Source: a virus. From it: DNA of 64,000 nucleotides. Every line of letters begins with the position of its first letter. Within the stretch, counting starts at the first letter, position 1. This document shows positions 1 to 64,000 of this stretch, in pieces. The notes beneath the pieces were generated by a model, which was given only the letters and a program-made list of their open reading frames with translations, searched no databases and was not told the DNA's origin. The stretch covers positions 1 to 64,000 of the IMG/VR virus record IMGVR_UViG_3300046535_001869, one strand, 5' to 3'. A program made the translations under genes and the position numbers.

Positions 1-151
1 CATCGCGGGGCAGCTCAGGCAGTCGATCGTGGATCTCGTCGATCCGCCGCTGGCGCCTTCCACGATCGCCCGTAAGGGCAGCTCAAAGCCTTTGATTGAT
101 ACCGGCGTGATGCTCCAGTCAGTCGATTTCGAGGTCGAGGAAGACCAGTGA
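1..151 (+). CDS. Virion morphogenesis / tail-completion protein, C-terminal part
   Basis: Only the last 49 codons are present, in the frame ending at the TGA 149-151. They read ...PPLAPSTIARKGSSKPLID then TGVMLQSV. The pattern of Pro-Leu, Ser-Thr, Arg-Lys-Gly, Pro-Leu-Ile-Asp-Thr-Gly and a hydrophobic end is typical of phage virion morphogenesis / tail-completion proteins that act at the head-tail joint. The stop overlaps the GTG start of the next gene, so the genes are translationally coupled. The family is recognised from the motif alone, since the N-terminus lies outside the window. Confidence 0.6.
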   Translation, partial: IAGQLRQSIVDLVDPPLAPSTIARKGSSKPLIDTGVMLQSVDFEVEEDQ

Positions 152-1071
152 ACCTCAATTTTTGGTTAGGCAACCACACCCCCGCGGGCCAGCGTTCCCT
201 CGAAGACGTTATCGCGATCGTCGGTCACCAGCTCATGGCCCTCGGCCATCGCGCTATGTGGGACCCGAAGAACGACGATCTCATCACGGCCGGCGGTGTC
301 AACGTCATCGTCGAGGGCTTCAACGACAATATCGTCGACTTCGTCGCCGAGTGGCACGGTAAGGGCGCCCGGTTCATCTGCCTAGCGACCGAGGAGCCCG
401 TAGAGGGCGTCGGCTTCAACCATCAGGCCACCGGTGAGATGGCCAAGCGCCAGGCGGACTTCGTCAAGGTTGCGCCGTACCTAGACGCGATCTGGCACCT
501 CGTGCCGGGTCAGAACGTCACCGATTGGTACGCGCAGTACGCGCCCTCGGCCTACGTCGAGCTCGGCTACGCCAAGACGCTGGTCCGTTCCGAGACCCAG
601 CGCGAGCCGGCGTACGATTTCGGGTTCTATGGGACGATGTCCCGGCGCCGCGAGAGGCTGCTGAAAAAGTTGGCCAACGCGACCAATCGCCAGAAGGCGG
701 TCCGCGTCATGGCGGACTTCGGCAGTCAGGTCGACCGCGACCGGGCGATGCAGGAGGCGAAGGTCATCATTCAGATCCGGAAATTTGATGAGATGGGTCT
801 CGTCAGTTCTTCGAGATGCAACACCGCGCTCTGCCTGGGCCGGCCGGTCGTTGCTGAGCCGCACGAGATCGAACTGATGAAGCCCTGGGCTGATGTCGTT
901 AAGTTCGCGCGGACCGACGAGGAGTTCATCAGCCTAGCGCTGGCTACCCGCGGCGCCTGGCGCGGCGTCCACGCCGGCCAATTTGAGCGGTTCAGGGCGA
1001 AGTTTACCCCGGAGGTCTGCGTGGGACCGGCGCTGAAACTCCTCGAAAACGCGGCGCGACTGGCCGCCTGA
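148..1071 (+). CDS. Glycosyltransferase-like protein (GT-B fold)
   Basis: 307 residues from a GTG that overlaps the upstream stop. The C-terminal half looks like the donor-binding domain of a GT-B glycosyltransferase. There is a short FYGTMSRRRERL stretch (about 160-172), a loop carrying GLVSSSRCNTALCLGRPVV (about 217-235), and an acidic residue pair after it (EPHEIE). The first half has the alternating strand-helix pattern of a Rossmann domain but no motif I can assign. It would transfer an activated sugar to an unknown acceptor. It is the only glycosyltransferase candidate in the window, so it may use the sugar made by the early-region sugar genes; that link is inference. It sits between two head-tail connector genes, ahead of secreted fibre-like genes. 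Confidence 0.55.
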   Translation: MNLNFWLGNHTPAGQRSLEDVIAIVGHQLMALGHRAMWDPKNDDLITAGGVNVIVEGFNDNIVDFVAEWHGKGARFICLATEEPVEGVGFNHQATGEMAKRQADFVKVAPYLDAIWHLVPGQNVTDWYAQYAPSAYVELGYAKTLVRSETQREPAYDFGFYGTMSRRRERLLKKLANATNRQKAVRVMADFGSQVDRDRAMQEAKVIIQIRKFDEMGLVSSSRCNTALCLGRPVVAEPHEIELMKPWADVVKFARTDEEFISLALATRGAWRGVHAGQFERFRAKFTPEVCVGPALKLLENAARLAA

Positions 1072-1085
1072 CTGGACAGAATCAG

Positions 1086-1445
1086 ATGTTCCTTCGCGTC
1101 CTCGCGATCCTTCTCCTGACGGCGCTGCCGCTCTACGCTCAGACCGTGACCCCGCGGGCCTGCGGCGGTGCGACGAGCGTTACGACCGGCGGAGCTGCGG
1201 TCGTCGCGCTGACAGGTAAGGTCAACGGATACTACATCGTCAACCCGCTGAGCGCGACGGACCAGGGGATCGGCGCGGTTGAGCCGCTCTATATCGACAC
1301 GACGACGACAGCCACGACGACGGCGAGTGGTACTAACGCCGCGCTTGCTCCCGGGCAGCCGTTTGGCGGGATCTTTGGATCGACTACCAATGTTAGCGTC
1401 AACGCCGCGACGTCTGGCCATAATTTCACGTGCGTCAGGTGGTAA
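1086..1445 (+). CDS. Small secreted protein with signal peptide
   Basis: 119 residues. The N-terminus MFLRVLAILLLTALPLYAQT is a clear Sec signal peptide with a likely cut after LYA. The mature part is Thr/Ala/Gly-rich, with Cys residues near both ends that could form a disulfide (RACGG and FTCVRW). It ends close to the start of the next gene, in the same operon. No family recognised. It resembles the small decoration or fibre-associated proteins that follow it. Confidence 0.55.
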   Translation: MFLRVLAILLLTALPLYAQTVTPRACGGATSVTTGGAAVVALTGKVNGYYIVNPLSATDQGIGAVEPLYIDTTTTATTTASGTNAALAPGQPFGGIFGSTTNVSVNAATSGHNFTCVRW

Positions 1446-1450
1446 GGACG

Positions 1451-3412
1451 ATGAAGGGTATCATTGCTGCTACCCTCGCCGCGTGCTTGACTGCCAGTGC
1501 GGCCCACGCCCAGTGGCAGAACGCCGGTCCTGGTTCGGTCGGGACGACCGCGCCGGCCTCGACGGCGACCGCTGGTGTCGCGAAGTGCGACGGTGTCACG
1601 ACGACCTGCGCCGCAGATGGGACAATCACTGCGACGACCGGCGGGACGGCCGGTATCAACCAGTTGACCGGTGACGGTACCGCTGGACCGGCGTCCGGTT
1701 CGGCCGCTATTACGGTCTCGAAGATCGGCGGCAAGGCGTTGACCCTAGGTGGCGCGCTGACGACGACCGGCGGCGCGAGCGGTACGACCCTCGCGTTTCC
1801 GACCACGGGCACGTTCACGTTCCCTGCTGCCTCTGCGACCCTAGCCTCGTTAGCCGGATCCGAGGTCCTGACCAATAAGACGATAAACTGCGCTGACAAC
1901 ACCTGTACGGTACGGATCGGTTCCGACGTAAGCGGCCTGGGGACCAACGTTGCGACCGCGCTAGCGGTCAACGTTGGTACCGCTGGCGCTTTTCTGAAGA
2001 ACAACGGCGACGCGCTCAGCGGTACCTATAGTGGTAATTTTACGTTATCTGGCACGCCGACCATGACCGGCTTAGGTGCCGGCACAATCGCAGAATGCGC
2101 GGGGTTTGCGACCGCCAGCAATGTCATGATTCGCGCCGCGTGTTCGGGTGGTGGCGGCAGCGGCACGGTGACGAGCGTTACTCTCGGCGTACCGGCGTCC
2201 TCGATCTTCGGGACCAGCGGGACGAACCCCGTCACGACCTCTGGCACCTTCAACATAACGACGACCGGTAGCTCTGGGGGGATCCCCTACTTTTCCTCGG
2301 GGACGCAGCTTAGCAGCTCGGCAGCCCTACCCGCGGGGCAGATAGTTCTCGGCGGCGGTGCGGGCGCCGCACCGAACGCCATGTCAGCGATAAGCGGAGA
2401 CGGTTCGTTAGATACCTCAACCGGGATCGTCACCATTACGAGTACCAATGGCACGCCGTTCGCGGCCTCAGCGACGCTCGATACCACCAACGCCACGAAT
2501 ATCGGAAGCGGAACGCTCGACGGTGCGCGGCTCCCCAATACCGTCAACCAGTGCCCCTCGGACATCGACACCTGGAATGGTGTTTTGGACAAGACGATCA
2601 GCTCCACGGTCGGGTTTGTCTATACGACCGGCTCGACCCAGATCGCAGCCCCCAGGACCTTGACGTTGCCAATCGTAGCTGGGCACGGGATTTCAACTTG
2701 TCCGCTGGTCTTTATGGACCTTGCGAGGATCGTCAACAGCACGGGCACTGTTGTCCCGACGCGCCAGTCCACCGATACGATCGACGGAAACACGACCGGA
2801 ACAACGATGGCATGCGCGGGGCAAACCTCGGCGTGGACAGCGCCGGTGGCGGCGTCATGGGGGACCGTTGCGCCGCCGACGCTGTGCAGCGACACGGTGG
2901 TTACCGGTCAGTACCTTACTGTCATCAACGATAATGGGACCGTCGGCCGGGCTCAGGTGAATTTCAACCAACTCGCGGGTACGGCGACCGGAGCGCAGCT
3001 CCCGGCGGCGACCACCTCGACACAGGGCGCGGCGCTCTTACACAACGTGCCGTTCTCGATGGGCTGGAACAGCGCGACGAACCCGGACGGCAACTTCGTG
3101 GCGGTGGTAACGCAGGCGAGCCGGATAACCGCGATCAAGGGCCGGATAGGGCCGGCGGTCGGAGCGACGGCGGCGATTACGGTTAAGAAGGCCGCCAGTG
3201 CTGTTGATTGCGCGGCCTCGGGAACGCCGCTCCATACCGGCACCTTTGACGCTAACGGAACGGCGAATACAGTGCAAACGCTGACCCTGGTTGGCGGCGC
3301 AACGGACGATCTGGCCGTTAACGACACGGTATGCTTCTCGACGGCAAACGGGGCGGCGTTCCTCGCCGGGGTCGGCAAGGGCGTCATCTCAATCGATTGG
3401 GCGCCGCTATGA
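1451..3412 (+). CDS. Tail fibre-like protein with signal peptide
   Basis: 653 residues from ATG 1451, chosen because AAGGA precedes it and the protein then opens with a textbook signal peptide (MKGIIAATLAACLTASAAHAQ). An in-frame start at 1430 would only add seven residues. The body holds motifs common in phage tail fibres: a LTLGGALTTTGGASGT stretch with SEVLTNKTI (about 105-150), and GTVTSVTLGVPASSIF followed by TTSGTFNITTTG (about 235-280). These are usual in trimeric fibre shafts. The C-terminal part has paired Cys residues. A fibre with an export signal is odd, because virion proteins are normally assembled in the cytoplasm. Confidence 0.65.
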   Translation: MKGIIAATLAACLTASAAHAQWQNAGPGSVGTTAPASTATAGVAKCDGVTTTCAADGTITATTGGTAGINQLTGDGTAGPASGSAAITVSKIGGKALTLGGALTTTGGASGTTLAFPTTGTFTFPAASATLASLAGSEVLTNKTINCADNTCTVRIGSDVSGLGTNVATALAVNVGTAGAFLKNNGDALSGTYSGNFTLSGTPTMTGLGAGTIAECAGFATASNVMIRAACSGGGGSGTVTSVTLGVPASSIFGTSGTNPVTTSGTFNITTTGSSGGIPYFSSGTQLSSSAALPAGQIVLGGGAGAAPNAMSAISGDGSLDTSTGIVTITSTNGTPFAASATLDTTNATNIGSGTLDGARLPNTVNQCPSDIDTWNGVLDKTISSTVGFVYTTGSTQIAAPRTLTLPIVAGHGISTCPLVFMDLARIVNSTGTVVPTRQSTDTIDGNTTGTTMACAGQTSAWTAPVAASWGTVAPPTLCSDTVVTGQYLTVINDNGTVGRAQVNFNQLAGTATGAQLPAATTSTQGAALLHNVPFSMGWNSATNPDGNFVAVVTQASRITAIKGRIGPAVGATAAITVKKAASAVDCAASGTPLHTGTFDANGTANTVQTLTLVGGATDDLAVNDTVCFSTANGAAFLAGVGKGVISIDWAPL

Positions 3413-3597
3413 CCCGGGTCTTGCTGGTGCTGGGGTTGCTGGTGCTGGGGGCAGCTTCCGCCCATGCGTGGCTTATTCAAAGCTCTGGTGGCTCGGCACC
3501 GCCGTCTTGCAACGCGGTCATTACCGGGAGCGGCGCGGACGGCAACGCGATCTTGACGGGATCGGCGACGGCGCTGGGAAACCTGACGTGCCAATAG
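3409..3597 (+). CDS. 62-residue secreted protein
   Basis: Starts at ATG 3409, overlapping the previous stop (ATGA). MTRVLLVLGLLVLGAASAHA is a signal peptide encoded by a direct repeat (TTGCTGGTGCTGGGG twice). The mature part is about 42 residues with two Cys. The coupling to its neighbour and the clean signal peptide support a real gene. Function unknown. Confidence 0.5.
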   Translation: MTRVLLVLGLLVLGAASAHAWLIQSSGGSAPPSCNAVITGSGADGNAILTGSATALGNLTCQ

Positions 3598-3607
3598 GAG
3601 ACGTGCT

Positions 3608-4237
3608 GTGAACTTGAAAAAGCTACTGTCCGGCACGCTCGCGGTAACGCTTGCCGCTTATGGCGTGGCCTGGGCGGCGACGCAAACGCTGACCCTCGGG
3701 GCAAGCACCGGGCCGGGCGGTATCCTCACCCTGTTCGGCTCGACATCGGGAAGTTTCTTTCTTCAGCCGCCGGCTGCAGCCGGGACTGCGTCGGGGTGGA
3801 CTGTCCCATCGGGCGTAACGGACTTTAGCGGGACAAGCGGGTTCCTTCAACAGGCGACGACGGGTGCTGCAATTACCGCAGCGGCCATCACAGCAGCCCA
3901 AGTGCCGGCGACGCCGCTCGTGGCGGGGACGGGAGCGGCGCTGGTCGGGCCGAGAGAGTATTACGTCTGCACCGGCACCTGCACGCCGACGCCCCCCGTG
4001 CCGGTCGCGGGGTACGAGTTCTGTATCTACAACGACAACAATGTGGCGACGGCAATCACGCTTCAGGCATTGGGCTCGAGCGCGATGTATGAGAACTCGG
4101 CCCGGACAGCCTACGGTACGGCGGGAACCGGGACGCTGGCGCTGAGCGCAGCGGCGGCGAACAAGGTGTGCATCGTCGGCCGTGACGCTACGCACTATTC
4201 AACGGTCTCGTACAACGGCACGGTCACGGTGAACTAA
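3608..4237 (+). CDS. Secreted structural-like protein
   Basis: 209 residues from GTG 3608, which has GGAG nine bases upstream. The N-terminus MNLKKLLSGTLAVTLAAYGVAWA is a Sec signal peptide. The mature part is rich in Gly, Thr and Ala and carries a YYVCTGTCTPTPP segment and a FCIYNDNN segment (about 118-145), which suggest a disulfide-stabilised beta sandwich. It lies tightly packed in the cassette of secreted fibre-like genes. No family recognised. Confidence 0.55.
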   Translation: MNLKKLLSGTLAVTLAAYGVAWAATQTLTLGASTGPGGILTLFGSTSGSFFLQPPAAAGTASGWTVPSGVTDFSGTSGFLQQATTGAAITAAAITAAQVPATPLVAGTGAALVGPREYYVCTGTCTPTPPVPVAGYEFCIYNDNNVATAITLQALGSSAMYENSARTAYGTAGTGTLALSAAAANKVCIVGRDATHYSTVSYNGTVTVN

Positions 4238-4238
4238 G

Positions 4239-5117
4239 ATGTGGCGGTTTTTAACCGTAGCGCTCGCGTTGTGGAGCGCCTCCGCGCAGGCGCAGATGCT
4301 GAAAACCATCGTCGCTGGGAATAACCCGGTGGCGGCAGCCTATGCCGGCCCTGGCGACGTGGTGGCGAGCGCGACCGGATGGTGGGGTCTGCGGGGCTAC
4401 TCGGCGGCGGTCGCTGCCACGGGCACACAGAAATCAGTCACCATCCGTCGGGCGAGCGACGATGCGACCGCTGATATCGTGATCCTGACGACGGGCTATC
4501 TCGATGTGGCAACGGCGACGACGCACTGCGCCGCGACAACCTGCTTCGTGACGAAATTCTGGGATCAGAGCGGCAACAGCCGGGACATCTCGCAAGCAAC
4601 TGGCGCAAACCAGGCGCAGATTTTCCTGAGCGGCGGTCCGGCGGCGGGTTATCCGTATGTGGCCTTTACGGCTGGGACGAATTCTTACGCCGGGGCCGCG
4701 AACTTCACCCCGACGACAGGGGTCGAGTCGTTCAGCGCCGTTGCAAACAGGTCCACCGGCACGGGCCTGGTAAAGATGGTTCGGGGCGGCGGTGGCAATG
4801 AGTTTGACGGCAAGAGCGCCAGCGCGAACAACTGGATATTGACCGGAAACGCCAGTTCGATCACCGCCGCCGCCAACGATGCGACTTGGCATGCCGGCAG
4901 CGCGTTGCTGAACGGGGCAAGCTCGGCCGTTAACATCGACAACTCGGAGACGACCGGGACCGTGACGGGATTCACGACGGCGGCGGCCTACGGCATCATC
5001 GGGGCAAACAGCACGACGATGAAGATTGTCGAAAGCGGGTTCTGGTACAACATCACCTTCACTTCTCAAAACCGGACGGATTTGAGCGCGCAGCAGCACA
5101 GTGCATGGGGATTCTGA
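4239..5117 (+). CDS. Secreted lectin / arabinofuranosidase-B-like protein
   Basis: 292 residues with signal peptide MWRFLTVALALWSASAQAQ. Residues about 45-130 follow the pattern seen in arabinofuranosidase-B catalytic-type (concanavalin-like) domains: a GYSAA segment, then SVTIRRASDDATADI, then FVTKFWDQSGNSRDISQAT and an NQAQI strand. Such domains bind or cleave polysaccharide. The catalytic residues cannot be confirmed by eye, so it may be a carbohydrate-binding protein only. It starts one base after the previous stop and is coupled to the next gene. It is a candidate depolymerase or receptor-binding protein. Confidence 0.55.
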   Translation: MWRFLTVALALWSASAQAQMLKTIVAGNNPVAAAYAGPGDVVASATGWWGLRGYSAAVAATGTQKSVTIRRASDDATADIVILTTGYLDVATATTHCAATTCFVTKFWDQSGNSRDISQATGANQAQIFLSGGPAAGYPYVAFTAGTNSYAGAANFTPTTGVESFSAVANRSTGTGLVKMVRGGGGNEFDGKSASANNWILTGNASSITAAANDATWHAGSALLNGASSAVNIDNSETTGTVTGFTTAAAYGIIGANSTTMKIVESGFWYNITFTSQNRTDLSAQQHSAWGF

Positions 5118-5323
5118 TGAATATTTGGGAGCGGCACGATGCACGCCGGCTGATCAAGGAACGGCACGAGGCGGTCTGTAAAGACCCCTCGGGGTTCTGG
5201 GTTGTTCTGACTGTGGTGCTGGCAATTGGTGTGGCCGCTACGCTCATAGGCAGGTCAACGCCTCAGACATGTGTCCCGTGGGCGGGCGATGTGGCGACAC
5301 TGTTTTCGCAACTAAGGTGCTAA
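5117..5323 (+). CDS. Single-pass membrane protein with WxGxVxTLFxxLxC tail
   Basis: 68 residues from ATG 5117, which overlaps the previous stop as TGATG. Residues about 28-46 form one membrane helix (FWVVLTVVLAIGVAATLIG). The last 14 residues WAGDVATLFSQLRC match the end of the minus-strand protein at 42227-42538 (WDGNVETLFATLGC). The two also share the order membrane helix, then Cys, then this tail. They look like distant paralogs. The orientation of the helix and the function are unknown. Confidence 0.5.
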   Translation: MNIWERHDARRLIKERHEAVCKDPSGFWVVLTVVLAIGVAATLIGRSTPQTCVPWAGDVATLFSQLRC

Positions 5324-5327
5324 GATC

Positions 5328-8300
5328 GTGAGGCGAACCCGGCGAAGCATCCTGGCCGGCCTTGCCGCAAGCGTGCCGGGAATGGCATGGGCGGCGCGTC
5401 GCAGCAAGATTCCAACCGGGCCGCCGTCGATACCGCCGCAGATCGTCTCGGTCACGCCGACGACAGGCGGTTTCCTGGGCGGGACGGGATCGGCAAACAC
5501 ACCGATCATGACGATGATCGCCACAATGAGTCCGATGGTGCCGGCGTTCACGGGCACTTGGTCGATAACTGGGCCAGACGCATCTCTATTCGTGATCGAC
5601 GTCTCGACCGGGGTCTTGAGCGTCGGCGCGGTCGACGTAGCGGTGGGCACCTATAACCTTAGCGCCGTCGCTACCCAGGTCGGAGCAACCGGCTCGCCCT
5701 TTACCCAAGCTATCTCTGTCGTCGGCAGCGCGGGGGAATTGCTCGCGACGATGACGCTGGTGAACACTTCAGCCACGGTGGCTCAGCCGTCAGGGTTCGT
5801 CACGCCGATGTTTGGCTGGAATTTCCACAAGGGCCATATCCCGAGCGGGACGGCACCGACGTTCAAGAACGGTTCCCTGCCACAGCCATATTCGTGGGGT
5901 TGTCAATCCTATTGGAGCGACGGCAGCCTCAAGAACGCCTCGTTCATGATGATTTGCCTGGGCTCAACCGTCCCGGCCGGCGGCTCGATCGCGATTGGCG
6001 TGTGGAGCGGCGGCACGGCGCCGACGACGAGCGCAAGAACAGCGGCAGAAGTCTATACCGAGGCGATTCAGGTCAACCTTGTCGGACAGGGTTCGACCTT
6101 TGGACTGACCGGAACCTGGGGTGCGTGGCTGACGAGCGATGTCAACAACGCGGAGCAATTCGTCTATCTCGACGGTGACGCCGGAAAGGTCTGGCGGTTT
6201 CTGACGCATGTCGCCCCGACGCAGGGCGGGACGAAGCATGGCCAGATGGAGTGCTACCATTACGTCGCCGCGCTGACCAACGATACCGGCGGCCTCGGCG
6301 GGTTCCGCTATCTGCCGTGCCTGGCTCAGCCGTGGTATGACGTAAACAGCCCAGCCAAGGCATCCCGATCCTTCTCGACGATCAATTGGCAGCACGGGGC
6401 GGGTCCGACGACGGTGCCTTACCCGCTCTACTACACGCCGCAGACCTGGACCCAGCCGCTGACGACGCATGCGCTATCGACCGTCGTCTTTACCGGCGGT
6501 TCGCTCGCCAGCCTGACTTTCTCGGGCGGCGTCGTAACCGCGACGACCGTCCTACCGCACGGATTGAGCGGCGTGACGAGGATGGGGATCGCCGGGGTCA
6601 CGCCGAGTAACTATAACGGCAGTTTTGCTTGCACGGTCACGGGGGCGTCCACCTTTACCTATCCGATCAGTTCGTCGCCGACATCGCCCGCAACGATCCC
6701 TGGAACCTATGGATTTGTGACCGCCACGGCCGCAGCACCGCACGGGTTTGGCATCGCTACCACGAAGGCGCTGGCTATCCAGGGAAATACCCCGTCCGGG
6801 TACGATACCACCGCGATTACCTGCACGGTCACGACGACGACCGCCTTTAATTATCCGCTCGGGGTCAATCCCGGCACGAACACGGTTGCGGGCACCTATT
6901 TCCTCAACACGACCACGGTCACATCGGCGGGCGCAACGACGGCCTTCTACACGGGCGATGCAGCCAATCAGTTCTGCATCCCGGTGCGAGTGTCCTCGTC
7001 AGGCACCCTGCCGCCACCACTCGACGCTAACACGCTGTATTCCTGCCGGGGCACGAAGACCGGGACGACAACGGTCAACTTCACCACGGTCGCGAGCACG
7101 GCCGGGTCGCCGCTCACGATGACCGGACCCGGTTCCGGCACGCTCACGATTACGCCGCTGCCAACCCTCTATCACTTCGGTCGGATGTTCATGCCGACGA
7201 CAGATGCAAGGTGGAACTTCTTTCAAGGCGCAGGGTCGTACACGGCCGAGCCGACAATCAGGACCGTGATCGACCGGGCGTACTGGAACGGCGATTCGAC
7301 CAACAAGCTGAGCCTGATCAACCCGTGGGACATGACGCTAACTGGGGTTGTCAACTATGCGGCGGACTTCTCCTGGGCGCCTCAGTCCATCGGGAAGCTC
7401 TACTCCGCTCGATCGAGCGGCGGTGGAACGGACGGACGGCTGGACCTCGGCGCGATGACCGGCTATCAGGGAAGCGATTTCTTCAATCAGAGCGCTGCCA
7501 GCGATACGCTCAACCGGATACACGGATTTGCGGCGGCCCTCGATCACCGCTGTTTCCGAAATTCGACGAACGGAAACTGCGTCAACCTTCGTGGTTCGGG
7601 CCACCCGCATACCGGGATGACGGCAAATTCGACGATCCGGTACGTGGCGGATCATTTCAATTCAAATACCGGGTTTACCAGCCCACCGACGGCCAATACC
7701 AACGAGGTATTTGACCAGTCGAACAACACCCACTCCCCGGCCTTTACTTATTGGCCGTTCCTGCGAACCGGCGAGCCGCAGTTTCTCGACATGCTTCTCG
7801 AATGGGGGATCGGCGCAATCCTCGATTGCGACCCGAATTCACGAAACACGTTAGCAGGACAGCCGGCGGCATACACGGCCGTTGGTATCTTCTCTGGATC
7901 GGGCGGCGAGCGCCAGGTTGCTTGGGGCAATCGCGGGGTTCACACCGCAGCCGCCGTCTGCCCGTTGGTAATGCCGGACAGCTCGGACATACACGGCTGC
8001 CTGAGCGGCATGTCCGACGATACCTGCGCCGTATCGCTGGCGGTGTATACGTCCAACATCCTGGGGACATACGCATCGACCAACGGCCTGTTTGGGCCTT
8101 ACGGAGGCCCGGCGACCGGCGGCCCGACAATCTATCAAGACAGCTTTCAAAGCACCTATACCCGGATGGCGATGTGTCTCGCGGCTGGCGCTCGTGAGAA
8201 TCCGGACGCCCTGGTAATCTTGCAGAAGATGGCCGATTGGCACGCCTACCTCGTCAGCAAGTTCGGGTACTATTACACGACGGGGTATTTCAACAAGACG

Positions 8301-8903
8301 GGGATGGCAAACACCGACATCAATGTCGGCTGGCCGGCGATCTCGGTTGACGAGCAGTACGCGACAACGACGCCGTTTGTGGCCTCATGGACGACCAGTT
8401 CACCAAACTGGACGCTGGTGCGAGCGACGGCGGGAAACGGTGCCGTAGTCAGGGACGGCGATCGATTCATGTTCGAGAAGAACCCTCCGTTGCCGCCGCC
8501 AATCTCGGTCACGCTGAACTCACCGACCAACTACCTGCGGGATACGCCGTATTACGCCATCAACACAATAGCCGTAAACGCCACGACCTATACCTGCAAC
8601 ATGACGACAGTGCTCGGTAGCGCAGGCAATATTCTCGTCCCGGCCGCCCCCGGCAGCGGCGGGGCCAACGCCACCTATCATTGGTATGTTGGTCAGGACG
8701 TAGCGCCTGCGATTGGTGCGGAGAATACCGGCTATCAGAACCAGGGTTCCTATATGTCATGGAAGCGTTCATCGCATCTGTGGATGAAGGCGCTTGGAAT
8801 CACTGGGCTTGACGCGGCGATCACCGACGCAGGGTTAAGGTTCGACCATGCAGGGTTCTTGGCGGTCGTGCGCGGTGCGTTTCAGGACCATTTCGGCGCG
8901 TGA
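5328..8903 (+). CDS. Large secreted tail spike-like protein
   Basis: 1191 residues from GTG 5328. The start reads MRRTRRSILAGLAASVPGMAWA, a signal peptide of twin-arginine type or an Arg-rich Sec signal. Residues about 60-135 look like a cadherin/Ig-type repeat (TWSITGPDASLFVIDVSTG). A following region with YWSDGSLKNASFMM and PAGGSIAIGVWSGG resembles the N-terminal domain of exo-acting rhamnogalacturonan lyase-like proteins. Residues about 398-525 hold two tandem copies of a repeat of about 62 residues with TATT..PHG and TPS.Y motifs (FCCH-like). The C-terminal 500 residues look like a helical-barrel hydrolase or lyase domain. It is the main candidate capsule or LPS depolymerase of the cassette. 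Its stop overlaps the next gene. Confidence 0.55.
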   Translation: MRRTRRSILAGLAASVPGMAWAARRSKIPTGPPSIPPQIVSVTPTTGGFLGGTGSANTPIMTMIATMSPMVPAFTGTWSITGPDASLFVIDVSTGVLSVGAVDVAVGTYNLSAVATQVGATGSPFTQAISVVGSAGELLATMTLVNTSATVAQPSGFVTPMFGWNFHKGHIPSGTAPTFKNGSLPQPYSWGCQSYWSDGSLKNASFMMICLGSTVPAGGSIAIGVWSGGTAPTTSARTAAEVYTEAIQVNLVGQGSTFGLTGTWGAWLTSDVNNAEQFVYLDGDAGKVWRFLTHVAPTQGGTKHGQMECYHYVAALTNDTGGLGGFRYLPCLAQPWYDVNSPAKASRSFSTINWQHGAGPTTVPYPLYYTPQTWTQPLTTHALSTVVFTGGSLASLTFSGGVVTATTVLPHGLSGVTRMGIAGVTPSNYNGSFACTVTGASTFTYPISSSPTSPATIPGTYGFVTATAAAPHGFGIATTKALAIQGNTPSGYDTTAITCTVTTTTAFNYPLGVNPGTNTVAGTYFLNTTTVTSAGATTAFYTGDAANQFCIPVRVSSSGTLPPPLDANTLYSCRGTKTGTTTVNFTTVASTAGSPLTMTGPGSGTLTITPLPTLYHFGRMFMPTTDARWNFFQGAGSYTAEPTIRTVIDRAYWNGDSTNKLSLINPWDMTLTGVVNYAADFSWAPQSIGKLYSARSSGGGTDGRLDLGAMTGYQGSDFFNQSAASDTLNRIHGFAAALDHRCFRNSTNGNCVNLRGSGHPHTGMTANSTIRYVADHFNSNTGFTSPPTANTNEVFDQSNNTHSPAFTYWPFLRTGEPQFLDMLLEWGIGAILDCDPNSRNTLAGQPAAYTAVGIFSGSGGERQVAWGNRGVHTAAAVCPLVMPDSSDIHGCLSGMSDDTCAVSLAVYTSNILGTYASTNGLFGPYGGPATGGPTIYQDSFQSTYTRMAMCLAAGARENPDALVILQKMADWHAYLVSKFGYYYTTGYFNKTGMANTDINVGWPAISVDEQYATTTPFVASWTTSSPNWTLVRATAGNGAVVRDGDRFMFEKNPPLPPPISVTLNSPTNYLRDTPYYAINTIAVNATTYTCNMTTVLGSAGNILVPAAPGSGGANATYHWYVGQDVAPAIGAENTGYQNQGSYMSWKRSSHLWMKALGITGLDAAITDAGLRFDHAGFLAVVRGAFQDHFGA

Positions 8904-9295
8904 ACCTCCACGCTATAGCCAGCCCGTACGTCGCGGCGATCAATCCGATGCTCCCGGTCTCGGTTCGCGTCAGCACCGGGTACTCGACCGGAGCCGACGG
9001 CTCGCGGATGCCGAGCTACGCTGCGCCGGTCGCGATGCTAGGCCAGGTCCAGCGCATGTCGTCGCGCGACCTGCGGCAGGTATCTGGGTTGAATTTACAA
9101 GGTACCATATCCGCGATCTACCTCGGCGGGGATATCGAGGGCGTCCAGCGCCCGCTGGTCAAGGGCGGCGACCTGATCACGTACCCGGACGGGACGGTGT
9201 GGCTCGTTGTGCTCTCGCTGGAAAGCTGGGGCGCGGTCGGCTCGCCCCAGGAGATGTGGTGCAAGGTCGCTGTGAATCTTCAGAACGGGTCCTGA
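8900..9295 (+). CDS. Conserved tail/connector protein
   Basis: 131 residues from a GTG overlapping the previous stop. The segment LGQVQRMSSRDLRQVSGLNLQG, then AIYLGGDIEGVQRP, then KGGDLITYPDGTVWLVV and WCKVAVNLQN, matches a small conserved protein found just before the neck terminator in temperate myophage tail modules. A role in joining tail to head is likely from its place and conservation; its biochemistry is not known to me. Confidence 0.55.
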   Translation: MNLHAIASPYVAAINPMLPVSVRVSTGYSTGADGSRMPSYAAPVAMLGQVQRMSSRDLRQVSGLNLQGTISAIYLGGDIEGVQRPLVKGGDLITYPDGTVWLVVLSLESWGAVGSPQEMWCKVAVNLQNGS

Positions 9296-9296
9296 G

Positions 9297-10319
9297 TTGG
9301 CGCTCCCCGATCCCCAGCCGGCCGGCCTGCCGACGATCAGCCAGACCGAGGCGCGGACGCTCACCGGGCTGCGCTCGTTCCTCCTCGGCGTCCTGCCCGC
9401 GGGTACGGACGTAGTACGCGGGCAGGACAACCGCGTGCCGGAGCCGATCGGCGCGGATTTCGTTGTCATGACGCCGTTGATGCAGCCGCGGCTCGGGACG
9501 AACGAGGTCACATACTACGACGATGTGTTCGTTGGTTCGATCGCCGGGACGACGCTGACGGTTTATGCCGACGATCCGGACAGCTACCTGACCGATGATG
9601 CAGACCCACCGAACCTCGTAACTGACGATGCAACGCCGCCCGCGCCGCTGACTAACGATGATCCAGTGGCACTCGTCCTTGCCATGAACCTCGGTCCAGG
9701 CATGGTGGTAAGAGATCGGGTCGCTCCCGAGGATGCGGTCGTCTCGCTCCATACCTCGTCTGGCCTTCCGATCCTAACCTCCTCCGGGAGCCAGGTTACG
9801 GTCACGACCGCGGTCGCCCCGGGCACGGCAATCGTCCGCCAGCTCACCGGGACCCTCGGCGGACCCGGGACCTACGAGGTCTCGCCGTCGCAGTACACCG
9901 AGCCCGAGGTCATGTACGTCGGTGTCCGGGCCGATCTGGTTCCGACCGAGTATACGATCCAGCTCGACGTCCATGGCCCGCGCAGCGGCGACAGCACGCG
10001 GATCATCGAGGGGCTATATCGCTCCGAGTATGCGACGGACTTCCTCGACCCGTATGGCGTCTCGCCGCTGTACTGTAGCGATCCACGTCAAGCGCCGTTT
10101 GTCAACGACCAGGATCAGGTCGAATACCGCTGGTCGCTCGACGCACACCTTCAGGTTAACCCTGTGATCAATACGCCGCAGGAGTTCGCGACCGAGGTCT
10201 TCGTCGATCCACTTGTGGTTGCGCCGGTGCTTCCCTTCCTACCGCTGACGACCTCGTCTGGCGTGCACGTGCAGGCCTCGTCCGGCCACCAGGTCCTAGT
10301 TGGAGTAAACGTTGGCTAA
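9297..10319 (+). CDS. Neck terminator protein (LIC_12616-like) with inserted module
   Basis: 340 residues from TTG 9297. The C-terminal third (about 215-300) has IQLDVHGPRSGDSTRIIEGL, then PLYCSDPRQ, then VEYRWSLDAHLQVNPVI, the signature of LIC_12616-family phage neck terminator proteins. These cap the tail end before head joining. Residues about 78-199 are foreign to that family. They hold an expanded copy of a module seen in three other tail proteins (FVGSIAGTTLTVY ... GTAIVRQLTGTLGGPGTYEVSPSQ), itself interrupted by a low-complexity stretch with repeats of LTDDADPP and VTDDATPP. Confidence 0.65.
   Translation: MALPDPQPAGLPTISQTEARTLTGLRSFLLGVLPAGTDVVRGQDNRVPEPIGADFVVMTPLMQPRLGTNEVTYYDDVFVGSIAGTTLTVYADDPDSYLTDDADPPNLVTDDATPPAPLTNDDPVALVLAMNLGPGMVVRDRVAPEDAVVSLHTSSGLPILTSSGSQVTVTTAVAPGTAIVRQLTGTLGGPGTYEVSPSQYTEPEVMYVGVRADLVPTEYTIQLDVHGPRSGDSTRIIEGLYRSEYATDFLDPYGVSPLYCSDPRQAPFVNDQDQVEYRWSLDAHLQVNPVINTPQEFATEVFVDPLVVAPVLPFLPLTTSSGVHVQASSGHQVLVGVNVG
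9528..9893 (+). repeat. Inserted GTY module, copy 1 (in neck protein)
   Basis: Encodes residues 78-199 of the neck protein. It begins GSIAGTTLTVY and ends QLTGTLGGPGTYEVSPSQ, like copies 2-4, but carries extra acidic repeats in the middle. Shared residues are the GxIxGxxLTV opening, a PGT or SGT turn, and the GGxGTYxVxxSQ closing. Confidence 0.6.
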
Positions 10320-11028
10320 TCTGACTGTTGGTAGGCTCCCGCGCGCGACTGGTATCGCCCAGGTCGACGACTCCGCGTTCGTCGATGAGGGGTCGACCGG
10401 AATGACGGTGCGGCTCACATCGAGCTTGGATTCGTATGGGGATCAGGGACTAATCGTAGAGGGTCCGCCGGTTAGTGGTTCCGGTCCCACTATTGCGATC
10501 GGGTTGACAACCGGGGTAGGAGCGGGTGGCTTCGAAGCCCAAACTTTCGTTGGTCCTGGCGATATCTCGTTCTCCTTTATTACTTTGGCGCACGGCGGAA
10601 CGGTCGAGGCACCTACCTATCTGCCAGATACCACGATCGTCGGTAACTACGCAGCGTTTGCTTATGCTAGCGGGACGATGGGCGCCGTCACCTATAAGAC
10701 CGTCGCTGAGATAAATGTCGTCGCTGCTGGTGATCATTCCTCCGGCAACGCCGCGGTCAATTTTGGCATCAAGACCTGGAACAATGCGCAGGACTACTCC
10801 ACGCGCCTCGAGATTGACGGCGACGGCCACACCCGCGTCCTAAACGGCTATTTAGTCACCGACGACGTCCAGCTAGTCTCGGAGCTTCCCGCCGCATCAT
10901 CCGTTCCCCTCGGTACGCGCACGATGGTCAGCGATGCGCTGGCGCCGGTCTTCGCCGCGATCGTCGTTGGTAGCGGCGGCGTGGTCTGCCCGGTCTACAG
11001 CGACCACGTCAACTGGCGCTGCGGCTAA
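10312..11028 (+). CDS. Tail-associated protein with fibre-type C-terminus
   Basis: 238 residues from TTG 10312, overlapping the previous gene by eight bases. The last 50 residues (VSELPAASSVPLGTRTMVSD, then AAIVVGSGG and PVYSDHVNWRCG) match a C-terminal cap common in phage fibre and tail-associated structural proteins. The rest is beta-rich and Gly/Thr-rich. It lies between neck terminator and sheath. A virion surface protein is likely; no precise role can be given. Confidence 0.5.
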   Translation: MANLTVGRLPRATGIAQVDDSAFVDEGSTGMTVRLTSSLDSYGDQGLIVEGPPVSGSGPTIAIGLTTGVGAGGFEAQTFVGPGDISFSFITLAHGGTVEAPTYLPDTTIVGNYAAFAYASGTMGAVTYKTVAEINVVAAGDHSSGNAAVNFGIKTWNNAQDYSTRLEIDGDGHTRVLNGYLVTDDVQLVSELPAASSVPLGTRTMVSDALAPVFAAIVVGSGGVVCPVYSDHVNWRCG

Positions 11029-11062
11029 AGTCTACTTTTCTCCGAAATGGAGTAAACCTTAA

Positions 11063-12817
11063 ATGCCCATCTCCGTGACGCCGGCCATCCCCGCTTCCCA
11101 GATCGTAAACGTGATCCCATCGGTCCTCGCGGCCGGTGGCGACGCGCTCGACTTGGTTGGCCTGATCCTCACGACGGACATCCATCCGCCGATCGGCGAG
11201 GTGCTATCGTTCGCTGACGCTGCCGACGTGACGGATTACTTCGGCGGGCTGACCCAAGAGGACGCGCTCGGGACGATCTACTTCAACGGCCCGGACAACG
11301 CCACGGCCCAACCCGGCGCGCTGCTCGTGGCGCAGTACCCGCTAGTTGCGGTCTCTGGCTATCTGCGCGGCGGTGACATCTCCGGGATGGCGCTGGCCGA
11401 CCTCCAGGCGCTGCCGGTCGAGGCGTTTCACATCACGATCGCCGGGGCGGACCAGCCGACCTCGACGATCAATCTCTCGACGGCGACGAGCTTCTCGTCC
11501 GCCGCGATAATAATCGCCGGACGCACGGGATGGGACGGCCCGCAGGACGGGACGGCTACGGTCGCCATCACGGGGACGACCATGACGGTCTCCTCGGTCG
11601 CTAGCGGCACAATCGGAGTCGGAGACCACGTCCAGGGCACCGGGTTCACGGGCCAGGTATTCATCACGGCGCAACTCACCGGTACCGGCGGGGTGGGCAC
11701 CTACACCATCACCCCCAGCCAGCCGGGGACCTCGCCCGCGACGTCCCGCGACATCTATAAGCCGTCGTGCTACTACGACTCCGTGTCCGGGGCGCTCGTC
11801 CTTCAGACCCCTGGGACTGGTGTCACGGCGACGATCGGGTTCGCCACTGGCTCCGGGGCGGGTACGATCCAGGATAGCCTCAAGTTCACCGCCGCGACCG
11901 GTGCAGTCCTCTCTCAGGGTGCCGACGCGGCCGTGCCCGGTACGTTCATGGACGCGCTGATTGCGCGGACCCAGAACTGGGCCTCGTTTATGACCACTTG
12001 GGAGCCCGTGACGGCGGACAAGGAGGGGTTCGCGACGTGGACCAACGCGCAGCGCAACCGCTTCGTCTACGAGATGTGGGATACCGACGTGGCCAACATC
12101 GCAACCGGATCGGGCTCGGCCGCGGTCGCGTTCGTCAACGCCGGGGCGCTGTCTGGCATCTCGATGATCTATGAGGACCCGTCCGTCGACACCGTCGGCG
12201 GCGAGCTCGCGGCGTTCGAGATGGGGTGGACGGCCTCGCTCGACTTCACGCGACTCAATGGCCGGCAGACCGCGGCGTTCAAGCGCCAGTCGGGGTTGGC
12301 ACCGCAGATCTTCGACGGGACCGCGGCGAGCAACCTAATCGCCAAGGGGATGAACTTCTTTGGGGATTATACGACCCCGAACGAGGCGTTCCGATGGTAC
12401 TACCCGGGGTCGATCTCCGGGGAGTTCGTGTGGAAGGACTCGTATGTAAATCAGATCTGGCTCAACGCTGCGCTCCAGCTCGCGATCATGGTTGGGCTCG
12501 ATAATTCTCCGTCAATCCCGTATAACAGCGACGGGTACACGCAGATCGAGTCTTTCGTGATGGACCCGATCAACGCGGGGGTTCGGTTCGGCGCGATCGT
12601 CGCCGGGGTCGCGCTCTCGGCCGCCCAGAAGACCGAGGTAAATCGAGCGGCTGGGCTGACGATCGATACGATCCTCTTCCAGCGTGGCTGGTACTTCCAG
12701 GTGTCGCCCGCGACGGCGGCTATCAGGCGGGCACGAACGAGCCCATCCTGCACCCTTTGGTATTGCGACGGCGGGTCGATCCAGAAGATCACGCTCGCGA
12801 GCATCGAGATCCAGTAA
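11063..12817 (+). CDS. Tail sheath protein (DUF3383 family)
   Basis: 584 residues. The start (MPISVTPAIPASQIVNVIPS ... LVGLILT) and the FADAADVTDYFGGLTQED segment (about 50-66) are typical of DUF3383 proteins, which form the contractile sheath of some myophages. The C-terminal half (TRLNGRQTAAFKRQSGLAPQ, then YEMWDTDVANIATG nearby) also fits the family. Residues about 163-221 are an inserted module shared with three other tail proteins. It is followed directly by the tube gene, as in related phages. Confidence 0.8.
   Translation: MPISVTPAIPASQIVNVIPSVLAAGGDALDLVGLILTTDIHPPIGEVLSFADAADVTDYFGGLTQEDALGTIYFNGPDNATAQPGALLVAQYPLVAVSGYLRGGDISGMALADLQALPVEAFHITIAGADQPTSTINLSTATSFSSAAIIIAGRTGWDGPQDGTATVAITGTTMTVSSVASGTIGVGDHVQGTGFTGQVFITAQLTGTGGVGTYTITPSQPGTSPATSRDIYKPSCYYDSVSGALVLQTPGTGVTATIGFATGSGAGTIQDSLKFTAATGAVLSQGADAAVPGTFMDALIARTQNWASFMTTWEPVTADKEGFATWTNAQRNRFVYEMWDTDVANIATGSGSAAVAFVNAGALSGISMIYEDPSVDTVGGELAAFEMGWTASLDFTRLNGRQTAAFKRQSGLAPQIFDGTAASNLIAKGMNFFGDYTTPNEAFRWYYPGSISGEFVWKDSYVNQIWLNAALQLAIMVGLDNSPSIPYNSDGYTQIESFVMDPINAGVRFGAIVAGVALSAAQKTEVNRAAGLTIDTILFQRGWYFQVSPATAAIRRARTSPSCTLWYCDGGSIQKITLASIEIQ
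11549..11725 (+). repeat. Inserted GTY module, copy 2 (in sheath protein)
   Basis: Encodes residues 163-221 of the sheath protein: opening VAITGTTMTVSSVASGTIG, middle VQGTGFTGQVF, closing LTGTGGVGTYTITPSQ. This is the most regular copy and resembles copy 4 closely. Confidence 0.7.
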
Positions 12818-12850
12818 ATAGCGCGTCGAGACAAGGAGCCTTGAAATCCA

Positions 12851-13300
12851 ATGGCGACGATTACCGCTGCAAATGCGATCTTCCTTTTAACGATCGCCGA
12901 TCTTTATCCTGTAGCACAGCGGCTCCGTGGCTTCGGTGTCGATGATGCGTTCACGACGGACGCTGCGGATATGGGTGAGACCCAGGTCGGCGTCGACGGC
13001 TATGGTGTCGGCGGTTATGTGCCGCGCGTCGTCCCGATGACAATCCGATTCCTCGCCTCGTCCACCTCCCTCGATGTGTTCGAGAACTGGATCGGCGCGA
13101 TGGATGCCGCTCAGGAGGTGATCTACGGCAGCGCCGTTATCAATCAGCCATCAATCGGTCGGAAGTACACGTGTTACCTAGGCCAATTGATGCGCGTTAA
13201 CACGATGGCAGACGTCCGGCGGGTCCTAGCTAATCGGGAATTTCATATCTCGTGGCTCCCCCAAGGCACCATACCCGCGATCAGCGCCGCGCCGGTATAA
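12851..13300 (+). CDS. Tail tube protein
   Basis: 149 residues following the sheath gene. The sequence FLLTIADLYPVAQRLRGFGV, then DDAFTTDAADMGETQVGVDG, a GGYVPRVVPMTIRF strand and a PSIGRKYTCYLGQL segment match the tube proteins that accompany DUF3383 sheaths. It would form the inner hollow tube of the contractile tail. Last late gene before a gap holding an antisense gene. Confidence 0.75.
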   Translation: MATITAANAIFLLTIADLYPVAQRLRGFGVDDAFTTDAADMGETQVGVDGYGVGGYVPRVVPMTIRFLASSTSLDVFENWIGAMDAAQEVIYGSAVINQPSIGRKYTCYLGQLMRVNTMADVRRVLANREFHISWLPQGTIPAISAAPV

Positions 13301-13366
13301 TGCAGCGCGCCAGGAGCCTGCTGGAGAGCGGAAGCGTCCCGGGCGCGGTAACCTTACCCTGTGGGG

Positions 13367-13400
13367 CTAAGCGCGTCCAGCGCCGTCCCTAGACGCTTAG
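13367..13400 (-). terminator. Hairpin at the end of the antisense small gene
   Basis: CTAAGCGCGTC (13367-13377) pairs with GACGCTTAG (13392-13400), with a two-base bulge. The hairpin includes the stop codon of the minus-strand gene and could stop its transcription. There is no U-run, so a terminator role is uncertain. The rest of 13301-13366 shows no gene. Confidence 0.3.
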
Positions 13401-13591
13401 TGCCATCCCCAGGTCTGCCGGCTCACGCACCCGACTTTCTTGTAGTTGTTGCCGTGCCCGGTCGGCCCGTTCAGGTCCTTATAGATGGCCGCCCGTTGCT
13501 CGCACTGGGTGGCGGAGGCCAGCGGTTCCGAGAGTAGGTTGCACGACGTACCGGTGGCCATGTATAGGCACATCATAACGGCGTAGACCAT
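13397..13591 (-). CDS. Antisense small secreted Cys protein (moron-like)
   Basis: 64 residues: MVYAVMMCLYMATGTSC is a short hydrophobic leader, followed by a mature part with Cys residues (TQCEQR and VGCVSR) and Lys/Asn-rich stretches, the style of small periplasmic phage proteins. AAGGGGAAATCTC precedes the ATG, and an early-type promoter lies at 13628-13655. It is the only minus-strand gene within the late operon, between tube and tail chaperone. This is the arrangement of a moron gene expressed separately from virion genes. Function unknown. Confidence 0.5.
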   Translation of the reverse strand: MVYAVMMCLYMATGTSCNLLSEPLASATQCEQRAAIYKDLNGPTGHGNNYKKVGCVSRQTWGWH

Positions 13592-13627
13592 GAGATTTCC
13601 CCTTCGTTAAAAACGTTCCAGTACATT

Positions 13628-13655
13628 TACATAGTTACCTTCGCGAGAAAGTAAA
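13628..13655 (-). promoter_or_regulatory. Early-type promoter, copy 7 (antisense gene)
   Basis: On the minus strand GGGGTTTACT (the -35 TTTACT at 13650-13655) is followed by a 16-bp spacer and a -10 TATGTA at 13628-13633. The GGGGTTTACT block is the same as in the early-region promoters, although the following bases diverge. Confidence 0.55.
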
Positions 13656-13664
13656 CCCCTTACC

Positions 13665-14267
13665 ATGCGGAAATCGAAGACCGTCGTGATCGAGGCCGAG
13701 GGCCGCGATCAGGGCAAGGCGTTCCTCCTAACCGAGATGCCGGCGCGCCAGGCCGAGGCCTGGGCCGACCGCGCGTTCCTCGCACTGGCCCACTCCAGCA
13801 TCGACCTGCCCGCCGGGATGGAGCGGTCCGGGATGGCGGGGATCGCCCAGCTGATGCGTCTGCTTGGCGATTCCGAAGTCCCCGACGCCGGCCCTCTGAT
13901 GAACGAGCTCGTCTCGACGCTGAGGATCGCCAATATCACGACGACGGCGCGCCTGGTGGCGCACATCAAGTTCCCGGAGCTCCAGCCGCTGATGGACGAG
14001 ATCCTCGGGTGCGTCCAGTTCGTCTGGGACCGCGGGAAGGGCCTGACGCGCCCGCTCAAGGACGACGGTGACGAGGGCGACGATATAGAGGAGGTCTCAA
14101 CCCGGCAGTTCCTGCGCTCGGAGGTGCTCGGGCTCCACGTAAATTTTTTGCTGGCCGCCGTGATCTTGAACTCGATCGCAGCGGCCTCGGAGATGCGAGA
14201 GCTACCGAGCCTAGAGACTACGTCAACGTCGCCTCCGCCGTCGGCGCCGTCGTCTCCGGCCGCCTAG
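13665..14267 (+). CDS. Tail assembly chaperone, short form (lambda G-like)
   Basis: 200 residues. The N-terminus MRKSKTVVIEAEGRDQGKAF, with LLTEMPARQAEAWADRAFLAL, matches tail assembly chaperones encoded between tube and tape measure. These bind the tape measure before tube polymerisation. The C-terminal tail of the short form is Pro/Ser-rich (TSTSPPPSAPSSPAA) and low in complexity. That tail is what the zero frame looks like after the slippery site at 14141-14150, so the conserved C-terminus is in the -1 frame. Confidence 0.7.
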   Translation: MRKSKTVVIEAEGRDQGKAFLLTEMPARQAEAWADRAFLALAHSSIDLPAGMERSGMAGIAQLMRLLGDSEVPDAGPLMNELVSTLRIANITTTARLVAHIKFPELQPLMDEILGCVQFVWDRGKGLTRPLKDDGDEGDDIEEVSTRQFLRSEVLGLHVNFLLAAVILNSIAAASEMRELPSLETTSTSPPPSAPSSPAA

Positions 14268-14380
14268 CGACGTTGATCGAGCTCGATACGGTGTATGGGG
14301 TTCAGGACCTCTACGATCTGCTGGAGATACTACTGATCGACTCCCATAACCGAGCGGCTGCGATGAAGGTGGACGAGTAG
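13665..14380 (+). CDS. Tail assembly chaperone, predicted -1 frameshift form (GT-like)
   Basis: The -1 frame is open from the slippery stretch AAATTTTTTG (14141-14150) to TAG 14378-14380 and encodes about 76 residues. Its end reads ATLIELDTVYGVQDLYDLLE then ILLIDSHNRAAAMKVDE, which looks like a conserved second-frame chaperone extension. Both A AAT TTT and T TTT TTG are canonical -1 slippery heptamers in the correct phase. No ATG or GTG exists in that frame after the site; only a TTG at the ATLIEL position could start it. The tape measure begins two bases later. Frameshifting is established for lambda G/GT; here it is predicted. Confidence 0.6.
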
Positions 14381-14381
14381 C

Positions 14382-16181
14382 GTGCCCACGATCGTGGACT
14401 CTCTGATCGTGACGTTGTCCTTGGACCCTCGGAACTTCACCCAGGGGCAGAAGCATGCCATAGCGAGCCTGCAGCAAACCGCGCGGCAAATGCAGGCCAC
14501 GGCGACGAGCGTCCAGCGCTCCGGGAACCAGGCCGTCGCAGTCATCCAGGGCATCACGCACCCGGTCAACGCACTCCAGATGGCGTTCCAGCGCCTCGCG
14601 GTAACTACGGCGCGGCAGAGCCCGTTCCAGACGAACCTGGCGCAGATCGCAGCGCAGGGGCGCCGGACCGGCGCGGGCATCCAACAGGGCGCACTCGCGG
14701 GCGCGTCTGGACTCCGGATCCTCGGGGTCGCAGGCCTCGGCGCGTTCGCGGCGATCGAGACGCTGCGCAAGGCGATGGACCACGCCAAGAGCGCGGCCGG
14801 GGGCATCTTCACGGCCAGCGTCGGCGCAGGTGCCGCTGGCATGAACATCGAGCGGTTCACGGCCATCTCTCAGGCGCTGCAGACGCATGGCAACGTCGCG
14901 CAGCAGCAGACGCAGTCGTGGCTGAGTCAGATGGCACAGCGCCAGTTCGTCGCCCGTACCACCGGCGAGGGCGCGAGTGAGCTCGCGTTGGGTGCCGCGC
15001 GGACCGGCGCCAACATCAACGCGTTTTCGGACACGCCCGAGGAGATGATGCGGAAGATGGCCGCTACCTTCGCTGGCCTGTCCAAGCAGGAGGCGATCGG
15101 GCGCGGGAGCTTCCTGGGTCTTAGTCCGGAGCAGTCTCTCGCGCTACGCGAGTCCGGCAATAACTTCACACGGTTCGTCGACCAGGCGGCCGTTACCCTC
15201 AAGAGCCAGGAGCAGGCGGCCCGCGGCGTGACCGACGCGTCGAACCGGATGAGCGAGGCGTTCGGCAAGCTGACGCGCCTGATCGACGAGCAGTTGGCGC
15301 CGGGGATCGTGAAGGTCTATGATCTGATCACAAGGATCCTAAACCTGGTCACCGGTACCCTCGGGAAGCCGTTTGACGAGCCAGGTGCGAATACCGGGCC
15401 GCACGGCGCGTTCGTCGAGGGCATCAGGCGCGGATTGAACTGGTTACGAGGCGGGTCGCCCGCCACGAGCGCTCCGATCCCTCCGGGACCAGGCGCCGGC
15501 CATGTCGCACCGAGGGCTGAGCGCGTCGCCTTCATGCGTTCCTACGCAGCGAGTAAGGGTCTGAATCCAAACGCGGTCGAGGCGACGGCACGCGGCGAGG
15601 GGTTGAACGTCTATACTGGCGACAAAGGGACGTCGTTCGGCGATTTCCAGCTCCACGTCGGCGGCGGGATGGGGGATCAGGCACTTCGCGCCGGTGTGGA
15701 CATAAGGGACCCGAATAAGTGGAAGGAGCAGGACACGTTCGCTATCGACCAGATGGCTGCCAACCGTGACAAGGGTGCCGCCTGGTACGCGGGCCAGTGG
15801 CACGGTGCCCCAGGCTGGGCTGCAGCACAGTTCGCTATCCCCGGGTCGGCACCATCTCTCCCTGCAGCGGTGACCGCTGGGAGATCGGCGCTTCCTCCTG
15901 GAGTTCGCCTTAACTCCAGGGGCCAGATGATAAGCGAGGATCTCTTCCGCGACGTTTCAGGCCAGAGGGTCGGTGCCTCCGGTGCGCACGTCGATTTAGC
16001 ATACATGCGAGCGAACGCGGCGCGAGCTGCGGCTAACGCTTCGTCCGTTACCAACCACGGCAACGTGAGCGTCGGTGACGTGAACGTCTATACGCAGGCG
16101 ACGGACCCGGCGGCCGTCGCCCAGGCGGTCAAGACCTCGATCCAGCGTTCGGTGACCCAGGCCAATACGGGGTTGGAGTAG
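14382..16181 (+). CDS. Tape measure protein with lysozyme-like domain
   Basis: 599 residues from GTG 14382. The N-terminal 100 residues are Gln/Ala-rich helix, then a hydrophobic stretch (about 108-126, LRILGVAGLGAFAAIETL) as in tape measure proteins. From about residue 385 a lysozyme or transglycosylase-like region follows (YAASKGLNPNAVEATARGEG ... GTSFGDFQLHVGGG ... DQMAANRDKGAAWY). It could open peptidoglycan on DNA entry; the catalytic Glu may be the one in ARGEGLN. The protein is short for the family, which implies a short tail. Confidence 0.75.
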   Translation: MPTIVDSLIVTLSLDPRNFTQGQKHAIASLQQTARQMQATATSVQRSGNQAVAVIQGITHPVNALQMAFQRLAVTTARQSPFQTNLAQIAAQGRRTGAGIQQGALAGASGLRILGVAGLGAFAAIETLRKAMDHAKSAAGGIFTASVGAGAAGMNIERFTAISQALQTHGNVAQQQTQSWLSQMAQRQFVARTTGEGASELALGAARTGANINAFSDTPEEMMRKMAATFAGLSKQEAIGRGSFLGLSPEQSLALRESGNNFTRFVDQAAVTLKSQEQAARGVTDASNRMSEAFGKLTRLIDEQLAPGIVKVYDLITRILNLVTGTLGKPFDEPGANTGPHGAFVEGIRRGLNWLRGGSPATSAPIPPGPGAGHVAPRAERVAFMRSYAASKGLNPNAVEATARGEGLNVYTGDKGTSFGDFQLHVGGGMGDQALRAGVDIRDPNKWKEQDTFAIDQMAANRDKGAAWYAGQWHGAPGWAAAQFAIPGSAPSLPAAVTAGRSALPPGVRLNSRGQMISEDLFRDVSGQRVGASGAHVDLAYMRANAARAAANASSVTNHGNVSVGDVNVYTQATDPAAVAQAVKTSIQRSVTQANTGLE

Positions 16182-16182
16182 G

Positions 16183-16752
16183 GTGGCCCGCGGTCTTCTG
16201 ATAGCCGACAGTCCTGGGCTCATCGCCGCGTTCGGACCACCCCAATGGGGGATCTTCGACCAGAACGGCTCGCCGATCCTTGTGGTCGACGCGGTGGCCG
16301 ACGTCGAGTATGCGCACGACTACCGGATCTCCGACTATCCGCAGGAGGAGGGCGCATTCGCGAGCTACAACAAGGTCCAGGTCCCGTATCAAGCGAAGGT
16401 CGGGTTCTTCATCGCACAGTCGCGCGAGTCGTTCCTGAACGGGATCGAGGCTAAGCTCAAGTCCCTCGACTTTTTCTCAGTCGTCACCCCGGAGATCCGG
16501 TATTCAAGCGCCAACCTGACGCATTTTGGCTACCGGCGCGACGTCAGATCGGGAGTAACCCTGATCAAGGTAGAGGTCTGGTGTGAGGAGGTCCGGATCG
16601 TCAACGCGATCGTACCTTCTAACCCGCAGTCGACGAACGCCGCGACGCCGACCCAGTCGGGTCAGGTGCAGCCGATACCGGCAGGTGATGAGACCTTCTC
16701 TGATCTGGAGATCACTCCGGTAACGCCGACTCCGCTGAACCCGCCGACATGA
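16183..16752 (+). CDS. Baseplate / distal tail protein
   Basis: 189 residues from GTG 16183. WGIFDQNGSPILVVDAVADV, then YRISDYPQEEGAFASYNKVQ and VVTPEIRYSSANLTHFGYRR are characteristic of a conserved baseplate protein encoded after the tape measure in these myophages. The last 45 residues are a Pro/Thr-rich tail. It probably links tube end and hub. It is coupled to the plug gene by an ATGA overlap. Confidence 0.6.
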   Translation: MARGLLIADSPGLIAAFGPPQWGIFDQNGSPILVVDAVADVEYAHDYRISDYPQEEGAFASYNKVQVPYQAKVGFFIAQSRESFLNGIEAKLKSLDFFSVVTPEIRYSSANLTHFGYRRDVRSGVTLIKVEVWCEEVRIVNAIVPSNPQSTNAATPTQSGQVQPIPAGDETFSDLEITPVTPTPLNPPT

Positions 16753-17456
16753 CTAGCCTGAACTTTCAGATCGTTCCGACGACGGAGGCTCCGGCGCAGC
16801 GCATCCAGACGACGCTTGGCGGTCAAGCAGTAACGATCGATCTCTATACGAAGAGCGTTAACGTCCCGGTCGTCCCTCCCGGCTCGATCGAGCCGTCCGA
16901 CATTCCGATGGGGTCCTTCCTTGGTGTCATCGCGGGCAACGTCCTGACCGTCGGTAGTGTCGCTGCGGGCGGTATCCCGCCCGGGGTGGTGATCATCAGG
17001 GGACCCGGGGTGCTGTACCCGACCTACGTCTCGAGGTTCGGGACCGGCGTCGGCGGCGTCGGGACGTACATCGTGACCCCGTCGCAGGATGTTGGGCCGG
17101 TCGGGATGTACGCCGTCGCGCCGGCCGCGCCGACCTACGAGAATACGAACCCGGTCTTCCTCGACCTTTACGTCAACGACACGACGCTGATCGTTGGTGG
17201 GGTGCCGTGCCTCAACGACGTCCGGATAGTGAGAGACACCTACCTCGGGTTCATCGGCGATCTGTCCGTGATCGACACGGAGGGGAATGACGACCCGCAG
17301 GGCGTGCCGCTCCGTCTTCCGCTGCCGCCGCTGCGGAACGTCTGGCAGCGCAATCTGCCGCTCTCGCTGGCGGGAAAGGCGCCGCCGAACCTAGCTAACC
17401 GTATCCCTGGTCTCGGGTCGCGCTTCCTTTTGACCTACTGGCCGAACCTACCGTGA
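16749..17456 (+). CDS. Baseplate plug protein with inserted module
   Basis: 235 residues. FQIVPTTEAPAQRIQTTLGG, a DLYTKS strand, then FLDLYVNDTTLIVGGVPCLN, VRDTYLGFIGDLSVIDTEGN and a C-terminal GSRFLLTYW match the phage baseplate plug family (DUF6983 type). Plugs close the hub above the spike. In normal members DLYTKS runs almost directly into LDLYVN; here about 75 residues separate them, including the shared module at 57-116. The ends overlap both neighbours. Confidence 0.65.
   Translation: MTSLNFQIVPTTEAPAQRIQTTLGGQAVTIDLYTKSVNVPVVPPGSIEPSDIPMGSFLGVIAGNVLTVGSVAAGGIPPGVVIIRGPGVLYPTYVSRFGTGVGGVGTYIVTPSQDVGPVGMYAVAPAAPTYENTNPVFLDLYVNDTTLIVGGVPCLNDVRIVRDTYLGFIGDLSVIDTEGNDDPQGVPLRLPLPPLRNVWQRNLPLSLAGKAPPNLANRIPGLGSRFLLTYWPNLP
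16917..17096 (+). repeat. Inserted GTY module, copy 3 (in plug protein)
   Basis: Encodes residues 57-116 of the plug: opening FLGVIAGNVLTVGSVAAGGI, closing FGTGVGGVGTYIVTPSQ. It splits the conserved DLYTKS/LDLYVN region of the plug fold and is the most divergent copy. Confidence 0.6.
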
Positions 17457-18352
17457 CCGCTCCGTACGCTATCAGGCGTATCGTCCTGACGCTCCAGATC
17501 GGCAAGGGTAATACAGCGATCCAACTCGCCAGCGGTAACCCCGGTTTACGGATCCACGCGCACGTCGAGTTCGCGAATATGCCGACCACCGGGAACGCGC
17601 AGATCCGGATCTTTGGCCTGACGCTGGACCACATGAACCAGCTCTCGGTCGCTGGGCTCGTGTTCGAGTCGCGCCAGGGGCAGAACTTCGTCGCGATCCA
17701 GGCCGGGGACGATGTCTCGGGGCTCGCGACGATCTTTAGGGGACAGATTATCGAGGCCTACCCGGACTTCGCGCGCCAGCCGGACGTCTCGTTCTTTATC
17801 TTCGCGACGCCGTCTAACGAGATCCAGTTGAAGCCGATCGAGCCGTCGACCTTCCAGGCTGGGACCTCCGCAGGGACAGCGTTAGAGCAGATCGTCAAGA
17901 AGGTTGGCCTCACGCTGGAGAACAGTGGGGTCAACGTCGTCCTCTCGTCTCCCTACTTCCCGGGTACGGCGTGGCAGCAGATCCTCTCGTTGATCCGTGC
18001 AGCCAACTGCTTTGCCTATGTCGATGGCGTAAATAAGAAGTTGGCGGTCTGGCCGAAGGACGGGAGTCGATCTGGCGGTAAGATCACCATCTCGCCCGAG
18101 AATGGGATGATTGGCTATCCGCAATTCCAGGCCCTTAATCTGGTAGTCCGGACGCTTTTCAATACTGAGGTTAGTCCAGCCGACCCTGGCAAGAACATCA
18201 CGGTTAAGAGCCAGCTGACGGCCGCTAATGGCGACTTTACGGTGATTGGAGTGACCCACGAGTTGATGAGCGAGATGCCAGACGGACCTTGGGAGACGAC
18301 GATCGTGGCAACGCCGGTGAAGTCTGGTGACTTCTCTCTGAGGCCTGCGTGA
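17453..18352 (+). CDS. Baseplate hub protein (gpD/gp27-like)
   Basis: 299 residues from GTG 17453. FANMPTTGNAQIRIFGLTLD, then FRGQIIEAYPDFARQPDVSF, FIFATPSNEIQLKP and VVRTLFNTEVSPADPG with a VIGVTHELMSEMPDGPWET end fit the hub proteins that form the ring at the base of the tail tube (P2 gpD / T4 gp27 type). Position between plug and spike agrees. Confidence 0.65.
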   Translation: MTAPYAIRRIVLTLQIGKGNTAIQLASGNPGLRIHAHVEFANMPTTGNAQIRIFGLTLDHMNQLSVAGLVFESRQGQNFVAIQAGDDVSGLATIFRGQIIEAYPDFARQPDVSFFIFATPSNEIQLKPIEPSTFQAGTSAGTALEQIVKKVGLTLENSGVNVVLSSPYFPGTAWQQILSLIRAANCFAYVDGVNKKLAVWPKDGSRSGGKITISPENGMIGYPQFQALNLVVRTLFNTEVSPADPGKNITVKSQLTAANGDFTVIGVTHELMSEMPDGPWETTIVATPVKSGDFSLRPA

Positions 18353-19083
18353 GCGATACCCCGTTCCTCGGCGCGCAGGACCAGGGCGATGGCGCGAGCC
18401 AGCACAACGCGTCCGACTTCCACATTCAACAGGCGCTTGCTCAGATTAACACGGCCGCTATGGTCAAGATCGTCCGCGCGCCGTATGACAAGGACGGGAA
18501 GGACATCGACCCGGGCTCGGTCGTCCCCGTCGGCTACGTCGACGTTCAGCCGATGGTCCACCAGATCGACGGCCACGGCCAGCCGACGCCTCACGGGACC
18601 GTCTTCCGGCTGTCGTACCACCGGGTCCAAGGCGGCCGGAACGCGATCATCTCCGATCCAGAGAAGGGCGACATCGGCCAGATGGTCGTCAACAGCCGCG
18701 ATACGAGCATCGTGCGCTCGACCAACGACGTGGGGAACCCAGGGTCGAGGCGCAAGTTCGATCTTGCAGACGGCATCTATGTCGGGAGTCCCCAGCAGAA
18801 GGAGAAGCCGGAACAATACCTGTCCTTTCCGAAGGGTGGGATCGTCATCTGTAATAAGGACGGCTGGAAGATCACGTTCAACGAGGACGGGATCGAGATC
18901 GAGGCGAAGGGGAACACGATCACGATGGGCGAGGACGGGGTGACGATCAACGGGTGCCTTGTGAATAAGAACGGAGATGTCATCACAAAGAAGGGCGTGA
19001 ATTTGGATACACACACCCACAACCAGGGAAACGACTCTAACGGCGATACCGAAGTCCCGACCGACGAGCCGAACGTCGGATGA
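18349..19083 (+). CDS. Baseplate spike protein (gpV / Gp138-like)
   Basis: 244 residues from GTG 18349. Residues about 30-130 form the OB-fold-like part seen in Gp138 N-terminal domains (VGYVDVQPMVHQIDGHGQ, then VFRLSYHRVQGGRNAIISDP). The C-terminal third has short repeats of polar beta strands (GIVICNKDGWKITFNEDGIE, then GVTINGCLVNKNGD), which build a triple-stranded spike shaft. It ends with a DTHTHNQGN His cluster, known in P2 gpV-type tips to bind iron. It would puncture the outer membrane. Confidence 0.7.
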   Translation: MSDTPFLGAQDQGDGASQHNASDFHIQQALAQINTAAMVKIVRAPYDKDGKDIDPGSVVPVGYVDVQPMVHQIDGHGQPTPHGTVFRLSYHRVQGGRNAIISDPEKGDIGQMVVNSRDTSIVRSTNDVGNPGSRRKFDLADGIYVGSPQQKEKPEQYLSFPKGGIVICNKDGWKITFNEDGIEIEAKGNTITMGEDGVTINGCLVNKNGDVITKKGVNLDTHTHNQGNDSNGDTEVPTDEPNVG

Positions 19084-19520
19084 ACACCCTGCTTCTCAGC
19101 GCCCCGAGCGAGGATGTCCCGTCAGGCTGGGACCTACAGCTCGACACGGCCGGCAACCTGGCCGTTGCGACCGGCCACTACGCCATAGCCCAGGACGTCG
19201 CCTCGGCCGTGCGGACGTTCCTAGGCGAAGAATGGTATAATACGACGTCTGGCGTGCCGTATCTTGAGCAGATCCTTGGTCAGCGCCCACCGCTCCAGTT
19301 CCTCAAGGCCCAGTTCGTCGCGGCTGGGATGACCGTGCCCGGCGTGGCCGGCATTACCTGCTTCCTGACTGGCCCAGGCCTCAACCGCGAGGTTGGTGGC
19401 CAGCTCCAGATCACTAACGACGTGGACAACCTCTTGACCGTGATCGAGTCGACGACGATTCTCGCGCCCGGGGTATCGCCCTGGTATGTTGTTAGCGTTG
19501 GACCGGAGGACCTTGGCTGA
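19080..19520 (+). CDS. Baseplate wedge protein (gpW/gp25-like)
   Basis: 146 residues. WDLQLDTAGNLAVATGHYAI, then AQDVASAVRTFLGEEWYNT and TSGVPYLEQILGQRP match the gp25/gpW baseplate wedge family, which connects hub and wedges and starts sheath assembly. It overlaps the spike stop and the start of the gpJ-like gene. Confidence 0.7.
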   Translation: MNTLLLSAPSEDVPSGWDLQLDTAGNLAVATGHYAIAQDVASAVRTFLGEEWYNTTSGVPYLEQILGQRPPLQFLKAQFVAAGMTVPGVAGITCFLTGPGLNREVGGQLQITNDVDNLLTVIESTTILAPGVSPWYVVSVGPEDLG

Positions 19521-21016
19521 TGCCCACTAACGTCCCGAAGCCGGTCTTCGGCGATAAGGGATTCGTCGGGCCATCGGAGTCAGCGATCCTCGCCGGTGTC
19601 CAGGCCGACATCAACTTGGCGCTCGGTGGCAACGTCAACCCAAGGCTGAATACGCCGCAGGGACAGATCGCGACCACCGAGACGGCGGTCATCGGTGATA
19701 GTAATGCAACATTCCTGTATTTTTCCTCACAAGTTGACCCGGCGTTCAGCTCCGGACGGATGCAGGATGCGATCGGAAGAATTTATTTTCAGACCCGCAT
19801 CCCCGGCGCGCCGACCACGGTCCAGGCGACGTGCCGCGGCCTGACCGACGTGCCGATCCCGGTGGGAGCGCTGGCCCGCGCCACCGACGGAAACATCTAC
19901 ATCTGCCAGGCTGCCGGGACGATCGGCCTCGCCGGCACGGTGGTTCTCCCGTTCGCCTGCATCCAGAACGGCCCGATCCCGGCGCCGGTAGCCTCGGTCA
20001 ACCAGGTCTACCAGGCGATCCCTGGATGGGATTCGATCACCAACACCGAGGACGGCGTCCTCGGGCGGAACGTTGAGAGCCGCTCGGAGTTCGAGGCGCG
20101 TCGCGCGGCCTCGGTCGCGGCCAACGCGCGCGGCATCCTCGACTCGATCCAGGGCGCGGTGCTCGCGGTCCCCGGCGTCGTCGACGCGCTGGTCATCGAC
20201 AATCCTCTGGATACGCCAGTCGTGATCTACGGCTACTTCCGCTTCGGCGAGACCGGCCAGCTCTCGGGGTTCAACGACCAGCCGTTCTACACAGGTCAGC
20301 CGGCGCTGTACCTGGGTCCACACTCGCTCTACGTCTGCGCCCTCGGCGGGACCGATCAGGCCGTCGGAGAGGCGATCTGGACCAAGAAGGCGCCGGGTTG
20401 CGGCTACAACGGCAACACGACGGTCATCGTGGTCGACCCGAGCCCGGACTATAGCCCACCCGTCCCGACCTACTACGTCACATTCGAGCGTCCGATCGTC
20501 GAGGACTTCACGGTCCAGGTCACGCTTCAGAACAGCACTACGGTCCCGTCGGATGCGCTGGCCCAGATCCAGAACGCGGTGATCAACGCTTTCGCCGGAG
20601 CCGACGGCGGCTCGCGCGCCCGGATCGGCGGGACGGTGCTGGCCTCGCGCTACTACGGTCCTGTCGCGCTGCTCGGTTCATGGGCGCAGATCATCAGTAT
20701 CAAGGTCGGTCTTACCGGGCAGGTGGCGGTCTTCACGGGCTCGATCACCGGGACCGTTCTGACGGTCAGCGCCATGAACATAGGCACGATCGAGGCGGGC
20801 CAGTTGCTCCAGGATGCTGGCCTGATGGCCTCGGGGACGACCGTCGTCGACCAGCTCACCGGCACCACGGGCGGGATCGGGACCTACACCGTGTCGGTCG
20901 ACCAGACGATCCCGTCGGAGGCGATGAACTGTACCGACCTCCTCGACGACGTCGCGCTGAACATCAACCAGGTCCCGGCCATCTCGGCCGGTGAGATCCA
21001 CCTGACGCTGGTATGA
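19520..21016 (+). CDS. Baseplate J-like protein with inserted module
   Basis: 498 residues. RSEFEARRAASVAANARGIL and DSIQGAVLAVPGVVDALVID (about 187-227) are the core of baseplate J proteins (P2 gpJ / T4 gp6 family), which form the outer baseplate ring. The C-terminal part fits too (TVQVTLQNSTTVPSDALAQI, then NAFAG). Residues about 402-464 are the inserted module shared with neck, sheath and plug. The end (VPAISAGEIHLTLV) resumes the family. Confidence 0.75.
   Translation: MPTNVPKPVFGDKGFVGPSESAILAGVQADINLALGGNVNPRLNTPQGQIATTETAVIGDSNATFLYFSSQVDPAFSSGRMQDAIGRIYFQTRIPGAPTTVQATCRGLTDVPIPVGALARATDGNIYICQAAGTIGLAGTVVLPFACIQNGPIPAPVASVNQVYQAIPGWDSITNTEDGVLGRNVESRSEFEARRAASVAANARGILDSIQGAVLAVPGVVDALVIDNPLDTPVVIYGYFRFGETGQLSGFNDQPFYTGQPALYLGPHSLYVCALGGTDQAVGEAIWTKKAPGCGYNGNTTVIVVDPSPDYSPPVPTYYVTFERPIVEDFTVQVTLQNSTTVPSDALAQIQNAVINAFAGADGGSRARIGGTVLASRYYGPVALLGSWAQIISIKVGLTGQVAVFTGSITGTVLTVSAMNIGTIEAGQLLQDAGLMASGTTVVDQLTGTTGGIGTYTVSVDQTIPSEAMNCTDLLDDVALNINQVPAISAGEIHLTLV
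20723..20911 (+). repeat. Inserted GTY module, copy 4 (in gpJ-like protein)
   Basis: Encodes residues 402-464: opening VAVFTGSITGTVLTVSAMNI, then GTIEAGQLLQDAGLMASGTT, closing QLTGTTGGIGTYTVSVDQ. It lies near the C-terminus, just before the normal end of the family. Confidence 0.7.
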
Positions 21017-21020
21017 CGCG

Positions 21021-21701
21021 ATGAGAACGTGGCCTCAAACGGTCCTTAGCCAATACTCCGACAGCCCGCGCCTGATGGCGCTGCTGGAGGACATTGACGA
21101 ATGGATCAGTCCGGACGCCAATATGGAGGCGTTCTATGAGCTGATCTGGAATATCCGTCGGGAGGGCGGCGCCGCGGGTTACGGCCTCGATGTGTGGGGA
21201 CGGATCGTCAACGTCAGTCGTGTTGTCTCGATGACGACCTTTGGCCCGTCGTTCGGCTTCGGAGAGGCCGGCGATCGGACCGGGTTCGATCAGGCGAACT
21301 TCTACGTCGGCGATCGCTCGACGATGAACTTTACGCTGACCGACGAGGTCTACCGGATTCTGATCTTTGCCAGAGCTGCACTGAATATCACGGACTGCTC
21401 GATCCCGGCGATCAATGCGATCATGCGGGGCCTCTTCCCCGGGCGGGGTAACGCCTTCGTTACGGACGGCGCCAACGGTCCGGTGGCCTCGTGCTTTGGA
21501 TTCGCCGAGGCGGGCGACCGGACCGGGTTCGACCAGGGCACGTTCCAGGACGATCAGATACCCGCCTCGCCGCGTCCGATGCACATCATTTACAACTTCG
21601 AGTTTGCCCTACAGCCGTTCGAGATCGCCATCGTGACAAACTCCGGGGTCCTGCCGCGCCCGGTCGGGGTGGCCGCGACGGCGAGCTATGAGGTAATCTG
21701 A
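21021..21701 (+). CDS. Tail protein of DUF2612 type (gpI position)
   Basis: 226 residues. YSDSPRLMALLEDIDEWISP, then NIRREGGAAGYGLDVWGRIV and INAIMRGLFPGRGNAFVTD fit DUF2612 proteins that take the place of P2 gpI and join fibres to the baseplate. A motif of about 17 residues occurs twice: FGFGEAGDRTGFDQANF (about 74-90) and FGFAEAGDRTGFDQGTF (about 158-174). It lies directly upstream of the spike genes. Confidence 0.65.
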   Translation: MRTWPQTVLSQYSDSPRLMALLEDIDEWISPDANMEAFYELIWNIRREGGAAGYGLDVWGRIVNVSRVVSMTTFGPSFGFGEAGDRTGFDQANFYVGDRSTMNFTLTDEVYRILIFARAALNITDCSIPAINAIMRGLFPGRGNAFVTDGANGPVASCFGFAEAGDRTGFDQGTFQDDQIPASPRPMHIIYNFEFALQPFEIAIVTNSGVLPRPVGVAATASYEVI

Positions 21702-24113
21702 ATGCGCAGATCCTTGCCGTTTGTCCTAGCTGCGGTCCTCCTTCTGCCTCGCCCGTCCGCTGTATGGGCCGAGACTACCTCTGACTTCATCTCTGGGTCG
21801 CCGCTCGCGACGAGTCCGATCCCTTCTACCGCCAAGATCCCGGTGGTCGAGGGGGCTACGCCAGGCGCGCTGATGCATGAGGTCCCGGTATCGTCGTTTC
21901 CTACCTATATGGGGCAACTCAAGGCGATTACACCGCAGCAGTATGGCGCCGTCGGTAATGGGTCGGCTGATGATACGGCAGCGGTGCAGGCTTGGTTCAC
22001 CGCACTAAAGACGGGCAATTATCTCGGATACTGCAACGGTGTCTTTCGGCTGACCGGAAGCGTCAATGCCTCCCCCACAAAATCGTACCGCGTAGAAGGA
22101 TCGTTTGCGGCGGTAAGCTCCACTTCTGGGACCGGCTGTAAATTCTACGTTGACTATAACAACTGGGCTAGTGCGGCGATAGACCTAACAACTCCGTCTA
22201 ACCCAACGACCAGCAACCGGGGTCGCGAGACGTGGTGGAGCAACGTTTCGATTATATATAATCCGGCATTGACAGCGCCTCCGGTCGGCTTTCGGCACAG
22301 ATATTCCTCGGCTCTTAATCTTGAAAACTTCTCGATCCTGCAATACACGGTCAATCGCGGGACGTGCCTGTCGATCAGCAGCGCATTTAATGATCGCCTG
22401 AAGGACAATGTGCAGATATGGGGATGCGGCGGAAACGTGCCGGCGCATCTGCGGCCAGCCGGGATCACGTTTTCGATCACGGCAGCGGCAACTACCCTGA
22501 CATCGAGCGCTACGTTCTTCTCTGCTGCCGATGTTGGTCAGGACATCGTGATCCTCGGGTCGCCTCTATATGAGGCGTTCCACATTGCGTCGTTTACGAA
22601 TACGACCACGGTCGAGGTTACTCGCGCGGCGACGAACACCCATACGGCGCAACTGGGAGCGGTCTCGGCGATCACCGGGGCGATGACCGCCGGCAGCCCA
22701 ACGCTGACGATCAACGTCGCCAACTTGTCGTCGAGTGACGTTGGTAGAAACGTCTACGTGCTCGGCTGCGGCTCGACAGACGGGACATCAATCGGGGCGC
22801 TGCGCTCGACGATCTCGGCCGTCAGTGGGGCCACGGTTACGCTCGCCGATAATGCCCTGACGAACTGCGCCGCCGGTGCGTCGATTATCATCGGCCCGGC
22901 CGTTGAGATTTACGCGGACGCGGACGGAACGATTAACAACGACGTTTCCTTGATTGGGTTGCACGAGGAGCAGAACTCCGGGACGGCGCTCGTTGTCGCG
23001 AACGCGGTCAACTTGCGCGGGACGATGCTCAAACTGCATTCGTGGAACAACGCGAATATCGGCGAGACAGCCTACGAGTCGCAGTTCAACGGGGTCTTTG
23101 TTAGAACTGACCTGGAACTGGGGCAGGCCGACATCGAGGGAACCTCAATAACGACGCTGGGGCAGATACTCCTTCAGGGCATCAATGCGGGCGGCAACAC
23201 GATCGGGATGCTCGATGGCTTCGCGATCACCGGGCAGCCGAAGGTCGCAATCTCCAACATCGCTGCGAACAACGGAGTCACGGTCGGCACGATCAACACG
23301 CCGCACCAATTAGCGTCAACCTGGGTTCCATCTCTTGTGACCTCAGACGGAACGGGGCGTGGGTTGCTCGCCCAGGGCGCGGTGACGACGCAGCTTACGC
23401 CAGCCCAGCTCCCGAAGCTGATCGCAACGACCACCAACGACAACGCCTGTGATGGCTGCGTTGGCCAGATGATCAGCAATGGGTCGGGGAGCGAGACTGC
23501 CACCGTTACCTTTACGGCGGCCACCCCTTCCGTGATTACGTGGACCTCACATGAACTCTCGCAGAGCAATCCGTCTATCCTTTATTTTACTTCCACTATG
23601 GCAGTGCCGACCGGCTTTACCGCTGACACGAACTATTGGACGGTGCCGGGGACGATCACGAACAACACATTCTCGGTTGCACCGACGCTGGCCGATGCAC
23701 TGGCCGGGACAAACCTTGTGGCGGCATCTGATACTGGGACAGGCGTGCAGACGGGGACTCGTTTGGGCTATTTGCCAGACAATACGCCGCTGAGCATCCT
23801 CGCCGTCACGCTGCCCGCCGGTGATTGGGACTGCTGGGGAGGCGCACGGTTTCTGCCTGCTGCGTCCACGACCCAATCTTTTAACGGCGTTGGCATCGCC
23901 CCGACCATCGATTATCTCGGGACGGTTGATCAAAGCAACGGGACGATGGAGACGTACACTGCTTATGCCGCAGGGAAGGCTGTCCAGTATCCAACCGGCC
24001 TGAGTTGGCGACGGCTTGCGACACAAACGGTCGTCTATCTTACGGCGCAGGCCGACTTTGCGGTCGATGTCGAGCGGGTTGCTGGTCGGATAGACTGCCG
24101 CCGGGCACGCTAA
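21702..24113 (+). CDS. Tail spike with pectate-lyase-like beta helix and signal peptide
   Basis: 803 residues. The N-terminus MRRSLPFVLAAVLLLPRPSA is a signal peptide (cut near VWA). QYGAVGNGSADDTAAVQAWF (about 80-99) is the entry motif of pectate-lyase-type right-handed beta helices found in phage tail spikes. Two loops with repeated ITxAxTTLT / ITGAMTAGSPTLTI segments (about 255-375) resemble modules common in spike proteins. The C-terminal domain is beta-rich and Thr-rich. Likely a polysaccharide-degrading or binding spike. The presence of a signal peptide on a spike is unusual. Confidence 0.65.
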   Translation: MRRSLPFVLAAVLLLPRPSAVWAETTSDFISGSPLATSPIPSTAKIPVVEGATPGALMHEVPVSSFPTYMGQLKAITPQQYGAVGNGSADDTAAVQAWFTALKTGNYLGYCNGVFRLTGSVNASPTKSYRVEGSFAAVSSTSGTGCKFYVDYNNWASAAIDLTTPSNPTTSNRGRETWWSNVSIIYNPALTAPPVGFRHRYSSALNLENFSILQYTVNRGTCLSISSAFNDRLKDNVQIWGCGGNVPAHLRPAGITFSITAAATTLTSSATFFSAADVGQDIVILGSPLYEAFHIASFTNTTTVEVTRAATNTHTAQLGAVSAITGAMTAGSPTLTINVANLSSSDVGRNVYVLGCGSTDGTSIGALRSTISAVSGATVTLADNALTNCAAGASIIIGPAVEIYADADGTINNDVSLIGLHEEQNSGTALVVANAVNLRGTMLKLHSWNNANIGETAYESQFNGVFVRTDLELGQADIEGTSITTLGQILLQGINAGGNTIGMLDGFAITGQPKVAISNIAANNGVTVGTINTPHQLASTWVPSLVTSDGTGRGLLAQGAVTTQLTPAQLPKLIATTTNDNACDGCVGQMISNGSGSETATVTFTAATPSVITWTSHELSQSNPSILYFTSTMAVPTGFTADTNYWTVPGTITNNTFSVAPTLADALAGTNLVAASDTGTGVQTGTRLGYLPDNTPLSILAVTLPAGDWDCWGGARFLPAASTTQSFNGVGIAPTIDYLGTVDQSNGTMETYTAYAAGKAVQYPTGLSWRRLATQTVVYLTAQADFAVDVERVAGRIDCRRAR

Positions 24114-24139
24114 AAAGATCCATTTGAGGAGCACGTGTA

Positions 24140-25339
24140 GTGCAGGACAGCAACACACCCGCCAAGATCCCTCTCCCCTGGGCGTCGAGCGCGGGCGGCG
24201 GGTACATCGAGGTGATCCCGACCGCGTCCCAGATCGGGATCACCCCGGGACGCGCCTCGTTCACCGACGGCTTCGTTCCGCTGAACTTCGTGCCGCTGGC
24301 CTCCGGCGGCGTCGGGCCGCTCGGCAAGGACTTCAACGGCATCCTCAACCAGGTCACGGCCGGGCTGCAGTGGCAGCAGGCAGGTGGTCCGATTCTCTAC
24401 GACGCGGCGTTCTCCTCGGCGATCGGTGGATACCCGGCCGGCGCGGTCATCGCCAAGGCGGGGATGGGCGGGCGATTCTGGTATTCGCTGGTCGACAACA
24501 ACGTTACGAACCCGGACGCGGCCGGCGCGGGGTGGATCGGGCTCGGCCTCCAGACGTTCGTCGATACACCGACGACGTACTACGTCGACTTCTCGACCGG
24601 CAGCGACTCGACCGGGACGGGGTTGATCTCGGCTCCGTGGAAGACGCTCCAGTACGCTTTCGACTACCTGAACACCCATGTCGTCGCTTCAGGCGTCGCG
24701 GTTACCATCTCCCAGAACGGGCCGGTAGATGGGCCGCACACCGATACGACCGGGCTGATTATCGCGAATGCGATCAACGGCGCGTCAATCCTCAACGTCG
24801 TGATCAATGGCGCGATCCTGACCAGCGCCGCAGCTGGGATCTTCGTGACGAACGGTGGCGTGGTTCAGATCAGCGGCAGTGGCAGCATCCGCGGTGCGAG
24901 CTACGACGTCGTTAGCACAGGAAACTCAGTCGTCCAGTATCAGGGGGCCACCCCCGGGGCATGTGCACTTGTGAAACTGCTAGCCCAGTTCGGTGCGACG
25001 CTTCGGATCACCGGAGACTACACGGACTCGGGAAACTCTGGTCATCACTGGTTCGCGGACTTCGGTGGTCTAATCAGTGTCGACCGCGGGACCGGCGTCG
25101 CGTCTACGATCACGACCTCGGGTACGCCGGCTTACGGAGTCGCCTTCGCCGACGCGTCGAGCGGGAGCATCATCCGCTGCACGACCGCGCTCACGGTCTT
25201 TGCCGGAACGGGAGCGACCGGAACGCGGTACCTCGTCGACAAGACCAGTGGGATCGATACTGGAGGTGGTGGTTCGACGTTCATCCCAGGCAGTGTCGGG
25301 GGGACGGCCGACGCGGCGACCTTCGGCTGGTACGCGTGA
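24140..25339 (+). CDS. Tail fibre / spike with phage N-terminal attachment domain
   Basis: 399 residues from GTG 24140, preceded by TTGAGGAG. The N-terminus (IPLPWASSAGGGYIEVIPTA, then SQIGITPGRASFTDGFVPL and GPLGKDFNGILNQVTAG) is a well-conserved attachment domain of phage fibres. From about residue 147 a parallel beta helix follows (YYVDFSTGSDSTGTGLI, with PWKTLQYAFDYLN). Unlike its neighbours it has no signal peptide, as expected for a virion fibre. This makes it the best candidate for the true receptor-binding fibre. Confidence 0.65.
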   Translation: MQDSNTPAKIPLPWASSAGGGYIEVIPTASQIGITPGRASFTDGFVPLNFVPLASGGVGPLGKDFNGILNQVTAGLQWQQAGGPILYDAAFSSAIGGYPAGAVIAKAGMGGRFWYSLVDNNVTNPDAAGAGWIGLGLQTFVDTPTTYYVDFSTGSDSTGTGLISAPWKTLQYAFDYLNTHVVASGVAVTISQNGPVDGPHTDTTGLIIANAINGASILNVVINGAILTSAAAGIFVTNGGVVQISGSGSIRGASYDVVSTGNSVVQYQGATPGACALVKLLAQFGATLRITGDYTDSGNSGHHWFADFGGLISVDRGTGVASTITTSGTPAYGVAFADASSGSIIRCTTALTVFAGTGATGTRYLVDKTSGIDTGGGGSTFIPGSVGGTADAATFGWYA

Positions 25340-27960
25340 TGCGCCGCCTTCTGGTCGTCCTCGCGCTCCTGCTGGCGGCGTCGGGCGCCGAGGCCCAGAC
25401 CTGCCCGGTGACCCAGTCGACGCCCGCGCTGACCGCCGGGGGCAACGTTTTCGGGCGCATCGCGTCGCAGTGGAACTCGTACTTTGGCGCGAAGGTCGAC
25501 GCGAACAACGGGAGCCTTTGCAATCCGACGATAAACGGACAGGCCGCGTTCCCGGACCTCCCCAACGGCGAGCTCCTCGGCGCGTTCGGCGGCCACCTGG
25601 TACCGGTGACCGTGGGATCGCACCTGGTCCTCACGGGGAGTATCCTGTCGGCCGATCCCGCGGCGGTCTATGGGCCAGCCAGCGCCGTGTTGAACGAGAT
25701 CGCGACCTACGCCGACACCACGGGCAAACTGATCAAAGGAACCGGCGCAGCATATTTAGACGCGGCCGGACTGAACATCGGCATCGGAGTCGCAGCACAG
25801 GCCAACGTGCCGGGCTATGCAATGGAGGTCCAACAGAAGAGCATCGGGCTCACCGGGTTCAGCTCGACGGCAGCTTTCTTTCACAACGATTTCACGGGCT
25901 CCGATGCAAACGCGAACGTCAACGGCTCGTATAGCGATCTGTGGTACGAGGGGACGACGGCGGGCAACCAGGGGTTTGGGAGCAGAAACAGTGCCTTTAC
26001 CTACACGGCCGGGTCTCCGCTTGGTAGTTTGCCGCACCAGTACTTCAACTCTCCCAATATCGGCACACTGACTTATCTGGCCGGGGTCTACGGGCGTACC
26101 GCGCACTACCTTCCGGGCACCATCACCTATGCCGCCTCGGTCTTGGCGGACGGCATCTACAACATCTCGACTCCGGTCGGCGGCGCGGTCTCAAACTTTT
26201 CCAATTTTCTGGCAATTCCTCCTTATGCGGCCGCTAGTCTCAATTATGCCTTCTTGATCCCCGCCGCTACGTGTAGCCCGAATTGCTATGATATCACATT
26301 TCGTACACTCGGAGACCCGCTGACCTTTGGGACCGCTGGCGGGGCGGGCTTGGCGGTTCTTGATCCAGGCGCGACGATAGCAAATTATACTGCGATATAC
26401 GGCGCCGCTACGGGCGCGGGGCCGACAATTCGGGCGCAGGGTACAGATCCAAACCCAGATATCACCGTGGGCGCCAAGGGCACGGGTAGCGTCATACTTC
26501 AGAGCAACAGCCTCAACTCGGCGACATTTTCGGCACCCGCAGGTGGGGTCAACAATTTCTCCTTCCTTGGGTCGATCAGTGGCTCGTCGCTCTCGATCGG
26601 CGCGGCCGGCTCGGATACCGATATCCGTATTGCGGTTCTACCAAAAGGAGCGGGATCATTCGACGTTTTCTCGCCAGCCAACGTATATAACAACATCGCC
26701 TCCGGCATCACGGCGGACGGCGCGACGCTGACGGCCCAGAGCGACGCGACGACGGCCCACTACGTCTACACCTGCGCGATCGGGACCTGCAACGGCACGG
26801 CGCCGATCTACGATGCCGTGCGCGGGGTCATGAATTCGCTCGCTGGTCAGGGCTCGGATACGTTCACGAACGCGGTCAGCGGTTACGTTATCGAGCGCAC
26901 CGGCAGGTCCGGGCCGCCCTATGGGTCGTTTCCGGTCAGCGCGGCGTTCAACGCGATTGGCATCTGTGCGGCGGACGGGTGCGGCGTCTGGGGCTTCAAC
27001 TCGATCTTGACGGATAACGAGGGGCAGAGCGTCAGCTCCCACGGAGCGCGGTTCCTATTCAATGAATACGACTTCAACGTCACGTCGCCAAACACAACGG
27101 TCTCTGCGCTGAACATCGGCGGGACCTGGCTGTCCCAGCCGCTCGCCGCCTTCGGCCCGTCGATCCTGGCGCCGAGCGGCGAGGTGGTGATCTCGACCAA
27201 CAACACGACGGCCTCAGGAAACAACACGCTCCACTTCGCCTCGACGACCGGCGTGGTCGACGGGCGAAAGATCCAGACGGCCAATGTAATGGCCGGGACG
27301 ACCGTTTCGTCCCATACCAGCACGACGGTAGTAATGAGCGCCAACGCAACCGGGTCTGGCGTGGCGAGTTCGCAGGCCGTCTACTTCGAACCAGGGTTCA
27401 TCTGGAACTGGGGTTGGGGGACGACGGATAACTGCTGCTTGACGGCGTTCCACGTCGGCGCCGCCGCGGCAGCTGGTGCGAGCGTTGCGAGCCAGAACGT
27501 CGACATGCTGTGGTTTGACGCGAGCGGCGTCCAGAAGACGACGACGCTGGCCGCCACGGCTACCGGCCTGAACCTGGCGAGCAGCGGTAGCAGCGGCTCG
27601 CTCGCCATCAACCTCCTTGGCGCCGGGACCTTCCGGACCGGGGACGGAGGTGGCTTGTCGATCAACGGATTGGCGGTGGCGTCCGGCAGCGGAACCACGC
27701 TAAGCCTGGGTTCCGATGCCGGGTGGACTACCGCGATCGGTGTCGGAAATACGGTCGCGCCCCTGAACCTTCACGGAACTTCTGTAGCCGTCGACAACGG
27801 TCTGCGTACCAGCACGGCTATCGATAAGGGCGCCGGTTCGGTGAACTCGCTGACCTACTGGGCCGACGGAACGCAGGGCATCGCCTCCTGCTCGGTCGTA
27901 ACGGCGGCGGCGACGATCACGATCAAGGCTGGCTTGGTCGTTGGAATGACGGGGTGTTAG
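25339..27960 (+). CDS. Large fibre-like protein with signal peptide
   Basis: 873 residues from ATG 25339, which overlaps the previous stop (TGATG). A longer in-frame extension upstream runs antiphase through the preceding fibre gene and is rejected. It opens with signal peptide MRRLLVVLALLLAASGAEAQ. A segment near 535-600 (AAGSDTDIRIAVLPKGAGSF) and one near 625-680 (NNTTASGNNTLHFASTTGVV, VSSHTSTTVVMSANATGSGV) match modules common in phage fibre shafts. The protein is Gly/Ser/Thr-rich throughout. It ends two bases before the next ATG. Confidence 0.6.
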   Translation: MRRLLVVLALLLAASGAEAQTCPVTQSTPALTAGGNVFGRIASQWNSYFGAKVDANNGSLCNPTINGQAAFPDLPNGELLGAFGGHLVPVTVGSHLVLTGSILSADPAAVYGPASAVLNEIATYADTTGKLIKGTGAAYLDAAGLNIGIGVAAQANVPGYAMEVQQKSIGLTGFSSTAAFFHNDFTGSDANANVNGSYSDLWYEGTTAGNQGFGSRNSAFTYTAGSPLGSLPHQYFNSPNIGTLTYLAGVYGRTAHYLPGTITYAASVLADGIYNISTPVGGAVSNFSNFLAIPPYAAASLNYAFLIPAATCSPNCYDITFRTLGDPLTFGTAGGAGLAVLDPGATIANYTAIYGAATGAGPTIRAQGTDPNPDITVGAKGTGSVILQSNSLNSATFSAPAGGVNNFSFLGSISGSSLSIGAAGSDTDIRIAVLPKGAGSFDVFSPANVYNNIASGITADGATLTAQSDATTAHYVYTCAIGTCNGTAPIYDAVRGVMNSLAGQGSDTFTNAVSGYVIERTGRSGPPYGSFPVSAAFNAIGICAADGCGVWGFNSILTDNEGQSVSSHGARFLFNEYDFNVTSPNTTVSALNIGGTWLSQPLAAFGPSILAPSGEVVISTNNTTASGNNTLHFASTTGVVDGRKIQTANVMAGTTVSSHTSTTVVMSANATGSGVASSQAVYFEPGFIWNWGWGTTDNCCLTAFHVGAAAAAGASVASQNVDMLWFDASGVQKTTTLAATATGLNLASSGSSGSLAINLLGAGTFRTGDGGGLSINGLAVASGSGTTLSLGSDAGWTTAIGVGNTVAPLNLHGTSVAVDNGLRTSTAIDKGAGSVNSLTYWADGTQGIASCSVVTAAATITIKAGLVVGMTGC

Positions 27961-27961
27961 T

Positions 27962-28213
27962 ATGATGATCACGGTACGCGTACTTTTTGCGATGATCCTC
28001 CTTTCGAGCGCGGCGCTGGCCCAACAACCCGTGCCGGTCCCGGCCCCGCAGCAGCAGATCGACCCGGTGACGATGGCTTACCAGCTCGGTATCTCCCTGG
28101 GCACCGCCCTCACCCAGATGGAGGCCCAGAAGGCGACGCTGATCGAGTGGCTGAAGGCCGCCCAGGCGGAGACGGAGGCGGTAAAGCGTCGCGCCGAAAA
28201 TATAAAGAAGTGA
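27962..28213 (+). CDS. Small periplasmic coiled-coil protein
   Basis: 83 residues. MMITVRVLFAMILLSSAALAQ is a signal peptide. The mature part has a Pro/Gln linker (PVPVPAPQQQ) and a charged helix (EAQKATLIEWLKAAQAETEA, then VKRRAEN) that could coil. It overlaps the lipoprotein start. A spanin-like partner role is possible but unproven. Confidence 0.5.
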   Translation: MMITVRVLFAMILLSSAALAQQPVPVPAPQQQIDPVTMAYQLGISLGTALTQMEAQKATLIEWLKAAQAETEAVKRRAENIKK

Positions 28214-29040
28214 GACCTGCTCTCGTTGGTCTCTTGTTTCTCGCTGCCTGCGGTGGCGGTAGTTCCCCTGTACCGCCATCACCCGGACCGTTGACGATCG
28301 CTGACGTTAGGGGTTACCTCGCCCAGACGCGGTGTCCCGATGGATCACCTCCGCTGGGATGCCTCGGAACGGCGCAGCAGCGCGCCTCCGATCCAATGCT
28401 GTGGCGGCGCGCGGACTGGCCGCTCCCCGGGTATCAGACCTCGGATAGCGTCGTCGCTGACGACGACTCGTACTTCATCACCACGTGGTCTTATCCGCCG
28501 TTCGGGCCGTTTGTCGCGGCCAACGGGGACGGCGGTGAGGTCTACATGGTCAGCAACGGCGCGGTGCGCATCTGCTGTACCCAGGACGGCGGGCAACCAG
28601 GGATCCAGCGCTTCGCTGACTGGTGGCTTTTCGACGACGCGACGCCGAGCGGCGCGTGGCGACAGTACGACTCGAAGTCGCGTGCCCGGCGCGAGACCGT
28701 GACGTTCCCGGCCTCCGGCTACGGGCTGACGCAGATCACCGCCGACACGATCATCTCGGAGCACTACGACGCCGTGGGGCTCGACGGGAAGATGGAGCGG
28801 TTCTACATGGCCGCGGGTTGGGGCCGGCTGCTGTGGCAGGTGTGGTGGCCGCCTGGGTCGCTGTTTCCGCCGCCGTCTGATATCGCCACGCGTTGCCCCG
28901 CTGTTTCGTGGGATGGGCCGCCGGCCGAGCACCCGGACTGGATTCTGCAGGACTGTAGGCTGACGACTAACCTCGTATCGGCTGACGGGATGCTCAGTGT
29001 TCGCAGCTTCGGATGGCCCCCGGCGGGGTTCGCGCCGTGA
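28210..29040 (+). CDS. Lipoprotein
   Basis: 276 residues from GTG 28210, overlapping the previous stop (GTGA). The start MRPALVGLLFLAACGGGSS has a clean lipobox (LAAC), so the mature protein is a lipoprotein beginning at Cys15. The mature part is Trp-rich (DWWLFDDATPSGAWRQYDSK, then WQVWWPPGSLFPPP) with several Cys pairs. No family recognised. It may modify the host envelope or block further infection; that is a guess. Confidence 0.6.
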   Translation: MRPALVGLLFLAACGGGSSPVPPSPGPLTIADVRGYLAQTRCPDGSPPLGCLGTAQQRASDPMLWRRADWPLPGYQTSDSVVADDDSYFITTWSYPPFGPFVAANGDGGEVYMVSNGAVRICCTQDGGQPGIQRFADWWLFDDATPSGAWRQYDSKSRARRETVTFPASGYGLTQITADTIISEHYDAVGLDGKMERFYMAAGWGRLLWQVWWPPGSLFPPPSDIATRCPAVSWDGPPAEHPDWILQDCRLTTNLVSADGMLSVRSFGWPPAGFAP

Positions 29041-29070
29041 TTGTATGTTCACCATGCGCGAGGTTCCTCG

Positions 29071-29472
29071 ATGCATCTAGATTGGGTCGCCCTACTCGCC
29101 GCACTTGGAGTCTGGACAGGCGTAGTCGGCGGCGGCATCGGGTGGATGCACAAGCAGGGTATGCGGAGCCGACAGGCGCTAGCTGACTCGATTACCGCGC
29201 TGTCCCTTAGGATGGACACGGCGCACCGCACGCTTTCCGATCGGATGACCAACGAGCACAACGCCGTGCGGGCGCAGATCGGCGATATGATCGAGACGAC
29301 GAACCAGAACTACGTGCCGCGACGTGAGTTTGATATAGCGCTGCGCGGCCTCGAGGGCTCGATCACCAATGCCAGGAAAGACATCGGCGTGGTCGGTGAT
29401 AGTGTCGATAAGATGGCCACGCGGGTCGACGAACTTTTTGGAAAGGTGGAATTTCGTAGGACGCAACGCTGA
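29071..29472 (+). CDS. Membrane-anchored coiled-coil protein
   Basis: 133 residues from ATG 29071, chosen over an upstream TTG because AGGTTCCTCG precedes it and the protein then begins with its membrane helix (WVALLAALGVWTGVVGGGIGW). The rest is a long charged helix with heptads (MDTAHRTLSDRMTNEHNAVR, then SVDKMATRVDELFGKVEF). This layout fits inner-membrane spanin-like or DUF2730-type proteins. It overlaps the receiver gene by one base. Confidence 0.55.
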   Translation: MHLDWVALLAALGVWTGVVGGGIGWMHKQGMRSRQALADSITALSLRMDTAHRTLSDRMTNEHNAVRAQIGDMIETTNQNYVPRREFDIALRGLEGSITNARKDIGVVGDSVDKMATRVDELFGKVEFRRTQR

Positions 29473-29903
29473 TGACCGACATCCTGGTGGTTGAGGACAA
29501 CGACGAAGTGGCCGCCTACCTGCAGGACATGCTGGAGCAGGGCGGCTACCGGGTAGAGCGCGCGGCGACGGCCTACGGCGCGGTCATACGCGCTGGAAAG
29601 ACGAGGTTCAACATCGTGCTGATGGACCTCAGTCTCGGCGGTCCATCTGGTCCCATGGACCTAGATATGGACGGGGGACACCCTACGGGTCGCCAGGGCG
29701 ACGTCAATGGCGCCGTGGCGACCTTGGCGCTGCGCGGGCTCGGCTACACGGATGTTCCGATCGTCGTGATCACCGGGGGTCTCACGGTCCTAGATCCGGA
29801 TATCGAGACGGCGTGCAGGTTCGCCGGTAAACTCCTGAAGCCGGCGTTGCCGCGCGACGTGCTGCCAGAGATCGAGAAGCATCTGGCTCGGTCTGGGAAG
29901 TGA
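29472..29903 (+). CDS. CheY-like response-regulator receiver protein
   Basis: 143 residues forming a single receiver domain with all key residues. They are the acidic pocket E8-D9 (VVEDND), phosphoacceptor D52 in IVLMDLSLGG, T101 in IVVITGG, and K123-P124 in GKLLKPALP. A Gly/Asp-rich insertion (about 58-80) replaces the usual short loop after the Asp. No output domain. It would accept phosphate from a host histidine kinase or act as a sink or decoy. It lies in the late operon just before the lysis genes, an unusual place. Domain assignment is firm; role is unknown. Confidence 0.75.
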   Translation: MTDILVVEDNDEVAAYLQDMLEQGGYRVERAATAYGAVIRAGKTRFNIVLMDLSLGGPSGPMDLDMDGGHPTGRQGDVNGAVATLALRGLGYTDVPIVVITGGLTVLDPDIETACRFAGKLLKPALPRDVLPEIEKHLARSGK

Positions 29904-30091
29904 GCGACGATGTTGACCCGGACGCCTACGGCGGTGGGGTCGAGGATCGCGCTGCAGCCATGAAGACCGAGATGGAAGTCACCGTCGACGATCTGCGCAA
30001 GATGGGTTACGGCGACCGCGAAATCTACGACGCGCTGATCCTGGTGGCGCGCGAGATCAGGGCGGGCCGCGACCTGACGGAGTTTGCATGA
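29900..30091 (+). CDS. Small acidic protein
   Basis: 63 residues from a GTG overlapping the receiver stop. The C-terminal half is helical (VTVDDLRKMGYGDREIYDAL, then ILVAREIRAG). No family recognised. The position between receiver and membrane coiled-coil gene suggests co-translation with both. Confidence 0.5.
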   Translation: MSDDVDPDAYGGGVEDRAAAMKTEMEVTVDDLRKMGYGDREIYDALILVAREIRAGRDLTEFA

Positions 30092-30405
30092 ACTGGCTGA
30101 ACGAGGCCCAAGGGTGGCTGAATACGCTCGGCGCGATAGGCGGCCCACTGCTCGTGCTCTGGCAACTAGTCAAGACGAAGCAGGCCGCCGTGTCGGCGGC
30201 GGGGAAGGCCGAGCTGGCCGCCTCCGATGCGGCAACGCACGCCCAAAGCGCCACTACCGCCGTTACGGGAATGGCGGGAGATATAGCTGAACTCACGATG
30301 AACACGAATAGCATCAAGGACGCGCTGGTCAAGACTAGCGGAGAGCTAGGCCGCCTGGCCGGTCGCGAGGAGATGCGCGTCGAGCAATCGGAAAAGAAAT
30401 CATGA
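30088..30405 (+). CDS. Membrane-anchored coiled-coil protein, spanin or holin partner
   Basis: 105 residues, coupled at both ends by ATGA. One membrane helix (LGAIGGPLLVLWQLV, about 14-28), then an Ala-rich heptad helix (KQAAVSAAGKAELAASDAAT) and a charged C-terminus (REEMRVEQSEKKS). It directly precedes the endolysin, so a lysis role (inner-membrane spanin or antiholin) is plausible. Confidence 0.45.
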   Translation: MNWLNEAQGWLNTLGAIGGPLLVLWQLVKTKQAAVSAAGKAELAASDAATHAQSATTAVTGMAGDIAELTMNTNSIKDALVKTSGELGRLAGREEMRVEQSEKKS

Positions 30406-31262
30406 GTTGGAACGACCTGCCCGGTGGCTACGACTTTTCGCACTGGAACGGCGACATCGACTGGGATGCGGTCGCCGCGACCAAGCCGGCCTTCGTCGGG
30501 CTGAAGGCGACCGAGGGCACGCACGTCGACCCAAAATTCGAGGTCAACCGCCGCGCCGCGGCCGACCGGGGCATCTTGGTAATTCCGTACCCGTTCATCC
30601 GGCCAGACGACACCAACGCGGCGCATCGGGCCTTCGACTCGGTGGTCGGCGACGAGACGATCCCGACGATGCTTGACTGGGAGCGTACCGGAGTCGGTAG
30701 CGCCGTCGTCGAGCGCTGGATAGACGCGTTGAAGCGCCAGCCGCTGATCTATTACGGCAGGTGGCCGCCGGCCCCGGTGACCCAGAAGATCGCTGCCTGC
30801 CCGCGCTGGTATGCGCAGTACCCGGGGCGCGACGACGCGCCGCCCAAGCTACCGCCATGGGATGGCAAGCCGACGACGAACTGGTCGGACAAGTGGCTGA
30901 TATGGCAATGGTCCCAGGAGGGACACGTCCCGGGGGTAACCGGCAACGTCGACATGGACCGGTTGGCGTGCTCAGTGGATGCGTTTACGGCATGGTATAG
31001 GACCGGTGCTTCGCTCGTGTCTGATGGACTGACGCCAACCAAGCCGCTACTCGGCATCGGCCGGGTGCCGCTGCGCCGGTTGATGACCGGAGAGGACGTC
31101 GGCGTGCTGCAGAAGGCGCTGACCGCGCACGGCTTCGTCGTTATGGTCGATCGCGACTTCGGCCCAGCGACCGAGACGGCGGTGAGGGCGTTCCAGGAGC
31201 GTAGACACCTGACGGTAGACGGGATCGCTGGCAAAGACACGCTGGTCGCTCTGGCAACGTAA
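30402..31262 (+). CDS. Endolysin: GH25 muramidase with C-terminal peptidoglycan-binding domain
   Basis: 286 residues. GH25 domain at about 8-205: GYDFSHWNGDIDW with catalytic Asp11, FVGLKATEGT, and MLDWER with the D92-x-E94 pair, then LIWQWSQEGHVPG. From about 225 a PG_binding_1 domain (TGEDVGVLQKALTAHGF ... FGPATETAVRAFQERRHLTV) binds the wall. It cleaves the glycan backbone to free progeny. There is no signal peptide, so it needs the holin. Overlaps the previous stop. Confidence 0.85.
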   Translation: MSWNDLPGGYDFSHWNGDIDWDAVAATKPAFVGLKATEGTHVDPKFEVNRRAAADRGILVIPYPFIRPDDTNAAHRAFDSVVGDETIPTMLDWERTGVGSAVVERWIDALKRQPLIYYGRWPPAPVTQKIAACPRWYAQYPGRDDAPPKLPPWDGKPTTNWSDKWLIWQWSQEGHVPGVTGNVDMDRLACSVDAFTAWYRTGASLVSDGLTPTKPLLGIGRVPLRRLMTGEDVGVLQKALTAHGFVVMVDRDFGPATETAVRAFQERRHLTVDGIAGKDTLVALAT

Positions 31263-31398
31263 TATCGAGACTACGCGCGGCGACTAACGCGCTCGGTGCG
31301 ACGAACCGCGAGCTTCCTCGCTCGGGGTGCGTTGCTCTGCAACCCCCTGGAATTCTCGCACCCGGGCTTAGTCGGCCCCGGGCGAGGGAGGCTAGAAC
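31263..31398 (+). other. Structured 136-bp intergenic region
   Basis: No coding frame is convincing here. Nested inverted repeats are visible: CGACTAA (31281-31287) with TTAGTCG (31368-31374) as an outer stem, GCGAG-CTTC-CTCGC (31308-31321), and GGGTGCG (31325-31331) with CGCACCC (31357-31363) enclosing TTGC-TCT-GCAA. Together they could fold as a branched RNA ahead of the holin gene. No T-run follows, so it is not a simple terminator. It does not fit a tRNA. A small RNA or a leader controlling holin translation are options. Confidence 0.4.
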
Positions 31399-31839
31399 AT
31401 GAGTGAGATGCAGACCTTCAACCTGCCGGACGCGCCGGATCCGGCGATAGTGAGTAAGTGGACCGGGATCATCAGGGCTTGGATACCGATCTTGGCCATG
31501 TTCGGGGTCGCCGTTCCTAACCTCCCGGATGGTAAGCTGCAGGCCTATGTATCGGCTCTGCTGATGTTTATCGGCGTGGCGGTCTCCGTATGGTCTTGGA
31601 TGGAGAAGACCTTTAAGGCCACGAAGACGAAGGAGATGGTCGTGGACTCGGCCGTGGCCTCGGCAAAGTCCGGCGTCCCCGTCGTCGTAACCGTCACTCA
31701 GCAGACGCCGTCTGGGCAGCCGAACATCGGGGTCGCGACCCCGGTCGCGGTCGCTGATCTGAAGACCGCTACCATCGCGCCGAGCCCACCCGGGACCACG
31801 GCGGACGACCTCAACCGTTCACAGGGAGTAGCGAGATGA
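31399..31839 (+). CDS. Holin candidate (two membrane helices)
   Basis: 146 residues. Two hydrophobic helices at about 23-42 (IIRAWIPILAMFGVAVPNL) and 50-67 (YVSALLMFIGVAVSVWSW) separated by a short turn, then Lys-rich TFKATKTKE and a Pro/Thr-rich tail. This is a class II-like holin topology and it follows the endolysin. GAGGGAGG precedes the ATG. Its long soluble tail is atypical. Confidence 0.55.
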   Translation: MSEMQTFNLPDAPDPAIVSKWTGIIRAWIPILAMFGVAVPNLPDGKLQAYVSALLMFIGVAVSVWSWMEKTFKATKTKEMVVDSAVASAKSGVPVVVTVTQQTPSGQPNIGVATPVAVADLKTATIAPSPPGTTADDLNRSQGVAR

Positions 31840-32216
31840 CACGTAAAGAACATCTAAGCGCCGCCAGGGGCGCTCTAGCCGGCTCTCTTCTCCTATTCGG
31901 CATAACCCTAGTACTGCCGGCGGTCCTTGAGGGGTGTGCCCAACCATCCACCGGCGTCAGCAACTCGGTCATCGCGGCTGAGCGCACCCTGACCCTCGCT
32001 GAGCAGACCGCGAAGATCTACACCGACCTGCCGCGCTGCGGCTCGTTGCCGGCGGTGGGTAAGCCGTTCTGCTCGGATCCGGCACTGGTCGCTAAGATGG
32101 CCGACGCCGACAACAAGGCGTACGCCGCGGTCAAGGCGGCGCAGCGTAACGAGGCGCTCCTCGGCGCGGCGCTCGATGCCATCGCCGCCTACCAGTCACT
32201 CACCCTAGGGAGGTGA
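31836..32216 (+). CDS. Phage lipoprotein, possible outer-membrane spanin
   Basis: 126 residues, ATGA-coupled to the holin candidate. Hydrophobic helix (about 13-30) ends in VLEGCAQPS, a lipobox with an unusual Glu at -2. The mature part is helical (SVIAAERTLTLAEQTAKIYT) with two Cys near RCGSLPAVGKPFC. Similar proteins sit beside holins in other phages, and a spanin-like role is possible. Confidence 0.5.
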   Translation: MTRKEHLSAARGALAGSLLLFGITLVLPAVLEGCAQPSTGVSNSVIAAERTLTLAEQTAKIYTDLPRCGSLPAVGKPFCSDPALVAKMADADNKAYAAVKAAQRNEALLGAALDAIAAYQSLTLGR

Positions 32217-32219
32217 TCC

Positions 32220-32447
32220 ATGCCCGCAATCTCAGTCATTCTACCGATCGTCCTTCAACTCCTCGAGCTGGCCCCGCAGCTCGTCACCGGCGGCCAGGCC
32301 TTCATCGCCGCGGCCCAATCCATCTGGGAGACCGCGACGTCGAACGTCGCCGCGACCGCCGACGAGCAGGCCCAGTACGACGCCGCGCTCGAAGCCAGCC
32401 ACGCCGCGTTCCAGGCCTCGGCCAACCGTCAGGACCCGACCGCGTGA
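32220..32447 (+). CDS. Small helical protein
   Basis: 75 residues, GGGAGGTGATCC upstream of ATG 32220. A hydrophobic N-terminus (ISVILPIVLQLLELAPQLV) is followed by an Ala-rich amphipathic helix. It is coupled to the lipoprotein upstream and the membrane protein downstream. Function unknown. Confidence 0.5.
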   Translation: MPAISVILPIVLQLLELAPQLVTGGQAFIAAAQSIWETATSNVAATADEQAQYDAALEASHAAFQASANRQDPTA

Positions 32448-32641
32448 AGTGGGTCATCCTCGGCCTCGCGGTGGTCGGGATCGCGCTTCTCGCGCTCGGC
32501 TACCACATCAGTAACAGAGTGGACCACAGCACCGACGAGAACTTGGCGGCGGTGATCCCCTGGCTGATTGGGATCGTCGTCCTCGGGACCGACTTCGTGC
32601 TGCTGATCGGCTTCGTGATCTACAAGGCATTTGCCTCGTGA
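32444..32641 (+). CDS. Two-helix membrane protein
   Basis: 65 residues from GTG 32444, overlapping the previous stop (GTGA). Two membrane helices: VILGLAVVGIALLALGYHI and WLIGIVVLGTDFVLLIGFVI with a short charged loop (NRVDHSTDEN). It may be a second holin or antiholin. The upstream in-frame extension is antiphase sequence and is rejected. Confidence 0.5.
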   Translation: MKWVILGLAVVGIALLALGYHISNRVDHSTDENLAAVIPWLIGIVVLGTDFVLLIGFVIYKAFAS

Positions 32642-32835
32642 TCGATTGGCCCACCTTGCTGCGAACGCTAATGCACCGTCTGGGTTTCCACGGACCAAAC
32701 TGGTATCCATTCTGGAACATGGGCGATATCTGGATCGAATGCATTGTTTGCGGCGCTCGTCGATTTCCGCCGTCTGAAGATATGAATGTTGTACCGCCGG
32801 AGGAAATAGCGCCGCAATCGAGGTTTGCGCAATGA
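32638..32835 (+). CDS. Small protein with CxxC
   Basis: 65 residues from GTG 32638, coupled to the previous gene. His/Trp-rich middle (LHRLGFHGPNWYPFWNMGD in part) followed by IECIVCGARRFPP, half of a zinc-ribbon knuckle. Similar CxxC mini-proteins are common in phage accessory regions. Function unknown. Confidence 0.5.
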   Translation: MIDWPTLLRTLMHRLGFHGPNWYPFWNMGDIWIECIVCGARRFPPSEDMNVVPPEEIAPQSRFAQ

Positions 32836-32948
32836 CCGACTGGTCCACCTCACTCAACTGGGATGGCCCGATGGCGCAGATCGGGCTGGCGATGATGGTG
32901 GCGCTGCTGGTTATCGTGATTCTGATCGGGGTGGGGCAGCGCCGATGA
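32832..32948 (+). CDS. 38-residue single-helix membrane protein
   Basis: ATG 32832 overlaps the previous stop and TGA 32946-32948 overlaps the next ATG. The product is MTDWSTSLNWDGPMAQ followed by one membrane helix (IGLAMMVALLVIVILIGVG) and QRR. Exact coupling on both sides supports a real gene. Perhaps a lysis regulator. Confidence 0.5.
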   Translation: MTDWSTSLNWDGPMAQIGLAMMVALLVIVILIGVGQRR

Positions 32949-33121
32949 GCCGGACCCTCGTCGTCGCGTTATGCGCGGCTGTGCTTCTCGTTGTTGTCGG
33001 GGAGAGCGAGCTTCACCTCGGCGGCTCGGTCGTCTGGGGCGGGGTATCGGTCCTGATCGGCGGCCTCCTCCTCCTCGCCGAAATCGTTATGGCCGCGGCC
33101 TACAGCGATCGAACAGAGTAG
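32945..33121 (+). CDS. 58-residue two-helix membrane protein
   Basis: ATG 32945 overlaps the previous stop (ATGA). Two hydrophobic helices (TLVVALCAAVLLVVVG and GGVSVLIGGLLLLAEIVMAA) and a short acidic end. It is the last gene of the late operon, 20 bases before the terminator. Function unknown, holin-like in size and shape. Confidence 0.5.
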   Translation: MSRTLVVALCAAVLLVVVGESELHLGGSVVWGGVSVLIGGLLLLAEIVMAAAYSDRTE

Positions 33122-33141
33122 CTCCGAGGCTTCGCCCTCTC

Positions 33142-33174
33142 AACCCCGCGCCGGGAAACCAGCGCGGGGTTTTT
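33142..33174 (+). terminator. Rho-independent terminator of the late operon
   Basis: Perfect ten-base stem AACCCCGCGC (33142-33151) / GCGCGGGGTT (33162-33171) with a ten-base loop and a run of five T. It stops rightward late transcription between the convergent late and early units. Confidence 0.85.
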
Positions 33175-33182
33175 CGTTTCTA

Positions 33183-34967
33183 CTACTTCCCGAGCTCCAT
33201 GTCCTCGTCGCGGATGTAGATCAGCGTCTCCTTGGCGCGCGTCGCGGCGACGTATTGAAGATTTTCTTCTTGACAAATTTGCCAATCTTGCCGCGCCGCC
33301 TTCGAGGGCATCAGCTCCGGGCGGAGGATCGCGACCTGCTGCCATTCTTTTCCCTTAGCTTTGTGACATGTGCAAAGCGTCAAGACCGTCTGCTTCTCGC
33401 CCTTCTTGTCGTCCTGGAACATCGAGCGGATCTTCTCGATCAGCGCCGGGATGGTCCGCTCGGTCTCCGCGAGGCCGCCGATCAGGACCAGCGCGCAGTC
33501 GACCCGATCGCCGACCGCCTCGGCCTGCCGCTCCTGGGCGCGGGCAATGAACTTCGCGACCTCGCGCTCCCGGAAGTGGTTGAGCTTCTCGACGAGCCGG
33601 TCGATCCCACGCGCCTTCTGGCGCTCGATCAGGTTGACGAGGCCCTCGCCGATCTCGCGCCCGAGGATCCGGCAGGGCCGCCCGCGGGCTATCAGACCGT
33701 ACGCGACGGTGACGAGCGGCGCGGTCTGGCGGCATAAAATGGCGTCGGTCGCCGTAAGGCGAGCGAGGGTATTTTGTAGGGATACGTTATTGAGAACCTC
33801 GCCCTCTGCTGCGCCTGGAGCCGACTCGATGTCCGGCACCCAGGTCTGGGCCATCTCGACGACGGCGCGCGAGCAGCGGTAGGAAACGGTCAGCGGCAGC
33901 TCGCGGGTGTTGAACTCGCGGGCGATCACGTCGAGCGCGTCCGTGGAGGCGCCGGTGAAGCCCATGATCGACTGGCGGTCGTCGCCGACCGCGAAGAGGC
34001 GACCACCGTCCTTCAGCGCCAGGTGGGTCATGGCGCGGCGAACGGGGTTCGTGTCCTGTGCCTCGTCCACGATCACGACGTCGTTCCGCCAGAGTCGGAG
34101 CTTCCAGAGGCAGACGAGGTAGAGCATGTCGGCGAAGTCGATCAGGCCCTGGCGCGCCGCCGCGTTCGACCGCGCGAGGAGCTCGCGGGCGATCTCGATG
34201 CCGGTGGCGGGGTTGGCCTCCTCGGAGTCGAGGTAGAGCCCGTAGTGGTCGACGATCGTCCACCACCGGTCCTCGGTGTCGGCGACCAGCGGGCCGATCC
34301 CTTCGCCCTTGGCCTTCTCCACGAGGTCACGCACGAACGCGGAGTAGAGGCCGAACGTCTCCTCGCCCTCGGGGGTGACGCACAGCCATTCGCGTAGGAG
34401 CTTCAGGCACTTGCCTGGGTCGACGACGATCTGGCTCTTCGGGAGGTTCAGGTGACGCAGGACCGCGGCCATCCCCACGGAGTGGAACGTCCCGGCGCGT
34501 ACATCGCGGAACGACCGGTCCGGGTACCGTGCGGCGAGCTCCTTGATCGCGTCGTCGAGCTGCGCGGCGGCCTCGGTCCCGAAGGCGAAGAGCTGGACGT
34601 GGGCACGCGGCGGGAGATAGACGACCATGTTCTTCATCGTGGTGGTCTTGCCGACGCCAGCGCGCGCCTTAACGATAACCGACCCACGGCCGTACTTGGC
34701 GTGCTCGAAGATCGCCGCCTGGTACGGCGAGGCGGTATGCCCCGACAGAAGCGTGTAGACGTCGTCGCTCGAGGCCGCTGGCGCGCGAACCACCGCGGCG
34801 CGTAGGCTTACCGCCCCGGCGCTCTCAGGTGCCCCAGCGGGCTCCTGCGAGGCGCAACCGGCGTGCCGCACGGCCCACCGGCCGTCGTTACCCTTATACG
34901 CCTCGCCCTCGCCGGCCTCGACGCGGGTGGAGCACTCGGTGCAGGTGCCGGGGTACTTGTTAATCAT
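33183..34967 (-). CDS. UvrD/Rep-like superfamily 1 helicase with N-terminal zinc knuckle
   Basis: 594 residues from ATG 34967, set by the RBS cassette at 34968-34982. Upstream in-frame codons (MARYYPYQPRRDL) belong to promoter and leader. Residues 9-38 form a possible zinc knuckle (C9, C12, H35, C38). Helicase motifs: Walker A ARAGVGKTT (101-109), DEAQDTN, VGDDRQSIMGFTGA, LTVSYRCSRAV, CHKAKGKEWQQV and YVAATRAKETL. It unwinds DNA in the 3'-5' direction by family rule, probably in replication or recombination. It is the last gene of the leftward early unit and has its own promoter. Confidence 0.85.
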   Translation of the reverse strand: MINKYPGTCTECSTRVEAGEGEAYKGNDGRWAVRHAGCASQEPAGAPESAGAVSLRAAVVRAPAASSDDVYTLLSGHTASPYQAAIFEHAKYGRGSVIVKARAGVGKTTTMKNMVVYLPPRAHVQLFAFGTEAAAQLDDAIKELAARYPDRSFRDVRAGTFHSVGMAAVLRHLNLPKSQIVVDPGKCLKLLREWLCVTPEGEETFGLYSAFVRDLVEKAKGEGIGPLVADTEDRWWTIVDHYGLYLDSEEANPATGIEIARELLARSNAAARQGLIDFADMLYLVCLWKLRLWRNDVVIVDEAQDTNPVRRAMTHLALKDGGRLFAVGDDRQSIMGFTGASTDALDVIAREFNTRELPLTVSYRCSRAVVEMAQTWVPDIESAPGAAEGEVLNNVSLQNTLARLTATDAILCRQTAPLVTVAYGLIARGRPCRILGREIGEGLVNLIERQKARGIDRLVEKLNHFREREVAKFIARAQERQAEAVGDRVDCALVLIGGLAETERTIPALIEKIRSMFQDDKKGEKQTVLTLCTCHKAKGKEWQQVAILRPELMPSKAARQDWQICQEENLQYVAATRAKETLIYIRDEDMELGK

Positions 34968-34982
34968 GAGGTCTCTCCTCGG
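34968..34982 (-). promoter_or_regulatory. RBS cassette copy 1 (helicase)
   Basis: CCGAGGAGAGACCTC directly before the ATG. The SD core GAGGAGA can pair with the CCTC that touches the start codon. Confidence 0.7.
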
Positions 34983-34993
34983 TTGGTAAGGGT

Positions 34994-35022
34994 AGTATCG
35001 CGCCATTGCAGCGAAAAGTAAA
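34994..35022 (-). promoter_or_regulatory. Early promoter copy 1 (helicase)
   Basis: -35 TTTACT (35017-35022), 17-bp spacer, -10 GATACT (34994-34999), inside the block GGGGTTTACTTTTCGC. Nearly identical to the copies at 48035 and 49328. Confidence 0.75.
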
Positions 35023-35055
35023 CCCCTAATTTGCCCTTAGCTGTGATAATTTCGA

Positions 35056-35083
35056 GGGGCAGGCCGGCTATTTTGCCTGCCCC
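35056..35083 (-). terminator. Terminator-like hairpin upstream of helicase promoter
   Basis: GGGGCAGGC (35056-35064) pairs perfectly with GCCTGCCCC (35075-35083) across a ten-base loop. It follows the gene block ending near 35148. The T-run is weak on both strands, so termination strength is uncertain. Confidence 0.5.
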
Positions 35084-35160
35084 TGTTCAGTGCGGACCAC
35101 CACGTTCGGGCTCGCGTAGCCCGCGGTGACCTCGCTTGCCAGGATAGTTATGACGAGCAT
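35068..35160 (-). CDS. 30-residue small protein
   Basis: ATG 35160 lies inside the end of the upstream gene and the frame runs to TAG 35070-35068 inside the hairpin. The product MLVITILASEVTAGYASPNV then VVRTEQGQAK has a hydrophobic start. It has phage-like coding style, but the evidence is only its position and open frame. Confidence 0.35.
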   Translation of the reverse strand: MLVITILASEVTAGYASPNVVVRTEQGQAK

Positions 35161-35627
35161 TCGATCGCGTCCAGGTCGTCCTCGTCGAAGACGCCCTCGG
35201 CGACTGCGTAGGGCGGCCCGCGGAACCAGCCCGCGGCCTCGGCCTGCGCCTGGTCGAGCGCCTCCTCGACGCCGTCCCGGATCACCGTGACCTGATCTAT
35301 TCGGATCGCGATGACGGTCCGCGTCCCGACGTCGGTCACGCGGTAGGTGTGGTCACCCAGGGTGAACTCGTCGCCGATCCTCATCACCTCCCTCCTTACC
35401 GGAAACCACGCCTCAACGAACGCAACGGCCTGGTCGTAGTTGCCGGCGTTGGCGACGTTCTCGCGCAGCGCCTCGATCCGGTCCGTTGGGATCGCGAGCT
35501 GGCGAAGCATGGCGACGGCCGTACCGACGATGTAGAAGATGTTGGCGCCCGGCCCGCGCCCGTTGATGACAGTCGTGAAGACCGGGGTCGCAGCGTCGTC
35601 GGTCCAGTGGTGAATCTCGTAGGTCAC
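35148..35627 (-). CDS. Hypothetical protein, 159 residues
   Basis: GTG 35627 overlaps the upstream stop (GTGA) and has GGAGGAGG nine bases before. The product is acidic at its C-terminus (EGVFDEDDLDAIECSS) with a small beta-rich middle (RIGDEFTLGDHTYRVTDVGT) and a hydrophobic FYIVGTAVAMLRQL helix. No family recognised. Confidence 0.55.
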   Translation of the reverse strand: MTYEIHHWTDDAATPVFTTVINGRGPGANIFYIVGTAVAMLRQLAIPTDRIEALRENVANAGNYDQAVAFVEAWFPVRREVMRIGDEFTLGDHTYRVTDVGTRTVIAIRIDQVTVIRDGVEEALDQAQAEAAGWFRGPPYAVAEGVFDEDDLDAIECSS

Positions 35628-36073
35628 AGCGCAATCCTCCTCCCGAACGAGTTCTCCTCGATCCGGCCGTCGGGCCATACGACCGTCACCGGGATACCCT
35701 TTAGCCGAGCCCGACGGACCGTGAACCACGTGCCGGAGCGGCGCTGGGACGTATGCTCTTCCGGCGCGCGAGGCACGGCGATCAGGTACTCGGCAGCGTC
35801 GACGATCGCCTGGTTCCTGACCAGGTAGGGGAACGGGTCGGCCAGGGCGTCGCACGCGCAGAACGCACGCTTGCTCGGGTTCGACGGCGGATGGCCGTAC
35901 ATGAACCACAGCCGAACGCGGGCGACGGCGTGCGCCTCCGCGTCGGCCCCGACGCAGTCGCCGTGGTGGAACTCGCCGCGGCTGGCAACGAACCAATCGA
36001 TCACGTTGATGAATCCGCGATGCTGGGCATCGGTCATCCCGTGTTGGGTCCCGGTGAAGCCGAGGATGGTCAT
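35624..36073 (-). CDS. SLOG/DprA-like Rossmann protein
   Basis: 149 residues from ATG 36073. GFTGTQHGMTDAQ (5-17) followed by FHHGDCVGADAEAHAVAR (about 35-52) and RNQAIVDAAEYLIAVPRAPE, with SGTWFTVRRARLKGIPVTVV, fits the SLOG superfamily (nucleotide- or ligand-binding Rossmann proteins related to DprA and LOG). Members bind nucleotides or sense them; the exact ligand is unknown. Coupled to both neighbours. Confidence 0.6.
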   Translation of the reverse strand: MTILGFTGTQHGMTDAQHRGFINVIDWFVASRGEFHHGDCVGADAEAHAVARVRLWFMYGHPPSNPSKRAFCACDALADPFPYLVRNQAIVDAAEYLIAVPRAPEEHTSQRRSGTWFTVRRARLKGIPVTVVWPDGRIEENSFGRRIAL

Positions 36074-36282
36074 CGATCGTACGCCTGACCAAGAAACGGA
36101 GAATTTAGGATTTCTTTTCGCTCCTTACAGAACGAACATTCGCCAACGGCTTGTCGGCTATCTGGGGGTCCCATTTCGCTATAAGTCAGCGTCCAAAGAA
36201 TACCGTCTCGGCAAACCGTATCCCCGTAGGATTTATCAAGAGGACAAGGCGAACGCGCCGGCTTTCCCGGCGCTGGTCGCAT
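36070..36282 (-). CDS. Small Cys-rich protein
   Basis: 70 residues from ATG 36282, with AAAGGAGG ten bases upstream. CPLDKSYGDTVC (13-24) and CSFCKERKE (49-57) could form a zinc site. First gene after the promoter at 36354. Function unknown. Confidence 0.5.
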   Translation of the reverse strand: MRPAPGKPARSPCPLDKSYGDTVCRDGILWTLTYSEMGPPDSRQAVGECSFCKERKEILNSPFLGQAYDR

Positions 36283-36353
36283 GGTGGCCTCCTTTGGACT
36301 ATCTGGCACCGAAACAACTCCTCGGATACCTGCCGCTATGGCAGTACTTGGCT

Positions 36354-36382
36354 TATATACGCCGATCGGGGCGAAAAGTAAA
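36354..36382 (-). promoter_or_regulatory. Early promoter copy 2
   Basis: -35 TTTACT (36377-36382), 17-bp spacer, -10 TATATA (36354-36359), in GGTTTACTTTTCGC. Transcribes 36282 leftward. The stretch 36283-36353 is untranslated leader; no gene seen. Confidence 0.7.
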
Positions 36383-36389
36383 CCGCTAT

Positions 36390-36806
36390 CTATTCCCCGT
36401 CCCTCGGCGAGCCGCAGAAGACGCATAACGGCCAGCGCGTGTTCGGCGGCCGGAGGTCCCAGACGCAGTGCACGACGAGCCGCGTGCCGAAGCACACCAT
36501 CGAGTCGCTGAACTGGAGGTCCTCGACCACGCACCCAACCGCCACGGCCACGGCGCTGCGATACTCCTGGGTGACCTTAGCTACCTTTGCCCTGGCTGCC
36601 TCCAGCTCGCGCCTAGCCGCGCTGATCGCTCGCTCCTTCTCGAATACCTTGTGGGCCAGGAGGATACGTCGGTCGCGGTCGGTCGTCGTGTCTATAGCCG
36701 AGGGCACCTTCAGGCGATTCGCCGAGCAGTCGTCTGGGTCGTGGTTGTGGTCGACCCGCATGTCGACCCCGCACCAGGGGCAGTCTACCGTGTGGTTGGC
36801 CATCAC
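36390..36806 (-). CDS. Protein with zinc knuckles at both ends
   Basis: 138 residues from GTG 36806, or from ATG 36803; both overlap or touch the upstream stop. Starts with CPWCGVDMRVDHNHDPDDC (C9, C12, C27 and His), then an Ala/Arg-rich coiled helix (RELEAARAKVAKVTQEYRSA), and ends CVFCGSPRDGE. The ends may share one zinc ion. Nucleic-acid binding is possible. Function unknown. Confidence 0.5.
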   Translation of the reverse strand: MMANHTVDCPWCGVDMRVDHNHDPDDCSANRLKVPSAIDTTTDRDRRILLAHKVFEKERAISAARRELEAARAKVAKVTQEYRSAVAVAVGCVVEDLQFSDSMVCFGTRLVVHCVWDLRPPNTRWPLCVFCGSPRDGE

Positions 36807-37345
36807 GCCGCCTCCCGCGCCGCGGCGAGCCGCGCGTTGAGATCCTCGATCCGCAGCGCCGGCAGCGCGACCGGAGCCAGCTCGTGGTGCGGGAAGTAGG
36901 CGTAGCCCTCGGGCCAGCCTTCGGCCAGCTTCTCGACGGTGGTGAAGGCCTGGAGCGTCCCCGTGATCTCGAGCTTCAACTGCTCACGCTCTTTCCTAAG
37001 CACCCCCTGGGCCACGGTGTGGTCGTCCCACAGCTTCCGCCAGTGCGTCGGTACTTTTGGGTAGCTGTGGGACGCCGGGAGGCGCACTGGGTCGGTCAGG
37101 GCGATGGTGTGGTTGTAATGCCGTTCAGCTTCGCTATATTTGAAGCTGATACGGCTAGCCAGTGGCAGCCACCCCTCGGGCAGCATCGCCATCTGCCGCA
37201 GCGCATCCTCGCCGTACAGCACGCGGAGCAGCCGCAGCCCGAGCGCGTGCTCCTGTTGCTTGAGGCGCAGTTCGCGCTCGGCGAACGTCGCGGCGAGGAG
37301 GCGCGTGGTGATCGCCTCGCGGTGGGACTTCAGCAGCTTGGTCAT
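36803..37345 (-). CDS. Nmad5-like putative nucleotide-modification protein
   Basis: 180 residues. FAERELRLKQQEHALGLRLL (about 21-40) and MAMLPEGWLPLASRISFKY (about 52-70), with a C-terminal pair of Leu-rich helices, resemble the Nmad5 family, which was proposed from gene neighbourhoods to work in base modification in phage DNA. The match is by remembered pattern only, so it is tentative. Coupled to neighbours by ATGA overlaps. Confidence 0.4.
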   Translation of the reverse strand: MTKLLKSHREAITTRLLAATFAERELRLKQQEHALGLRLLRVLYGEDALRQMAMLPEGWLPLASRISFKYSEAERHYNHTIALTDPVRLPASHSYPKVPTHWRKLWDDHTVAQGVLRKEREQLKLEITGTLQAFTTVEKLAEGWPEGYAYFPHHELAPVALPALRIEDLNARLAAAREAA

Positions 37346-37584
37346 CCCGTGTTCCTCCTGTATAGCTCCGCGAGGACCGCGGCGTCACCCCGGGCCTCCT
37401 CGTGCGTGACCCGGAGCCGTCGCGCCGTGACGGTAACCTTTCCACAGTCGCACCGCAGCTGGGCGCGATAGCCGTCCGTCTCGGGGTCGTGGACGACGTG
37501 CTCCTCGGGGATGTGGGGGCACGTTGCTGCCGTAGACCCGCGCGGGTAGCTGGCGCCTGGCGAGGCACGCGGGCGGTGGGTCAT
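37342..37584 (-). CDS. Small protein with Cys pairs
   Basis: 80 residues. CPHIPEEHVVH (22-32) and LRCDCGKVTVTARR (43-56) suggest a small metal-binding beta hairpin, then an Ala/Glu helix. Coupled to 36803-37345. Function unknown. Confidence 0.5.
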   Translation of the reverse strand: MTHRPRASPGASYPRGSTAATCPHIPEEHVVHDPETDGYRAQLRCDCGKVTVTARRLRVTHEEARGDAAVLAELYRRNTG

Positions 37585-37877
37585 TGGTCCCCTCCTGGGT
37601 ATATCCCGGTCTTCCGGTACTCGCGGATTTTCAGCAGGCTCCGCTGGGACTGCCGCAGGCCCTCGCGGAAGGTCGGCAGGTCCATTAGCGCGAGGACCCG
37701 GCGCGCGGCCAGGCAGTTCGCGACGGCCATCCGGCGCAGCGCCGCGGCGTTCTGGGCCAGGGTCATCGCGGCGGTGACGCGGTCGAGTTCCTCATTTGCG
37801 CGCCGCAGTTCGGCGTCCTGCTCCGCCTCGGTCAGTGCCATCCAGCGGTCCCACTCCTCGTCGTCATTGTCGGTCAT
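37581..37877 (-). CDS. Small helical protein
   Basis: 98 residues from ATG 37877 overlapping the upstream stop. Acidic start (MTDNDDEEWDRWMALTEAEQ), then a long helix (AELRRANEELDRVTAAMTLA) and a basic end. Possibly DNA-associated; no family recognised. Confidence 0.5.
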   Translation of the reverse strand: MTDNDDEEWDRWMALTEAEQDAELRRANEELDRVTAAMTLAQNAAALRRMAVANCLAARRVLALMDLPTFREGLRQSQRSLLKIREYRKTGIYPGGDQ

Positions 37878-38107
37878 AGATTGATGTTCCACCCCTTCCG
37901 CACCAGGGCGACCAGCTCGCGCAGCAGGTCGTCGAGCGTATCGCCGTGACCGGTCGGATAGCCGTTGGCGATCATCCAATCGGCGACGACGGCCTTGGCG
38001 AAGTCGTCGAACTCCTTGGCTAGATCGACCAGGCTGCTGTAGTGGTTGGCCTGATCGTGCATGACACGACGCGCGGAACTCGTGGCTTTGTCGGTCGGGG
38101 CGCTCAT
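37874..38107 (-). CDS. Small helical protein
   Basis: 77 residues from ATG 38107, which overlaps the upstream stop. Mostly helix (VMHDQANHYSSLVDLAKEFD, then LDDLLRELVALVRKGW). Function unknown. Confidence 0.5.
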   Translation of the reverse strand: MSAPTDKATSSARRVMHDQANHYSSLVDLAKEFDDFAKAVVADWMIANGYPTGHGDTLDDLLRELVALVRKGWNINL

Positions 38108-38478
38108 GTTGTATCCCTCTCGCTGCGCTTCGGCTCGGTCGTCTCGCCGAGAATGTACTCGACGTCGATCACCAAGCCGTCGGTTAGCATGCTGTCGAAG
38201 AACCAATGTCCGCCGTGCTTGTTTACCTGCTCCTGTAGCCAGTAGTGCGCGTTCTGGTGCGTCCGGTCGTTCCAGTCGTACACGTCGGAGTGCGCCTTTT
38301 GGTCGGCCATACGCATTAGGATGACAATCGCCAGGCCGCCGCTAGGTGTCTCGACGCGGGTCGGGTACCCCGTTCGCCGCATATAGTATCGCTGCGCCTC
38401 GTTCTCGTCCTCGACGAGGATCGCCAGCGCCGGGACGAACGTGTTGCGGTCGCGGATCTCGACTATCCGGGTGATCAT
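38104..38478 (-). CDS. Hypothetical protein, 124 residues
   Basis: ATG 38478 overlaps the upstream stop as TGATG; a GTG one codon earlier is possible. Aromatic-rich middle (DVYDWNDRTHQNAHYWLQEQ, then VNKHGGHWFFDSML). No family recognised. Confidence 0.5.
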   Translation of the reverse strand: MITRIVEIRDRNTFVPALAILVEDENEAQRYYMRRTGYPTRVETPSGGLAIVILMRMADQKAHSDVYDWNDRTHQNAHYWLQEQVNKHGGHWFFDSMLTDGLVIDVEYILGETTEPKRSERDTT

Positions 38479-39515
38479 CACTCGGCCTCGTTCACGAAGC
38501 GAACCAACCCGTCTAGTAGCGCGCCACGATCATCGTCCGAGACGCAGTCGTGCGCGCAGAGGATCTGACGCCCAAGGTTGTCTTGTATGTCGAACTCGTT
38601 GGCGATCCAGGGGCGCGGGAATCGATCGAATAGGGACGGCTCGACCGGCTGCGGCGCGGCGTAGGCCGCATAGTAGCGTTGAGCCGGCTCTGGCGCGTGG
38701 TTGCCGCGCCGTGCCATCACCGTGCGGAACGTGTCGGACGGGCTCCCGGCGTAGGAGAAGTCGAGGTCGTGCTCCCAGGCCGTCTCTGGAGAGGAGAGGA
38801 CCAGGTCGACCAGCCCCTCGTCATCGGACCGGGTGACGAACTCGGCGACGGCGGAGCGGATCAGGAACTCGTACTTCAGTGTCCGGTCCTCGGTCAGTTC
38901 GTGCTCGGTCTGGAGGTTCCACGTCACCTGCGCCGGCTTGCGCAGGTCGTAGGCGCGCATCCCGCGGTAGTAGACGTGCCGGCTCTCTCGCCGGGAGTAG
39001 TTGACCCGCGCGTCGCCGTCGTCCAGCTCGCTAAGGAAGATCTCGCCGCGCTGCTCGTGCGCCTCCAGCATCGCCGGGTGGTCCGTGGCGATTAGCGTAT
39101 GGTCGGCGATACCCTCGACCGGGTCCTCGGTCAGGTACGTCTCGCCGCGCTCGTCGCGCGTATTGGCCTCCAGCTCGCGGTACGCCTGCCACGCCTCCCA
39201 GGTCGCGCCGAGCTGGGTGGTGAACGGTAGCTCGTCGCTCTGGTTCGGCGCGAACTCGAAGCGTCGGTGGCGCATCTCGATCATGTCGAACGCCCCGCCG
39301 CGGAATTCAACCGGCCGCAGGTGGAACGAGCATGTTGCGTGGTGCCGATGGAGCACCGGCTCGGCGCCCAGACGGACCATCACGGCCAGCGCATACTTCA
39401 GCCCAGTGCCGAACATGCCGATCGGAGACGTCGAATTCGGCTTGGCCGACATCCCGAAGGTGGTCAGCGCGCGCAGGTCAAGCACGCCGGGCGTCTTGAA
39501 TACCAGGGTGGTCAT
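38478..39515 (-). CDS. GHKL-type ATPase-like protein
   Basis: 345 residues. TTFGMSAKPNSTSPIGMFGT and GLKYALAVMVRLGAE (about 18-52) match the G1-like loop of the Hsp90/MORC/histidine-kinase ATPase fold (GxFGxGxKyA). An Asn-box residue may be N27. Later segments (YYRGMRAYDL, EFVTRSDDEGLVDLVLSS) match nothing I know. Such proteins appear in phages without known role. ATP binding is likely. Confidence 0.5.
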   Translation of the reverse strand: MTTLVFKTPGVLDLRALTTFGMSAKPNSTSPIGMFGTGLKYALAVMVRLGAEPVLHRHHATCSFHLRPVEFRGGAFDMIEMRHRRFEFAPNQSDELPFTTQLGATWEAWQAYRELEANTRDERGETYLTEDPVEGIADHTLIATDHPAMLEAHEQRGEIFLSELDDGDARVNYSRRESRHVYYRGMRAYDLRKPAQVTWNLQTEHELTEDRTLKYEFLIRSAVAEFVTRSDDEGLVDLVLSSPETAWEHDLDFSYAGSPSDTFRTVMARRGNHAPEPAQRYYAAYAAPQPVEPSLFDRFPRPWIANEFDIQDNLGRQILCAHDCVSDDDRGALLDGLVRFVNEAE

Positions 39516-39814
39516 AACGTAATCCTCAATACCTTAGACGACGCCGCAGCGACCAGGACGATCACCGCGATCGTCGCTACGAACATCATCGAGGCGGTCA
39601 TCCAGCCGCGCCACAGTCGCGGGCGCGGTCGAGCCTCCTCGCGCCAGGAGCACGGCAACCCGGACAGGGCCGCGGTCATGTGGAGCGCGACGCGTCCCGG
39701 GACCCAGGCGACGGGGCGGCCGATGCGACCACGAGGGGATCGACCGATCCGGTACAGCCTGGGGCCGACGAGGATGTAACGCCGCGAGTCGACGCGCTCG
39801 GGGAAGGGGATCAT
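39512..39814 (-). CDS. Small membrane protein
   Basis: 100 residues from ATG 39814, which overlaps the upstream stop (ATGA). Arg/Pro-rich body and a C-terminal membrane helix (MTASMMFVATIAVIVLVAAA). Tail-anchored topology. Function unknown. Confidence 0.45.
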   Translation of the reverse strand: MIPFPERVDSRRYILVGPRLYRIGRSPRGRIGRPVAWVPGRVALHMTAALSGLPCSWREEARPRPRLWRGWMTASMMFVATIAVIVLVAAASSKVLRITL

Positions 39815-40863
39815 ATGTGATAATCCACGACGGTGACCCACTGGTCGGGACGGATGGTCGCGAGGATAGCGTCGAGCTGAGCCGGCCAGTCGCCCTTCTC
39901 GTCGGCAACCGACCCCCACCACCCGAGCTGCCCGCGCTCGGCCCATCGTCCGTCTTTGACGACGGCGAAGGCCGATAGTCCGGCCGCCGTCGCGACGTGG
40001 GCCTCGCGCGTATACGCGCCGCTGATCGAGTAGTCGCCGAACATGTCGTTGGCATGGCCGACGAGCTTGCGCAATCGGGTGGCCTCAGGGTCGGCCTCGA
40101 TGCGCTGGTACAGGGCCTGCCCGGATCTCGTATCAGCGCGAAGGGCCGCTAGTAGGTCATCGTAGTTGCGCAGTACCGATCCGAACGAGACGTCGTCGGT
40201 CGCCTTCTCCCTGTATTTCGCCTCCGCGCCGTCCCACTCCTCGGCCTTCTTCCGGCGCTCCTCGGCCAGCATCCCCTCCAGGTCGAGATCGCCCCAGCGG
40301 ATCTGGTCGTACCCGTCGCGACCGTGACCGTGGTCTGGCCCCCACTTACCTCCGGTACGCGAGTCCTCGTTGCGGTAGGCCGGAACCAGGTTGCGCGGCA
40401 TCAGGCGACCGCCGTAGCGCCCGCCGATTTGCCACCAGTCCCACTTCCGGTTGGGGTTGGTACGACGGCCGAACCGCCCGGGCTGGTCAGGAATCGCCGC
40501 GTAGCCCTCGCGGTCCGCCGCCTCGAACAGGTTCTCTCCGGCTGCGGCGCGGGTCATCTGGACCTCGACAGCGCCCGGGGGAACCGGGAGCGTCTCGTAC
40601 GACCGGTAGTTGTTGGCCTTCGTTGGCTCGACCTCCCTGTAGAACCGATCGTCGTAGGCGTCGACCAGTTCACCGTCGTGGAGACGAACGTACGCGCGCT
40701 CGGTCTCGTTGAACTCCTTGGTGAACTCGTCGGTATGGTCGACCCATTCCAGGTACCGCTCGATCCCGGTGCACTCGTACTCGTGCCACGGCAGGAGGAT
40801 CTCCTGGAGCTTCGCCTCACTCGGGCGGGTGTCGGTGATGACTAGAACGCTCGCGTGGCTCAT
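39811..40863 (-). CDS. Conserved phage protein with WDWWQIGGR motif
   Basis: 350 residues from ATG 40863, overlapping the next gene's stop. Residues 136-150 (NPNRKWDWWQIGGRY) form a motif I know from unannotated phage and prophage proteins. The N-terminus has a Rossmann-like start (ASVLVITDTRPSEAKLQEIL). A longer in-frame extension upstream is out-of-phase sequence of other genes. Function unknown. Confidence 0.55.
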   Translation of the reverse strand: MSHASVLVITDTRPSEAKLQEILLPWHEYECTGIERYLEWVDHTDEFTKEFNETERAYVRLHDGELVDAYDDRFYREVEPTKANNYRSYETLPVPPGAVEVQMTRAAAGENLFEAADREGYAAIPDQPGRFGRRTNPNRKWDWWQIGGRYGGRLMPRNLVPAYRNEDSRTGGKWGPDHGHGRDGYDQIRWGDLDLEGMLAEERRKKAEEWDGAEAKYREKATDDVSFGSVLRNYDDLLAALRADTRSGQALYQRIEADPEATRLRKLVGHANDMFGDYSISGAYTREAHVATAAGLSAFAVVKDGRWAERGQLGWWGSVADEKGDWPAQLDAILATIRPDQWVTVVDYHI

Positions 40864-41120
40864 GACTCTTTCTCCCCGTTCAATCCTAACGCCCTCAGTT
40901 CGAGGTCGCTCAACTTGGCCCTGGCGCTCTTCCGCAGCTGCTCGTCGATCGTCGCATTCATCGCGCGGAGCACCGGCTCGCTGAACGGCTGGACGTCGAC
41001 GTTCAGCCGGCAGCGCTGCCACTCGTAGGCGGGGTACTCCTTCGCGGCCGACGTCTCCATGAAGTAGACGTAGTCGCTGATCTGCTGGCACGAGTTCGCG
41101 AGCAGCGGGTCGTCTACCAT
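40860..41120 (-). CDS. Small hypothetical protein
   Basis: 86 residues. Aromatic N-half (ISDYVYFMETSAAKEYPAYE) and a basic helical C-half (RKSARAKLSDLELRALGLNG). Coupled to 39811-40863. Function unknown. Confidence 0.45.
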   Translation of the reverse strand: MVDDPLLANSCQQISDYVYFMETSAAKEYPAYEWQRCRLNVDVQPFSEPVLRAMNATIDEQLRKSARAKLSDLELRALGLNGEKES

Positions 41121-41353
41121 ACCGCCCTTCTCGATAAAGTTGTGGTAACACCATTCGCGCCCCCGGACCGGCGAGTGGTGCGGTGCGCGTAGATGATCCG
41201 AGCGAAAGTTTCATCGCCGACGTTCCGATCCAGTGCATCCTGCGCTATCGCTGCGGCCTCGCGACAGCGGTAGTCGCCCGACGCGAGATCCGGGCCGTTG
41301 TTGAGGTTCTCGATCGACCGCAGCGCTGCCTCGTAGGCGTCGAGCTTGTTCAC
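41114..41353 (-). CDS. Small helical protein
   Basis: 79 residues from GTG 41353, which overlaps the upstream stop (GTGA); an ATG 15 bases earlier would overlap more. The helix LDAYEAALRSIENLNNG and AAIAQDALDRN look like small phage proteins of this style. Function unknown. Confidence 0.45.
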   Translation of the reverse strand: MNKLDAYEAALRSIENLNNGPDLASGDYRCREAAAIAQDALDRNVGDETFARIIYAHRTTRRSGGANGVTTTLSRRAVW

Positions 41354-41553
41354 AGCGTCACTCCCCATCTCTTGGCTAGCGCCCGGAGGTGCTCGACGAT
41401 GTCATCGCAGGCCTGCGCCCCTCCGGCGGTCGTCTCCTCGTGGTCCTTGTAGCGCAGCACCACCAGCGCCGCCTGGGTCAGGACTCGGTCAGCGGTCTCG
41501 TGGGAGAATAATATCCACGAGTCTGGCCCAAGATCGCGGCTCAGGTCGGGCAC
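41350..41553 (-). CDS. Small hypothetical protein
   Basis: 67 residues from GTG 41553, set by GGAGG five bases upstream and a two-base gap from the upstream gene. Helix-strand-helix pattern (ADRVLTQAALVVLRYKDH, then CDDIVEHLRALAKRWGV). Function unknown. Confidence 0.5.
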   Translation of the reverse strand: MPDLSRDLGPDSWILFSHETADRVLTQAALVVLRYKDHEETTAGGAQACDDIVEHLRALAKRWGVTL

Positions 41554-41555
41554 GG

Positions 41556-41867
41556 TTACCTCCACTTGACGAACTTGCGTTCGAATCCTAGCGCGTGGGC
41601 CACCCACGTCACGGTCAGGTTCTGTGGCCGGCGCGTCTTACCGCTCAGCCAGTTGGCAATCGTCGAGTAACCCAGGTGGACCGTGTTGTGCGACGCGTCG
41701 AGCACGTCCTCGATGATGTCGCCGATCGACTTGCCCGAGTCGGTGATCATCCGGGTGATCTCGTCGAGCACCGGGTCACGGTCGACGAACCTATACCCGC
41801 GGTCGCGCTTCAGGTGACCCAGGTTACGGGCCTTTGGGCGAAGTTCCTGTACGTTTGATCTAGTCAT
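41556..41867 (-). CDS. HTH (XRE-like) DNA-binding protein
   Basis: 103 residues. ITDSGKSIGDIIEDVLDAS and HLGYSTIANWLSGKTRRPQN (about 40-82) form a helix-turn-helix of the Cro/CI type with the usual recognition-helix and GKT/RRP pattern. Short basic N-terminus. A likely regulator of phage transcription. Precedes a run of small genes. Confidence 0.65.
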   Translation of the reverse strand: MTRSNVQELRPKARNLGHLKRDRGYRFVDRDPVLDEITRMITDSGKSIGDIIEDVLDASHNTVHLGYSTIANWLSGKTRRPQNLTVTWVAHALGFERKFVKWR

Positions 41868-41883
41868 CGTCTGTTTTCCCTGT

Positions 41884-42225
41884 CTATCTGTTGTACTTCT
41901 TGGCCAACCCCGGGCTACCGTAGACGCCGCCTTCCAGGAGCGGGAAGAAGGCGTGCGGGTTGGCCAGATCGCGCTGGTACTGCGCGTTGAGGAAGTCCTG
42001 ACCGTCGCCGTAGTCGTCCAAGTCCTCGATCGCGCGGCGTGGACGCCGATCCGCGATTGGTCCGCGCCCGTATTCGTCGAGCGTTCTTGCTAGCGTCGAC
42101 GTCCTCTCGGATATTCGGCGTCGTTTTCGCAGGATCATTCGCAACGTGTTGCGAACATGCTCTTCGGTCATCTCGCCGACGGCGATGCGGCGCCCGTCGC
42201 GGGTCGTCCAGTACTCGTCGTCCAT
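41884..42225 (-). CDS. Conserved small phage protein
   Basis: 113 residues. YWTTRDGRRIAVGEMTEEHV and NTLRMILRKRRR (about 5-37) match a small conserved phage protein with the layout TxxDGRxIxVxxMxxxHLxNTxR. Acidic middle and aromatic C-terminal end. Function unknown. Confidence 0.55.
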   Translation of the reverse strand: MDDEYWTTRDGRRIAVGEMTEEHVRNTLRMILRKRRRISERTSTLARTLDEYGRGPIADRRPRRAIEDLDDYGDGQDFLNAQYQRDLANPHAFFPLLEGGVYGSPGLAKKYNR

Positions 42226-42226
42226 C

Positions 42227-42538
42227 TCAGCACCCTAGCGTGGCGAACAGCGTCTCGACGTTGCCGTCCCACGGACGCGCGACGCACCCCGGGTCGTGAC
42301 TCGCAGCAGCCAGGAATAGGCCCAGTGCGAAGGCGAAGGCGACCGCAGCGGGGACCACCATCGAGCACAGGGACGGGAACGCGCGGCCGAACGCTTCGAC
42401 CTCGCCGAGAGGGTCGGTGTAGCGCAGCGCCGCACGCTCCGCCGCCTCGATCCGGACGAACGACGGGTGCGCGTCCTCGGCGTTCTCGGCGCGCAGTGCC
42501 TCGATCCGGCGGAGCTTGGATTGGAGGTTAGGTGCCAT
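42227..42538 (-). CDS. Membrane protein with WxGxVxTLFxxLxC tail
   Basis: 103 residues from ATG 42538. Coiled N-half (SKLRRIEALRAENAEDAHPS), one membrane helix (VPAAVAFAFALGLFLAAA), and a tail ending WDGNVETLFATLGC like the late protein at 5117-5323. The two seem related at their ends. Overlaps 42528-42791 by 11 bases. Confidence 0.5.
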   Translation of the reverse strand: MAPNLQSKLRRIEALRAENAEDAHPSFVRIEAAERAALRYTDPLGEVEAFGRAFPSLCSMVVPAAVAFAFALGLFLAAASHDPGCVARPWDGNVETLFATLGC

Positions 42539-42791
42539 GGTTGTCCGGATCCTCTTCCTTGCACCACTCGGCGATGCCGCGACTGGTATCGGAGAACGAG
42601 TGGTGGTGCGGCGGGCTGTAAGTGACAAGATTGACGATCCGTCGGAACTCCTCGTTGAGGGTAGCCGACCGGACGTCCTGGATGACGCAAGTGATCAGGG
42701 TCTCGTTCATCCCGGCGCGGCGCATCGTCCAGATCGCGTTGCGGCAGTTTAGGAGGAAGCTCTGGTCTGGGTAGGGCGGAGGCTCGGTCAT
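42528..42791 (-). CDS. Small conserved protein, paralog A
   Basis: 87 residues from ATG 42791. The core NCRNAIWTMRRAGMNETLIT, with SATLNEEFRRIVNLV and a PPHHHS segment, aligns with the protein at 46729-46956 along its length. Shared MNET-anchored helix pair suggests a small helical fold. Function unknown. Confidence 0.55.
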   Translation of the reverse strand: MTEPPPYPDQSFLLNCRNAIWTMRRAGMNETLITCVIQDVRSATLNEEFRRIVNLVTYSPPHHHSFSDTSRGIAEWCKEEDPDNHGT

Positions 42792-42979
42792 TTCTCCCTC
42801 CCAAGAATCTCCGATATGGAAGATCCGCAGTAGGGACAAAAGTAGATCGGCACGGTATACTCGCCGTCGTTCAAGTCCAAGACCATCTGCGGTGGTTCGC
42901 CACCAACCGACGGATGAACCCTGATCGGCGGGTGGTAAAACGGAGCCGACGAACAATTATGAGCGATCGGATCGGTCAA
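42788..42979 (-). CDS. Small zinc-ribbon protein
   Basis: 63 residues from TTG 42979, set by the RBS cassette just upstream. FCPYCGSSISEIL (about 47-59) forms half a zinc ribbon. First gene after the promoter at 43008. Function unknown. Confidence 0.5.
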   Translation of the reverse strand: MTDPIAHNCSSAPFYHPPIRVHPSVGGEPPQMVLDLNDGEYTVPIYFCPYCGSSISEILGREK

Positions 42980-42980
42980 T

Positions 42981-42995
42981 GAGATCTCTCCTCGG
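42981..42995 (-). promoter_or_regulatory. RBS cassette copy 2 (42979 gene, TTG start)
   Basis: CCGAGGAGAGATCTC one base before a TTG start. Shows that the TTG is used. Confidence 0.6.
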
Positions 42996-43007
42996 TTGGT
43001 ATGACCA

Positions 43008-43036
43008 GTTATACGCGCGATCCTGCGAAAAGTAAA
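43008..43036 (-). promoter_or_regulatory. Early promoter copy 3
   Basis: -35 TTTACT (43031-43036), 17-bp spacer, -10 TATAAC (43008-43013), in AGTTTACTTTTCGC. Drives 42979 and the genes below it. Confidence 0.75.
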
Positions 43037-43039
43037 CTA

Positions 43040-43255
43040 CTAATTCTGGTCGCGCGCCTCGGCGATCGCCTCTGCGGCCTCGTCCAGGGTCCCGGCGATC
43101 AGGCGGTCGAGGCTATCCTGCCCGACCGGCGGCGGGCGCAGCTTGGCCCGCTTGCGCAGGCGGACGGCGTACCACGTCAGCGCCTCGCGCATAGGCCCGA
43201 GCATGTACGCCGGCAGGACCACGGTCACCGGGGTGTGGTCGCGGGTGTCGGTCAC
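43040..43255 (-). CDS. Small helical protein
   Basis: 71 residues from GTG 43255, overlapping the upstream stop (GTGA); an ATG 15 bases upstream is possible. Basic middle (WYAVRLRKRAKLRPPPVGQD) and an Ala/Glu helix end. Function unknown. Confidence 0.5.
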   Translation of the reverse strand: MTDTRDHTPVTVVLPAYMLGPMREALTWYAVRLRKRAKLRPPPVGQDSLDRLIAGTLDEAAEAIAEARDQN

Positions 43256-43632
43256 GGCAGTGGCATCCATAGCATCGGCTCCTCTCCATCATCGGTGAAG
43301 TCGTCGTTCGAGTGGGTAATCCAGCGGTTCGCCTTGTACGTCGTTCCCCAACGACCGACGTGGGCGCGCAGCGGCGTTGTGGTGTATCCGCTCGGCCCGG
43401 CAAGGAGGACGAAGGTCCCGTCGCGCGGCGCGGTCTCGATTGAGAGCCAGTTTGCGCGGTTCAGCGCATCGATGATCATCTGCGGCGAGTCGGGATCGCC
43501 GCGCGTCGTCCAGGCGATGATGGCCGGATCGGTCCCGGACATCGGATCTTCGTGGTCCTCGATAGCCCTGGCGTCGCGCCATGGCTCGATCCTTGGGTTT
43601 CGGTCTCCCAGGCGATATCTCAGGTTAGACAT
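43252..43632 (-). CDS. DUF551-like phage protein
   Basis: 126 residues from ATG 43632, overlapping the epimerase end. The C-terminal part (WLSIETAPRDGTFVLLAGPS, then GRWG ... PMLWMPLP) follows the DUF551 pattern common in phage and prophage genes. The N-terminal 50 residues are unlike it. Function unknown. Confidence 0.5.
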   Translation of the reverse strand: MSNLRYRLGDRNPRIEPWRDARAIEDHEDPMSGTDPAIIAWTTRGDPDSPQMIIDALNRANWLSIETAPRDGTFVLLAGPSGYTTTPLRAHVGRWGTTYKANRWITHSNDDFTDDGEEPMLWMPLP

Positions 43633-44551
43633 TAACGAACCTCCTCGCGTTGAGCATCCGGTAGCCACGGACCAGCTCCTCGATCCCGCGGTCGAGGTCC
43701 TCAATAAGAGCAAATCCAGCTTGGTATAGTCGTTCTCCAGAGACCGCATAGTCGCGCTTGTCCGGGTCCTGGCGCAGCTCAGCCTCGTGATAGATGAAAC
43801 CTGGAACGTGGGTCGCAATGATCTCAACGAGCTGTCGCTTCGTAACGTTACCACCAACGACGTTGAACGCCCGACTGCCCATCGCTCCATAATTCTCCGC
43901 TGCATGGATAAACGCCCGCGCCACGTCACGCACATGAACCACCGACCGCCGGTGGTGGGCCTCGAATAGCGTCACCGAACCGTCGGTCACGGCACGGTGG
44001 ACGAAGTCGTTTACGAGCAGATCAATTCTCATCTTTGGCGACATCCCGAAGACGGTCGCGAGCCGCAGTGATACGCCACCGAGCTCGAGAACCCGCTCCT
44101 CGGCCTCGCACTTCGTCGTGCCATAGAGCGAGACCGGCCGTAGCGGGGTATCCTCGTCGCACGGCTTGTTGGACCCGGACGCGCCATACCCAGAGTTTGT
44201 GTTCGGATATATGATACGCTGGTCCTTCGACAGGATCTTGGTAAGCCCGAGGATCGCGCCCAGGTTGACGTCGCGCGCGGCCCATGGGTCGGCAGCGCAC
44301 GCCGACGCACCGACGATAGCTGCCAGAGGCACGACTACGTCGACCTTGGCAACTAGCTCCGCGACCAGACGCAGATCACGCACGTCGCCGCGGACCGGGG
44401 TGAAGATCGGGTACTGGCAGCAAGCGGCCAGGGACGGGCTGGCGGCGCTGAACCTGTCCAGGACGGTGACCGCGTGCCCCGCGCGGAGGAGCTCCGGGAC
44501 GAGGATGGAGCCGATGTAGCCAGCGCCTCCGGTGATCAGATAGCGGGTCAT
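43625..44551 (-). CDS. NAD-dependent SDR epimerase/dehydratase (nucleotide sugar)
   Basis: 308 residues. GGAGYIG (8-14) is the NAD motif and the catalytic SLYGTTK motif has Tyr and Lys at about 142-146, with upstream NTNSGYGASGSNK. This is an extended SDR acting on nucleotide sugars (epimerase, dehydratase or C4-dehydrogenase cannot be told apart). It is one of six candidate sugar genes on this strand. Its stop overlaps a small gene. Confidence 0.8.
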   Translation of the reverse strand: MTRYLITGGAGYIGSILVPELLRAGHAVTVLDRFSAASPSLAACCQYPIFTPVRGDVRDLRLVAELVAKVDVVVPLAAIVGASACAADPWAARDVNLGAILGLTKILSKDQRIIYPNTNSGYGASGSNKPCDEDTPLRPVSLYGTTKCEAEERVLELGGVSLRLATVFGMSPKMRIDLLVNDFVHRAVTDGSVTLFEAHHRRSVVHVRDVARAFIHAAENYGAMGSRAFNVVGGNVTKRQLVEIIATHVPGFIYHEAELRQDPDKRDYAVSGERLYQAGFALIEDLDRGIEELVRGYRMLNARRFVNV

Positions 44552-44688
44552 TTAACAATCCTCCTTAGGGCAACGCCTATCGAAATAGCTAATGATATCA
44601 TAGCTAGTGGACAGAAATACAAAAAGCCATCACACCACCAAGGAAAATCCGGAAGACAACCATTCCATATCCAAATAATCCAATTCAT
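44548..44688 (-). CDS. 46-residue membrane protein
   Basis: ATG 44688 overlaps the upstream stop and its TGA overlaps the epimerase ATG. MNWIIWIWNGCLPDFPWWCD, then a membrane helix (LAMISLAISIGVALRR). AT-richer than its neighbours. Coupled on both sides, so likely real. Function unknown. Confidence 0.6.
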   Translation of the reverse strand: MNWIIWIWNGCLPDFPWWCDGFLYFCPLAMISLAISIGVALRRIVK

Positions 44689-44867
44689 TTTACCATCTGC
44701 CTTAACCTCCGCGCGGCCTCTCGCGCCTGGCTCGGCGGGCCGTACTGCGACCCGCGCGACGACTGGTTCGGGACCGGCTCGCGCGGCTGGGCTAGCCTGG
44801 CGCTGCGCGCTCGGCGGAACGACGCGCGGTGCTCGTTGCCGGGTCGGGGTTCTTGGGTTTGGGTCAT
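44685..44867 (-). CDS. Small basic protein
   Basis: 60 residues from ATG 44867, preceded by TGAGGGAG. Arg/Gln/Ser-rich, low complexity (HRASFRRARSARLAQPREPV), ending LRQMVK. Could bind nucleic acid. The stop overlaps the next ATG. Confidence 0.4.
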   Translation of the reverse strand: MTQTQEPRPGNEHRASFRRARSARLAQPREPVPNQSSRGSQYGPPSQAREAARRLRQMVK

Positions 44868-44877
44868 CTATACTCCC

Positions 44878-44994
44878 TCAGTATGGCCAAGTTTTCGTAC
44901 GATATATACTGCGCGCAATGAAAAATCCGAGCGCGTAACCGAGCGTCATGCCACAGAATATCCCAATCAACAGCGCTTCCTCAGGTCCGATCAT
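44878..44994 (-). CDS. 38-residue membrane protein
   Basis: ATG 44994 overlaps the stop of the HddC-like gene. MIGPEEALLIGIFCGMTLGY, then ALGFFIARSIYRTKTWPY: one membrane helix with a basic cytoplasmic tail. Function unknown. Confidence 0.55.
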   Translation of the reverse strand: MIGPEEALLIGIFCGMTLGYALGFFIARSIYRTKTWPY

Positions 44995-45611
44995 AATCTA
45001 AGCTCCCGCCGCGCCCGCTCCAGCTCGGCTGGCGTGCCGATGTCGACGAAGTAGCCATCGAGCCGCACGTCGGCGAACCCGGACGGGTGGCCTGTGATGA
45101 ACTCCTCCAGCGAGAGGGTCTCTGCATCGACGTCGTCGATCACCGAGCGGCGCAGCACGTAGAGGCCGGCGGGGGTACCGTCCCGAAGGCGTGCCACGAG
45201 ACCGGCGACTGGTCCCTTCGGACAACTAAGCCACCCGTTCTTTACCATGTTGAAAAGCGGGCGCGGATCCACGTCGAAGAACGTGTCCCCATTGGCTAGG
45301 ATGAACGTCTCATCGAGGCGATGGCGGGCGTACCATAGCGCGCCGCCGGTCCCGGCGTCCGGGACCGGCTCGATAGCGACGTAGATCGGGACGCCGAGGC
45401 GTCGGTCCGCCTCGCGAGCGTACTCCACTACCTTCATCGCCTCGAAGCCGGCGAGCAGGAGGAAGCGGTCGCACCCGTGGTCGCGCAGGTGGGCGATGAC
45501 GTGGTCGAGGAACGGTACCCCGCCGACCTCGAGCAGAGGCTTCGGGGTGGAGGCGGTCAGCGCACCGAGGCGGGTGCCCCGGCCACCGACGAGGATCGCG
45601 GCCTGGGTCAT
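44991..45611 (-). CDS. HddC-like sugar-1-phosphate nucleotidyltransferase
   Basis: 206 residues. The start AAILVGGRGTRLGALTASTP (4-23) with KPLLEVGGVPFLDHVI is the GT-A nucleotidyltransferase signature; FILANGDTFFDVD holds the metal-binding Asp. Length and pattern resemble D-glycero-D-manno-heptose-1-phosphate guanylyltransferase (HddC) and relatives. It would form an NDP-sugar. Which nucleotide or sugar is used cannot be read from the sequence. Confidence 0.75.
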   Translation of the reverse strand: MTQAAILVGGRGTRLGALTASTPKPLLEVGGVPFLDHVIAHLRDHGCDRFLLLAGFEAMKVVEYAREADRRLGVPIYVAIEPVPDAGTGGALWYARHRLDETFILANGDTFFDVDPRPLFNMVKNGWLSCPKGPVAGLVARLRDGTPAGLYVLRRSVIDDVDAETLSLEEFITGHPSGFADVRLDGYFVDIGTPAELERARRELRL

Positions 45612-45787
45612 CTCCCATACTCCCCGAACGGCCCGCGCGGCTCCTCGGGGTCTGGGTGCATGGTCAACTCGGCGAACACGTCGCGGTAGTCGACGTCGTC
45701 GAACTCCGCGGCGCGCGGGTCGTACTCGACGATGTTCGGGATGACGTTCCCGAACGGGAAGGGGTGGGTCTTAGTCCGGCGCATCAT
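45608..45787 (-). CDS. 59-residue protein
   Basis: ATG 45787 overlaps the upstream stop and TGA 45608-45610 overlaps the HddC ATG. The product is acidic (VEYDPRAAEFDDVDYRDVFA, then ELTMHPDPEEPRGPF). Function unknown. Confidence 0.55.
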   Translation of the reverse strand: MMRRTKTHPFPFGNVIPNIVEYDPRAAEFDDVDYRDVFAELTMHPDPEEPRGPFGEYGR

Positions 45788-45966
45788 GGCTTCACCTGCG
45801 CCGCACGGATCTCATCCTTCAACTTACGCCAGCGTTTCGCCGCGCGCATATATCGCATCATCAGGTCATCTGGGACCTCTGCGTGATCGAACCCGCCGTA
45901 GCCGTCGTCGCTCTTGGACGCGACCGGCTCCATCTCGCCGTCTAGGTAGTCCCACTGTATCTTCAT
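45784..45966 (-). CDS. Small protein
   Basis: 60 residues from ATG 45966 behind an RBS cassette. Mixed charged sequence (MKIQWDYLDGEMEPVASKSD) and a helix RYMRAAKRWRKLKDEIRAAQ. Function unknown. Confidence 0.5.
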   Translation of the reverse strand: MKIQWDYLDGEMEPVASKSDDGYGGFDHAEVPDDLMMRYMRAAKRWRKLKDEIRAAQVKP

Positions 45967-45981
45967 GAGGTTTCTCCTCGG
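45967..45981 (-). promoter_or_regulatory. RBS cassette copy 3
   Basis: CCGAGGAGAAACCTC directly before ATG 45966; SD arm GAGG pairs with CCTC. Confidence 0.6.
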
Positions 45982-45982
45982 G

Positions 45983-46327
45983 TTAATTCAGCTCTTGCGC
46001 TGATCCCAGAAATTCCGCCACCGTACGGCAACGGGACATGGAGGTAAAGTAATCTAGATGGCGTTCCATGCCATCTGGACCTGATCGGCTGACTCTAGCC
46101 ATTTCAATCTCGCCGTTGTCAGTGCGCGAGACCTCGGTACCGACGTATACTCCCAACCTTCTGTAGAAGTATTCTGCCTCGAGCGGAGTGCGCATACCTG
46201 CGGGAGCTGTTATAGTAAATTCGCAGGTTCGATTACCGTAACTTAACAGCACCCAGCTGCGGGCCTGGACGGTCGCGGTGGTTAAGACAAGAGCGGTCGC
46301 TGTAGCCGCAATGAGCTTGGTAAACAC
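45983..46327 (-). CDS. Secreted protein with signal peptide
   Basis: 114 residues from GTG 46327 (RBS cassette upstream). MFTKLIAATATALVLTTATV is a signal peptide, cut near QA. The mature part has two Cys (RTCEF and SRCRTV) and a FTITAPAGMRTPLEAEYFYR stretch. Exported by the host early in infection, perhaps to affect the envelope. Lower GC than neighbours. Confidence 0.6.
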   Translation of the reverse strand: MFTKLIAATATALVLTTATVQARSWVLLSYGNRTCEFTITAPAGMRTPLEAEYFYRRLGVYVGTEVSRTDNGEIEMARVSRSGPDGMERHLDYFTSMSRCRTVAEFLGSAQELN

Positions 46328-46328
46328 T

Positions 46329-46343
46329 GAGGTCTCTCCTCGG
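46329..46343 (-). promoter_or_regulatory. RBS cassette copy 4 (GTG start)
   Basis: CCGAGGAGAGACCTC one base before GTG 46327. The cassette supports that GTG as the start. Confidence 0.6.
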
Positions 46344-46372
46344 GTTTGGGGTTCAGCTATCTCCTCTGGGGA

Positions 46373-46732
46373 TTAAGTTAAACGTTCTTTGGCTGCCGGA
46401 TCATCCGGCTCGTTGCTGTCGTCGTAGTTGTACGGGGACGGCTCGGCGTCGTGGTACCTGGCGAACACCACCCGGTCGATCGCCGGGGCGATCTCGCGCG
46501 CGGCGCGCTGGTCCCAGACGTAATGAGTAACGTCGGGCTCGCCGAAGACGCGGACCGCGTTCTCCCACTGCTGGGGATCGCGAAATCCGACGAAGTGCGT
46601 CGCGGGGCGGACGCCGTCCATCAGCAGATCGAGCAGCGTGGCGCCGGTAGACTTGCAGCAGCGCCGGGCGCAGGCGCCGGCCGTCGCGCAATCGCTGGCG
46701 TCTATGGGGCAGATCGGGCTAGGTTTAGTCAT
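46373..46732 (-). CDS. Cys-rich N-terminal protein
   Basis: 119 residues. CPIDASDCATAGACARRCC (8-26) holds six Cys and could bind metal or clusters. The rest (HYVWDQRAAREIAPAIDRVV) is helical. Stop TAA, coupled to 46729 by ATGA. Function unknown. Confidence 0.5.
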   Translation of the reverse strand: MTKPSPICPIDASDCATAGACARRCCKSTGATLLDLLMDGVRPATHFVGFRDPQQWENAVRVFGEPDVTHYVWDQRAAREIAPAIDRVVFARYHDAEPSPYNYDDSNEPDDPAAKERLT

Positions 46733-46956
46733 CCCTCGTACTTCCTAGCTATGTCCATCATCGCGCCGTGCGACAGGTGCGTCGGTGGATTCGTCCTCAC
46801 TAGCTCCTGGAGCCTGAAGAACTCCTGGCTGAGCGCGGCGGACCGGATCGTGGTCAGGACGACCGCGATCCGGGTCTCGTTCATGCCCTCCTCGCGCATC
46901 ATCTCGATCGCGGTCCGGCAGCGGGAGACGAAGATGGCGTCATCGGCGGTGATCAT
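46729..46956 (-). CDS. Small conserved protein, paralog B
   Basis: 75 residues. CRTAIEMMREEGMNETRIAV and RSAALSQEFFRLQELV align with 42528-42791. A duplicated small phage gene of unknown function. Confidence 0.55.
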   Translation of the reverse strand: MITADDAIFVSRCRTAIEMMREEGMNETRIAVVLTTIRSAALSQEFFRLQELVRTNPPTHLSHGAMMDIARKYEG

Positions 46957-46961
46957 AACGA

Positions 46962-47357
46962 CTACCCACGATCCTCGAGATAGCCGATCAGGTCCGCGCA
47001 GAGGCGGTTCCAGCCGCGCTCGGCGTCCTCGGCGGGGATGGTGATGTCGGCCCTCGGGTCGATCGCGAGGACCGCCTGGGCGACGCGCTTCAGCGACAGG
47101 CGTAGGATGGCGAGCTCGTGGGCCGAGGTGCGGCCTATCAACTCGGCCGTCTTACGGTCTTTCCCGGCCGCCCACGCGGCGTGGGCCAGCGGGGCGCGGT
47201 TATACGGGGTCGCGCGACCACCGTGGTGATAGCCGCGCCGGTAGGCCGAGGTCAGCCCGGTACCCGCGGGGTTATCCAGCTCGGGGATCTCGGTCTTCGC
47301 GATATAGACCGCGTAGACCTTCTCCTGGCCGGGATAGGCGAAGGTTCGATTATTCAT
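46962..47357 (-). CDS. Hypothetical protein, 131 residues
   Basis: ATG 47357 follows an RBS cassette that is itself the end of the upstream gene (its last codons encode RGETS). Sequence MNNRTFAYPGQEKVYAVYIA, then RRGYHHGGRATPYNRAPLAH and a C-terminal helix. No family recognised. Confidence 0.5.
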   Translation of the reverse strand: MNNRTFAYPGQEKVYAVYIAKTEIPELDNPAGTGLTSAYRRGYHHGGRATPYNRAPLAHAAWAAGKDRKTAELIGRTSAHELAILRLSLKRVAQAVLAIDPRADITIPAEDAERGWNRLCADLIGYLEDRG

Positions 47358-47569
47358 GAGGTCTCTCCTCGTATGCGCTCCCAGAGCCGGCGCAGCGCGC
47401 GGATCCACCGCGGATAGCGCAGCTCGCTCAGATCGTGGCAGTATTGGCGCAGGTGCGCTTCCTTGACGCCCGCGACGTTGCGCTGGTGGGCCGCATCGAC
47501 CGCGCGCCACTCGGCCGGGGTCCTCGGGTAGGAGCCGCCGTTGAGCTTCGCGTAGTATTCGGCGCTCAC
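47354..47569 (-). CDS. Small basic protein ending in an RBS cassette
   Basis: 71 residues from GTG 47569, overlapping the upstream stop (GTGA). Tyr-rich start (SAEYYAKLNGGSYPRTPAEW) and an Arg-rich end (RYPRWIRALRRLWERI). The last codons are the RBS cassette of the next gene. Function unknown. Confidence 0.45.
   Translation of the reverse strand: MSAEYYAKLNGGSYPRTPAEWRAVDAAHQRNVAGVKEAHLRQYCHDLSELRYPRWIRALRRLWERIRGETS
47358..47371 (-). promoter_or_regulatory. RBS cassette copy 5 (overlaps coding end)
   Basis: CGAGGAGAGACCTC before ATG 47357, read also as the final codons of the upstream gene. Confidence 0.55.
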
Positions 47570-47778
47570 GACCCGCGCTCCAGCTCGGCGAGCATCTCGA
47601 CGACGCGGTCGAGGACCACGTGGTACGGCGCGTCGATCACGACGCGATGGACCTGGGTCCCGGCGACGAAGCGCCGGCCCTCGTAGTGGGCCGCGGTGCG
47701 AACCGCGACGGCGATCCCGATCGGGGTGTCGCTCACGGTCGCGCGGTAGGCGGCGCTCGGGGAGAGGACGGTGGTCAT
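47566..47778 (-). CDS. Small hypothetical protein
   Basis: 70 residues. VSDTPIGIAVAVRTAAHYEG and VVIDAPYHVVLDRVVEMLAE give a beta-then-helix pattern. Coupled to the gene below. Function unknown. Confidence 0.45.
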   Translation of the reverse strand: MTTVLSPSAAYRATVSDTPIGIAVAVRTAAHYEGRRFVAGTQVHRVVIDAPYHVVLDRVVEMLAELERGS

Positions 47779-47789
47779 CGCCTGATCCC

Positions 47790-48008
47790 CTAATAGAAAC
47801 TATTGTAGATCGTCTTACAGCCGCCGCGTGGGCCGACAAAGACGCACTCATGATATTCGACCTTGAAGCCGGGTTGGCTGTAGGTACGGGTCACACTCAG
47901 CGTATCTGTACCGCCAACCCGGTCCACCTCGTAACTGCGAAGCTCGTAGTTACCACCGTACGGTACGAGCCTGAGGTTATGTACGATTTCGATTTGACGG
48001 TCGGTCAT
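47790..48008 (-). CDS. Small hypothetical protein
   Basis: 72 residues from ATG 48008, set by the RBS cassette. Beta-rich (EVDRVGGTDTLSVTRTYSQP) with two Cys (HECVF and GGCKT). The apparent upstream extension MARYYPYQPRRYL is promoter and leader, not protein. Confidence 0.5.
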   Translation of the reverse strand: MTDRQIEIVHNLRLVPYGGNYELRSYEVDRVGGTDTLSVTRTYSQPGFKVEYHECVFVGPRGGCKTIYNSFY

Positions 48009-48023
48009 GAGGTATCTCCTCGG
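48009..48023 (-). promoter_or_regulatory. RBS cassette copy 6
   Basis: CCGAGGAGATACCTC directly before ATG 48008. Confidence 0.65.
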
Positions 48024-48034
48024 TTGGTAGGGGT

Positions 48035-48063
48035 AGTATCGCGCCATTGCAGCGAAAAGTAAA
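48035..48063 (-). promoter_or_regulatory. Early promoter copy 4
   Basis: -35 TTTACT (48058-48063), 17-bp spacer, -10 GATACT (48035-48040). The 40-bp block up to the cassette is nearly the same as copy 1, so a recent duplication is likely. Confidence 0.75.
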
Positions 48064-48083
48064 CCCCTATTTTGCCCGAATTT

Positions 48084-48395
48084 TCAGTCGACCCGGGAGA
48101 CCTCAAACGAACCATCGGGCTGGACGACCGCGAGCCAAGAGCAGTCGTAGAACCGGATCACCTCGTCGCGCAGGCGCGTCTCGGCCAGGACCGCGAGCGG
48201 GTCATCGCCTGGGTACGACAGGCGACCGTCCGCGAGCATCTTGAACTTCGGTATCGGCCGCCATCCGCCGCCGTGGCGGTAGTTCTCGTCGATCTGTTCG
48301 CGCGCCGGGCGCGAGTCGCGTTCGTCGAGGAACGCGGGGACCAGACCGAGGAGGTCCATCGACGCGCTCGGGTGCCTCATGATCCATTTCATCAT
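48084..48395 (-). CDS. Conserved phage protein (NxYxHGGGW type)
   Basis: 103 residues. KWIMRHPSASMDLLGLVPAF, then PAREQIDENYRHGGGWRPIP and LSYPGDDPLAVLAETRLRDE match a widespread unannotated phage protein. The conserved GGGW and YPGD turns support a real fold. Function unknown. AAAGGA precedes the ATG. The gap 48396-48450 shows no gene. Confidence 0.6.
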   Translation of the reverse strand: MMKWIMRHPSASMDLLGLVPAFLDERDSRPAREQIDENYRHGGGWRPIPKFKMLADGRLSYPGDDPLAVLAETRLRDEVIRFYDCSWLAVVQPDGSFEVSRVD

Positions 48396-48450
48396 GGTTT
48401 TCCTTTTATTTGAGGTTCAAACCAAGGTTGGCCAGACCAGTTGTTGATTC

Positions 48451-48789
48451 TTAACGTTTTATGGGTGGCCGATCCTGCGCCCGGAACATGGCCGTCCAGA
48501 CGTCCGAGTAGGCGTCGTGGCGCCGGTGGTCGCGTGGCGCGACCGTATTCTTAAAGTTCGGATAGTCGATCTCGTTGATCCGATCGGCCATCTCGGCCCA
48601 GACCTCGTAACGCGGGACCAGCGCCCGGTAGCGATAGTCCTTCTGCGGGGTCGTCGAGACCCTCGCAGAGGGGAACACACGCCGGATGTCGCCCTTGAAG
48701 CGGGCGCGGACTAGGAGCTGGTCTCCGGTCAGGTCGTCGTCGGGCGCGACAATCGAGAACATCGCGTCGGAGAGGAAGATCCACATCAC
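48451..48789 (-). CDS. Conserved phage protein
   Basis: 112 residues. MWIFLSDAMFSIVAPDDDLT, then LLVRARFKGDIRRVFPSARV and DYRYRALVPR match a common phage protein with the order FLSD, VRAR-KGDI, DYRYR, RHDAY. Here the end reads HRRHDAYSDVWTAMFRAQ. Function unknown; probably an early host-interaction protein. Confidence 0.6.
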   Translation of the reverse strand: MMWIFLSDAMFSIVAPDDDLTGDQLLVRARFKGDIRRVFPSARVSTTPQKDYRYRALVPRYEVWAEMADRINEIDYPNFKNTVAPRDHRRHDAYSDVWTAMFRAQDRPPIKR

Positions 48790-49106
48790 GGCACCCGCGC
48801 CGCGCGCAGCGCCGCCTCGTAGGCGTCGATCCCGCCCGCGTGCGCCTCGTCGAGGAGGCGCGCGACGGTGCGCTCCGTGAAGGGAATCGAGTCGCCAGCG
48901 CGGCCCATCGACGAGAAGCGCAGCGCGCCGTTCTTGCCGACGTAGACGCGATGGCGCAGCAGGTCCTCCTGCGGCTTGAGGAGGCTCCGCGTCTCGGCGG
49001 TCGGCCTGAAGACGACCTTCTTCGTCACGTGGGTCGCGGTGTCGACGACGTAGCCGCGCGCGAGGAGCGCGGTGGTCAGGAGCTGCTGGCGGGTGGGCTT
49101 GGGCAT
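48786..49106 (-). CDS. Hypothetical protein, 106 residues
   Basis: ATG 49106 set by an RBS cassette. Basic start (MPKPTRQQLLTTALLARGYV), a strand-rich middle (KKVVFRPTAETRSLLKPQED) and a helix end. Upstream in-frame sequence is out-of-phase leader and is rejected. Function unknown. Confidence 0.5.
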   Translation of the reverse strand: MPKPTRQQLLTTALLARGYVVDTATHVTKKVVFRPTAETRSLLKPQEDLLRHRVYVGKNGALRFSSMGRAGDSIPFTERTVARLLDEAHAGGIDAYEAALRAARVP

Positions 49107-49121
49107 GAGGTCTCTCCTCGG
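49107..49121 (-). promoter_or_regulatory. RBS cassette copy 7
   Basis: CCGAGGAGAGACCTC directly before ATG 49106. Confidence 0.65.
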
Positions 49122-49123
49122 TT

Positions 49124-49300
49124 TCAAAGTCCAGCTTCGATGGCGCTGAGGATCTCGCGAGCCCAGCGCTTGACCTTCGGCTCGTACTCGCCGGTGATGA
49201 AGTGCTCGGTCAGATCGCGCGCGTGGCGCAGGGCCTCCTCCTGGCGGATCAACTTCTGACCGACGAGCTCGTCCTGGAGGTCGTGACGGGTGGTCTTCAT
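49124..49300 (-). CDS. 58-residue helical protein
   Basis: ATG 49300 set by the RBS cassette. MKTTRHDLQDELVGQKLIRQ, then a charged helix ending ILSAIEAGL. First gene after promoter copy 5. Function unknown. Confidence 0.5.
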   Translation of the reverse strand: MKTTRHDLQDELVGQKLIRQEEALRHARDLTEHFITGEYEPKVKRWAREILSAIEAGL

Positions 49301-49315
49301 GAGGTATCTCCTCGG
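49301..49315 (-). promoter_or_regulatory. RBS cassette copy 8
   Basis: CCGAGGAGATACCTC directly before ATG 49300. Confidence 0.65.
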
Positions 49316-49327
49316 ATTGGTAGGGGT

Positions 49328-49356
49328 AGTATCGCGCCGTTGCGGCGAAAAGTAAA
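49328..49356 (-). promoter_or_regulatory. Early promoter copy 5
   Basis: -35 TTTACT (49351-49356), 17-bp spacer, -10 GATACT (49328-49333). Nearly the same as copies 1 and 4. Lies just downstream of the small gene after the HddA-like kinase. Confidence 0.75.
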
Positions 49357-49359
49357 CCC

Positions 49360-49509
49360 CTAATTTCGCGATCTTGGAAGATTTCTGCGGAGCCCGAGCT
49401 CGAACCGCACAAGCGGCGCGTGCCACCACGGCAGCGGGCCAAACGTGCGCTGCCACGCGGCGCGGGTCTCGGCCTGCCGCCAGATCCGGCGCCAGTCGAG
49501 CCGGCTCAC
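49360..49509 (-). CDS. 49-residue basic protein
   Basis: GTG 49509 overlaps the stop of the HddA-like kinase (GTGA). Trp/Arg-rich (DWRRIWRQAETRAAWQRTFG, then PWWHAPLVRFELGLRRN). The longer upstream frame is antiphase to the kinase and is rejected. Function unknown. Confidence 0.5.
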   Translation of the reverse strand: MSRLDWRRIWRQAETRAAWQRTFGPLPWWHAPLVRFELGLRRNLPRSRN

Positions 49510-50495
49510 GTCGCCCACCCGTTTACGACGACCGTCGAGCCGGAGCGGGCGATACCCACCGGCACGAACACCGCGCTCGGGAGCGCGGCGCGGACCCGCG
49601 TGTGGTCCTCCGGGCACGCGAATAGCAAACAAAATCCCCCTCCGCCTGCTCCCAGCAGCTTCCCGCCGATCGCACCGGCCGCGCGGGCTCGCTCGTACAG
49701 CTCGCCGACTGTCGGGGTGGCTACCAGGGGTGAGAGGGCTTGCTTTAATCGCCAGGCCTCGTCCAGCAGCTCGCCTAGCGCCTCTATCGGCGTTGTCGAG
49801 GACAGCAGGATCGTCTCGGCCTCGTCGACCTGCTCGCGCATGCGGGCTAGGTACGGGGAGATCGGGGAGAGGTCGAGCGAGGCGGCGATCTGCGGCGCAT
49901 CTCTGACTTCTCCCGTAAACGCGAGTAGCAGATGATCGAGTAGCTCGCGCTGGCGGGCCTGGGGGACCATCGGGCGCCGGACTTCCCATCCGGACGGCCC
50001 GAAATCGACCCGGAGCAGATCGCCGTAGGCGGCGAAGATCTGGTCCTGTTCGCCGCCCAATTCCGCCATCACCGTGCGCTCCAGGTGGATCGCGCGGCGG
50101 GCGAGGAGGCCCGGGTGGTCGTGGCGGCCCGAGAGGGCATCGATCGCGGTGATCAGGCCACAGATGAAGGCTGACGATGATCCGAGGCCCGCGCGGGAGG
50201 GCAGGTCCGCCGAGTATGTGCACTCGATGTTAGTAGGGCGTCCCAGCTGGGTCAGGACGGCGCGGGCGGCCGGGTGGATCAGATCGTCGGCGTGCTCGGT
50301 CAGCTCGATCCTGGAATATACGAGCCTGACGTTGTGCTCGTGAAATGCGGGGAGCTCCCTCACAGTCAAGTAGACGTAGTGGTCGATGGCGAACCCGAGG
50401 ACCGCACCGCCGCGCGGGGACTCGTTGTAATAGGCCGGCGTGTCTGTGCCGCCGCCGAAGAGGCTCACCCTTAGTGGCGTTCGCGTGATGATCAC
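49506..50495 (-). CDS. HddA-like GHMP kinase (sugar-phosphate kinase)
   Basis: 329 residues from GTG 50495. MIITRTPLRVSLFGGGTDTP is a hallmark of D-glycero-D-manno-heptose-7-phosphate kinase-type GHMP kinases. The phosphate-binding loop is SRAGLGSSSAF (100-110) and the C-terminal GGKLLGAGGGGFCLLF is the third motif. By family it adds a phosphate at the anomeric position, feeding an HddC-type enzyme. Together with 44991-45611 it forms a kinase-transferase pair. Stop overlaps the next gene. Confidence 0.8.
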   Translation of the reverse strand: MIITRTPLRVSLFGGGTDTPAYYNESPRGGAVLGFAIDHYVYLTVRELPAFHEHNVRLVYSRIELTEHADDLIHPAARAVLTQLGRPTNIECTYSADLPSRAGLGSSSAFICGLITAIDALSGRHDHPGLLARRAIHLERTVMAELGGEQDQIFAAYGDLLRVDFGPSGWEVRRPMVPQARQRELLDHLLLAFTGEVRDAPQIAASLDLSPISPYLARMREQVDEAETILLSSTTPIEALGELLDEAWRLKQALSPLVATPTVGELYERARAAGAIGGKLLGAGGGGFCLLFACPEDHTRVRAALPSAVFVPVGIARSGSTVVVNGWAT

Positions 50496-50878
50496 GGATC
50501 AATCCTCTCCACAACGAGCTCGTACCCGCTCGGACGCTCCTCGACGCGGACGATCGCGTTGCCGCTGCTCGTGTGCTGGTCTGGCGCGACCCAGACCGCG
50601 GTATCGGTCCGAGCGACGTAGCCGCCGCCCTTGTAGCCCACGAACACGCGCCCGATGGCGTCCGAAAGCAGGCCCGCCAGCGCGCCCGCGGTCTGGGGAC
50701 GGTCGCCGCGCTGGACGAACACCAGCGCCAGGTCCTCGTAGTAGCCGCGGTAGCTGACCAAGTGGTCCCAGCGGTAGCGGCCCGAGCCGACCCAGACCTT
50801 GGCCGAGCGTGGCAGGCGGGTGAGCGTGGCGAGGAGCGTCCCGACCGTCATCGCGCCGAGCGCGGCGCCGGGGCTCAC
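50492..50878 (-). CDS. Hypothetical phage protein
   Basis: 128 residues from GTG 50878, coupled to the upstream stop. SYRGYYEDLALVFVQRGDRP and DAIGRVFVGYKGGGYVARTD resemble an unannotated phage protein with a VGYKGGxY turn, then a beta end. An internal ATG (MTVGTLLATLTRLP) is an alternative start. Function unknown. Confidence 0.5.
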   Translation of the reverse strand: MSPGAALGAMTVGTLLATLTRLPRSAKVWVGSGRYRWDHLVSYRGYYEDLALVFVQRGDRPQTAGALAGLLSDAIGRVFVGYKGGGYVARTDTAVWVAPDQHTSSGNAIVRVEERPSGYELVVERIDP

Positions 50879-51108
50879 TGCTTCTCCCCATAGATCAGGC
50901 GCGTGACCCGCTCGCGCAGGCCCTCGCAGAACGCCTCGACGAGCTCGTCGGGCTGCTTGTTGTAGCGCACCGCGTTGAACGCGATCAAACCGGCGACCAT
51001 GCCCTCAACCGCGACCATCTCGGTCTCGAACTGACCGATCGCAGCCATCTTGGCGCCGAACTCCCGGATCAGGGAGGCGGTCAGGTCATTGATCTCATCC
51101 GTGGTCAC
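50875..51108 (-). CDS. Small helical protein
   Basis: 77 residues from a GTG overlapping the upstream stop. Helices INDLTASLIREFGAKMAAIG and VEGMVAGLIAFNAVRYN, end LRERVTRLIYGEKQ. Function unknown. Confidence 0.5.
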   Translation of the reverse strand: MTTDEINDLTASLIREFGAKMAAIGQFETEMVAVEGMVAGLIAFNAVRYNKQPDELVEAFCEGLRERVTRLIYGEKQ

Positions 51109-51437
51109 TCGACCAACCCGCGGATCGTCGCGTCGTACAGGTCGAGGACGTCCTCTACGGTCCGCTCGGGCGCGTCGTTCCAGTCAGCGACGGGACAGGA
51201 GATGCCCCGGCCCACGAGTGTCTTCCTTAGTGCGTCGAAGGCGACCTGGCGGCGGACGGTATCCTCGTAGGTGCACATCCGGCCGCCGACCACCGCAAAG
51301 ATGCCCCCTACTGCGCAGGCTCGTCCGTTATCAATGGAGACATTCTGGCACCAGCCGTGGGTTACGATGTACTCGCGAGCGGCGCGGAGGTCCTCGACGA
51401 GGGTACTCGGGGCGAAGGTAGTGCTGTCTAGGGGCAT
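51105..51437 (-). CDS. DUF6197-like phage protein
   Basis: 110 residues. LRAAREYIVTHGWCQNVSID, then ACAVGGIFAVV and PVADWNDAPERTVEDVLDLY follow the DUF6197 pattern (helix with W, Cys-Ala-x-Gly, WND, RTxxxVLxL), common in actinobacterial and other phages. Function unknown. Confidence 0.6.
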   Translation of the reverse strand: MPLDSTTFAPSTLVEDLRAAREYIVTHGWCQNVSIDNGRACAVGGIFAVVGGRMCTYEDTVRRQVAFDALRKTLVGRGISCPVADWNDAPERTVEDVLDLYDATIRGLVE

Positions 51438-51446
51438 ATCGGACTC

Positions 51447-51737
51447 CTATGATTTAACCAGCTTGACGACCTTCTCGGCGGGTGGCTCGTCGACCCAGTC
51501 CAGGAAGGTGCGGACCGCGGCGAAGTCGGGGAAGATCTTGGCGCGGGCGTAGTCCTCGCCCGGCTGAAGCATCAGCAGGTGGAGGTCGACGAGGTACGAG
51601 CCGATCTTATTGGGCTCGCCGGTCTGTGGATTAAGGCACTCGACGAGATACATCGTCTTCGTGACCCGCTCGCGGAACCGAACCAGAGTCCAGTGCCCCT
51701 CGTCCGGGTCGTCGATCATGGCGAGGAGGTTGATCAT
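51447..51737 (-). CDS. Hypothetical protein, 96 residues
   Basis: ATG 51737 overlaps the stop of the upstream gene (ATGA); an ATG three codons upstream would overlap more. FRERVTKTMYLVECLNPQTG with KIFPDFAAVRTFLDWV. Function unknown. Confidence 0.5.
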   Translation of the reverse strand: MINLLAMIDDPDEGHWTLVRFRERVTKTMYLVECLNPQTGEPNKIGSYLVDLHLLMLQPGEDYARAKIFPDFAAVRTFLDWVDEPPAEKVVKLVKS

Positions 51738-52057
51738 GGCCACCATCCGTTATTGGTATGAACCTTTGTTGCCAGATAGCCTAGAATCGTGAGACGAGTA
51801 TCGATCCAGGGCGCGCCGCACGAGGAGCAGACGCAGACGTCGAACCTACTTGCTTCCTCTGGTATAGTCTGACCCATGGCGTAGTTATGGAACATTTTTG
51901 TAACGATCACGTCCCCCTCGGGTCCTGGGTCTTGGCCGGCCGGGACCCCAACGGGGGCCGGTCGTATGACTACCTTCGTCTCGCAGATCCGGTGTCCATT
52001 CTCGCAGGTTATCTCGGTCCCAGCCGGTAACGGCCCGGAGTAACCGTCGTAAGTCAC
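51734..52057 (-). CDS. Small protein with C-terminal zinc-ribbon-like Cys
   Basis: 107 residues from GTG 52057, overlapping the radical SAM stop. Two Cys (EITCENGHRICETK) and VCVCSSCGAPW give up to five Cys for one zinc. It is translated with the radical SAM gene. Function unknown. Confidence 0.5.
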   Translation of the reverse strand: MTYDGYSGPLPAGTEITCENGHRICETKVVIRPAPVGVPAGQDPGPEGDVIVTKMFHNYAMGQTIPEEASRFDVCVCSSCGAPWIDTRLTILGYLATKVHTNNGWWP

Positions 52058-53568
52058 TTCGCCTCCTCCAACAGATCCCGTTTCAGCGTATACGACGTCA
52101 TCCTACGGATCTCCTCGACCGCCGCTTGGCCGAACTTGTCGCGGATCATCGCGAGGTAGCCCGGGTCGGTGAAGTAGCACGTGAAGGCGGTGTCGCGGAA
52201 GCGGAGGACCTCAGCGGCGGGGACGGTCTCGGTGTCTAGTGGACGAGATACGGAATTGTGCTGAGAATATCCGGCCCAGGACGATGGAGGCGTCCATCCC
52301 TCGGCGAGGGCCTGGTCGTATAGAGGCGAGCCGGGATAGGCCATCGCGCAGTAGAAATTGGCAAACTCGGTTCGGAGGGAGCGCGCGAGATCGAGGGTCT
52401 CTCCCATCGTCTCCATCGTATCGCCGCGCAGGCCAAAGATATAGTTCCCAATCACGTTGATCCCCGCGGCCTGGATCATCGCAACAACCCGGCGGATCTC
52501 GGCGTTATCGTCCTGGCCGGCGCGCAGGCGCTTGTTCGCCCCGGCGCGGACGTGGGCCGAGCCGGCCTCTATGCCGAGGGCTAACCATTTGATCCCAGCC
52601 TTGCGTAGAAGTGGTAAGTCGTCGTCGTGGACCGTGTCGGTACGAGAGTAGGCCCATATGTTCAGGTCGTCGGCGATCCCGGAGGCGATCAGCCGATGGC
52701 AGATCTCGCGAAAATGCCCGCGGTTCAAAACAAAGAGCTCGTCAGTTATCTTGAACGTTCGGATACCGTACTCGCGATAGAGCATCACGATCTCGTCGAC
52801 GACCTTGCGCGGATCGCGGCGCCGGTAAACGTTCGAGTGCTGGAATACGTTAATCATGCAGAAGTGGCACTTGAAGCTACACCCCAGGCTCGTGTGGATC
52901 GACGCGTAAGGCTGACGCCGCGTCGGGTCCTCCAGGCACTGCCAGTTGTGCGCCCGGTAGAGGTGCATCGGCAGCAGGTGCCACGCCGACGAGCCGTGGA
53001 GATCGCAGTCGAGGTCGAGGAGCGGTGCGCGGGGATTGGCGACCGCTCGCTCGTCCCCGCCGCAGGTCGGGTGGGACCACACCAGGCCTGGGATCTCCTG
53101 CGGGTACCAGACGCCACCGTGCTTGTGGATTTGCTCTAGGAGTCCCTCGATCGTCAGTGGTCCCTCGCCGTCGCAGACGAAGTCAACCGGCTCCTCGCGC
53201 AGCGTCCTTTCTGGTAGCGCCGAAGGGTGGTTACCGAGCATGAGGATCGGAGGGGGGAAGAGCAGGACGCGGATGGCCTGAGCTACGGCCCGCGCTCCCG
53301 TCATTTGCTGTGTACTCGCCGATGGTTGATGACCGTGGACGCATATCGCAACTAGACGCGGTCGATAGAAGGTAACCTTGATAGCAACCTGCTCCGGTGA
53401 AAGGTGTTCGGCCTCCTGGTCGATGATCGCGACGGTCTTCCCACGATCTAGAAAGTAGGAAGCGATAATTCGACACCACAGAGCCTGTTCGATAGCCGTG
53501 AGGGTGCCACCAAGCTCGCCGTAGATGCCGTGCACCGCGCCGGGATGGATCAGGACCAGGTCGATCAT
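52054..53568 (-). CDS. B12-binding radical SAM enzyme
   Basis: 504 residues. N-terminal Rossmann-like B12-type domain (about 1-170, with ICVHGHQ and ILMLGNHPSAL), then the SAM cluster motif SLGCSFKCHFC with C230, C234 and C237 (CxxxCxxC), followed by a TIM-barrel (FKITDELFVLNR ... GIEAGSAHVR ... NYIFGLRGDT). Members of this class do methylations, rearrangements or epimerisations through a radical. The substrate is unknown; the neighbours point to a sugar or other small molecule. The absence of an early-type promoter here suggests a long operon. Confidence 0.8.
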   Translation of the reverse strand: MIDLVLIHPGAVHGIYGELGGTLTAIEQALWCRIIASYFLDRGKTVAIIDQEAEHLSPEQVAIKVTFYRPRLVAICVHGHQPSASTQQMTGARAVAQAIRVLLFPPPILMLGNHPSALPERTLREEPVDFVCDGEGPLTIEGLLEQIHKHGGVWYPQEIPGLVWSHPTCGGDERAVANPRAPLLDLDCDLHGSSAWHLLPMHLYRAHNWQCLEDPTRRQPYASIHTSLGCSFKCHFCMINVFQHSNVYRRRDPRKVVDEIVMLYREYGIRTFKITDELFVLNRGHFREICHRLIASGIADDLNIWAYSRTDTVHDDDLPLLRKAGIKWLALGIEAGSAHVRAGANKRLRAGQDDNAEIRRVVAMIQAAGINVIGNYIFGLRGDTMETMGETLDLARSLRTEFANFYCAMAYPGSPLYDQALAEGWTPPSSWAGYSQHNSVSRPLDTETVPAAEVLRFRDTAFTCYFTDPGYLAMIRDKFGQAAVEEIRRMTSYTLKRDLLEEAK

Positions 53569-53777
53569 CAGAACTCCTTCATCAACGTGACGATGATCCG
53601 GCCGCGGCCGAACGCGTCGCGCTCAAACTTAAAACCAGACTGGAACGAGAGCCTGGACGCCTCCTCCCAGAGCTCCAGGACCGGCGCGAGCGCCTCCTCG
53701 ATCCGACGCTTCAGGTCGACGGCGACCTCGGCGTCGCTCCGGGTCGTCAGCAGGCGAACCGGCGGGTCGTCGTTCAC
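53568..53777 (-). CDS. Small helical protein
   Basis: 69 residues from GTG 53777, overlapping the upstream HTH gene's stop; its own stop overlaps the radical SAM ATG. LKRRIEEALAPVLELWEEAS and FERDAFGRGRIIVTLMKEF. Function unknown. Confidence 0.5.
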   Translation of the reverse strand: MNDDPPVRLLTTRSDAEVAVDLKRRIEEALAPVLELWEEASRLSFQSGFKFERDAFGRGRIIVTLMKEF

Positions 53778-54022
53778 TTCACCCTCGTCAGCTTGAGCAC
53801 GTTCGGAACCCGCCCGATGCCCCTGGTCTCGGCCAGCACCGCGTCCAGCTGTCGGTTCAGCGCGTCACAGCGCGTGTAGAGAGTCGTCTTGGACACGCCG
53901 CCGTAGTCGCGCCAGATCCCTGCGACAACGTTCTTGGACACGCCGAAGCGTTCCGCGACCACGGACTGGATCTCGCCGTCGCCGAGGAGGTCGAGGATCG
54001 CGGTGCGGCGCTCTGGGGTCAT
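53774..54022 (-). CDS. HTH DNA-binding protein
   Basis: 82 residues. GEIQSVVAERFGVSKNVVAG (16-35) is a helix-turn-helix with a recognition helix SKNVVAGIWRDYGG. The pattern resembles small phage HTH proteins and GcrA-like sequences. May control the operon that includes the radical SAM gene. Confidence 0.6.
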   Translation of the reverse strand: MTPERRTAILDLLGDGEIQSVVAERFGVSKNVVAGIWRDYGGVSKTTLYTRCDALNRQLDAVLAETRGIGRVPNVLKLTRVK

Positions 54023-54453
54023 CCGGCAAACTTCTCGCGAGCCCTCATACTGAACCAGTGGTGGACGTTCAGGATAGCGGCTTGCGCGATCTCATCGATT
54101 TGCTTTGATGAACCATCGCTACCCTCGGTATCAGCGACGAGCTCCCCATTAAGATCGCCATCATTAAACGAGAATACGAGCTTCACACTGCCACGGTCCG
54201 CGAGAGCGGTTCGTATAGCCTCTAGGGCTGGTTCCTTGAAGCCGGAGACAGCAAGCTCAGTCGCGGCGCGAAATCGCATCCCCCGCTCGGCAGCAACGAT
54301 CGTTACTAGTTGATCTGCGGTTGCGTCCGGCAGCTTTCCGCGAACGTACTCGGTGGGATCAAGGTCCTCGTCCGTGAGATATGCCGTAACGCTCCGTTCG
54401 CTGAAGATCTCTCCTTCAGCTCCGACTCTAAACGTCAATTTTGCTAGATGCAT
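54019..54453 (-). CDS. Hypothetical protein, 144 residues
   Basis: ATG 54453, with AAGGAAGAC upstream. Beta-rich start (MHLAKLTFRVGAEGEIFSER) then ATELAVSGFKEPALEAIRTA helix. Coupled to the HTH gene. Function unknown. Confidence 0.5.
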   Translation of the reverse strand: MHLAKLTFRVGAEGEIFSERSVTAYLTDEDLDPTEYVRGKLPDATADQLVTIVAAERGMRFRAATELAVSGFKEPALEAIRTALADRGSVKLVFSFNDGDLNGELVADTEGSDGSSKQIDEIAQAAILNVHHWFSMRAREKFAG

Positions 54454-54554
54454 GATGTCTTCCTTACGAAATAAGCCGCCCGCGCCGCGCGATACTCCTC
54501 GCGCGTCGGCCGCGGGGTCGGCGATGCGGGCCGGACGCGGATGAACTCTCGCAT
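54444..54554 (-). CDS. 36-residue small protein, possibly the 3' part of a broken gene
   Basis: ATG 54554 to TAG 54444-54446. MREFIRVRPASPTPRPTREE, then YRAARAAYFVRKTSCI. In the same frame, a coupled 14-codon reading frame lies upstream and is separated by a single TAA (54576-54578) and six more sense codons. It may be the remnant of one gene with a nonsense stop, or a stand-alone peptide. Confidence 0.35.
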   Translation of the reverse strand: MREFIRVRPASPTPRPTREEYRAARAAYFVRKTSCI

Positions 54555-54575
54555 ATCGGCCTCGTTGACGCAGCG

Positions 54576-54643
54576 TTAGGCGAGCCACTCGCGGCCGGCG
54601 TGGAGGAAGGTGTGGGTCATGATTCTTTATCATAGTCGTTCAT
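54576..54643 (-). other. Two coupled micro reading frames after the DegT gene
   Basis: The stop of the DegT-like gene overlaps ATG 54643 of an 8-codon frame (MNDYDKES). Its stop overlaps ATG 54620 of a 14-codon frame (MTHTFLHAGREWLA). Both junctions are ATGA. They may be real micropeptides or debris of the broken gene at 54444. Confidence 0.3.
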
Positions 54644-55812
54644 AGTGTGTTCTTTAAAATTTTTACAGCTTTTTCAATAAGATCTGGGATTGGCCACGGC
54701 GCGCAGCCCAGGAACAGGCCAGTATCGTGGATCCGATCGGCGTTCGGCGTCGGGTTCGCCTCGCGCCAGGGCGCGCCGTAGGGATGACGGGTAAAGGACC
54801 CGCCGGTAGGTAAGCGTGCGTCGATCGAGGCTTCGCGCAGGGCCGCGACCAGGGCACGGCGGCGCTCGCGCGACTCGACCGTAAACGGCAGCCCGAACGG
54901 ACTGGGAGTCCCCTCGATCCTCGGGTGGACGATCGGTAGATCAGTCGTGAGGCTACGAAATAGGTCGGCGTTGGTGCGACGCGCGGCGATCATCTCGGGG
55001 AGCTTCCGTAGCTGCTCGCGGGCGACCGCGGCGTGGATCTCGACTGGCCGCAAATTGTACCCGAAAATGGTGAAATTGTAGTGCTCCTCAACCTCGGCGC
55101 TGCCCCACCCGGCGTTCCCGTGGTCGCGCAGGAGGCGCATCGTCCGGGCTAGGTCGTCGTCGTCGGTCAGCGCGGCGCCGCCTTCCCAAGCGCTAATCTG
55201 GTGGGAGTAGAAGAAACTAACGGTGGCGATGGCGCCGAACTCGATGGCGTCTACCCCAGGAGGCTTGCCCGCAAAGGCGCCGATCGACTCGCAGGCATCT
55301 ACTAGGAGCGGGATGTTGAGACGAGTAGCCAAGATCTGCCAGTCGACAAGATATGCCGGGTTGCCGAGGACCGGAACGGTGACGAGGAGCGACAACTTGT
55401 CCCACTCCATTTCGACGAGGTTTCCGGCGGGCGCATTCCACGTGTCGTCTACGTCGACAACTAGCGGCGCGAGGCCGTGCTGGATCGGGGGAGCATAGGT
55501 CGTGGCCCAGGCGATGGCCGGCGCGGCGAATCGGGAGATCTCCAGGGGAGGATCTCCCATCCACTGCTCGCCGTTCCGGATCCACCCATCCCCAGCGCGA
55601 TGCGCCAGCGCCACCACCGCGATGAGGTTAGCCGACGACCCGGAGTTGACCATCACCGCGTGGCGGCGGCCGTGGAATGCCGCGAGCTCGGCCTCCAGCG
55701 CCTCGGTCTCCGGCCCCATCGTCAGGCGGTCGGAGGCCAGCACGCGGGCGACGGCGGCGGCCTCTTCCGCTCCGTGCGCGCTGAAGGCTGTCGGAAAGTC
55801 CCACGTCGTCAT
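54640..55812 (-). CDS. DegT/AHBA-fold PLP enzyme with catalytic Lys replaced by His (ColD/RfbH-like)
   Basis: 390 residues. DegT family: MVNSGSSANLIAVVALAHRA (54-73), PLP-anchoring D172 in LLVDACESIGAF, and GYNLRPVEIHAAVAREQL (about 253-270). The segment SFFYSHQISAWEGG (199-212) aligns with the family's SFxPxKxxTxGEGG, so H204 takes the place of the PLP-binding Lys. ColD and RfbH/E1 have His there and act as 3-dehydratases of 4-keto sugars. The enzyme would therefore remove the C3 hydroxyl instead of adding an amine. That function is inference from one residue. Confidence 0.7.
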   Translation of the reverse strand: MTTWDFPTAFSAHGAEEAAAVARVLASDRLTMGPETEALEAELAAFHGRRHAVMVNSGSSANLIAVVALAHRAGDGWIRNGEQWMGDPPLEISRFAAPAIAWATTYAPPIQHGLAPLVVDVDDTWNAPAGNLVEMEWDKLSLLVTVPVLGNPAYLVDWQILATRLNIPLLVDACESIGAFAGKPPGVDAIEFGAIATVSFFYSHQISAWEGGAALTDDDDLARTMRLLRDHGNAGWGSAEVEEHYNFTIFGYNLRPVEIHAAVAREQLRKLPEMIAARRTNADLFRSLTTDLPIVHPRIEGTPSPFGLPFTVESRERRRALVAALREASIDARLPTGGSFTRHPYGAPWREANPTPNADRIHDTGLFLGCAPWPIPDLIEKAVKILKNTL

Positions 55813-55907
55813 TAGTATACTCCCAGACCGTGCGCTACGTCGTTCGCGAACAGTAGGACGACCATGAGCAGGACGACCGCACCGATCGCGTATGCTAGTG
55901 CTTCCAT
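55812..55907 (-). CDS. 31-residue membrane protein
   Basis: ATG 55907 overlaps the stop of the upstream gene (TAATG) and the TAA overlaps the DegT ATG. MEALAYAIGAVVLLMVVLLF, then ANDVAHGLGVY: one membrane helix. Function unknown. Confidence 0.55.
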   Translation of the reverse strand: MEALAYAIGAVVLLMVVLLFANDVAHGLGVY

Positions 55908-56086
55908 TACACCCTCACGTTCCAGATCCGGAGGCCTAGTCGACAGAGCTCGGTGAAGGCCAAACGACGCTTAATGTGAAACTCGTCTCCGGGGTTAATA
56001 GGGTAAGCTGGATTCTCAATGGCATCGCGGGTCCGCTGGTCGACATTCCGCATTAGGTCCTCGTAGCGGCGCTCCAGGTCGGTCAT
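55907..56086 (-). CDS. 59-residue protein
   Basis: ATG 56086 overlaps the E1-beta-like stop and TAA overlaps the next ATG. MTDLERRYEDLMRNVDQRTR, a NPGDEFHIKRRLAFTELCRL stretch and a short end. Function unknown; coupling supports it. Confidence 0.55.
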   Translation of the reverse strand: MTDLERRYEDLMRNVDQRTRDAIENPAYPINPGDEFHIKRRLAFTELCRLGLRIWNVRV

Positions 56087-56667
56087 CCCTGGTCCTCCGT
56101 CTCGTATAGCTCCGCCCTCTCGACGAGGATCGTCGACGTCGGACGACGAAGGGCATCCATATAATAGGGGACGATCATGTACGGCTCGAATAGTTCTATC
56201 ACGTGGATAGTCCGCAGCATCGCGCGGAGCGCAGCGACGTAACCGGTGGGAACAAGGTCGACCTCGTCCGAGAGATAGTTGCCGCCCTCAGGGTCGACGT
56301 GCTGCGGACCTGGGTCGAGCGGGATCGGGGAGGCGATCGACGTACGGATGATGACCTTCGGGCGATAGTCGGAGTAGAGCGGGATCGCGTCGAGGTGGAG
56401 GACGAGCTGATTCATCGCCAGCAGAAGGAAGTTGATTCGCGGGTAGACCGCTACCGGGATCGCGCCGGTCAACGACAGCCCCGTGGCGATTCCCATCTGA
56501 GTATCTTCAAAGACAGGCGTCTCGATCATCCTCTCGCGCGGAACGTCGCGGAACGTCGCGGTCATCGCGGTGCCGCCGGCTACGATGGACTGGCCAAGAA
56601 ACATGACGCGAGGGTCCTCGGCGAGGAGGGTCATCGCCTCGGTCAGGCGATCACGATAGGTGGTCAA
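56083..56667 (-). CDS. TPP-enzyme pyrimidine-domain protein (E1-beta-like, minimal)
   Basis: 194 residues from TTG 56667, preceded by GAGGAAAG. IETPVFEDTQMGIATGLSLT (49-68) matches the E1-beta pattern TPxxExxxxGxAxGxxxxG; E54 is the Glu that would activate TPP. The following FLLLAMNQLVLHLDA fits too. It is only the N-terminal (Pyr) half of an E1-beta; the usual C-terminal transketolase domain is absent. The partner PP domain is encoded at 57442-58032. Ends overlap the 59-residue gene. Confidence 0.7.
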   Translation of the reverse strand: MTTYRDRLTEAMTLLAEDPRVMFLGQSIVAGGTAMTATFRDVPRERMIETPVFEDTQMGIATGLSLTGAIPVAVYPRINFLLLAMNQLVLHLDAIPLYSDYRPKVIIRTSIASPIPLDPGPQHVDPEGGNYLSDEVDLVPTGYVAALRAMLRTIHVIELFEPYMIVPYYMDALRRPTSTILVERAELYETEDQG

Positions 56668-56685
56668 AACTCTTTCCTCGTGACG

Positions 56686-57387
56686 TTAGTCATCATCATG
56701 TAGTCGTAATTTCCCTGGAGCACCAAGGGCATGAATGCCCAACCGCGTAACCCAGTCTAGTATGTGGCACCATCGCCGATCGTCTTTCTCGAATCGGGGA
56801 ACCTTACCATCAGCGACATCAAGGCACACACAGGCGACGCAATTCAATTGCGCATCAGCCATTCCAATCTGCTCCATCAGTTCGATGTAGCGAAGATCAT
56901 CGGCGGTCGGTTCAATTGGCACCATGCCATGCGGGTCAGGCAGAGGTACAGGTTCGCCCAACTTAACGTAGGAGTTTGTAGTTTCCCAATGCCGTATCGT
57001 TTGCAAGCATCGCTCGTACCAACGCACCCATTTTTCTGGTTCCCACACGATGTTCGCATTCATCGAGCGTCCGAATCGCTTGTACCAGCGTATCTCGACG
57101 CCCTCGAACGAGAAATTCGGAGCGTCGGCTAGTTGCTGATCCCAGTCGGCATCTTCGGGCGAACCACCCCAATTATAATAGTGATTCCAAACAATCCCCT
57201 GCGGCAGTGGCGTTAGCCCCCCTTCGTCTGACCACATATCAAAATCGCGACCCGCTTCCCATTGTTTCTGCTGGGTATTCCAATATGCTCGATTCAGGTG
57301 CGCGCGTAACCCCTCTATCAGTGCATCAACGTAATCTGGCAGCGGTGCGCCGACAGGGTTGTTGTGAATTATTTGTCCTAATTCCAT
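56686..57387 (-). CDS. Conserved phage protein between the two TPP genes
   Basis: 233 residues. IVWNHYYNWGGSPEDADWDQ and FSFEGVEIRWYKRFGRSMNA (about 65-110), with EPEKWVRWYERCLQTI, are features of an unannotated phage protein with aromatic repeats. It lies between the two halves of the TPP enzyme, yet resembles a separate phage family. AT-richer than its neighbours. No function known. Confidence 0.5.
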   Translation of the reverse strand: MELGQIIHNNPVGAPLPDYVDALIEGLRAHLNRAYWNTQQKQWEAGRDFDMWSDEGGLTPLPQGIVWNHYYNWGGSPEDADWDQQLADAPNFSFEGVEIRWYKRFGRSMNANIVWEPEKWVRWYERCLQTIRHWETTNSYVKLGEPVPLPDPHGMVPIEPTADDLRYIELMEQIGMADAQLNCVACVCLDVADGKVPRFEKDDRRWCHILDWVTRLGIHALGAPGKLRLHDDD

Positions 57388-57441
57388 TTGTAAAACCAGC
57401 GTCCTTTAAGCGCGGTCACAGTCCGGCACGAAGGATTTTCG

Positions 57442-58032
57442 TCAGAAATCGACGCGGACACCCGCACCAGCGTGCGGGAACTTATTCTTATAGAAGTATC
57501 GATGCTCCTCTGCCGCCCCCGGGTGTGCGCCCCAAGCCTCCTGCGTATCGGTCATGACGGAGAGGCCGTTATCTTCGACGACGAACGAGATCGGCAGCGC
57601 CTGGCGCCGCGCGTAGGTCGTCGCCTCGTGATATGCTCCAGTCACTGCTGTCATGTCGCCACAAAATACATGAACCTTGGCGTCAGACCCCTGGCGTCTT
57701 AACCCCACCGCGATCCCCACGGCGATCGGCAGGATTCCGCCGACGATCGCCGACGAGACGACCCGGTGCTCGAGGAAGCACAACGTGATCGAGCGGCCGG
57801 CGAGGATCGCGGCGCGGACCTCGTCCGAGGGGACTTCGGCCAGGAGGCAGTGGTAGTGCATTCGCCATGACCCACAGACCCAGTCGCCGCGGGCCGCGTC
57901 GTGGTGCGCGGCGAAGTAGTCGATCAGCTGCTGCTCGTTGCCGCCCGAGAGGTGTACCGGGTGTGGGATCTCGGCGCGGTTGAACCGCTCGGCGATGTCC
58001 GCCTCGAAGGCTATCAGGTCGGCGGGGGTCAT
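57442..58032 (-). CDS. TPP-binding PP-domain protein (E1-alpha-like, minimal)
   Basis: 196 residues from ATG 58032, with GAAGGAGG ahead. HVFCGDMTAVTGAYHEATTY, then ARRQALPISFVVEDN (121-155) is the thiamine-pyrophosphate motif GDG-x(about 28)-N, here GD125-126 and N155. SWRMHYHCLL matches the E1-alpha substrate channel. The length is about half of a normal E1-alpha, so the assembly is minimal. It would pair with 56083-56667 to cleave or transfer a two-carbon or acyl unit. Driven by promoter copy 6. Confidence 0.75.
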   Translation of the reverse strand: MTPADLIAFEADIAERFNRAEIPHPVHLSGGNEQQLIDYFAAHHDAARGDWVCGSWRMHYHCLLAEVPSDEVRAAILAGRSITLCFLEHRVVSSAIVGGILPIAVGIAVGLRRQGSDAKVHVFCGDMTAVTGAYHEATTYARRQALPISFVVEDNGLSVMTDTQEAWGAHPGAAEEHRYFYKNKFPHAGAGVRVDF

Positions 58033-58061
58033 CTTCGAGTCCTCCTTCGAGCAGGTTCCCG

Positions 58062-58090
58062 ACCATAGCGCACTAACAACGAAAAGTAAA
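58062..58090 (-). promoter_or_regulatory. Early promoter copy 6 (TPP operon)
   Basis: -35 TTTACT (58085-58090), 17-bp spacer, -10 TATGGT (58062-58067), in AGTTTACTTTTCG. It starts the operon holding the TPP pair, the PLP enzyme and the genes below. Confidence 0.7.
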
Positions 58091-58510
58091 CTAAGGAAAT
58101 CGGAATCCACGCTCCTCCCAGAACGCGACGACGCGCGGGTCGGCCTCGCGCTCCAGGCGGAGGTACCACGGCCGACTGACGCCGAGGCTTTCGTACACGT
58201 CGACGAGGAGCTCGCCGGACCGGCGGCGCGCGGCGGCGCACAGCTCGGCCTGGGTGGGTACCAGACCCTCGATCGGTTCGGCAGCGGCGGCGACCTCCGC
58301 GGCTAAGACGCGAGCACCAAGGCCAGCCTCGATCGCACGATAGGAACTGTAGCTAACGCCGATCGTCGCGGCTGCCTCGGTCTGAGTCATCGCCGGCCCG
58401 GCCCGGCCGAAGGTCCTCCCGTTTCGGCTGAGCTGCCGACGGCGCCAGATCCACAGCCGCTCGGCGTCGGTCAGGTAGCCGAGGTCGTAGCGCGTCGATA
58501 CATCGTTCAT
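58091..58510 (-). CDS. XRE-like phage regulator
   Basis: 139 residues. AMTQTEAAATIGVSYSSYRA (40-59) is a helix-turn-helix; LTDAERLWIWRRRQLSRNGR precedes it. The C-half has an extra helical segment with SLGVSRPWYLRLEREAD that may be a second HTH. Likely controls transcription of this region. Coupled to the nuclease gene. Confidence 0.6.
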   Translation of the reverse strand: MNDVSTRYDLGYLTDAERLWIWRRRQLSRNGRTFGRAGPAMTQTEAAATIGVSYSSYRAIEAGLGARVLAAEVAAAAEPIEGLVPTQAELCAAARRRSGELLVDVYESLGVSRPWYLRLEREADPRVVAFWEERGFRFP

Positions 58511-58905
58511 CTGAATCGCTTCGTTATGACGCGTCGTTCAATCGGCGCCAGGTGGCGGAGGATCTCCTTCAGCGGGAACGCGCCCTCGGCGCGGACCACC
58601 GGCGCGGGTTCGGCGTGCTCGTAGAGTAGACGCGTTCCCACGGCGTCATGGAGGAACCACGTCCGGTCGGCGTATAGCAGGACGTGGTAGAGACCGCCGG
58701 CCTTGACCCACCGCTCGCCGAACAGAACCTGGTCGAGCGTGATCGAGCCGATGGTCGCTTTCATTTCTAGCGTCCCGGTGACCCCGACGAGGCAGTACAC
58801 CGTGTCCGGGAACCCAAGCGAGACGCCGTTCTCGACGCGCTCTAGCACGCCGAACGGCGCGAGGTGGTCGCGCGTGGTGGACCAGGCGTGGGACTCAAGG
58901 GGCAT
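58507..58905 (-). CDS. VRR-NUC / PD-(D/E)xK-like nuclease
   Basis: 132 residues. GFPDTVYCLVGVTGTLEMKA (31-50) fits PD-(D/E)xK with D34, E47 and K49, then TIGSITLDQVLFGERWVKAG and a WFLHDAVGTRLL end, as in phage VRR-NUC-like nucleases related to junction resolvases. It probably acts on recombination or replication intermediates. Confidence 0.6.
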   Translation of the reverse strand: MPLESHAWSTTRDHLAPFGVLERVENGVSLGFPDTVYCLVGVTGTLEMKATIGSITLDQVLFGERWVKAGGLYHVLLYADRTWFLHDAVGTRLLYEHAEPAPVVRAEGAFPLKEILRHLAPIERRVITKRFR

Positions 58906-59087
58906 TAGATTTCAAGAGCCTTCTTCACAGCCGATTTTTCATCGCCCTTATAGGCTTTCTTTAGTCCTTCTTTATCAAATAAAGAGATGAATACCGGAAG
59001 CATCTTACTTGCCGCGAACCTGAAACCGACCCATATCATAAAAGCAGACCAGGCTAAGAAGCCTGCAAATAGAACTAAGGTCTCCAT
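58905..59087 (-). CDS. Small membrane protein
   Basis: 60 residues from ATG 59087 (TGATG overlap with the upstream stop). One membrane helix (TLVLFAGFLAWSAFMIWVGF) then a Lys-rich tail (EGLKKAYKGDEKSAVKKALE). AT-rich. Function unknown. Confidence 0.5.
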   Translation of the reverse strand: METLVLFAGFLAWSAFMIWVGFRFAASKMLPVFISLFDKEGLKKAYKGDEKSAVKKALEI

Positions 59088-59458
59088 CACCTCACCCTCC
59101 CTCCCGGGTGCCTCTCCGCCGCGCGGTCCGCGGCGTCCACCACGACGGCCCGCTGTCTCGGGCTGACGAACCCGCGAGCGTAGTACTGCTCGCGGATCGA
59201 GTTGAGGACCCCGCGGAATTCACCGCTGGCGTTTCGCATAGCCAGGTCGAACGCGGCCTCGAGGTCGTCGTCCCCAGCCGGGGCAGACTCGACTTCTGCC
59301 ACGACCGAGATCACCCTCGACAGTGCCATCTCCCACGTGTAGCCGTTGCGCGCCAGGAGCGACGTCGCCTGACGTAGGCACGCCAGCGCCTCGTGATCGT
59401 TGTCCGACGTCGAGAGGGTCATCAGCTTCTTTAACTGACCGAAGTCCTTGAGGTTCAT
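59087..59458 (-). CDS. Conserved phage protein (TxSDNDxEAL type)
   Basis: 123 residues from ATG 59458, overlapping the ribonucleotide reductase stop (ATGA). LKKLMTLSTSDNDHEALACL, then RQATSLLARNGYTWEMAL is a recurrent motif in unannotated phage proteins (TxSDNDxEALxAxRxAxxxL). Function unknown. Confidence 0.55.
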   Translation of the reverse strand: MNLKDFGQLKKLMTLSTSDNDHEALACLRQATSLLARNGYTWEMALSRVISVVAEVESAPAGDDDLEAAFDLAMRNASGEFRGVLNSIREQYYARGFVSPRQRAVVVDAADRAAERHPGGRVR

Positions 59459-62400
59459 CCACATCCCTCGTTATACGAGCACCGCGTACAAGTCCGGCAG
59501 GTCCCGGTCCTAACAAGCGACAGGTTGTGACAGTCTGGGCACTCGTCGAGCTCAGCCTTCCTGGCGACGTTTACCCACGCGGCCAGGGCGACCGGTGGTC
59601 GGCTCTCGACGAACTCCGAGATCTTCCGGTGGATCTCCTCGACCCCGACCGCAGCCTCGACCGCCGGGACGTTAGCCAGTTCCTCGCGCCCGAGGTAGTG
59701 GATAGCCACGTCGCGGAAGATCAAGTCGAACAGCGACTGTGCCAACCTGATCCGCTCGTGGCCCTCGACGATCCCCGCCGGCTCGAACTTTGTATGAACG
59801 AACGCGTCGACGAATTCGTCGAGCGGGACACCGTACTGAAGGCCGATCGAGATCGCCTTGGCGAACCCGTTGACCAGGGAGCGGACGGTCGACCCTTCCT
59901 TGCTCATCTCGGTGAAGATCTCGGCGAGCCGCCCGTCCGGGTACTCCCCGGTGTGGAGATAGACCGAGTGCCCGTCGAGCTTGAACTTTTGCCGATAGCC
60001 GCGAGCGCGTGGAGTTAGCGCCTCGCGTTCATTACGGGAGAAAACCGTATCCGCAACAACAGAATATCGACGCTTGGGATCGGTCAAGAAATCGGTTTCG
60101 CCGGAGGTCTGTGCGATTTTAGGTTTGGCAGCCGCGAGCGGCTGCGTCAGTTTCGACCCGTCGCGGTACAACGCGATGGCCTTGACGCCGAGCCGCCAAG
60201 CCTCGCGGTAGACGCCGGACACGTCCTCGACCGTCGCATCGTTCGGCAGGTTCACGGTCTTCGACGCCGCGCCCGAGAGATGCGGCTGGAGCGCGGCGAC
60301 CATCAACACATGGGCCATCGGGCGGAGGTCGGCGACGCAGTGGAAGACCCGTAGGGTCAGCGTCGGTGCACGATAAATACCGGGCCAACCATCTAGGGTA
60401 CCAGCCTCGCTGATCCAATTTATGGCGTCTCTGGTATCTCGTTCATCGAAACCGAGGCGTCCTAGAGCCATAGGAACCGCCTGGTTGACGATCACCATCG
60501 TCCCGCCGCCGGCCAGCTGCTTGTCCTTGACCAGCGCGTAGTCCGGCTCACACCCGGTGGTGTCGCAGTCCATCACGAACGAGATAGTCCCGGTCGGCGC
60601 GATCAGCGTCGTCTGGGCGTTGCGGAAGGATTTGGCCTCGAGGACATGCTCCCAGACATAGATGGATCGATCGACGATCCTTCCGGCCTGCCCCTCGCAG
60701 CTCACGAAGTCGACCGCCTCGCGGTGCTTGTGCATCACGCCGTAGAACGAGGCAACATTTGCCTCCCACCGAGGGAACGGCCCGAGCTCCTCGGCCAGCT
60801 CCGCCGAGGTCCGATAGGCGACGCCGGTCATCAACGCGGTCAGGGCAGCAGCGAGCGCGCGACCCTCGTCGGAATCGTACGGTAGCGCCAGACGCATCAG
60901 CAACCCACCGAGGTCAGCGTAGCCCAGGCCCAGGGTCCGGTAGTTGTACGCGCCCTCGGCGAACTCGCGCGCCGGGAACGAGGCCATCGAGACGCTGATG
61001 TCGAGCACCATCGTCCACAGCCGGCAAGCGTGCTCGTAGCGGTCAAGGTCGATCGAGCCGTCGTCGTTAAGGAAGGCGGTCAGGCGGAGGGAGGCGAGGT
61101 TGCACGCCGAGCCGTCATTTGAGTGAAATTCTGCGCACGGGTTCGTCGTCCTAATAGGACCGTCCGCGGCCGTAGTGTGCCAGGAGTTAATCGTATCGTG
61201 GAACAGTAGCCCAGGGTCCGCGCTGGCCCAGGCGGCACGACAGATCTCGTTCCAGACCTCACCGGCGTTAACGATCTTCGCCACCTCGCCGGTCGTGCGC
61301 GCTATCAAGTTCCACGGTTTATGTCCCTCGGCTGAACGCATGAACGCGTCGGTCACTCGGACCGAGTTGTTCGAGTTCTGCCCATCGATCGTCCGCATCG
61401 CCTCGGACTCCCAGGTCGCTGGGAGCGCTTCGGGCTCGAAGCCGTTCTCAAGTCGATCGATCATCGGCTGGGGGATATCGATGCCGATGGGAGCGAACCC
61501 CCCGTATTTTAATCGTAGCACCTGACTCCCGACGTCCATCGCCGCGGCCTTGCCCTCCTCGCGAACCTTCCAGCGAATGAACTCCAGGAGCTCCGGGTGG
61601 TCGTCGTCCAGGCAGACCATCTTGGCCGCGCGCCGGGTCGTCCCACCGGACTGGATCGCTCCGGCGGCTCTATCCCCGATCGCTAGCCAACTCATCACGC
61701 CGGAGGCTCGACCACCTCCGGATAACGGTTCGTGCAGCGCGCGCCAGGTGCTAGGATTTACCCCCGACCCGGACCCGTGCTTGAAGATCCGCGCCTCGCG
61801 GACCCACGTGTCCATGATCCCGCCCTCGTTGACGAGGTCGTCCCGGGTTGGCGTCAGGAAGCAGGCGTGCGGCTGGGGGTTCTCGTAGCTGTTGTAGACG
61901 CGATCGGCGATCGGCCAGCCGTCATCGGTGACCTTGTGCTCCTTCCCGACCCGCCACATCCCCGAGTCGGGTCCGGCGATGCCGTAGGCCCAGTGGAGGC
62001 CGGTGTTGAACCATTGCGGGGAGTTCGGCACCGCGATCTGCATCGCGAGCATGTAGTAGAGCTCGTCGTAGAACGCGCGGGCGTCCTCCTCTCCGATTTT
62101 ATCCGCGTCCGCACCGAGAACTTTGAAGTACCCCTCGCGCCAGCCCCAGTACGTCCACGCGCCGGCCATCCTGTTGAAGATCTGGCGCGCTGAGGTCTCG
62201 GGGCCATACGTTATAGTCCTGTTCGTGCCGCTGTGGGGTTCACGAGGCCTTAACCAAAATGGTAGGGAATGATCTATGTCCTTGACGCTATCAATCGTTT
62301 CGCTCGGCACCCCTGCCTTCCGCAGGTACTTGTCCGCGAGGATGTTCGCAGCGTTCTGGGACCAGCGCGCCGGTACCTCGACCCGCGGCACCTGGGCGAC

Positions 62401-62490
62401 CTTACCGGTGATGGCGACGTCGACGGTCTTCCATTCGATCTGGTCCTCGATGGGACGGTCAGTGGTCGTATATAGGCGGGTTATCTTCAC
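59455..62490 (-). CDS. nrdJ: Cobalamin-dependent class II ribonucleotide reductase
   Basis: 1011 residues from GTG 62490, with TTAGGAGAAC upstream. NSPQWFNTGLHWAYGI, HACFLTPTRDDLVNEGGIMD, FKHGSGSGVNPS, TNPCAEFHSNDGSACNLAS and IAPTGTISFVMDCDTTG are landmark NrdJ segments. A TSCPD-like domain (about 830-960) and a C-terminal Cys block (CPDCHNLSLVRTGTCRTCTR) follow. It makes deoxynucleotides using adenosylcobalamin in place of oxygen or a metal radical, so it works in any oxygen level if B12 is present. Coupled to the next gene. Confidence 0.9.
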   Translation of the reverse strand: MKITRLYTTTDRPIEDQIEWKTVDVAITGKVAQVPRVEVPARWSQNAANILADKYLRKAGVPSETIDSVKDIDHSLPFWLRPREPHSGTNRTITYGPETSARQIFNRMAGAWTYWGWREGYFKVLGADADKIGEEDARAFYDELYYMLAMQIAVPNSPQWFNTGLHWAYGIAGPDSGMWRVGKEHKVTDDGWPIADRVYNSYENPQPHACFLTPTRDDLVNEGGIMDTWVREARIFKHGSGSGVNPSTWRALHEPLSGGGRASGVMSWLAIGDRAAGAIQSGGTTRRAAKMVCLDDDHPELLEFIRWKVREEGKAAAMDVGSQVLRLKYGGFAPIGIDIPQPMIDRLENGFEPEALPATWESEAMRTIDGQNSNNSVRVTDAFMRSAEGHKPWNLIARTTGEVAKIVNAGEVWNEICRAAWASADPGLLFHDTINSWHTTAADGPIRTTNPCAEFHSNDGSACNLASLRLTAFLNDDGSIDLDRYEHACRLWTMVLDISVSMASFPAREFAEGAYNYRTLGLGYADLGGLLMRLALPYDSDEGRALAAALTALMTGVAYRTSAELAEELGPFPRWEANVASFYGVMHKHREAVDFVSCEGQAGRIVDRSIYVWEHVLEAKSFRNAQTTLIAPTGTISFVMDCDTTGCEPDYALVKDKQLAGGGTMVIVNQAVPMALGRLGFDERDTRDAINWISEAGTLDGWPGIYRAPTLTLRVFHCVADLRPMAHVLMVAALQPHLSGAASKTVNLPNDATVEDVSGVYREAWRLGVKAIALYRDGSKLTQPLAAAKPKIAQTSGETDFLTDPKRRYSVVADTVFSRNEREALTPRARGYRQKFKLDGHSVYLHTGEYPDGRLAEIFTEMSKEGSTVRSLVNGFAKAISIGLQYGVPLDEFVDAFVHTKFEPAGIVEGHERIRLAQSLFDLIFRDVAIHYLGREELANVPAVEAAVGVEEIHRKISEFVESRPPVALAAWVNVARKAELDECPDCHNLSLVRTGTCRTCTRCSYNEGCG

Positions 62491-62512
62491 GCGTGTTCTC
62501 CTAACTTCAGTA

Positions 62513-62701
62513 TCACTCCACCCTCCCACCGGCGTACAGGCCGAGGTCGAGGAGCCCGCGGAGCGTCTCGCGTGCAGCGTCGTCTTCGACGATCCGGTAT
62601 CCGTTGAGCTTGATCGGCACCGCCCCGGCGGTCAGTCGGAAGATCACCGGGCCGACGTCGCGGACGGTTAGTTCTCGGCCGGTGGAGTAGATGAGCTTCA
62701 C
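62513..62701 (-). CDS. Small beta-rich protein
   Basis: 62 residues from GTG 62701 (GTGA overlap). IYSTGRELTVRDVGPVIFRL, then IKLNGYRIVEDDAARETLRG. A small beta-barrel-like pattern. Directly upstream of nrdJ. Function unknown. Confidence 0.5.
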   Translation of the reverse strand: MKLIYSTGRELTVRDVGPVIFRLTAGAVPIKLNGYRIVEDDAARETLRGLLDLGLYAGGRVE

Positions 62702-62898
62702 TCGATGCCCCTCCGGTCCTTGCCTAACGGCCAAATCTTATCCTGGTAGATCTGGCCGTGACGTCGGAGCTGCGTTACACCATCGATCTTGTCCCACTCG
62801 GACAGCTCCGGCACCAGCTCGATGGCGCGGCGGCGGAGGACCGGGTCGACGCAGGCCTGGAAGAGGTGGACTAGGCAGGTCAGCTCGCGGATGGTCAC
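62698..62898 (-). CDS. Small helical protein
   Basis: 66 residues from GTG 62898, overlapping the DHH stop. HLFQACVDPVLRRRAIELVP and a GQIYQDKIWPLGKDRRGIE end. Function unknown. Confidence 0.5.
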   Translation of the reverse strand: MTIRELTCLVHLFQACVDPVLRRRAIELVPELSEWDKIDGVTQLRRHGQIYQDKIWPLGKDRRGIE

Positions 62899-63923
62899 TT
62901 GTCTCCCTCCCAGCCCTGCGGGCGCTCGAAGCCGCCCGCGCCGTGGTGCCCACCGCCCCCGTACAGCGCGCAGACCTTCGACACGTCAGCGCCCTCGGGG
63001 CGCGAGCGGAGGCTGAAGTTGCGCCGGCCATCGCGGTCGTAATAGGTGGCAGCAAAAGCCGCGGCCATCATAAATTCACCGCTAGTACCGGTCATAGATT
63101 GAGGCTCGGTTAACGCGTGCCCCACATCAGAAGCCAACCACGGCGGGCAGTTGCAGACTGGGACGCGAACGCCGCCAATAACCATCGTGCGGCGGGTGGT
63201 GCGAATGATGGTCTGAACGTCGAGGTCGTGCTTGCGGAGGATGCCGGTGCCCTCCTTGATAAGGTCAGCTCCGAACCAAGCACCTGAATCCGCTATATTT
63301 CCGTTGTCCTCGTATAGCCGATCCCACAGCGCGAAGGAGAGCGGGTAGGAGGTCACCGCGGCGTGGAACGGGCGCGAGCGGTCGTCGGTGAACTTCCAGA
63401 TGTCGTAGTCCTCAACTAGGTCGATGAACCAGGGGCGCGAGACGCCGGGGTTGAAGAAGTCCCAGGTAATGCCGGCGCCACTCCTCGACATATCGAATAA
63501 CACGCCGAGGTTTACTGGAGCGCCGGAAGAAATATATCTTACGGGTTCATCGGTCACATGATATGTCATACCTTGAATAGGAAGCGCTGGCCGACCAGCG
63601 AGTGTTTCGATCATATTGATTTCTAATGCCCAAGAGATAAAGTTTGAACGCGGAGAGGCTAATTCAGCCAGGTCCTCCGCTGCGGATTTATGGTGATCCA
63701 ACACGAGCACCGAGCGGGCGGTGCGGGCCATCGCCTCGAGGATCGGACGAGGGTAGGAGAAGTCGACGATCAGGACGTCGCGGTCCTTGACGTCCGGCGG
63801 ATCCTGGTTATACGACGCGTAGACGAATTCGACGTTGTTCTGGAGCGCGCGATGGACGACCCAGGAGGCAGCGAAGCCGTCGATGCAGGAGGAGCCGTGG
63901 GCGATGCAGAGGGTTTTGGTCAT
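62895..63923 (-). CDS. DHH-family phosphoesterase
   Basis: 342 residues from ATG 63923. VLIVDFSYPRPILEAMARTA and VLVLDHHKSAAEDLAEL give the DHH motif (76-78) of the DHH/DHHA1 superfamily. A C-terminal GGGGHHGAGG matches the DHHA1 GGGHxxAAG motif. It would hydrolyse phosphodiester bonds in nanoRNA, oligonucleotides or cyclic dinucleotides. Cyclic-dinucleotide cleavage would counter host immune signalling, but that is inference. Overlaps the partial upstream gene. Confidence 0.75.
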   Translation of the reverse strand: MTKTLCIAHGSSCIDGFAASWVVHRALQNNVEFVYASYNQDPPDVKDRDVLIVDFSYPRPILEAMARTARSVLVLDHHKSAAEDLAELASPRSNFISWALEINMIETLAGRPALPIQGMTYHVTDEPVRYISSGAPVNLGVLFDMSRSGAGITWDFFNPGVSRPWFIDLVEDYDIWKFTDDRSRPFHAAVTSYPLSFALWDRLYEDNGNIADSGAWFGADLIKEGTGILRKHDLDVQTIIRTTRRTMVIGGVRVPVCNCPPWLASDVGHALTEPQSMTGTSGEFMMAAAFAATYYDRDGRRNFSLRSRPEGADVSKVCALYGGGGHHGAGGFERPQGWEGDK

Positions 63924-64000
63924 CGTCCAACTCCGACTAACACGTTGCGGTACCGCGGGACGAACGTCTTCTTGATCTTGACGCCCCTCCACCGCGTGCC
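63920..64000 (-). CDS. C-terminal end of an upstream gene (partial)
   Basis: The last 26 residues GTRWRGVKIKKTFVPRYRNV then LVGVGR are Arg/Lys-rich. The stop overlaps the DHH ATG (ATGA), so the gene belongs to the same operon. The remainder lies outside the window. Confidence 0.5.
   Translation of the reverse strand, partial: GTRWRGVKIKKTFVPRYRNVLVGVGR

Follow-up and report, generated by a model that had tools for sequence, protein, structure and literature searches.

Predicted export of tail fibres, spikes and small accessory proteins from the late operon of a contractile-tailed phage

The window, by which we mean the whole 64,000-nucleotide stretch of DNA that was analysed, comprises positions 1–64000 of the 109,299-bp IMG/VR virus record IMGVR_UViG_3300046535_001869, both ends of which are apparently parts of one gene. 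Working from the left-hand end rightwards (each feature given below with both its ends lies on the plus strand), we see a conserved gene of unassigned function (148–1071), with 58–60% identity to genes of two related records, L007 and L095. In both relatives its homologue is followed directly by that of the gene at 8900; positions 1086–8899 therefore represent an extra cassette.

By our signal-peptide scorer and cysteine counts, the cassette opens with a mature protein of 101 amino acids and two cysteines behind an 18-residue signal peptide (1086–1445; cut between PLYA and QTV), followed by a 20-residue signal peptide and a fibre-shaft-like protein of 633 amino acids with 12 cysteines (1451–3412). 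The latter starts at an ATG (1451) within a longer frame opened by a GTG (1430), and has short matches to the signal-bearing fibres of records L199 and L109. The next gene codes for just 62 amino acids, a 20-residue signal peptide plus a mature peptide of 42 with two cysteines (3409–3597). After this comes a 23-residue signal peptide joined to a stand-alone copy, with four cysteines, of the domain that ends the L199 fibre (3608–4237; 44% over 112 amino acids), and then an 18-residue signal peptide with a lectin-like protein carrying two cysteines (4239–5117; Pfam ArabFuran-catal, 3e-9; phrog_10356, virion structural protein), a homologue of which is the signal-bearing gene just downstream of the L199 fibre. 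When run against solved structures, phmmer gave weak arabinofuranosidase B matches for the 4239 protein and nothing else of use. A 68-residue protein with a single transmembrane segment, evident from its sequence (5117–5323), precedes the last and largest member, in which a Tat-like signal (TRRSILAG...AWA) leads into a protein of 1169 amino acids, 16 cysteines and unassigned fold (5328–8903); its AlphaFold model (pLDDT 30) was unusable and was set aside. This is the least certain of the signal-peptide calls, being a single sequence with a GTG start for which gene calling favoured an internal ATG (5382). The twin-arginine motif TRRSILAG lies in its n-region, such that the description ‘Sec-type’, given in an earlier note to all of these signals, holds for the others but should here read Tat-like rather than plain Sec.

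To the right of the cassette lie the genes for neck, sheath (11063), tube (12851), tape measure (14382), hub (17453), wedge protein J (19520) and a gpI-like protein (21021), all lacking signal peptides (8900–21701). Beyond these, a 23-residue signal peptide precedes a beta-helix (pectate-lyase-like) tailspike protein with 10 cysteines (21702–24113), its tailspike-domain match being weak (phrog_32881, 6e-4). The canonical tail fibre follows (24140–25339; two cysteines): as the earlier note had it, no signal peptide is called here, and a baseplate-attachment domain is present (phrog_12796, 1e-31), the only one in the 109-kb record and one absent from the signal-bearing proteins of the window. 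Next come a 19-residue signal peptide (cut between AEA and QTC) and a fibre of the ‘QWNSYF’ type with 12 cysteines (25339–27960), related to gp51 of Burkholderia phage Bcep1 and showing the strongest homology in the window to known virion fibres and tailspikes; a 20-residue signal peptide with a short mature protein (27962–28213); and a probable lipoprotein, judged by eye from its LLFLAAC lipobox (28210–29040). Also by eye, the product of 31836 is an Rz1-like lipoprotein.

Genes within the signal-peptide block abut or overlap (with ATGA overlaps at 3409 and 25339); from this tight packing, they look to be transcribed together with the virion genes. The order of DUF3383-type sheath, J, gpI-like protein and attachment fibre is that of a Bcep781-like (Naesvirus-type) tail module, although, as the genome is 109 kb in size, the relationship to such phages holds at module level only. 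The window's signal-bearing fibres and spikes belong, by position, to the baseplate/fibre cluster, the tail being of the contractile type.

Signal peptides were called with a rule-based scorer of n-, h- and c-regions, which recognises 16 of 17 well-known Escherichia coli signal peptides and gives false positives among tape measures, neck proteins and spanins. All eight late proteins previously proposed to carry such a signal were called (1086, 1451, 3409, 3608, 4239, 5328, 21702 and 25339), to which we add 27962 (83 amino acids) and, as a lipoprotein, 28210. The organisation found, an n-h-c signal peptide ending in an A-X-A cleavage site, is that expected of Sec export and signal peptidase I (SPase I). 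Chance hydrophobic N-termini were rejected as a source of these calls, the controls standing at 0–0.9%: none of the contig's 78 minus-strand genes scored 30 or more, and calls were made for 0.4–0.9% of residue-shuffled N-termini and for 0.4% of fragments begun at internal methionines.

In 44 unique relatives of the 25339 fibre, the signal peptide directly precedes an invariant mature N-terminus, QSSPGxxxGQVPTAAQWNSYFAxKQD, with alanine at −3 in 32/44 and alanine, glycine or serine at −1 in 43/44; the signal peptides themselves have a basic n-region and a hydrophobic core free of conserved letters. Family members thus show a strongly conserved, docking-like N-terminus that predicted cleavage lays bare. 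A signal peptide is present in 48 of 51 QWNSYF homologues. At 40 of 48 loci the signal-bearing fibre lies no more than 8 kb from the canonical fibre (median 1.4 kb downstream), as also seen in two Hyphomicrobiales genomes; in another tail lineage it lies directly 3′ of gpJ. In cultured phages, virion fibres and tailspikes that lack a signal match the C-terminal domains of the signal-bearing proteins. Signal-bearing fibres are not peculiar to one genome, dozens of phages and prophages having fibre genes with what appear to be working signal peptides. No match came from phages searched with 1430 or 5328, nor from plasmids searched with 25339 or 5328, whilst single-protein scans of viral contigs returned none for 25339 and one partial relative for 21702.

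A sequence feature separate from the signal peptide is the parity of cysteine number. The mature part has an even count in 121 of 142 signal-bearing proteins and in 84 of 96 cluster representatives (85–88%; p about 9e-15); the corresponding share is 42–43% for other proteins and 33% for attachment-domain fibres without a signal. Many of the odd-numbered signal-bearing cases are false calls of the scorer. Within the window the figure is 8/8, and within the QWNSYF family 38/42, four being odd; signal-less members of the latter have 5, 5, 3 and 0 cysteines, and two further proteins, from G727, have 8 and 6. Overall, the cysteine content of signal-bearing proteins is about twice that of others. 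Taken at full length only 69% are even, and where the signal peptide itself holds an odd number, an even mature part follows in 28 of 31 cases. Parity speaks to oxidising export and not to where the exported protein ends up; it points, indirectly, to mature parts that fold with paired cysteines in an oxidising compartment. From the conserved SPase I site together with this parity, the proteins are apparently exported (by Sec, or a Tat-like route for 5328), cut by signal peptidase I and disulfide-bonded.

Tailed-phage fibres are generally held to be cytoplasmic, and our literature searches found no report of exported ones. Indeed, in one study the absence of signal peptides was used as a sign of phage origin for phage-encoded binding proteins (PMC6199706). 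The earlier note rightly recognised that its signals, now confirmed, are at odds with cytoplasmic virion assembly, and offered three options, namely membrane targeting only, action outside the cell, or coating of progeny during lysis; its premise that export removes a protein from the virion is weakened by two sets of fibres. In five phage records, the only fibre encoded with a baseplate-attachment domain has a signal peptide directly before that domain, most of these records being contig fragments from which a second fibre could be missing; on the tree, four changes are needed for this arrangement. Fibres may, therefore, be exported without being lost from the virion. QWNSYF fibres without a signal, in turn, are found at the tail-cluster position that their signal-bearing relatives occupy (L198).

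We give about an even chance to a reading in which tail fibres and spikes encoded by the late operon, along with small accessory proteins, are exported, fold in the periplasm and dock on particles at lysis. Late in infection the fibres would reach their folded, trimeric state in the periplasm; holin, endolysin and spanin would then open the cell, whereupon exported fibres could meet particles and dock, via the conserved N-terminus, on baseplates or on a cytoplasmically made first fibre, the adsorption apparatus being finished at or after lysis. We would count 25339, 21702 and 1451 of the window among such fibres or spikes, and take 3608 and 4239 for separate tip or lectin modules. That a widespread group of tailed phages exports fibres in this manner, by Sec or Tat, with SPase cleavage exposing a docking N-terminus, Dsb-dependent disulfides locking the fold in the periplasm and attachment only at lysis, is a proposal we make tentatively, at slightly short of even chances. 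Docking is the step we infer. Against it, the products of 1086, 3409 and 27962 are small, and nothing requires them to be part of the virion; 24140, moreover, has no signal peptide, which could let the phage build a full virion with none of the exported proteins. Virion proteins of Agrobacterium phage 7-7-1 were checked for comparison; they include no convincing signal-peptide protein and are hence uninformative.

A less likely reading is that none of the exported proteins ends up in the particle, and that they instead reuse fibre modules as free extracellular or periplasmic late factors, whether depolymerases, lectins or decoys, or else surface adhesins or blockers of superinfection. Such factors would equally require real export, and would suit the tailspike/pectate-lyase-type domain among the signal-bearing proteins, the carbohydrate-binding-like domain at 4239, the stand-alone tip domains and the several small proteins without a shaft. 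The phage also encodes sugar-nucleotide-type genes, which fit an investment in surface chemistry. Set against this are the attachment domains kept under a signal peptide in five records without another such fibre, the joining of a strongly conserved N-terminus to C-termini that vary (as is usual in virion-docking modules), and the locking of these genes to the tail cluster, where L198 has the same fibre without a signal.

An improbable alternative is that the fibres are virion parts made in the cytoplasm, export being incidental, with a weak or leaky signal or an internal start that yields a second, cytoplasmic form. L194, with a methionine codon exactly at the start of the attachment domain, and the internal ATG picked for 5328 would allow this; however, no start codon separates signal peptide from domain in L035, L126 or L174, and the sole one in L110 lies inside the signal peptide. 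Moreover, the strong cysteine pairing of mature parts, lost in signal-less relatives, argues that the functional pool is oxidised. Uncleaved inner-membrane anchors, serving lysis or membrane-linked assembly, are less probable still: the segments are hydrophobic with positive N-termini, and true lysis lipoproteins are found nearby (31836), but A-X-A stands at −3/−1 in nearly all QWNSYF members with the mature motif starting right after, and odd cysteines inside the signal peptide do not count towards parity. These conserved sites, and a parity belonging to the mature rather than full-length protein, likewise disfavour the option of ‘membrane targeting only’ raised beforehand. Least credible of all is host-derived secreted adhesin cargo unrelated to the tail, which would account for the absence of the 1086–8899 block at the corresponding position in L007 and L095, but not for N- and C-terminal modules that are those of phage fibres, nor for the rarity of the family in bacterial genomes (1/369 in a first set and 4/398 in a second, the two strong matches in the latter also carrying a phage attachment fibre).

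If, as we prefer, the fibres join virions, one assembly step would take place outside the cytoplasm; disulfide-hardened adhesins would be permitted, at the price of dependence on host Sec and Dsb, and co-infecting phages could exchange fibres once in the lysate. Should the fibres stay out of the virion, phages would instead be releasing a large secreted arsenal of adhesins and depolymerases. Either way, annotation pipelines can mis-start such genes, as happened in Shewanella phage vB_Sb_QDWS.

Amongst known systems, lambda Lom/Bor-type proteins are likewise exported products of late-region phage genes with signal peptides, Bor being one example. Lom forms a beta-barrel in the outer membrane of the host (PMC12309495). 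The window differs from these in having fibre/spike modules in a late tail operon, with only 28210 lipoprotein-like, and so falls outside their class of lysogenic-conversion outer-membrane proteins. The canonical Bcep781-type fibre (phrog_12796) contributes the attachment domain common to 24140 and the five signal-tagged fibres, but is normally signal-less, cysteine-poor and without even-cysteine bias. In the cultured phage vB_Sb_QDWS (OK094664), a signal peptide and a beta-helix tailspike with eight cysteines lie downstream of gpJ, a gpI-like gene and a fibre; its start was mis-annotated by 268 codons, leaving the signal peptide unrecorded, and it belongs to the tailspike family rather than to QWNSYF. 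In turn, gp51 of Burkholderia phages Bcep1 and BcepNY3 (Naesvirus; NC_005263, EF602154) is annotated ‘possible tail fiber; possible signal peptide domain’. As in the window fibres, a clear signal peptide precedes a fibre-type mature N-terminus (FAPGQILTAAQLNAAFAN..GGTLTGPL); the Bcep1 protein has four mature cysteines and is 37% identical to 25339 over 145 amino acids. There, the annotation is a one-line database note without mechanism, for one such gene in the stretch examined, elsewhere in the genome; the window, in contrast, has eight or more signal-peptide genes and a dedicated cassette.

A rule-based scorer, which recognises 16/17 well-known E. coli signal peptides, calls one at the start of all eight late proteins for which the earlier note had proposed it (genes starting at 1086, 1451, 3409, 3608, 4239, 5328, 21702 and 25339), and bears out the claim that the canonical tail fibre at 24140, which carries the baseplate-attachment domain, is signal-less. 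Of the record's 78 minus-strand genes the same scorer calls none, and its chance rate, taken from shuffled N-termini and internal Met fragments, is 0.4–0.9%; 5328 carries a twin-arginine motif, its start being the least sure of the eight.

The window covers bases 1–64000 of an IMG/VR virus record of 109,299 bp. The gene for an HK97-gp10-like protein is apparently divided between the two ends of that record, which makes a near-complete, circularly permuted genome probable. The virus is a myophage with a tail of Bcep781/Naesvirus type (gene order: sheath, tube, tape measure, hub, wedge J, gpI-like), in which the signal-peptide genes fall into two groups. The left group (1086–8899) is bracketed by gene 148 and neck gene 8900, the homologues of which adjoin each other in two relatives (L007 and L095; sheath identity 54% and 58%), so it is an extra cassette. 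It is built partly from split pieces of signal-peptide fibres: 3608 corresponds to the C-terminal domain of such a fibre in related locus L199 (44% over 112 aa), here encoded separately with its own signal peptide; 1451 matches that L199 fibre over a short stretch; and 4239—which contains a domain of carbohydrate-active type—matches the next signal-peptide gene in L199. Signal-peptide genes upstream of sheath or J, comparable to the left cassette, also occur in other phages (L029:6026–9591, L116:8584 and L123:3784), head or neck decoration being a possible role. The right group (21702, with a pectate-lyase-like stretch [phrog_32881, 6e-4], 25339, 27962 and 28210) follows the baseplate genes and flanks 24140. 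Genes overlap or abut throughout both groups, and the exported proteins should thus be made alongside the virion.

Elsewhere, a protein with a response-regulator receiver domain (29472–29903) sits amid late/lysis genes, and the minus strand at 43625–57387 has genes of sugar-pathway type, encoding an NAD-dependent epimerase, a nucleotidyltransferase, a GHMP kinase, a B12/radical-SAM protein, a DegT aminotransferase and a transketolase-like protein; a set that suggests phage-driven modification of surface sugars or nucleotides. A repeat-like short beta domain (GTVLTVSAM..GTIEAGQLL..GTGGIGTYTVS; also matched by phrog_38233 and phrog_21413) is inserted in the sheath (11063–12817) and wedge J (19520–21016), is missing from both in most aligned relatives, and is resembled by stretches of structural proteins 9297–10319 and 16749–17456.

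Across some 155 related viral loci, collected with wedge J and sheath as anchors, signal peptides are called on 13/376 proteins (≥150 aa, J-containing loci) up to and including J versus 53/280 downstream. The product of 25339 belongs to a recurrent fibre family, here termed QWNSYF after its mature N-terminus (QSSPGxxxGQVPTAAQWNSYFAxKQD in the main group), and 48 of 51 stretches carrying the motif have a signal peptide. In 40/48 loci its gene is found no more than 8 kb from that of the canonical attachment fibre (median 1.4 kb downstream); in L200, L207 and L218, which represent a second tail lineage, it directly follows gpJ. In the 44 unique members the signal peptide has all expected features and the A-X-A site as its only conserved letters (A at −3 in 32/44; A/G/S at −1 in 43/44), strict conservation beginning at +1; a pattern that, at the level of sequence, is characteristic of signal peptides that are cleaved off.

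Cysteine parity offers an independent test of export, as even numbers tend to be kept in periplasm-folding proteins (about 64% of exported mycobacterial proteins, PMC12421883; see also PMC10235803). Among signal-peptide proteins of ≥150 aa, plus the 119-aa product of 1086, the mature part has even cysteines in 121/142 (84/96 cluster representatives, p about 9e-15); the figure is 42% for other proteins of the same phages and 33% for signal-less attachment fibres. Parity falls to 69% when the signal peptide is counted too, and for 28 of 31 odd-cysteine signal peptides the mature part that follows is even (zero being taken as even), which argues that the signal peptide lies outside the folded protein. 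Mature counts for the eight window proteins are 2, 12, 2, 4, 2, 16, 10 and 12, with 8 and 6 in two further proteins, from genome G727; the QWNSYF family has 38 even and 4 odd members, its signal-less members having 5, 5, 3 and 0 (L198, L221 and, twice, L027). Cysteine content is about doubled (1.11% versus 0.55–0.59%). Several virion proteins of Agrobacterium phage 7-7-1 proven by mass spectrometry (L234, L233) are unusually cysteine-rich without any signal peptide (for example gp7 with 17 Cys and gp8 with 14), a counter-example to the rule that cysteine-rich means exported. Taken as predictions, export, cleavage and disulfide folding of the signal-peptide proteins are very probable.

A profile search found 132 fibres with the 24140-type attachment domain, six of them with a signal peptide ahead of it (L035, L110 = L209, L126, L174, L194). 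In each of these five records the tagged domain, well conserved, is the only one found; with its only baseplate fibre exported, such a phage must dock the fibre after export or do without. The signal peptide starts at or next to the stop of the preceding gene, and no start codon separates it from the attachment domain in L035, L126 or L174; in L194 the domain still begins with a Met, which looks as though a fibre once made in the cytoplasm had later acquired a signal peptide. On the domain tree the five tagged fibres call for four changes, or at least three if only well-supported branches are counted. Two further features also point to docking: the layout of the QWNSYF fibres, in which the N-terminus is conserved and the C-terminus varies, and a QWNSYF fibre without a signal peptide at the same syntenic place in L198. 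Free action of the exported proteins outside the cell we consider the less probable outcome, at roughly one chance in three; to final docking of exported fibres on virions at lysis we would give an even chance.

Published hints of signal peptides on such fibres come down to Bcep1 gp51, annotated as 'possible signal peptide domain'; we found none beyond it. Among cultured phages, Shewanella phage vB_Sb_QDWS has a signal-peptide tailspike of a related family (OK094664, L235:7001–9061), the deposited start of which is 268 codons too late; a gene annotated on the opposite strand overlaps some of the stretch thereby left out.

Follow-up and report, generated by a model that had tools for sequence, protein, structure and literature searches.

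A protein module of about 64 residues occurs in five particle proteins of the analyzed phage, namely the neck, tail sheath, baseplate plug, gpJ-like baseplate wedge, and capsid cement proteins, and it is strongly supported that the copies form one domain family inserted in otherwise continuous proteins. The restriction of this module to exposed virion proteins and its exclusion from proteins of the tail conduit are likewise well supported, exposure being judged from the roles of the proteins.

A shared module in five particle proteins

The window analyzed here encompasses the first 64,000 nucleotides of a virus record of 109,299 bases. A first-pass annotation of this window had described a shared pattern of about 60 residues in the neck, sheath, plug, and gpJ-like proteins. 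This pattern was confirmed and its boundaries were refined (Table 1); all four segments are in frame, and the module has a consensus of 64 residues. A search profile was constructed from the sheath, plug, and gpJ segments and run against all open frames of the record. It recovered these three segments, the neck copy, and the cement protein, and the module was confined to these five proteins. The two tandem cement copies, which lie outside the window, were not part of the first-pass annotation.

Table 1. Carrier proteins, module copies, and control proteins of the phage. Coordinates refer to the window, except for the cement protein, which is given by its position in the record.
Feature	Coordinates	Strand	Evidence or remark
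Neck / tail terminator protein (340 aa), carrier 1	9297..10319	+	PF23961 5e-21, phrog_1876 4e-39, NF047498
Neck module copy, interrupted	9522..9914	+	HMM matches to both ends
First strands of neck copy	~9525-9569	+	
Acidic DDADPP/DDATPP repeat insertion within neck copy	~9570-9791	+	
C-terminal half of neck copy	~9792-9911	+	
Tail sheath protein (584 aa, DUF3383), carrier 2	11063..12817	+	PF11863 5e-111, phrog_205 tail sheath
Sheath module copy, aa 164-226	11552..11740	+	PHROG and HMM matches, empty sites, AlphaFold2 strands
Tail tube protein, negative control	12851..13300	+	Role from size and adjoining sheath, not family match
Tape measure protein, negative control	14382..16181	+	Role from position and size, not family match
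Baseplate plug protein (235 aa, Pam3_gp18 family), carrier 3	16749..17456	+	PF22479 1.2e-9
Plug module copy, aa 56-120, between DLYTKS and FLDLYVND	16914..17108	+	
gpJ-like baseplate wedge protein (498 aa), carrier 4	19520..21016	+	PF04865 4e-11, phrog_6 7e-53
gpJ module copy, aa 404-469	20729..20926	+	PHROG and HMM matches; modelled alone
Capsid cement protein, two tandem modules, carrier 5	record 104688-105911		Structural cement family PF22758, PF23982, phrog_2122

Local alignments between the five carriers were compared with shuffled sequences and gave z-scores of 3.6–16.7, the lowest being those of pairs with the broken neck copy and of the plug-gpJ pair. Two PHROG profiles, phrog_21413 and phrog_38233, which are independent in that they were built without any input from the phage's own sequences, matched only the module part of the sheath (phrog_38233, 3e-7; phrog_21413, 0.0014), the plug (1e-7 and 3e-6 with the two profiles), and the gpJ-like protein (8e-8 and 3e-6). 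All significant matches were at 6e-5 or better. The neck copy by itself matched neither profile, but it was recognized as a module because the corresponding site of close relatives (contigs L086, L108, and L092) is occupied by an ordinary module. These relatives are uninterrupted where the phage has the acidic repeats, which the first-pass annotation had already noticed. An assembly error is argued against by a second contig, L085, whose sheath is identical to that of the phage and which has the same modules.

Low complexity rich in glycine and threonine can yield chance similarity, and the segments might then be ordinary family-specific loops with neither a shared fold nor common ancestry, the alternative that the first-pass annotation had itself set against its proposal. 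We consider this extremely improbable, as it is excluded by the PHROG profiles, the shuffle z-scores, the clean empty sites in relatives, and a confident structural model of the module both alone and within the sheath (see below).

No match to the module was found in Pfam or NCBIfam, searches with the consensus and the gpJ and sheath copies against Ig-like Pfam families (Big_2, PKD, HYR, I-set, and others) gave none at E-values up to 10, and the module profile retrieved nothing credible from the PDB sequences up to the same value. Membership in two PHROGs is clear at the sequence level, 21413 (unknown function) and 38233 (tail fiber protein), with the module at profile positions ~397-470 and 552-625; these are whole-protein families, however, in which the module is neither defined nor named. 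A tblastn search of phage records, which was near-blind, probably owing to the low-complexity filter, returned three metagenomic records only. One of them is annotated as a portal protein, but its size and the next gene suggest an adaptor protein. In the open literature no paper printing typical module peptide strings was found, nor did the listed publications on phage surface-domain themes yield a description of it. The module appears to be an undescribed sequence family, resembling the phage Ig-like domains in distribution. It goes unseen in annotation because there is neither a Pfam or NCBIfam model nor a solved structure recognizable by sequence.

Insertion sites and history of the copies

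Module-free relatives show where the insertions lie. In plug homologs the conserved DLYxKxTG-LYLDLYV stretch runs through without a gap exactly where the phage has its module, so that the split of the DLYTKS/LDLYVN core described in the first-pass annotation proved exact. In the relative L108 the plug loop at this site is extended but contains no module, and a plug copy was seen only in this phage and the near-identical contig L085; judging from the sequences, it looks like a lineage-specific gain. Sheaths of ~490–505 aa (L087/L088 and others) lack the module at the corresponding position, which is flanked by a helix and the VTYDS strand, and this clean empty site bears out the earlier statement that the sheath module lies inside a normally continuous domain. 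Sheath homologs of isolates (Bcep781, AP22, Aeromonas and Xanthomonas phages) aligned in two pieces covering ~72–83% of the query, which is the pattern that sheaths without the insert would give.

The length of the carriers follows the number of modules, which varies from 0 to 3 per carrier, in steps of ~65–90 aa per added copy. Among the related contigs, the median sheath length was 512, 582, and 659 aa with 0, 1, and 2 modules, and that of the gpJ-like proteins 416, 489, and 557 aa (618 aa in a single protein with 3), whereas cement proteins with 0, 1, 2, and 3 modules had medians of 163, 258, 316, and 409 aa. The neck has one insertion site (29 of 30) and so does the sheath, where 55 of 58 junctions fell within residues 163–169. 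The gpJ-like proteins have a main site (27 of 34) and two others, and in the cement protein the modules are located in the C-terminal region.

According to the first-pass annotation, the module had spread by duplication within the phage. This was not borne out. The phage's own copies are only 35–54% identical to each other on the protein level and 55–73% on the DNA level. Mean module identity was 46% within and 45% between genomes, an excess that surpassed 300 label shuffles but is tiny. For 148 of 194 copies the nearest relative in another genome resided in the same carrier (expected, 54), and for none of the 194 was the closest copy one in another carrier of the same genome. Recent intragenomic duplication was therefore rejected, and the same-carrier relationships indicate that most insertions date far back and were passed on at their sites, where copies would also have been gained, lost, or changed in tandem number. 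Judged by copy similarity and module length, an in-frame mobile element (intein-like or selfish DNA) was rejected as well, since there are no near-identical recent copies and ~64 aa are too short for a nuclease.

Predicted fold and distribution over the virion

Structure prediction, a check proposed with the first-pass annotation, was run on the gpJ copy alone and on the whole sheath. An alignment of 45 module copies was used to model the gpJ copy with AlphaFold2, which predicted an all-beta structure (mean pLDDT 93.6). The whole sheath (584 aa) was modelled with a mean pLDDT of 86.4; the module corresponds to residues 161–223 at a pLDDT of 80–92, and its strands (161–181, 189–191, 199–208, and 211–223) follow the pattern of the isolated gpJ module. 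Since the same strands are predicted at this confidence inside the sheath, the module appears to be an autonomous domain there. These models thus support the earlier proposal of a shared beta-structured domain. The sheath model matched the sheaths of Pa193 (Z 35.2 over 457 residues) and E217 (Z 34), and the carrier is a DUF3383 contractile sheath with the module as insertion.

The closest match among solved structures, topping both rankings, was chain 1 of 8eci (124 residues) from the capsid of Arthrobacter phage Bridgette. The match is weak, with a Foldseek probability of 1.00 but an E-value of 0.07, and a Z of 5.9 (rmsd 2.2 over 60 residues, 25% identity) where unrelated barrels reach 5.1. 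The resemblance over these 60 residues is one of fold, and the chain was not recovered by the module sequence profile. Below it ranked generic small beta barrels; Ig folds did not appear in the ranked list, which is no proof of their absence. The module is rich in Thr (20%), Gly (18%), and Ser (11%), with ~3% charged residues in total. Charged residues are not conserved in its profile, a single aromatic, Tyr51, is nearly invariant, and the conserved residues look structural.

Distribution was analyzed in 75 non-redundant contigs related by their sheath. The module was present in 154 of 300 exposed proteins, in agreement with the earlier suggestion that its carriers can be exposed on the particle, versus none of 275 tube, tape-measure, hub, spike, and adjacent baseplate proteins, whose names are based on gene order and size rather than on family matches. 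Among the exposed carriers it occurred in 28/71 necks, 1/55 plugs, 32/55 gpJ-like proteins, 35/44 cement proteins, and 58/75 sheaths, the last figure being biased as loci were ranked by a module-carrying sheath. It was absent from the tube (0/74), tape measure (0/28), hub (0/59), spike (0/59), and the gene at 19080 (0/55). Outside both sets, the genes at 8900 and 16183 had a module in 3/61 and 1/59 contigs, respectively. Fisher's exact test (P 2e-55) is descriptive only, because related contigs do not count as independent events and because of the bias in the sheath counts. The position of the module in the sheath is presumably in the outward-facing part, as judged from general sheath structure.

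This pattern would also be expected of a tolerated passenger, a self-folding domain that persists harmlessly in exposed loops, so that its surface distribution reflects where insertions are tolerated and confers no benefit. Absence from conduit proteins fits purifying selection equally well, the conserved residues are of a structural kind, and the set of occupied carriers differs from phage to phage. Nevertheless, we regard a mere passenger as quite unlikely, as sequence and fold have stayed intact over long times (~45% identity, high pLDDT), many genomes have the module in at least three carriers at once, and tandem expansion is frequent.

Another reading is that the modules stabilize the particle, strengthening head, neck, and tail through contacts between neighboring subunits as cement proteins do. 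The cement protein is indeed the most regular carrier, usually with two tandem copies, and the top structural match is a chain from the capsid of Bridgette, a phage for which dimeric capsid cement proteins were reported. However, homologous sheaths, necks, and gpJ-like proteins manage without the module, a conserved interface would not easily allow 0–3 copies at one site and alternative sites in gpJ, and the 8eci match is weak, its chain being a cement protein only potentially. A stabilizing role is thus unlikely.

A second set of 120 contigs, all with the module, was obtained by a sheath-independent pattern scan. Both sets combined comprise ~48 clusters of carrier proteins from environmental virus contigs, and those that could be named were nearly always particle or fiber proteins (adaptor, head closure, sheath, wedge, fiber, other tail, and virion structural proteins). 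In BFVD, which holds predicted models of unstudied proteins, the module was found in an HK97 capsid protein of uncultured Caudovirales, in P22 gp10-like, Stf, and tip protein J models, and further in a pectate-lyase protein and in collagen-like proteins of Indivirus; the best hits had Foldseek TM-scores of mostly 0.8–0.9 on the module at ~31–50% identity. Bacterial genomes contain it in fiber-like proteins, some with GH5 or GDSL domains, and in apparent Rhizobium and Paraburkholderia prophages that are arranged like the phage. Among the latter, the prophage of Paraburkholderia bannensis NBRC 103871 has modules in the sheath, and those of P. elongata and Rhizobium sp. ASV20 have them in neck, sheath, and cement. 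Carbohydrate-active domains beside the module include GH71, GH5 cellulase, GDSL esterase, and pectate-lyase-like domains, and it is also found in tail-fiber proteins, but carriers with glycan-enzyme domains are a minority. The near-uncharged composition rich in Thr, Ser, and Gly could alternatively form an inert hydrophilic coat, which would keep debris from adhering or act as a shield. Such a function is very unlikely, as a non-stick layer makes less sense in fibers and next to glycan enzymes.

Possible role in adhesion and relation to phage Ig-like domains

According to our preferred interpretation, to which we assign about an even chance, the module is a promiscuous surface domain providing weak multivalent adhesion to glycans. 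Phages would insert this autonomous beta domain of ~64 residues into surface loops of particle proteins or append it to their C-termini, and each particle would display many modules because sheath and cement proteins are presumably present in tens to hundreds of copies. Like phage Ig-like domains, the modules might make weak multivalent contacts with glycans of the host surface or the environment and thereby hold the particle near the cell ahead of the specific receptor-binding step. This interpretation is favored by the split between exposed and conduit proteins, the breadth of the carriers, the confident fold, and the carbohydrate-active domains in some carriers, by the display on many-copy proteins, such as the sheath with 204 subunits in E217 (PMC10329688), by the peripheral plug of myophage P1, through which the wedge is joined to the hub from outside (PMC12810830), and by the Ig-like domains of phage Douge, of which 919 per virion bind host glycans (PMC13033339). 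The Thr/Gly/Ser-rich profile argues against adhesion, being unlike that of a typical carbohydrate-binding module with conserved aromatics. With no conserved charged residue and one near-invariant aromatic a common binding site is not visible, and ligand recognition, if any, must therefore lie in variable loops.

On a wider scale, and with somewhat less confidence than in adhesion as such, this undescribed family with a possibly non-Ig fold could be a general, outside-only virion-surface module of environmental tailed phages, shared with collagen-like proteins of giant viruses and giving particles an adhesive surface of several hundred copies. If so, its insertion sites would map the outward-facing loops of tail, neck, and head proteins. 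By virtue of the clean split between exposed and conduit proteins, the module already offers a natural marker for the outward faces of contractile tails. A role in adsorption is open to direct testing in culturable Rhizobium and Paraburkholderia, whose prophages share the arrangement.

Promiscuous surface domains of phages are usually exemplified by the Ig-like domains, reportedly the subject of work by Fraser et al. in 2006 (cited in PMC10684548). In contrast to these, the module has only ~64 aa, no match to Ig-like Pfam families, and a location mostly in internal loops; by sequence it does not belong to them. Its best fold matches are small beta barrels (Z at most 5.9) rather than Ig sandwiches, so that its fold may or may not differ from theirs. 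Its distribution, in contrast, is that of the phage Ig-like domains: both are small autonomous beta domains found in many unrelated virion proteins, on exposed surfaces, present or absent between relatives, and in many copies per particle. The module would follow the same logic as the Ig-like domains, but it belongs to another sequence family, one common among environmental viruses.

Local features of the tail block

The neck module is interrupted by an insertion of acidic repeats (DDADPP, DDATPP and TNDDP). Of the related contigs searched, L085, which is nearly identical to this phage, was the only one seen to share these repeats. It was also the only related contig in which a homologue of the ORF in the neck–sheath interval was detected; a Pfam search with that ORF returned zero matches. 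Four large proteins, encoded to either side of the tail block, have N-termini that look, by eye, like Sec or Tat signal peptides, which are uncommon on virion proteins. One of them (4239–5117) matched the arabinofuranosidase B catalytic domain (PF09206, 3e-9).

Features within and around the tail block
Feature	Window position	Remark
Acidic repeat insertion	9570–9791	in neck module
ORF	10312–11028	between neck and sheath
Large protein	4239–5117	putative signal peptide
Large protein	5328–8903	putative signal peptide
Large protein	21702–24113	putative signal peptide
Large protein	ending 27960	putative signal peptide; probable start MRRLLVVLALLLAASGAEAQ, within listed frame

Occurrence in bacterial genomes and a second phage group

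The same module-bearing tail block was found in the genomes of Rhizobium freirei PRF 81, R. rhizogenes 17-2069-2c and Rhizobium sp. ASV20, and of Paraburkholderia bannensis, P. elongata and P. panacisoli (loci L169/L227, L173/L188, L194/L228, L171, L172 and L214). These apparent prophages provide test systems in culturable hosts.

In a second phage group (contigs L017, L005 and many more), the module occupies approximately residues 81–148 of an adaptor-like protein (SU10_adaptor, phrog_12985), and the head-closure protein that comes after it (phrog_578) holds one to several modules; the neck region of this group thus seems to have been colonised separately. A module-bearing protein of phage record MW202520.1 (20533–21501; L355) is annotated as "portal protein", probably a misannotation, and looks like an adaptor protein by its size and neighbour.

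A similar fold in a giant virus

Predicted models of collagen-like proteins of the giant virus Indivirus ILV1 (BFVD A0A1V0SCQ2 and A0A1V0SDM6) contain a module-like fold with 31–36% identity, which suggests that the module may have been transferred across virus realms.
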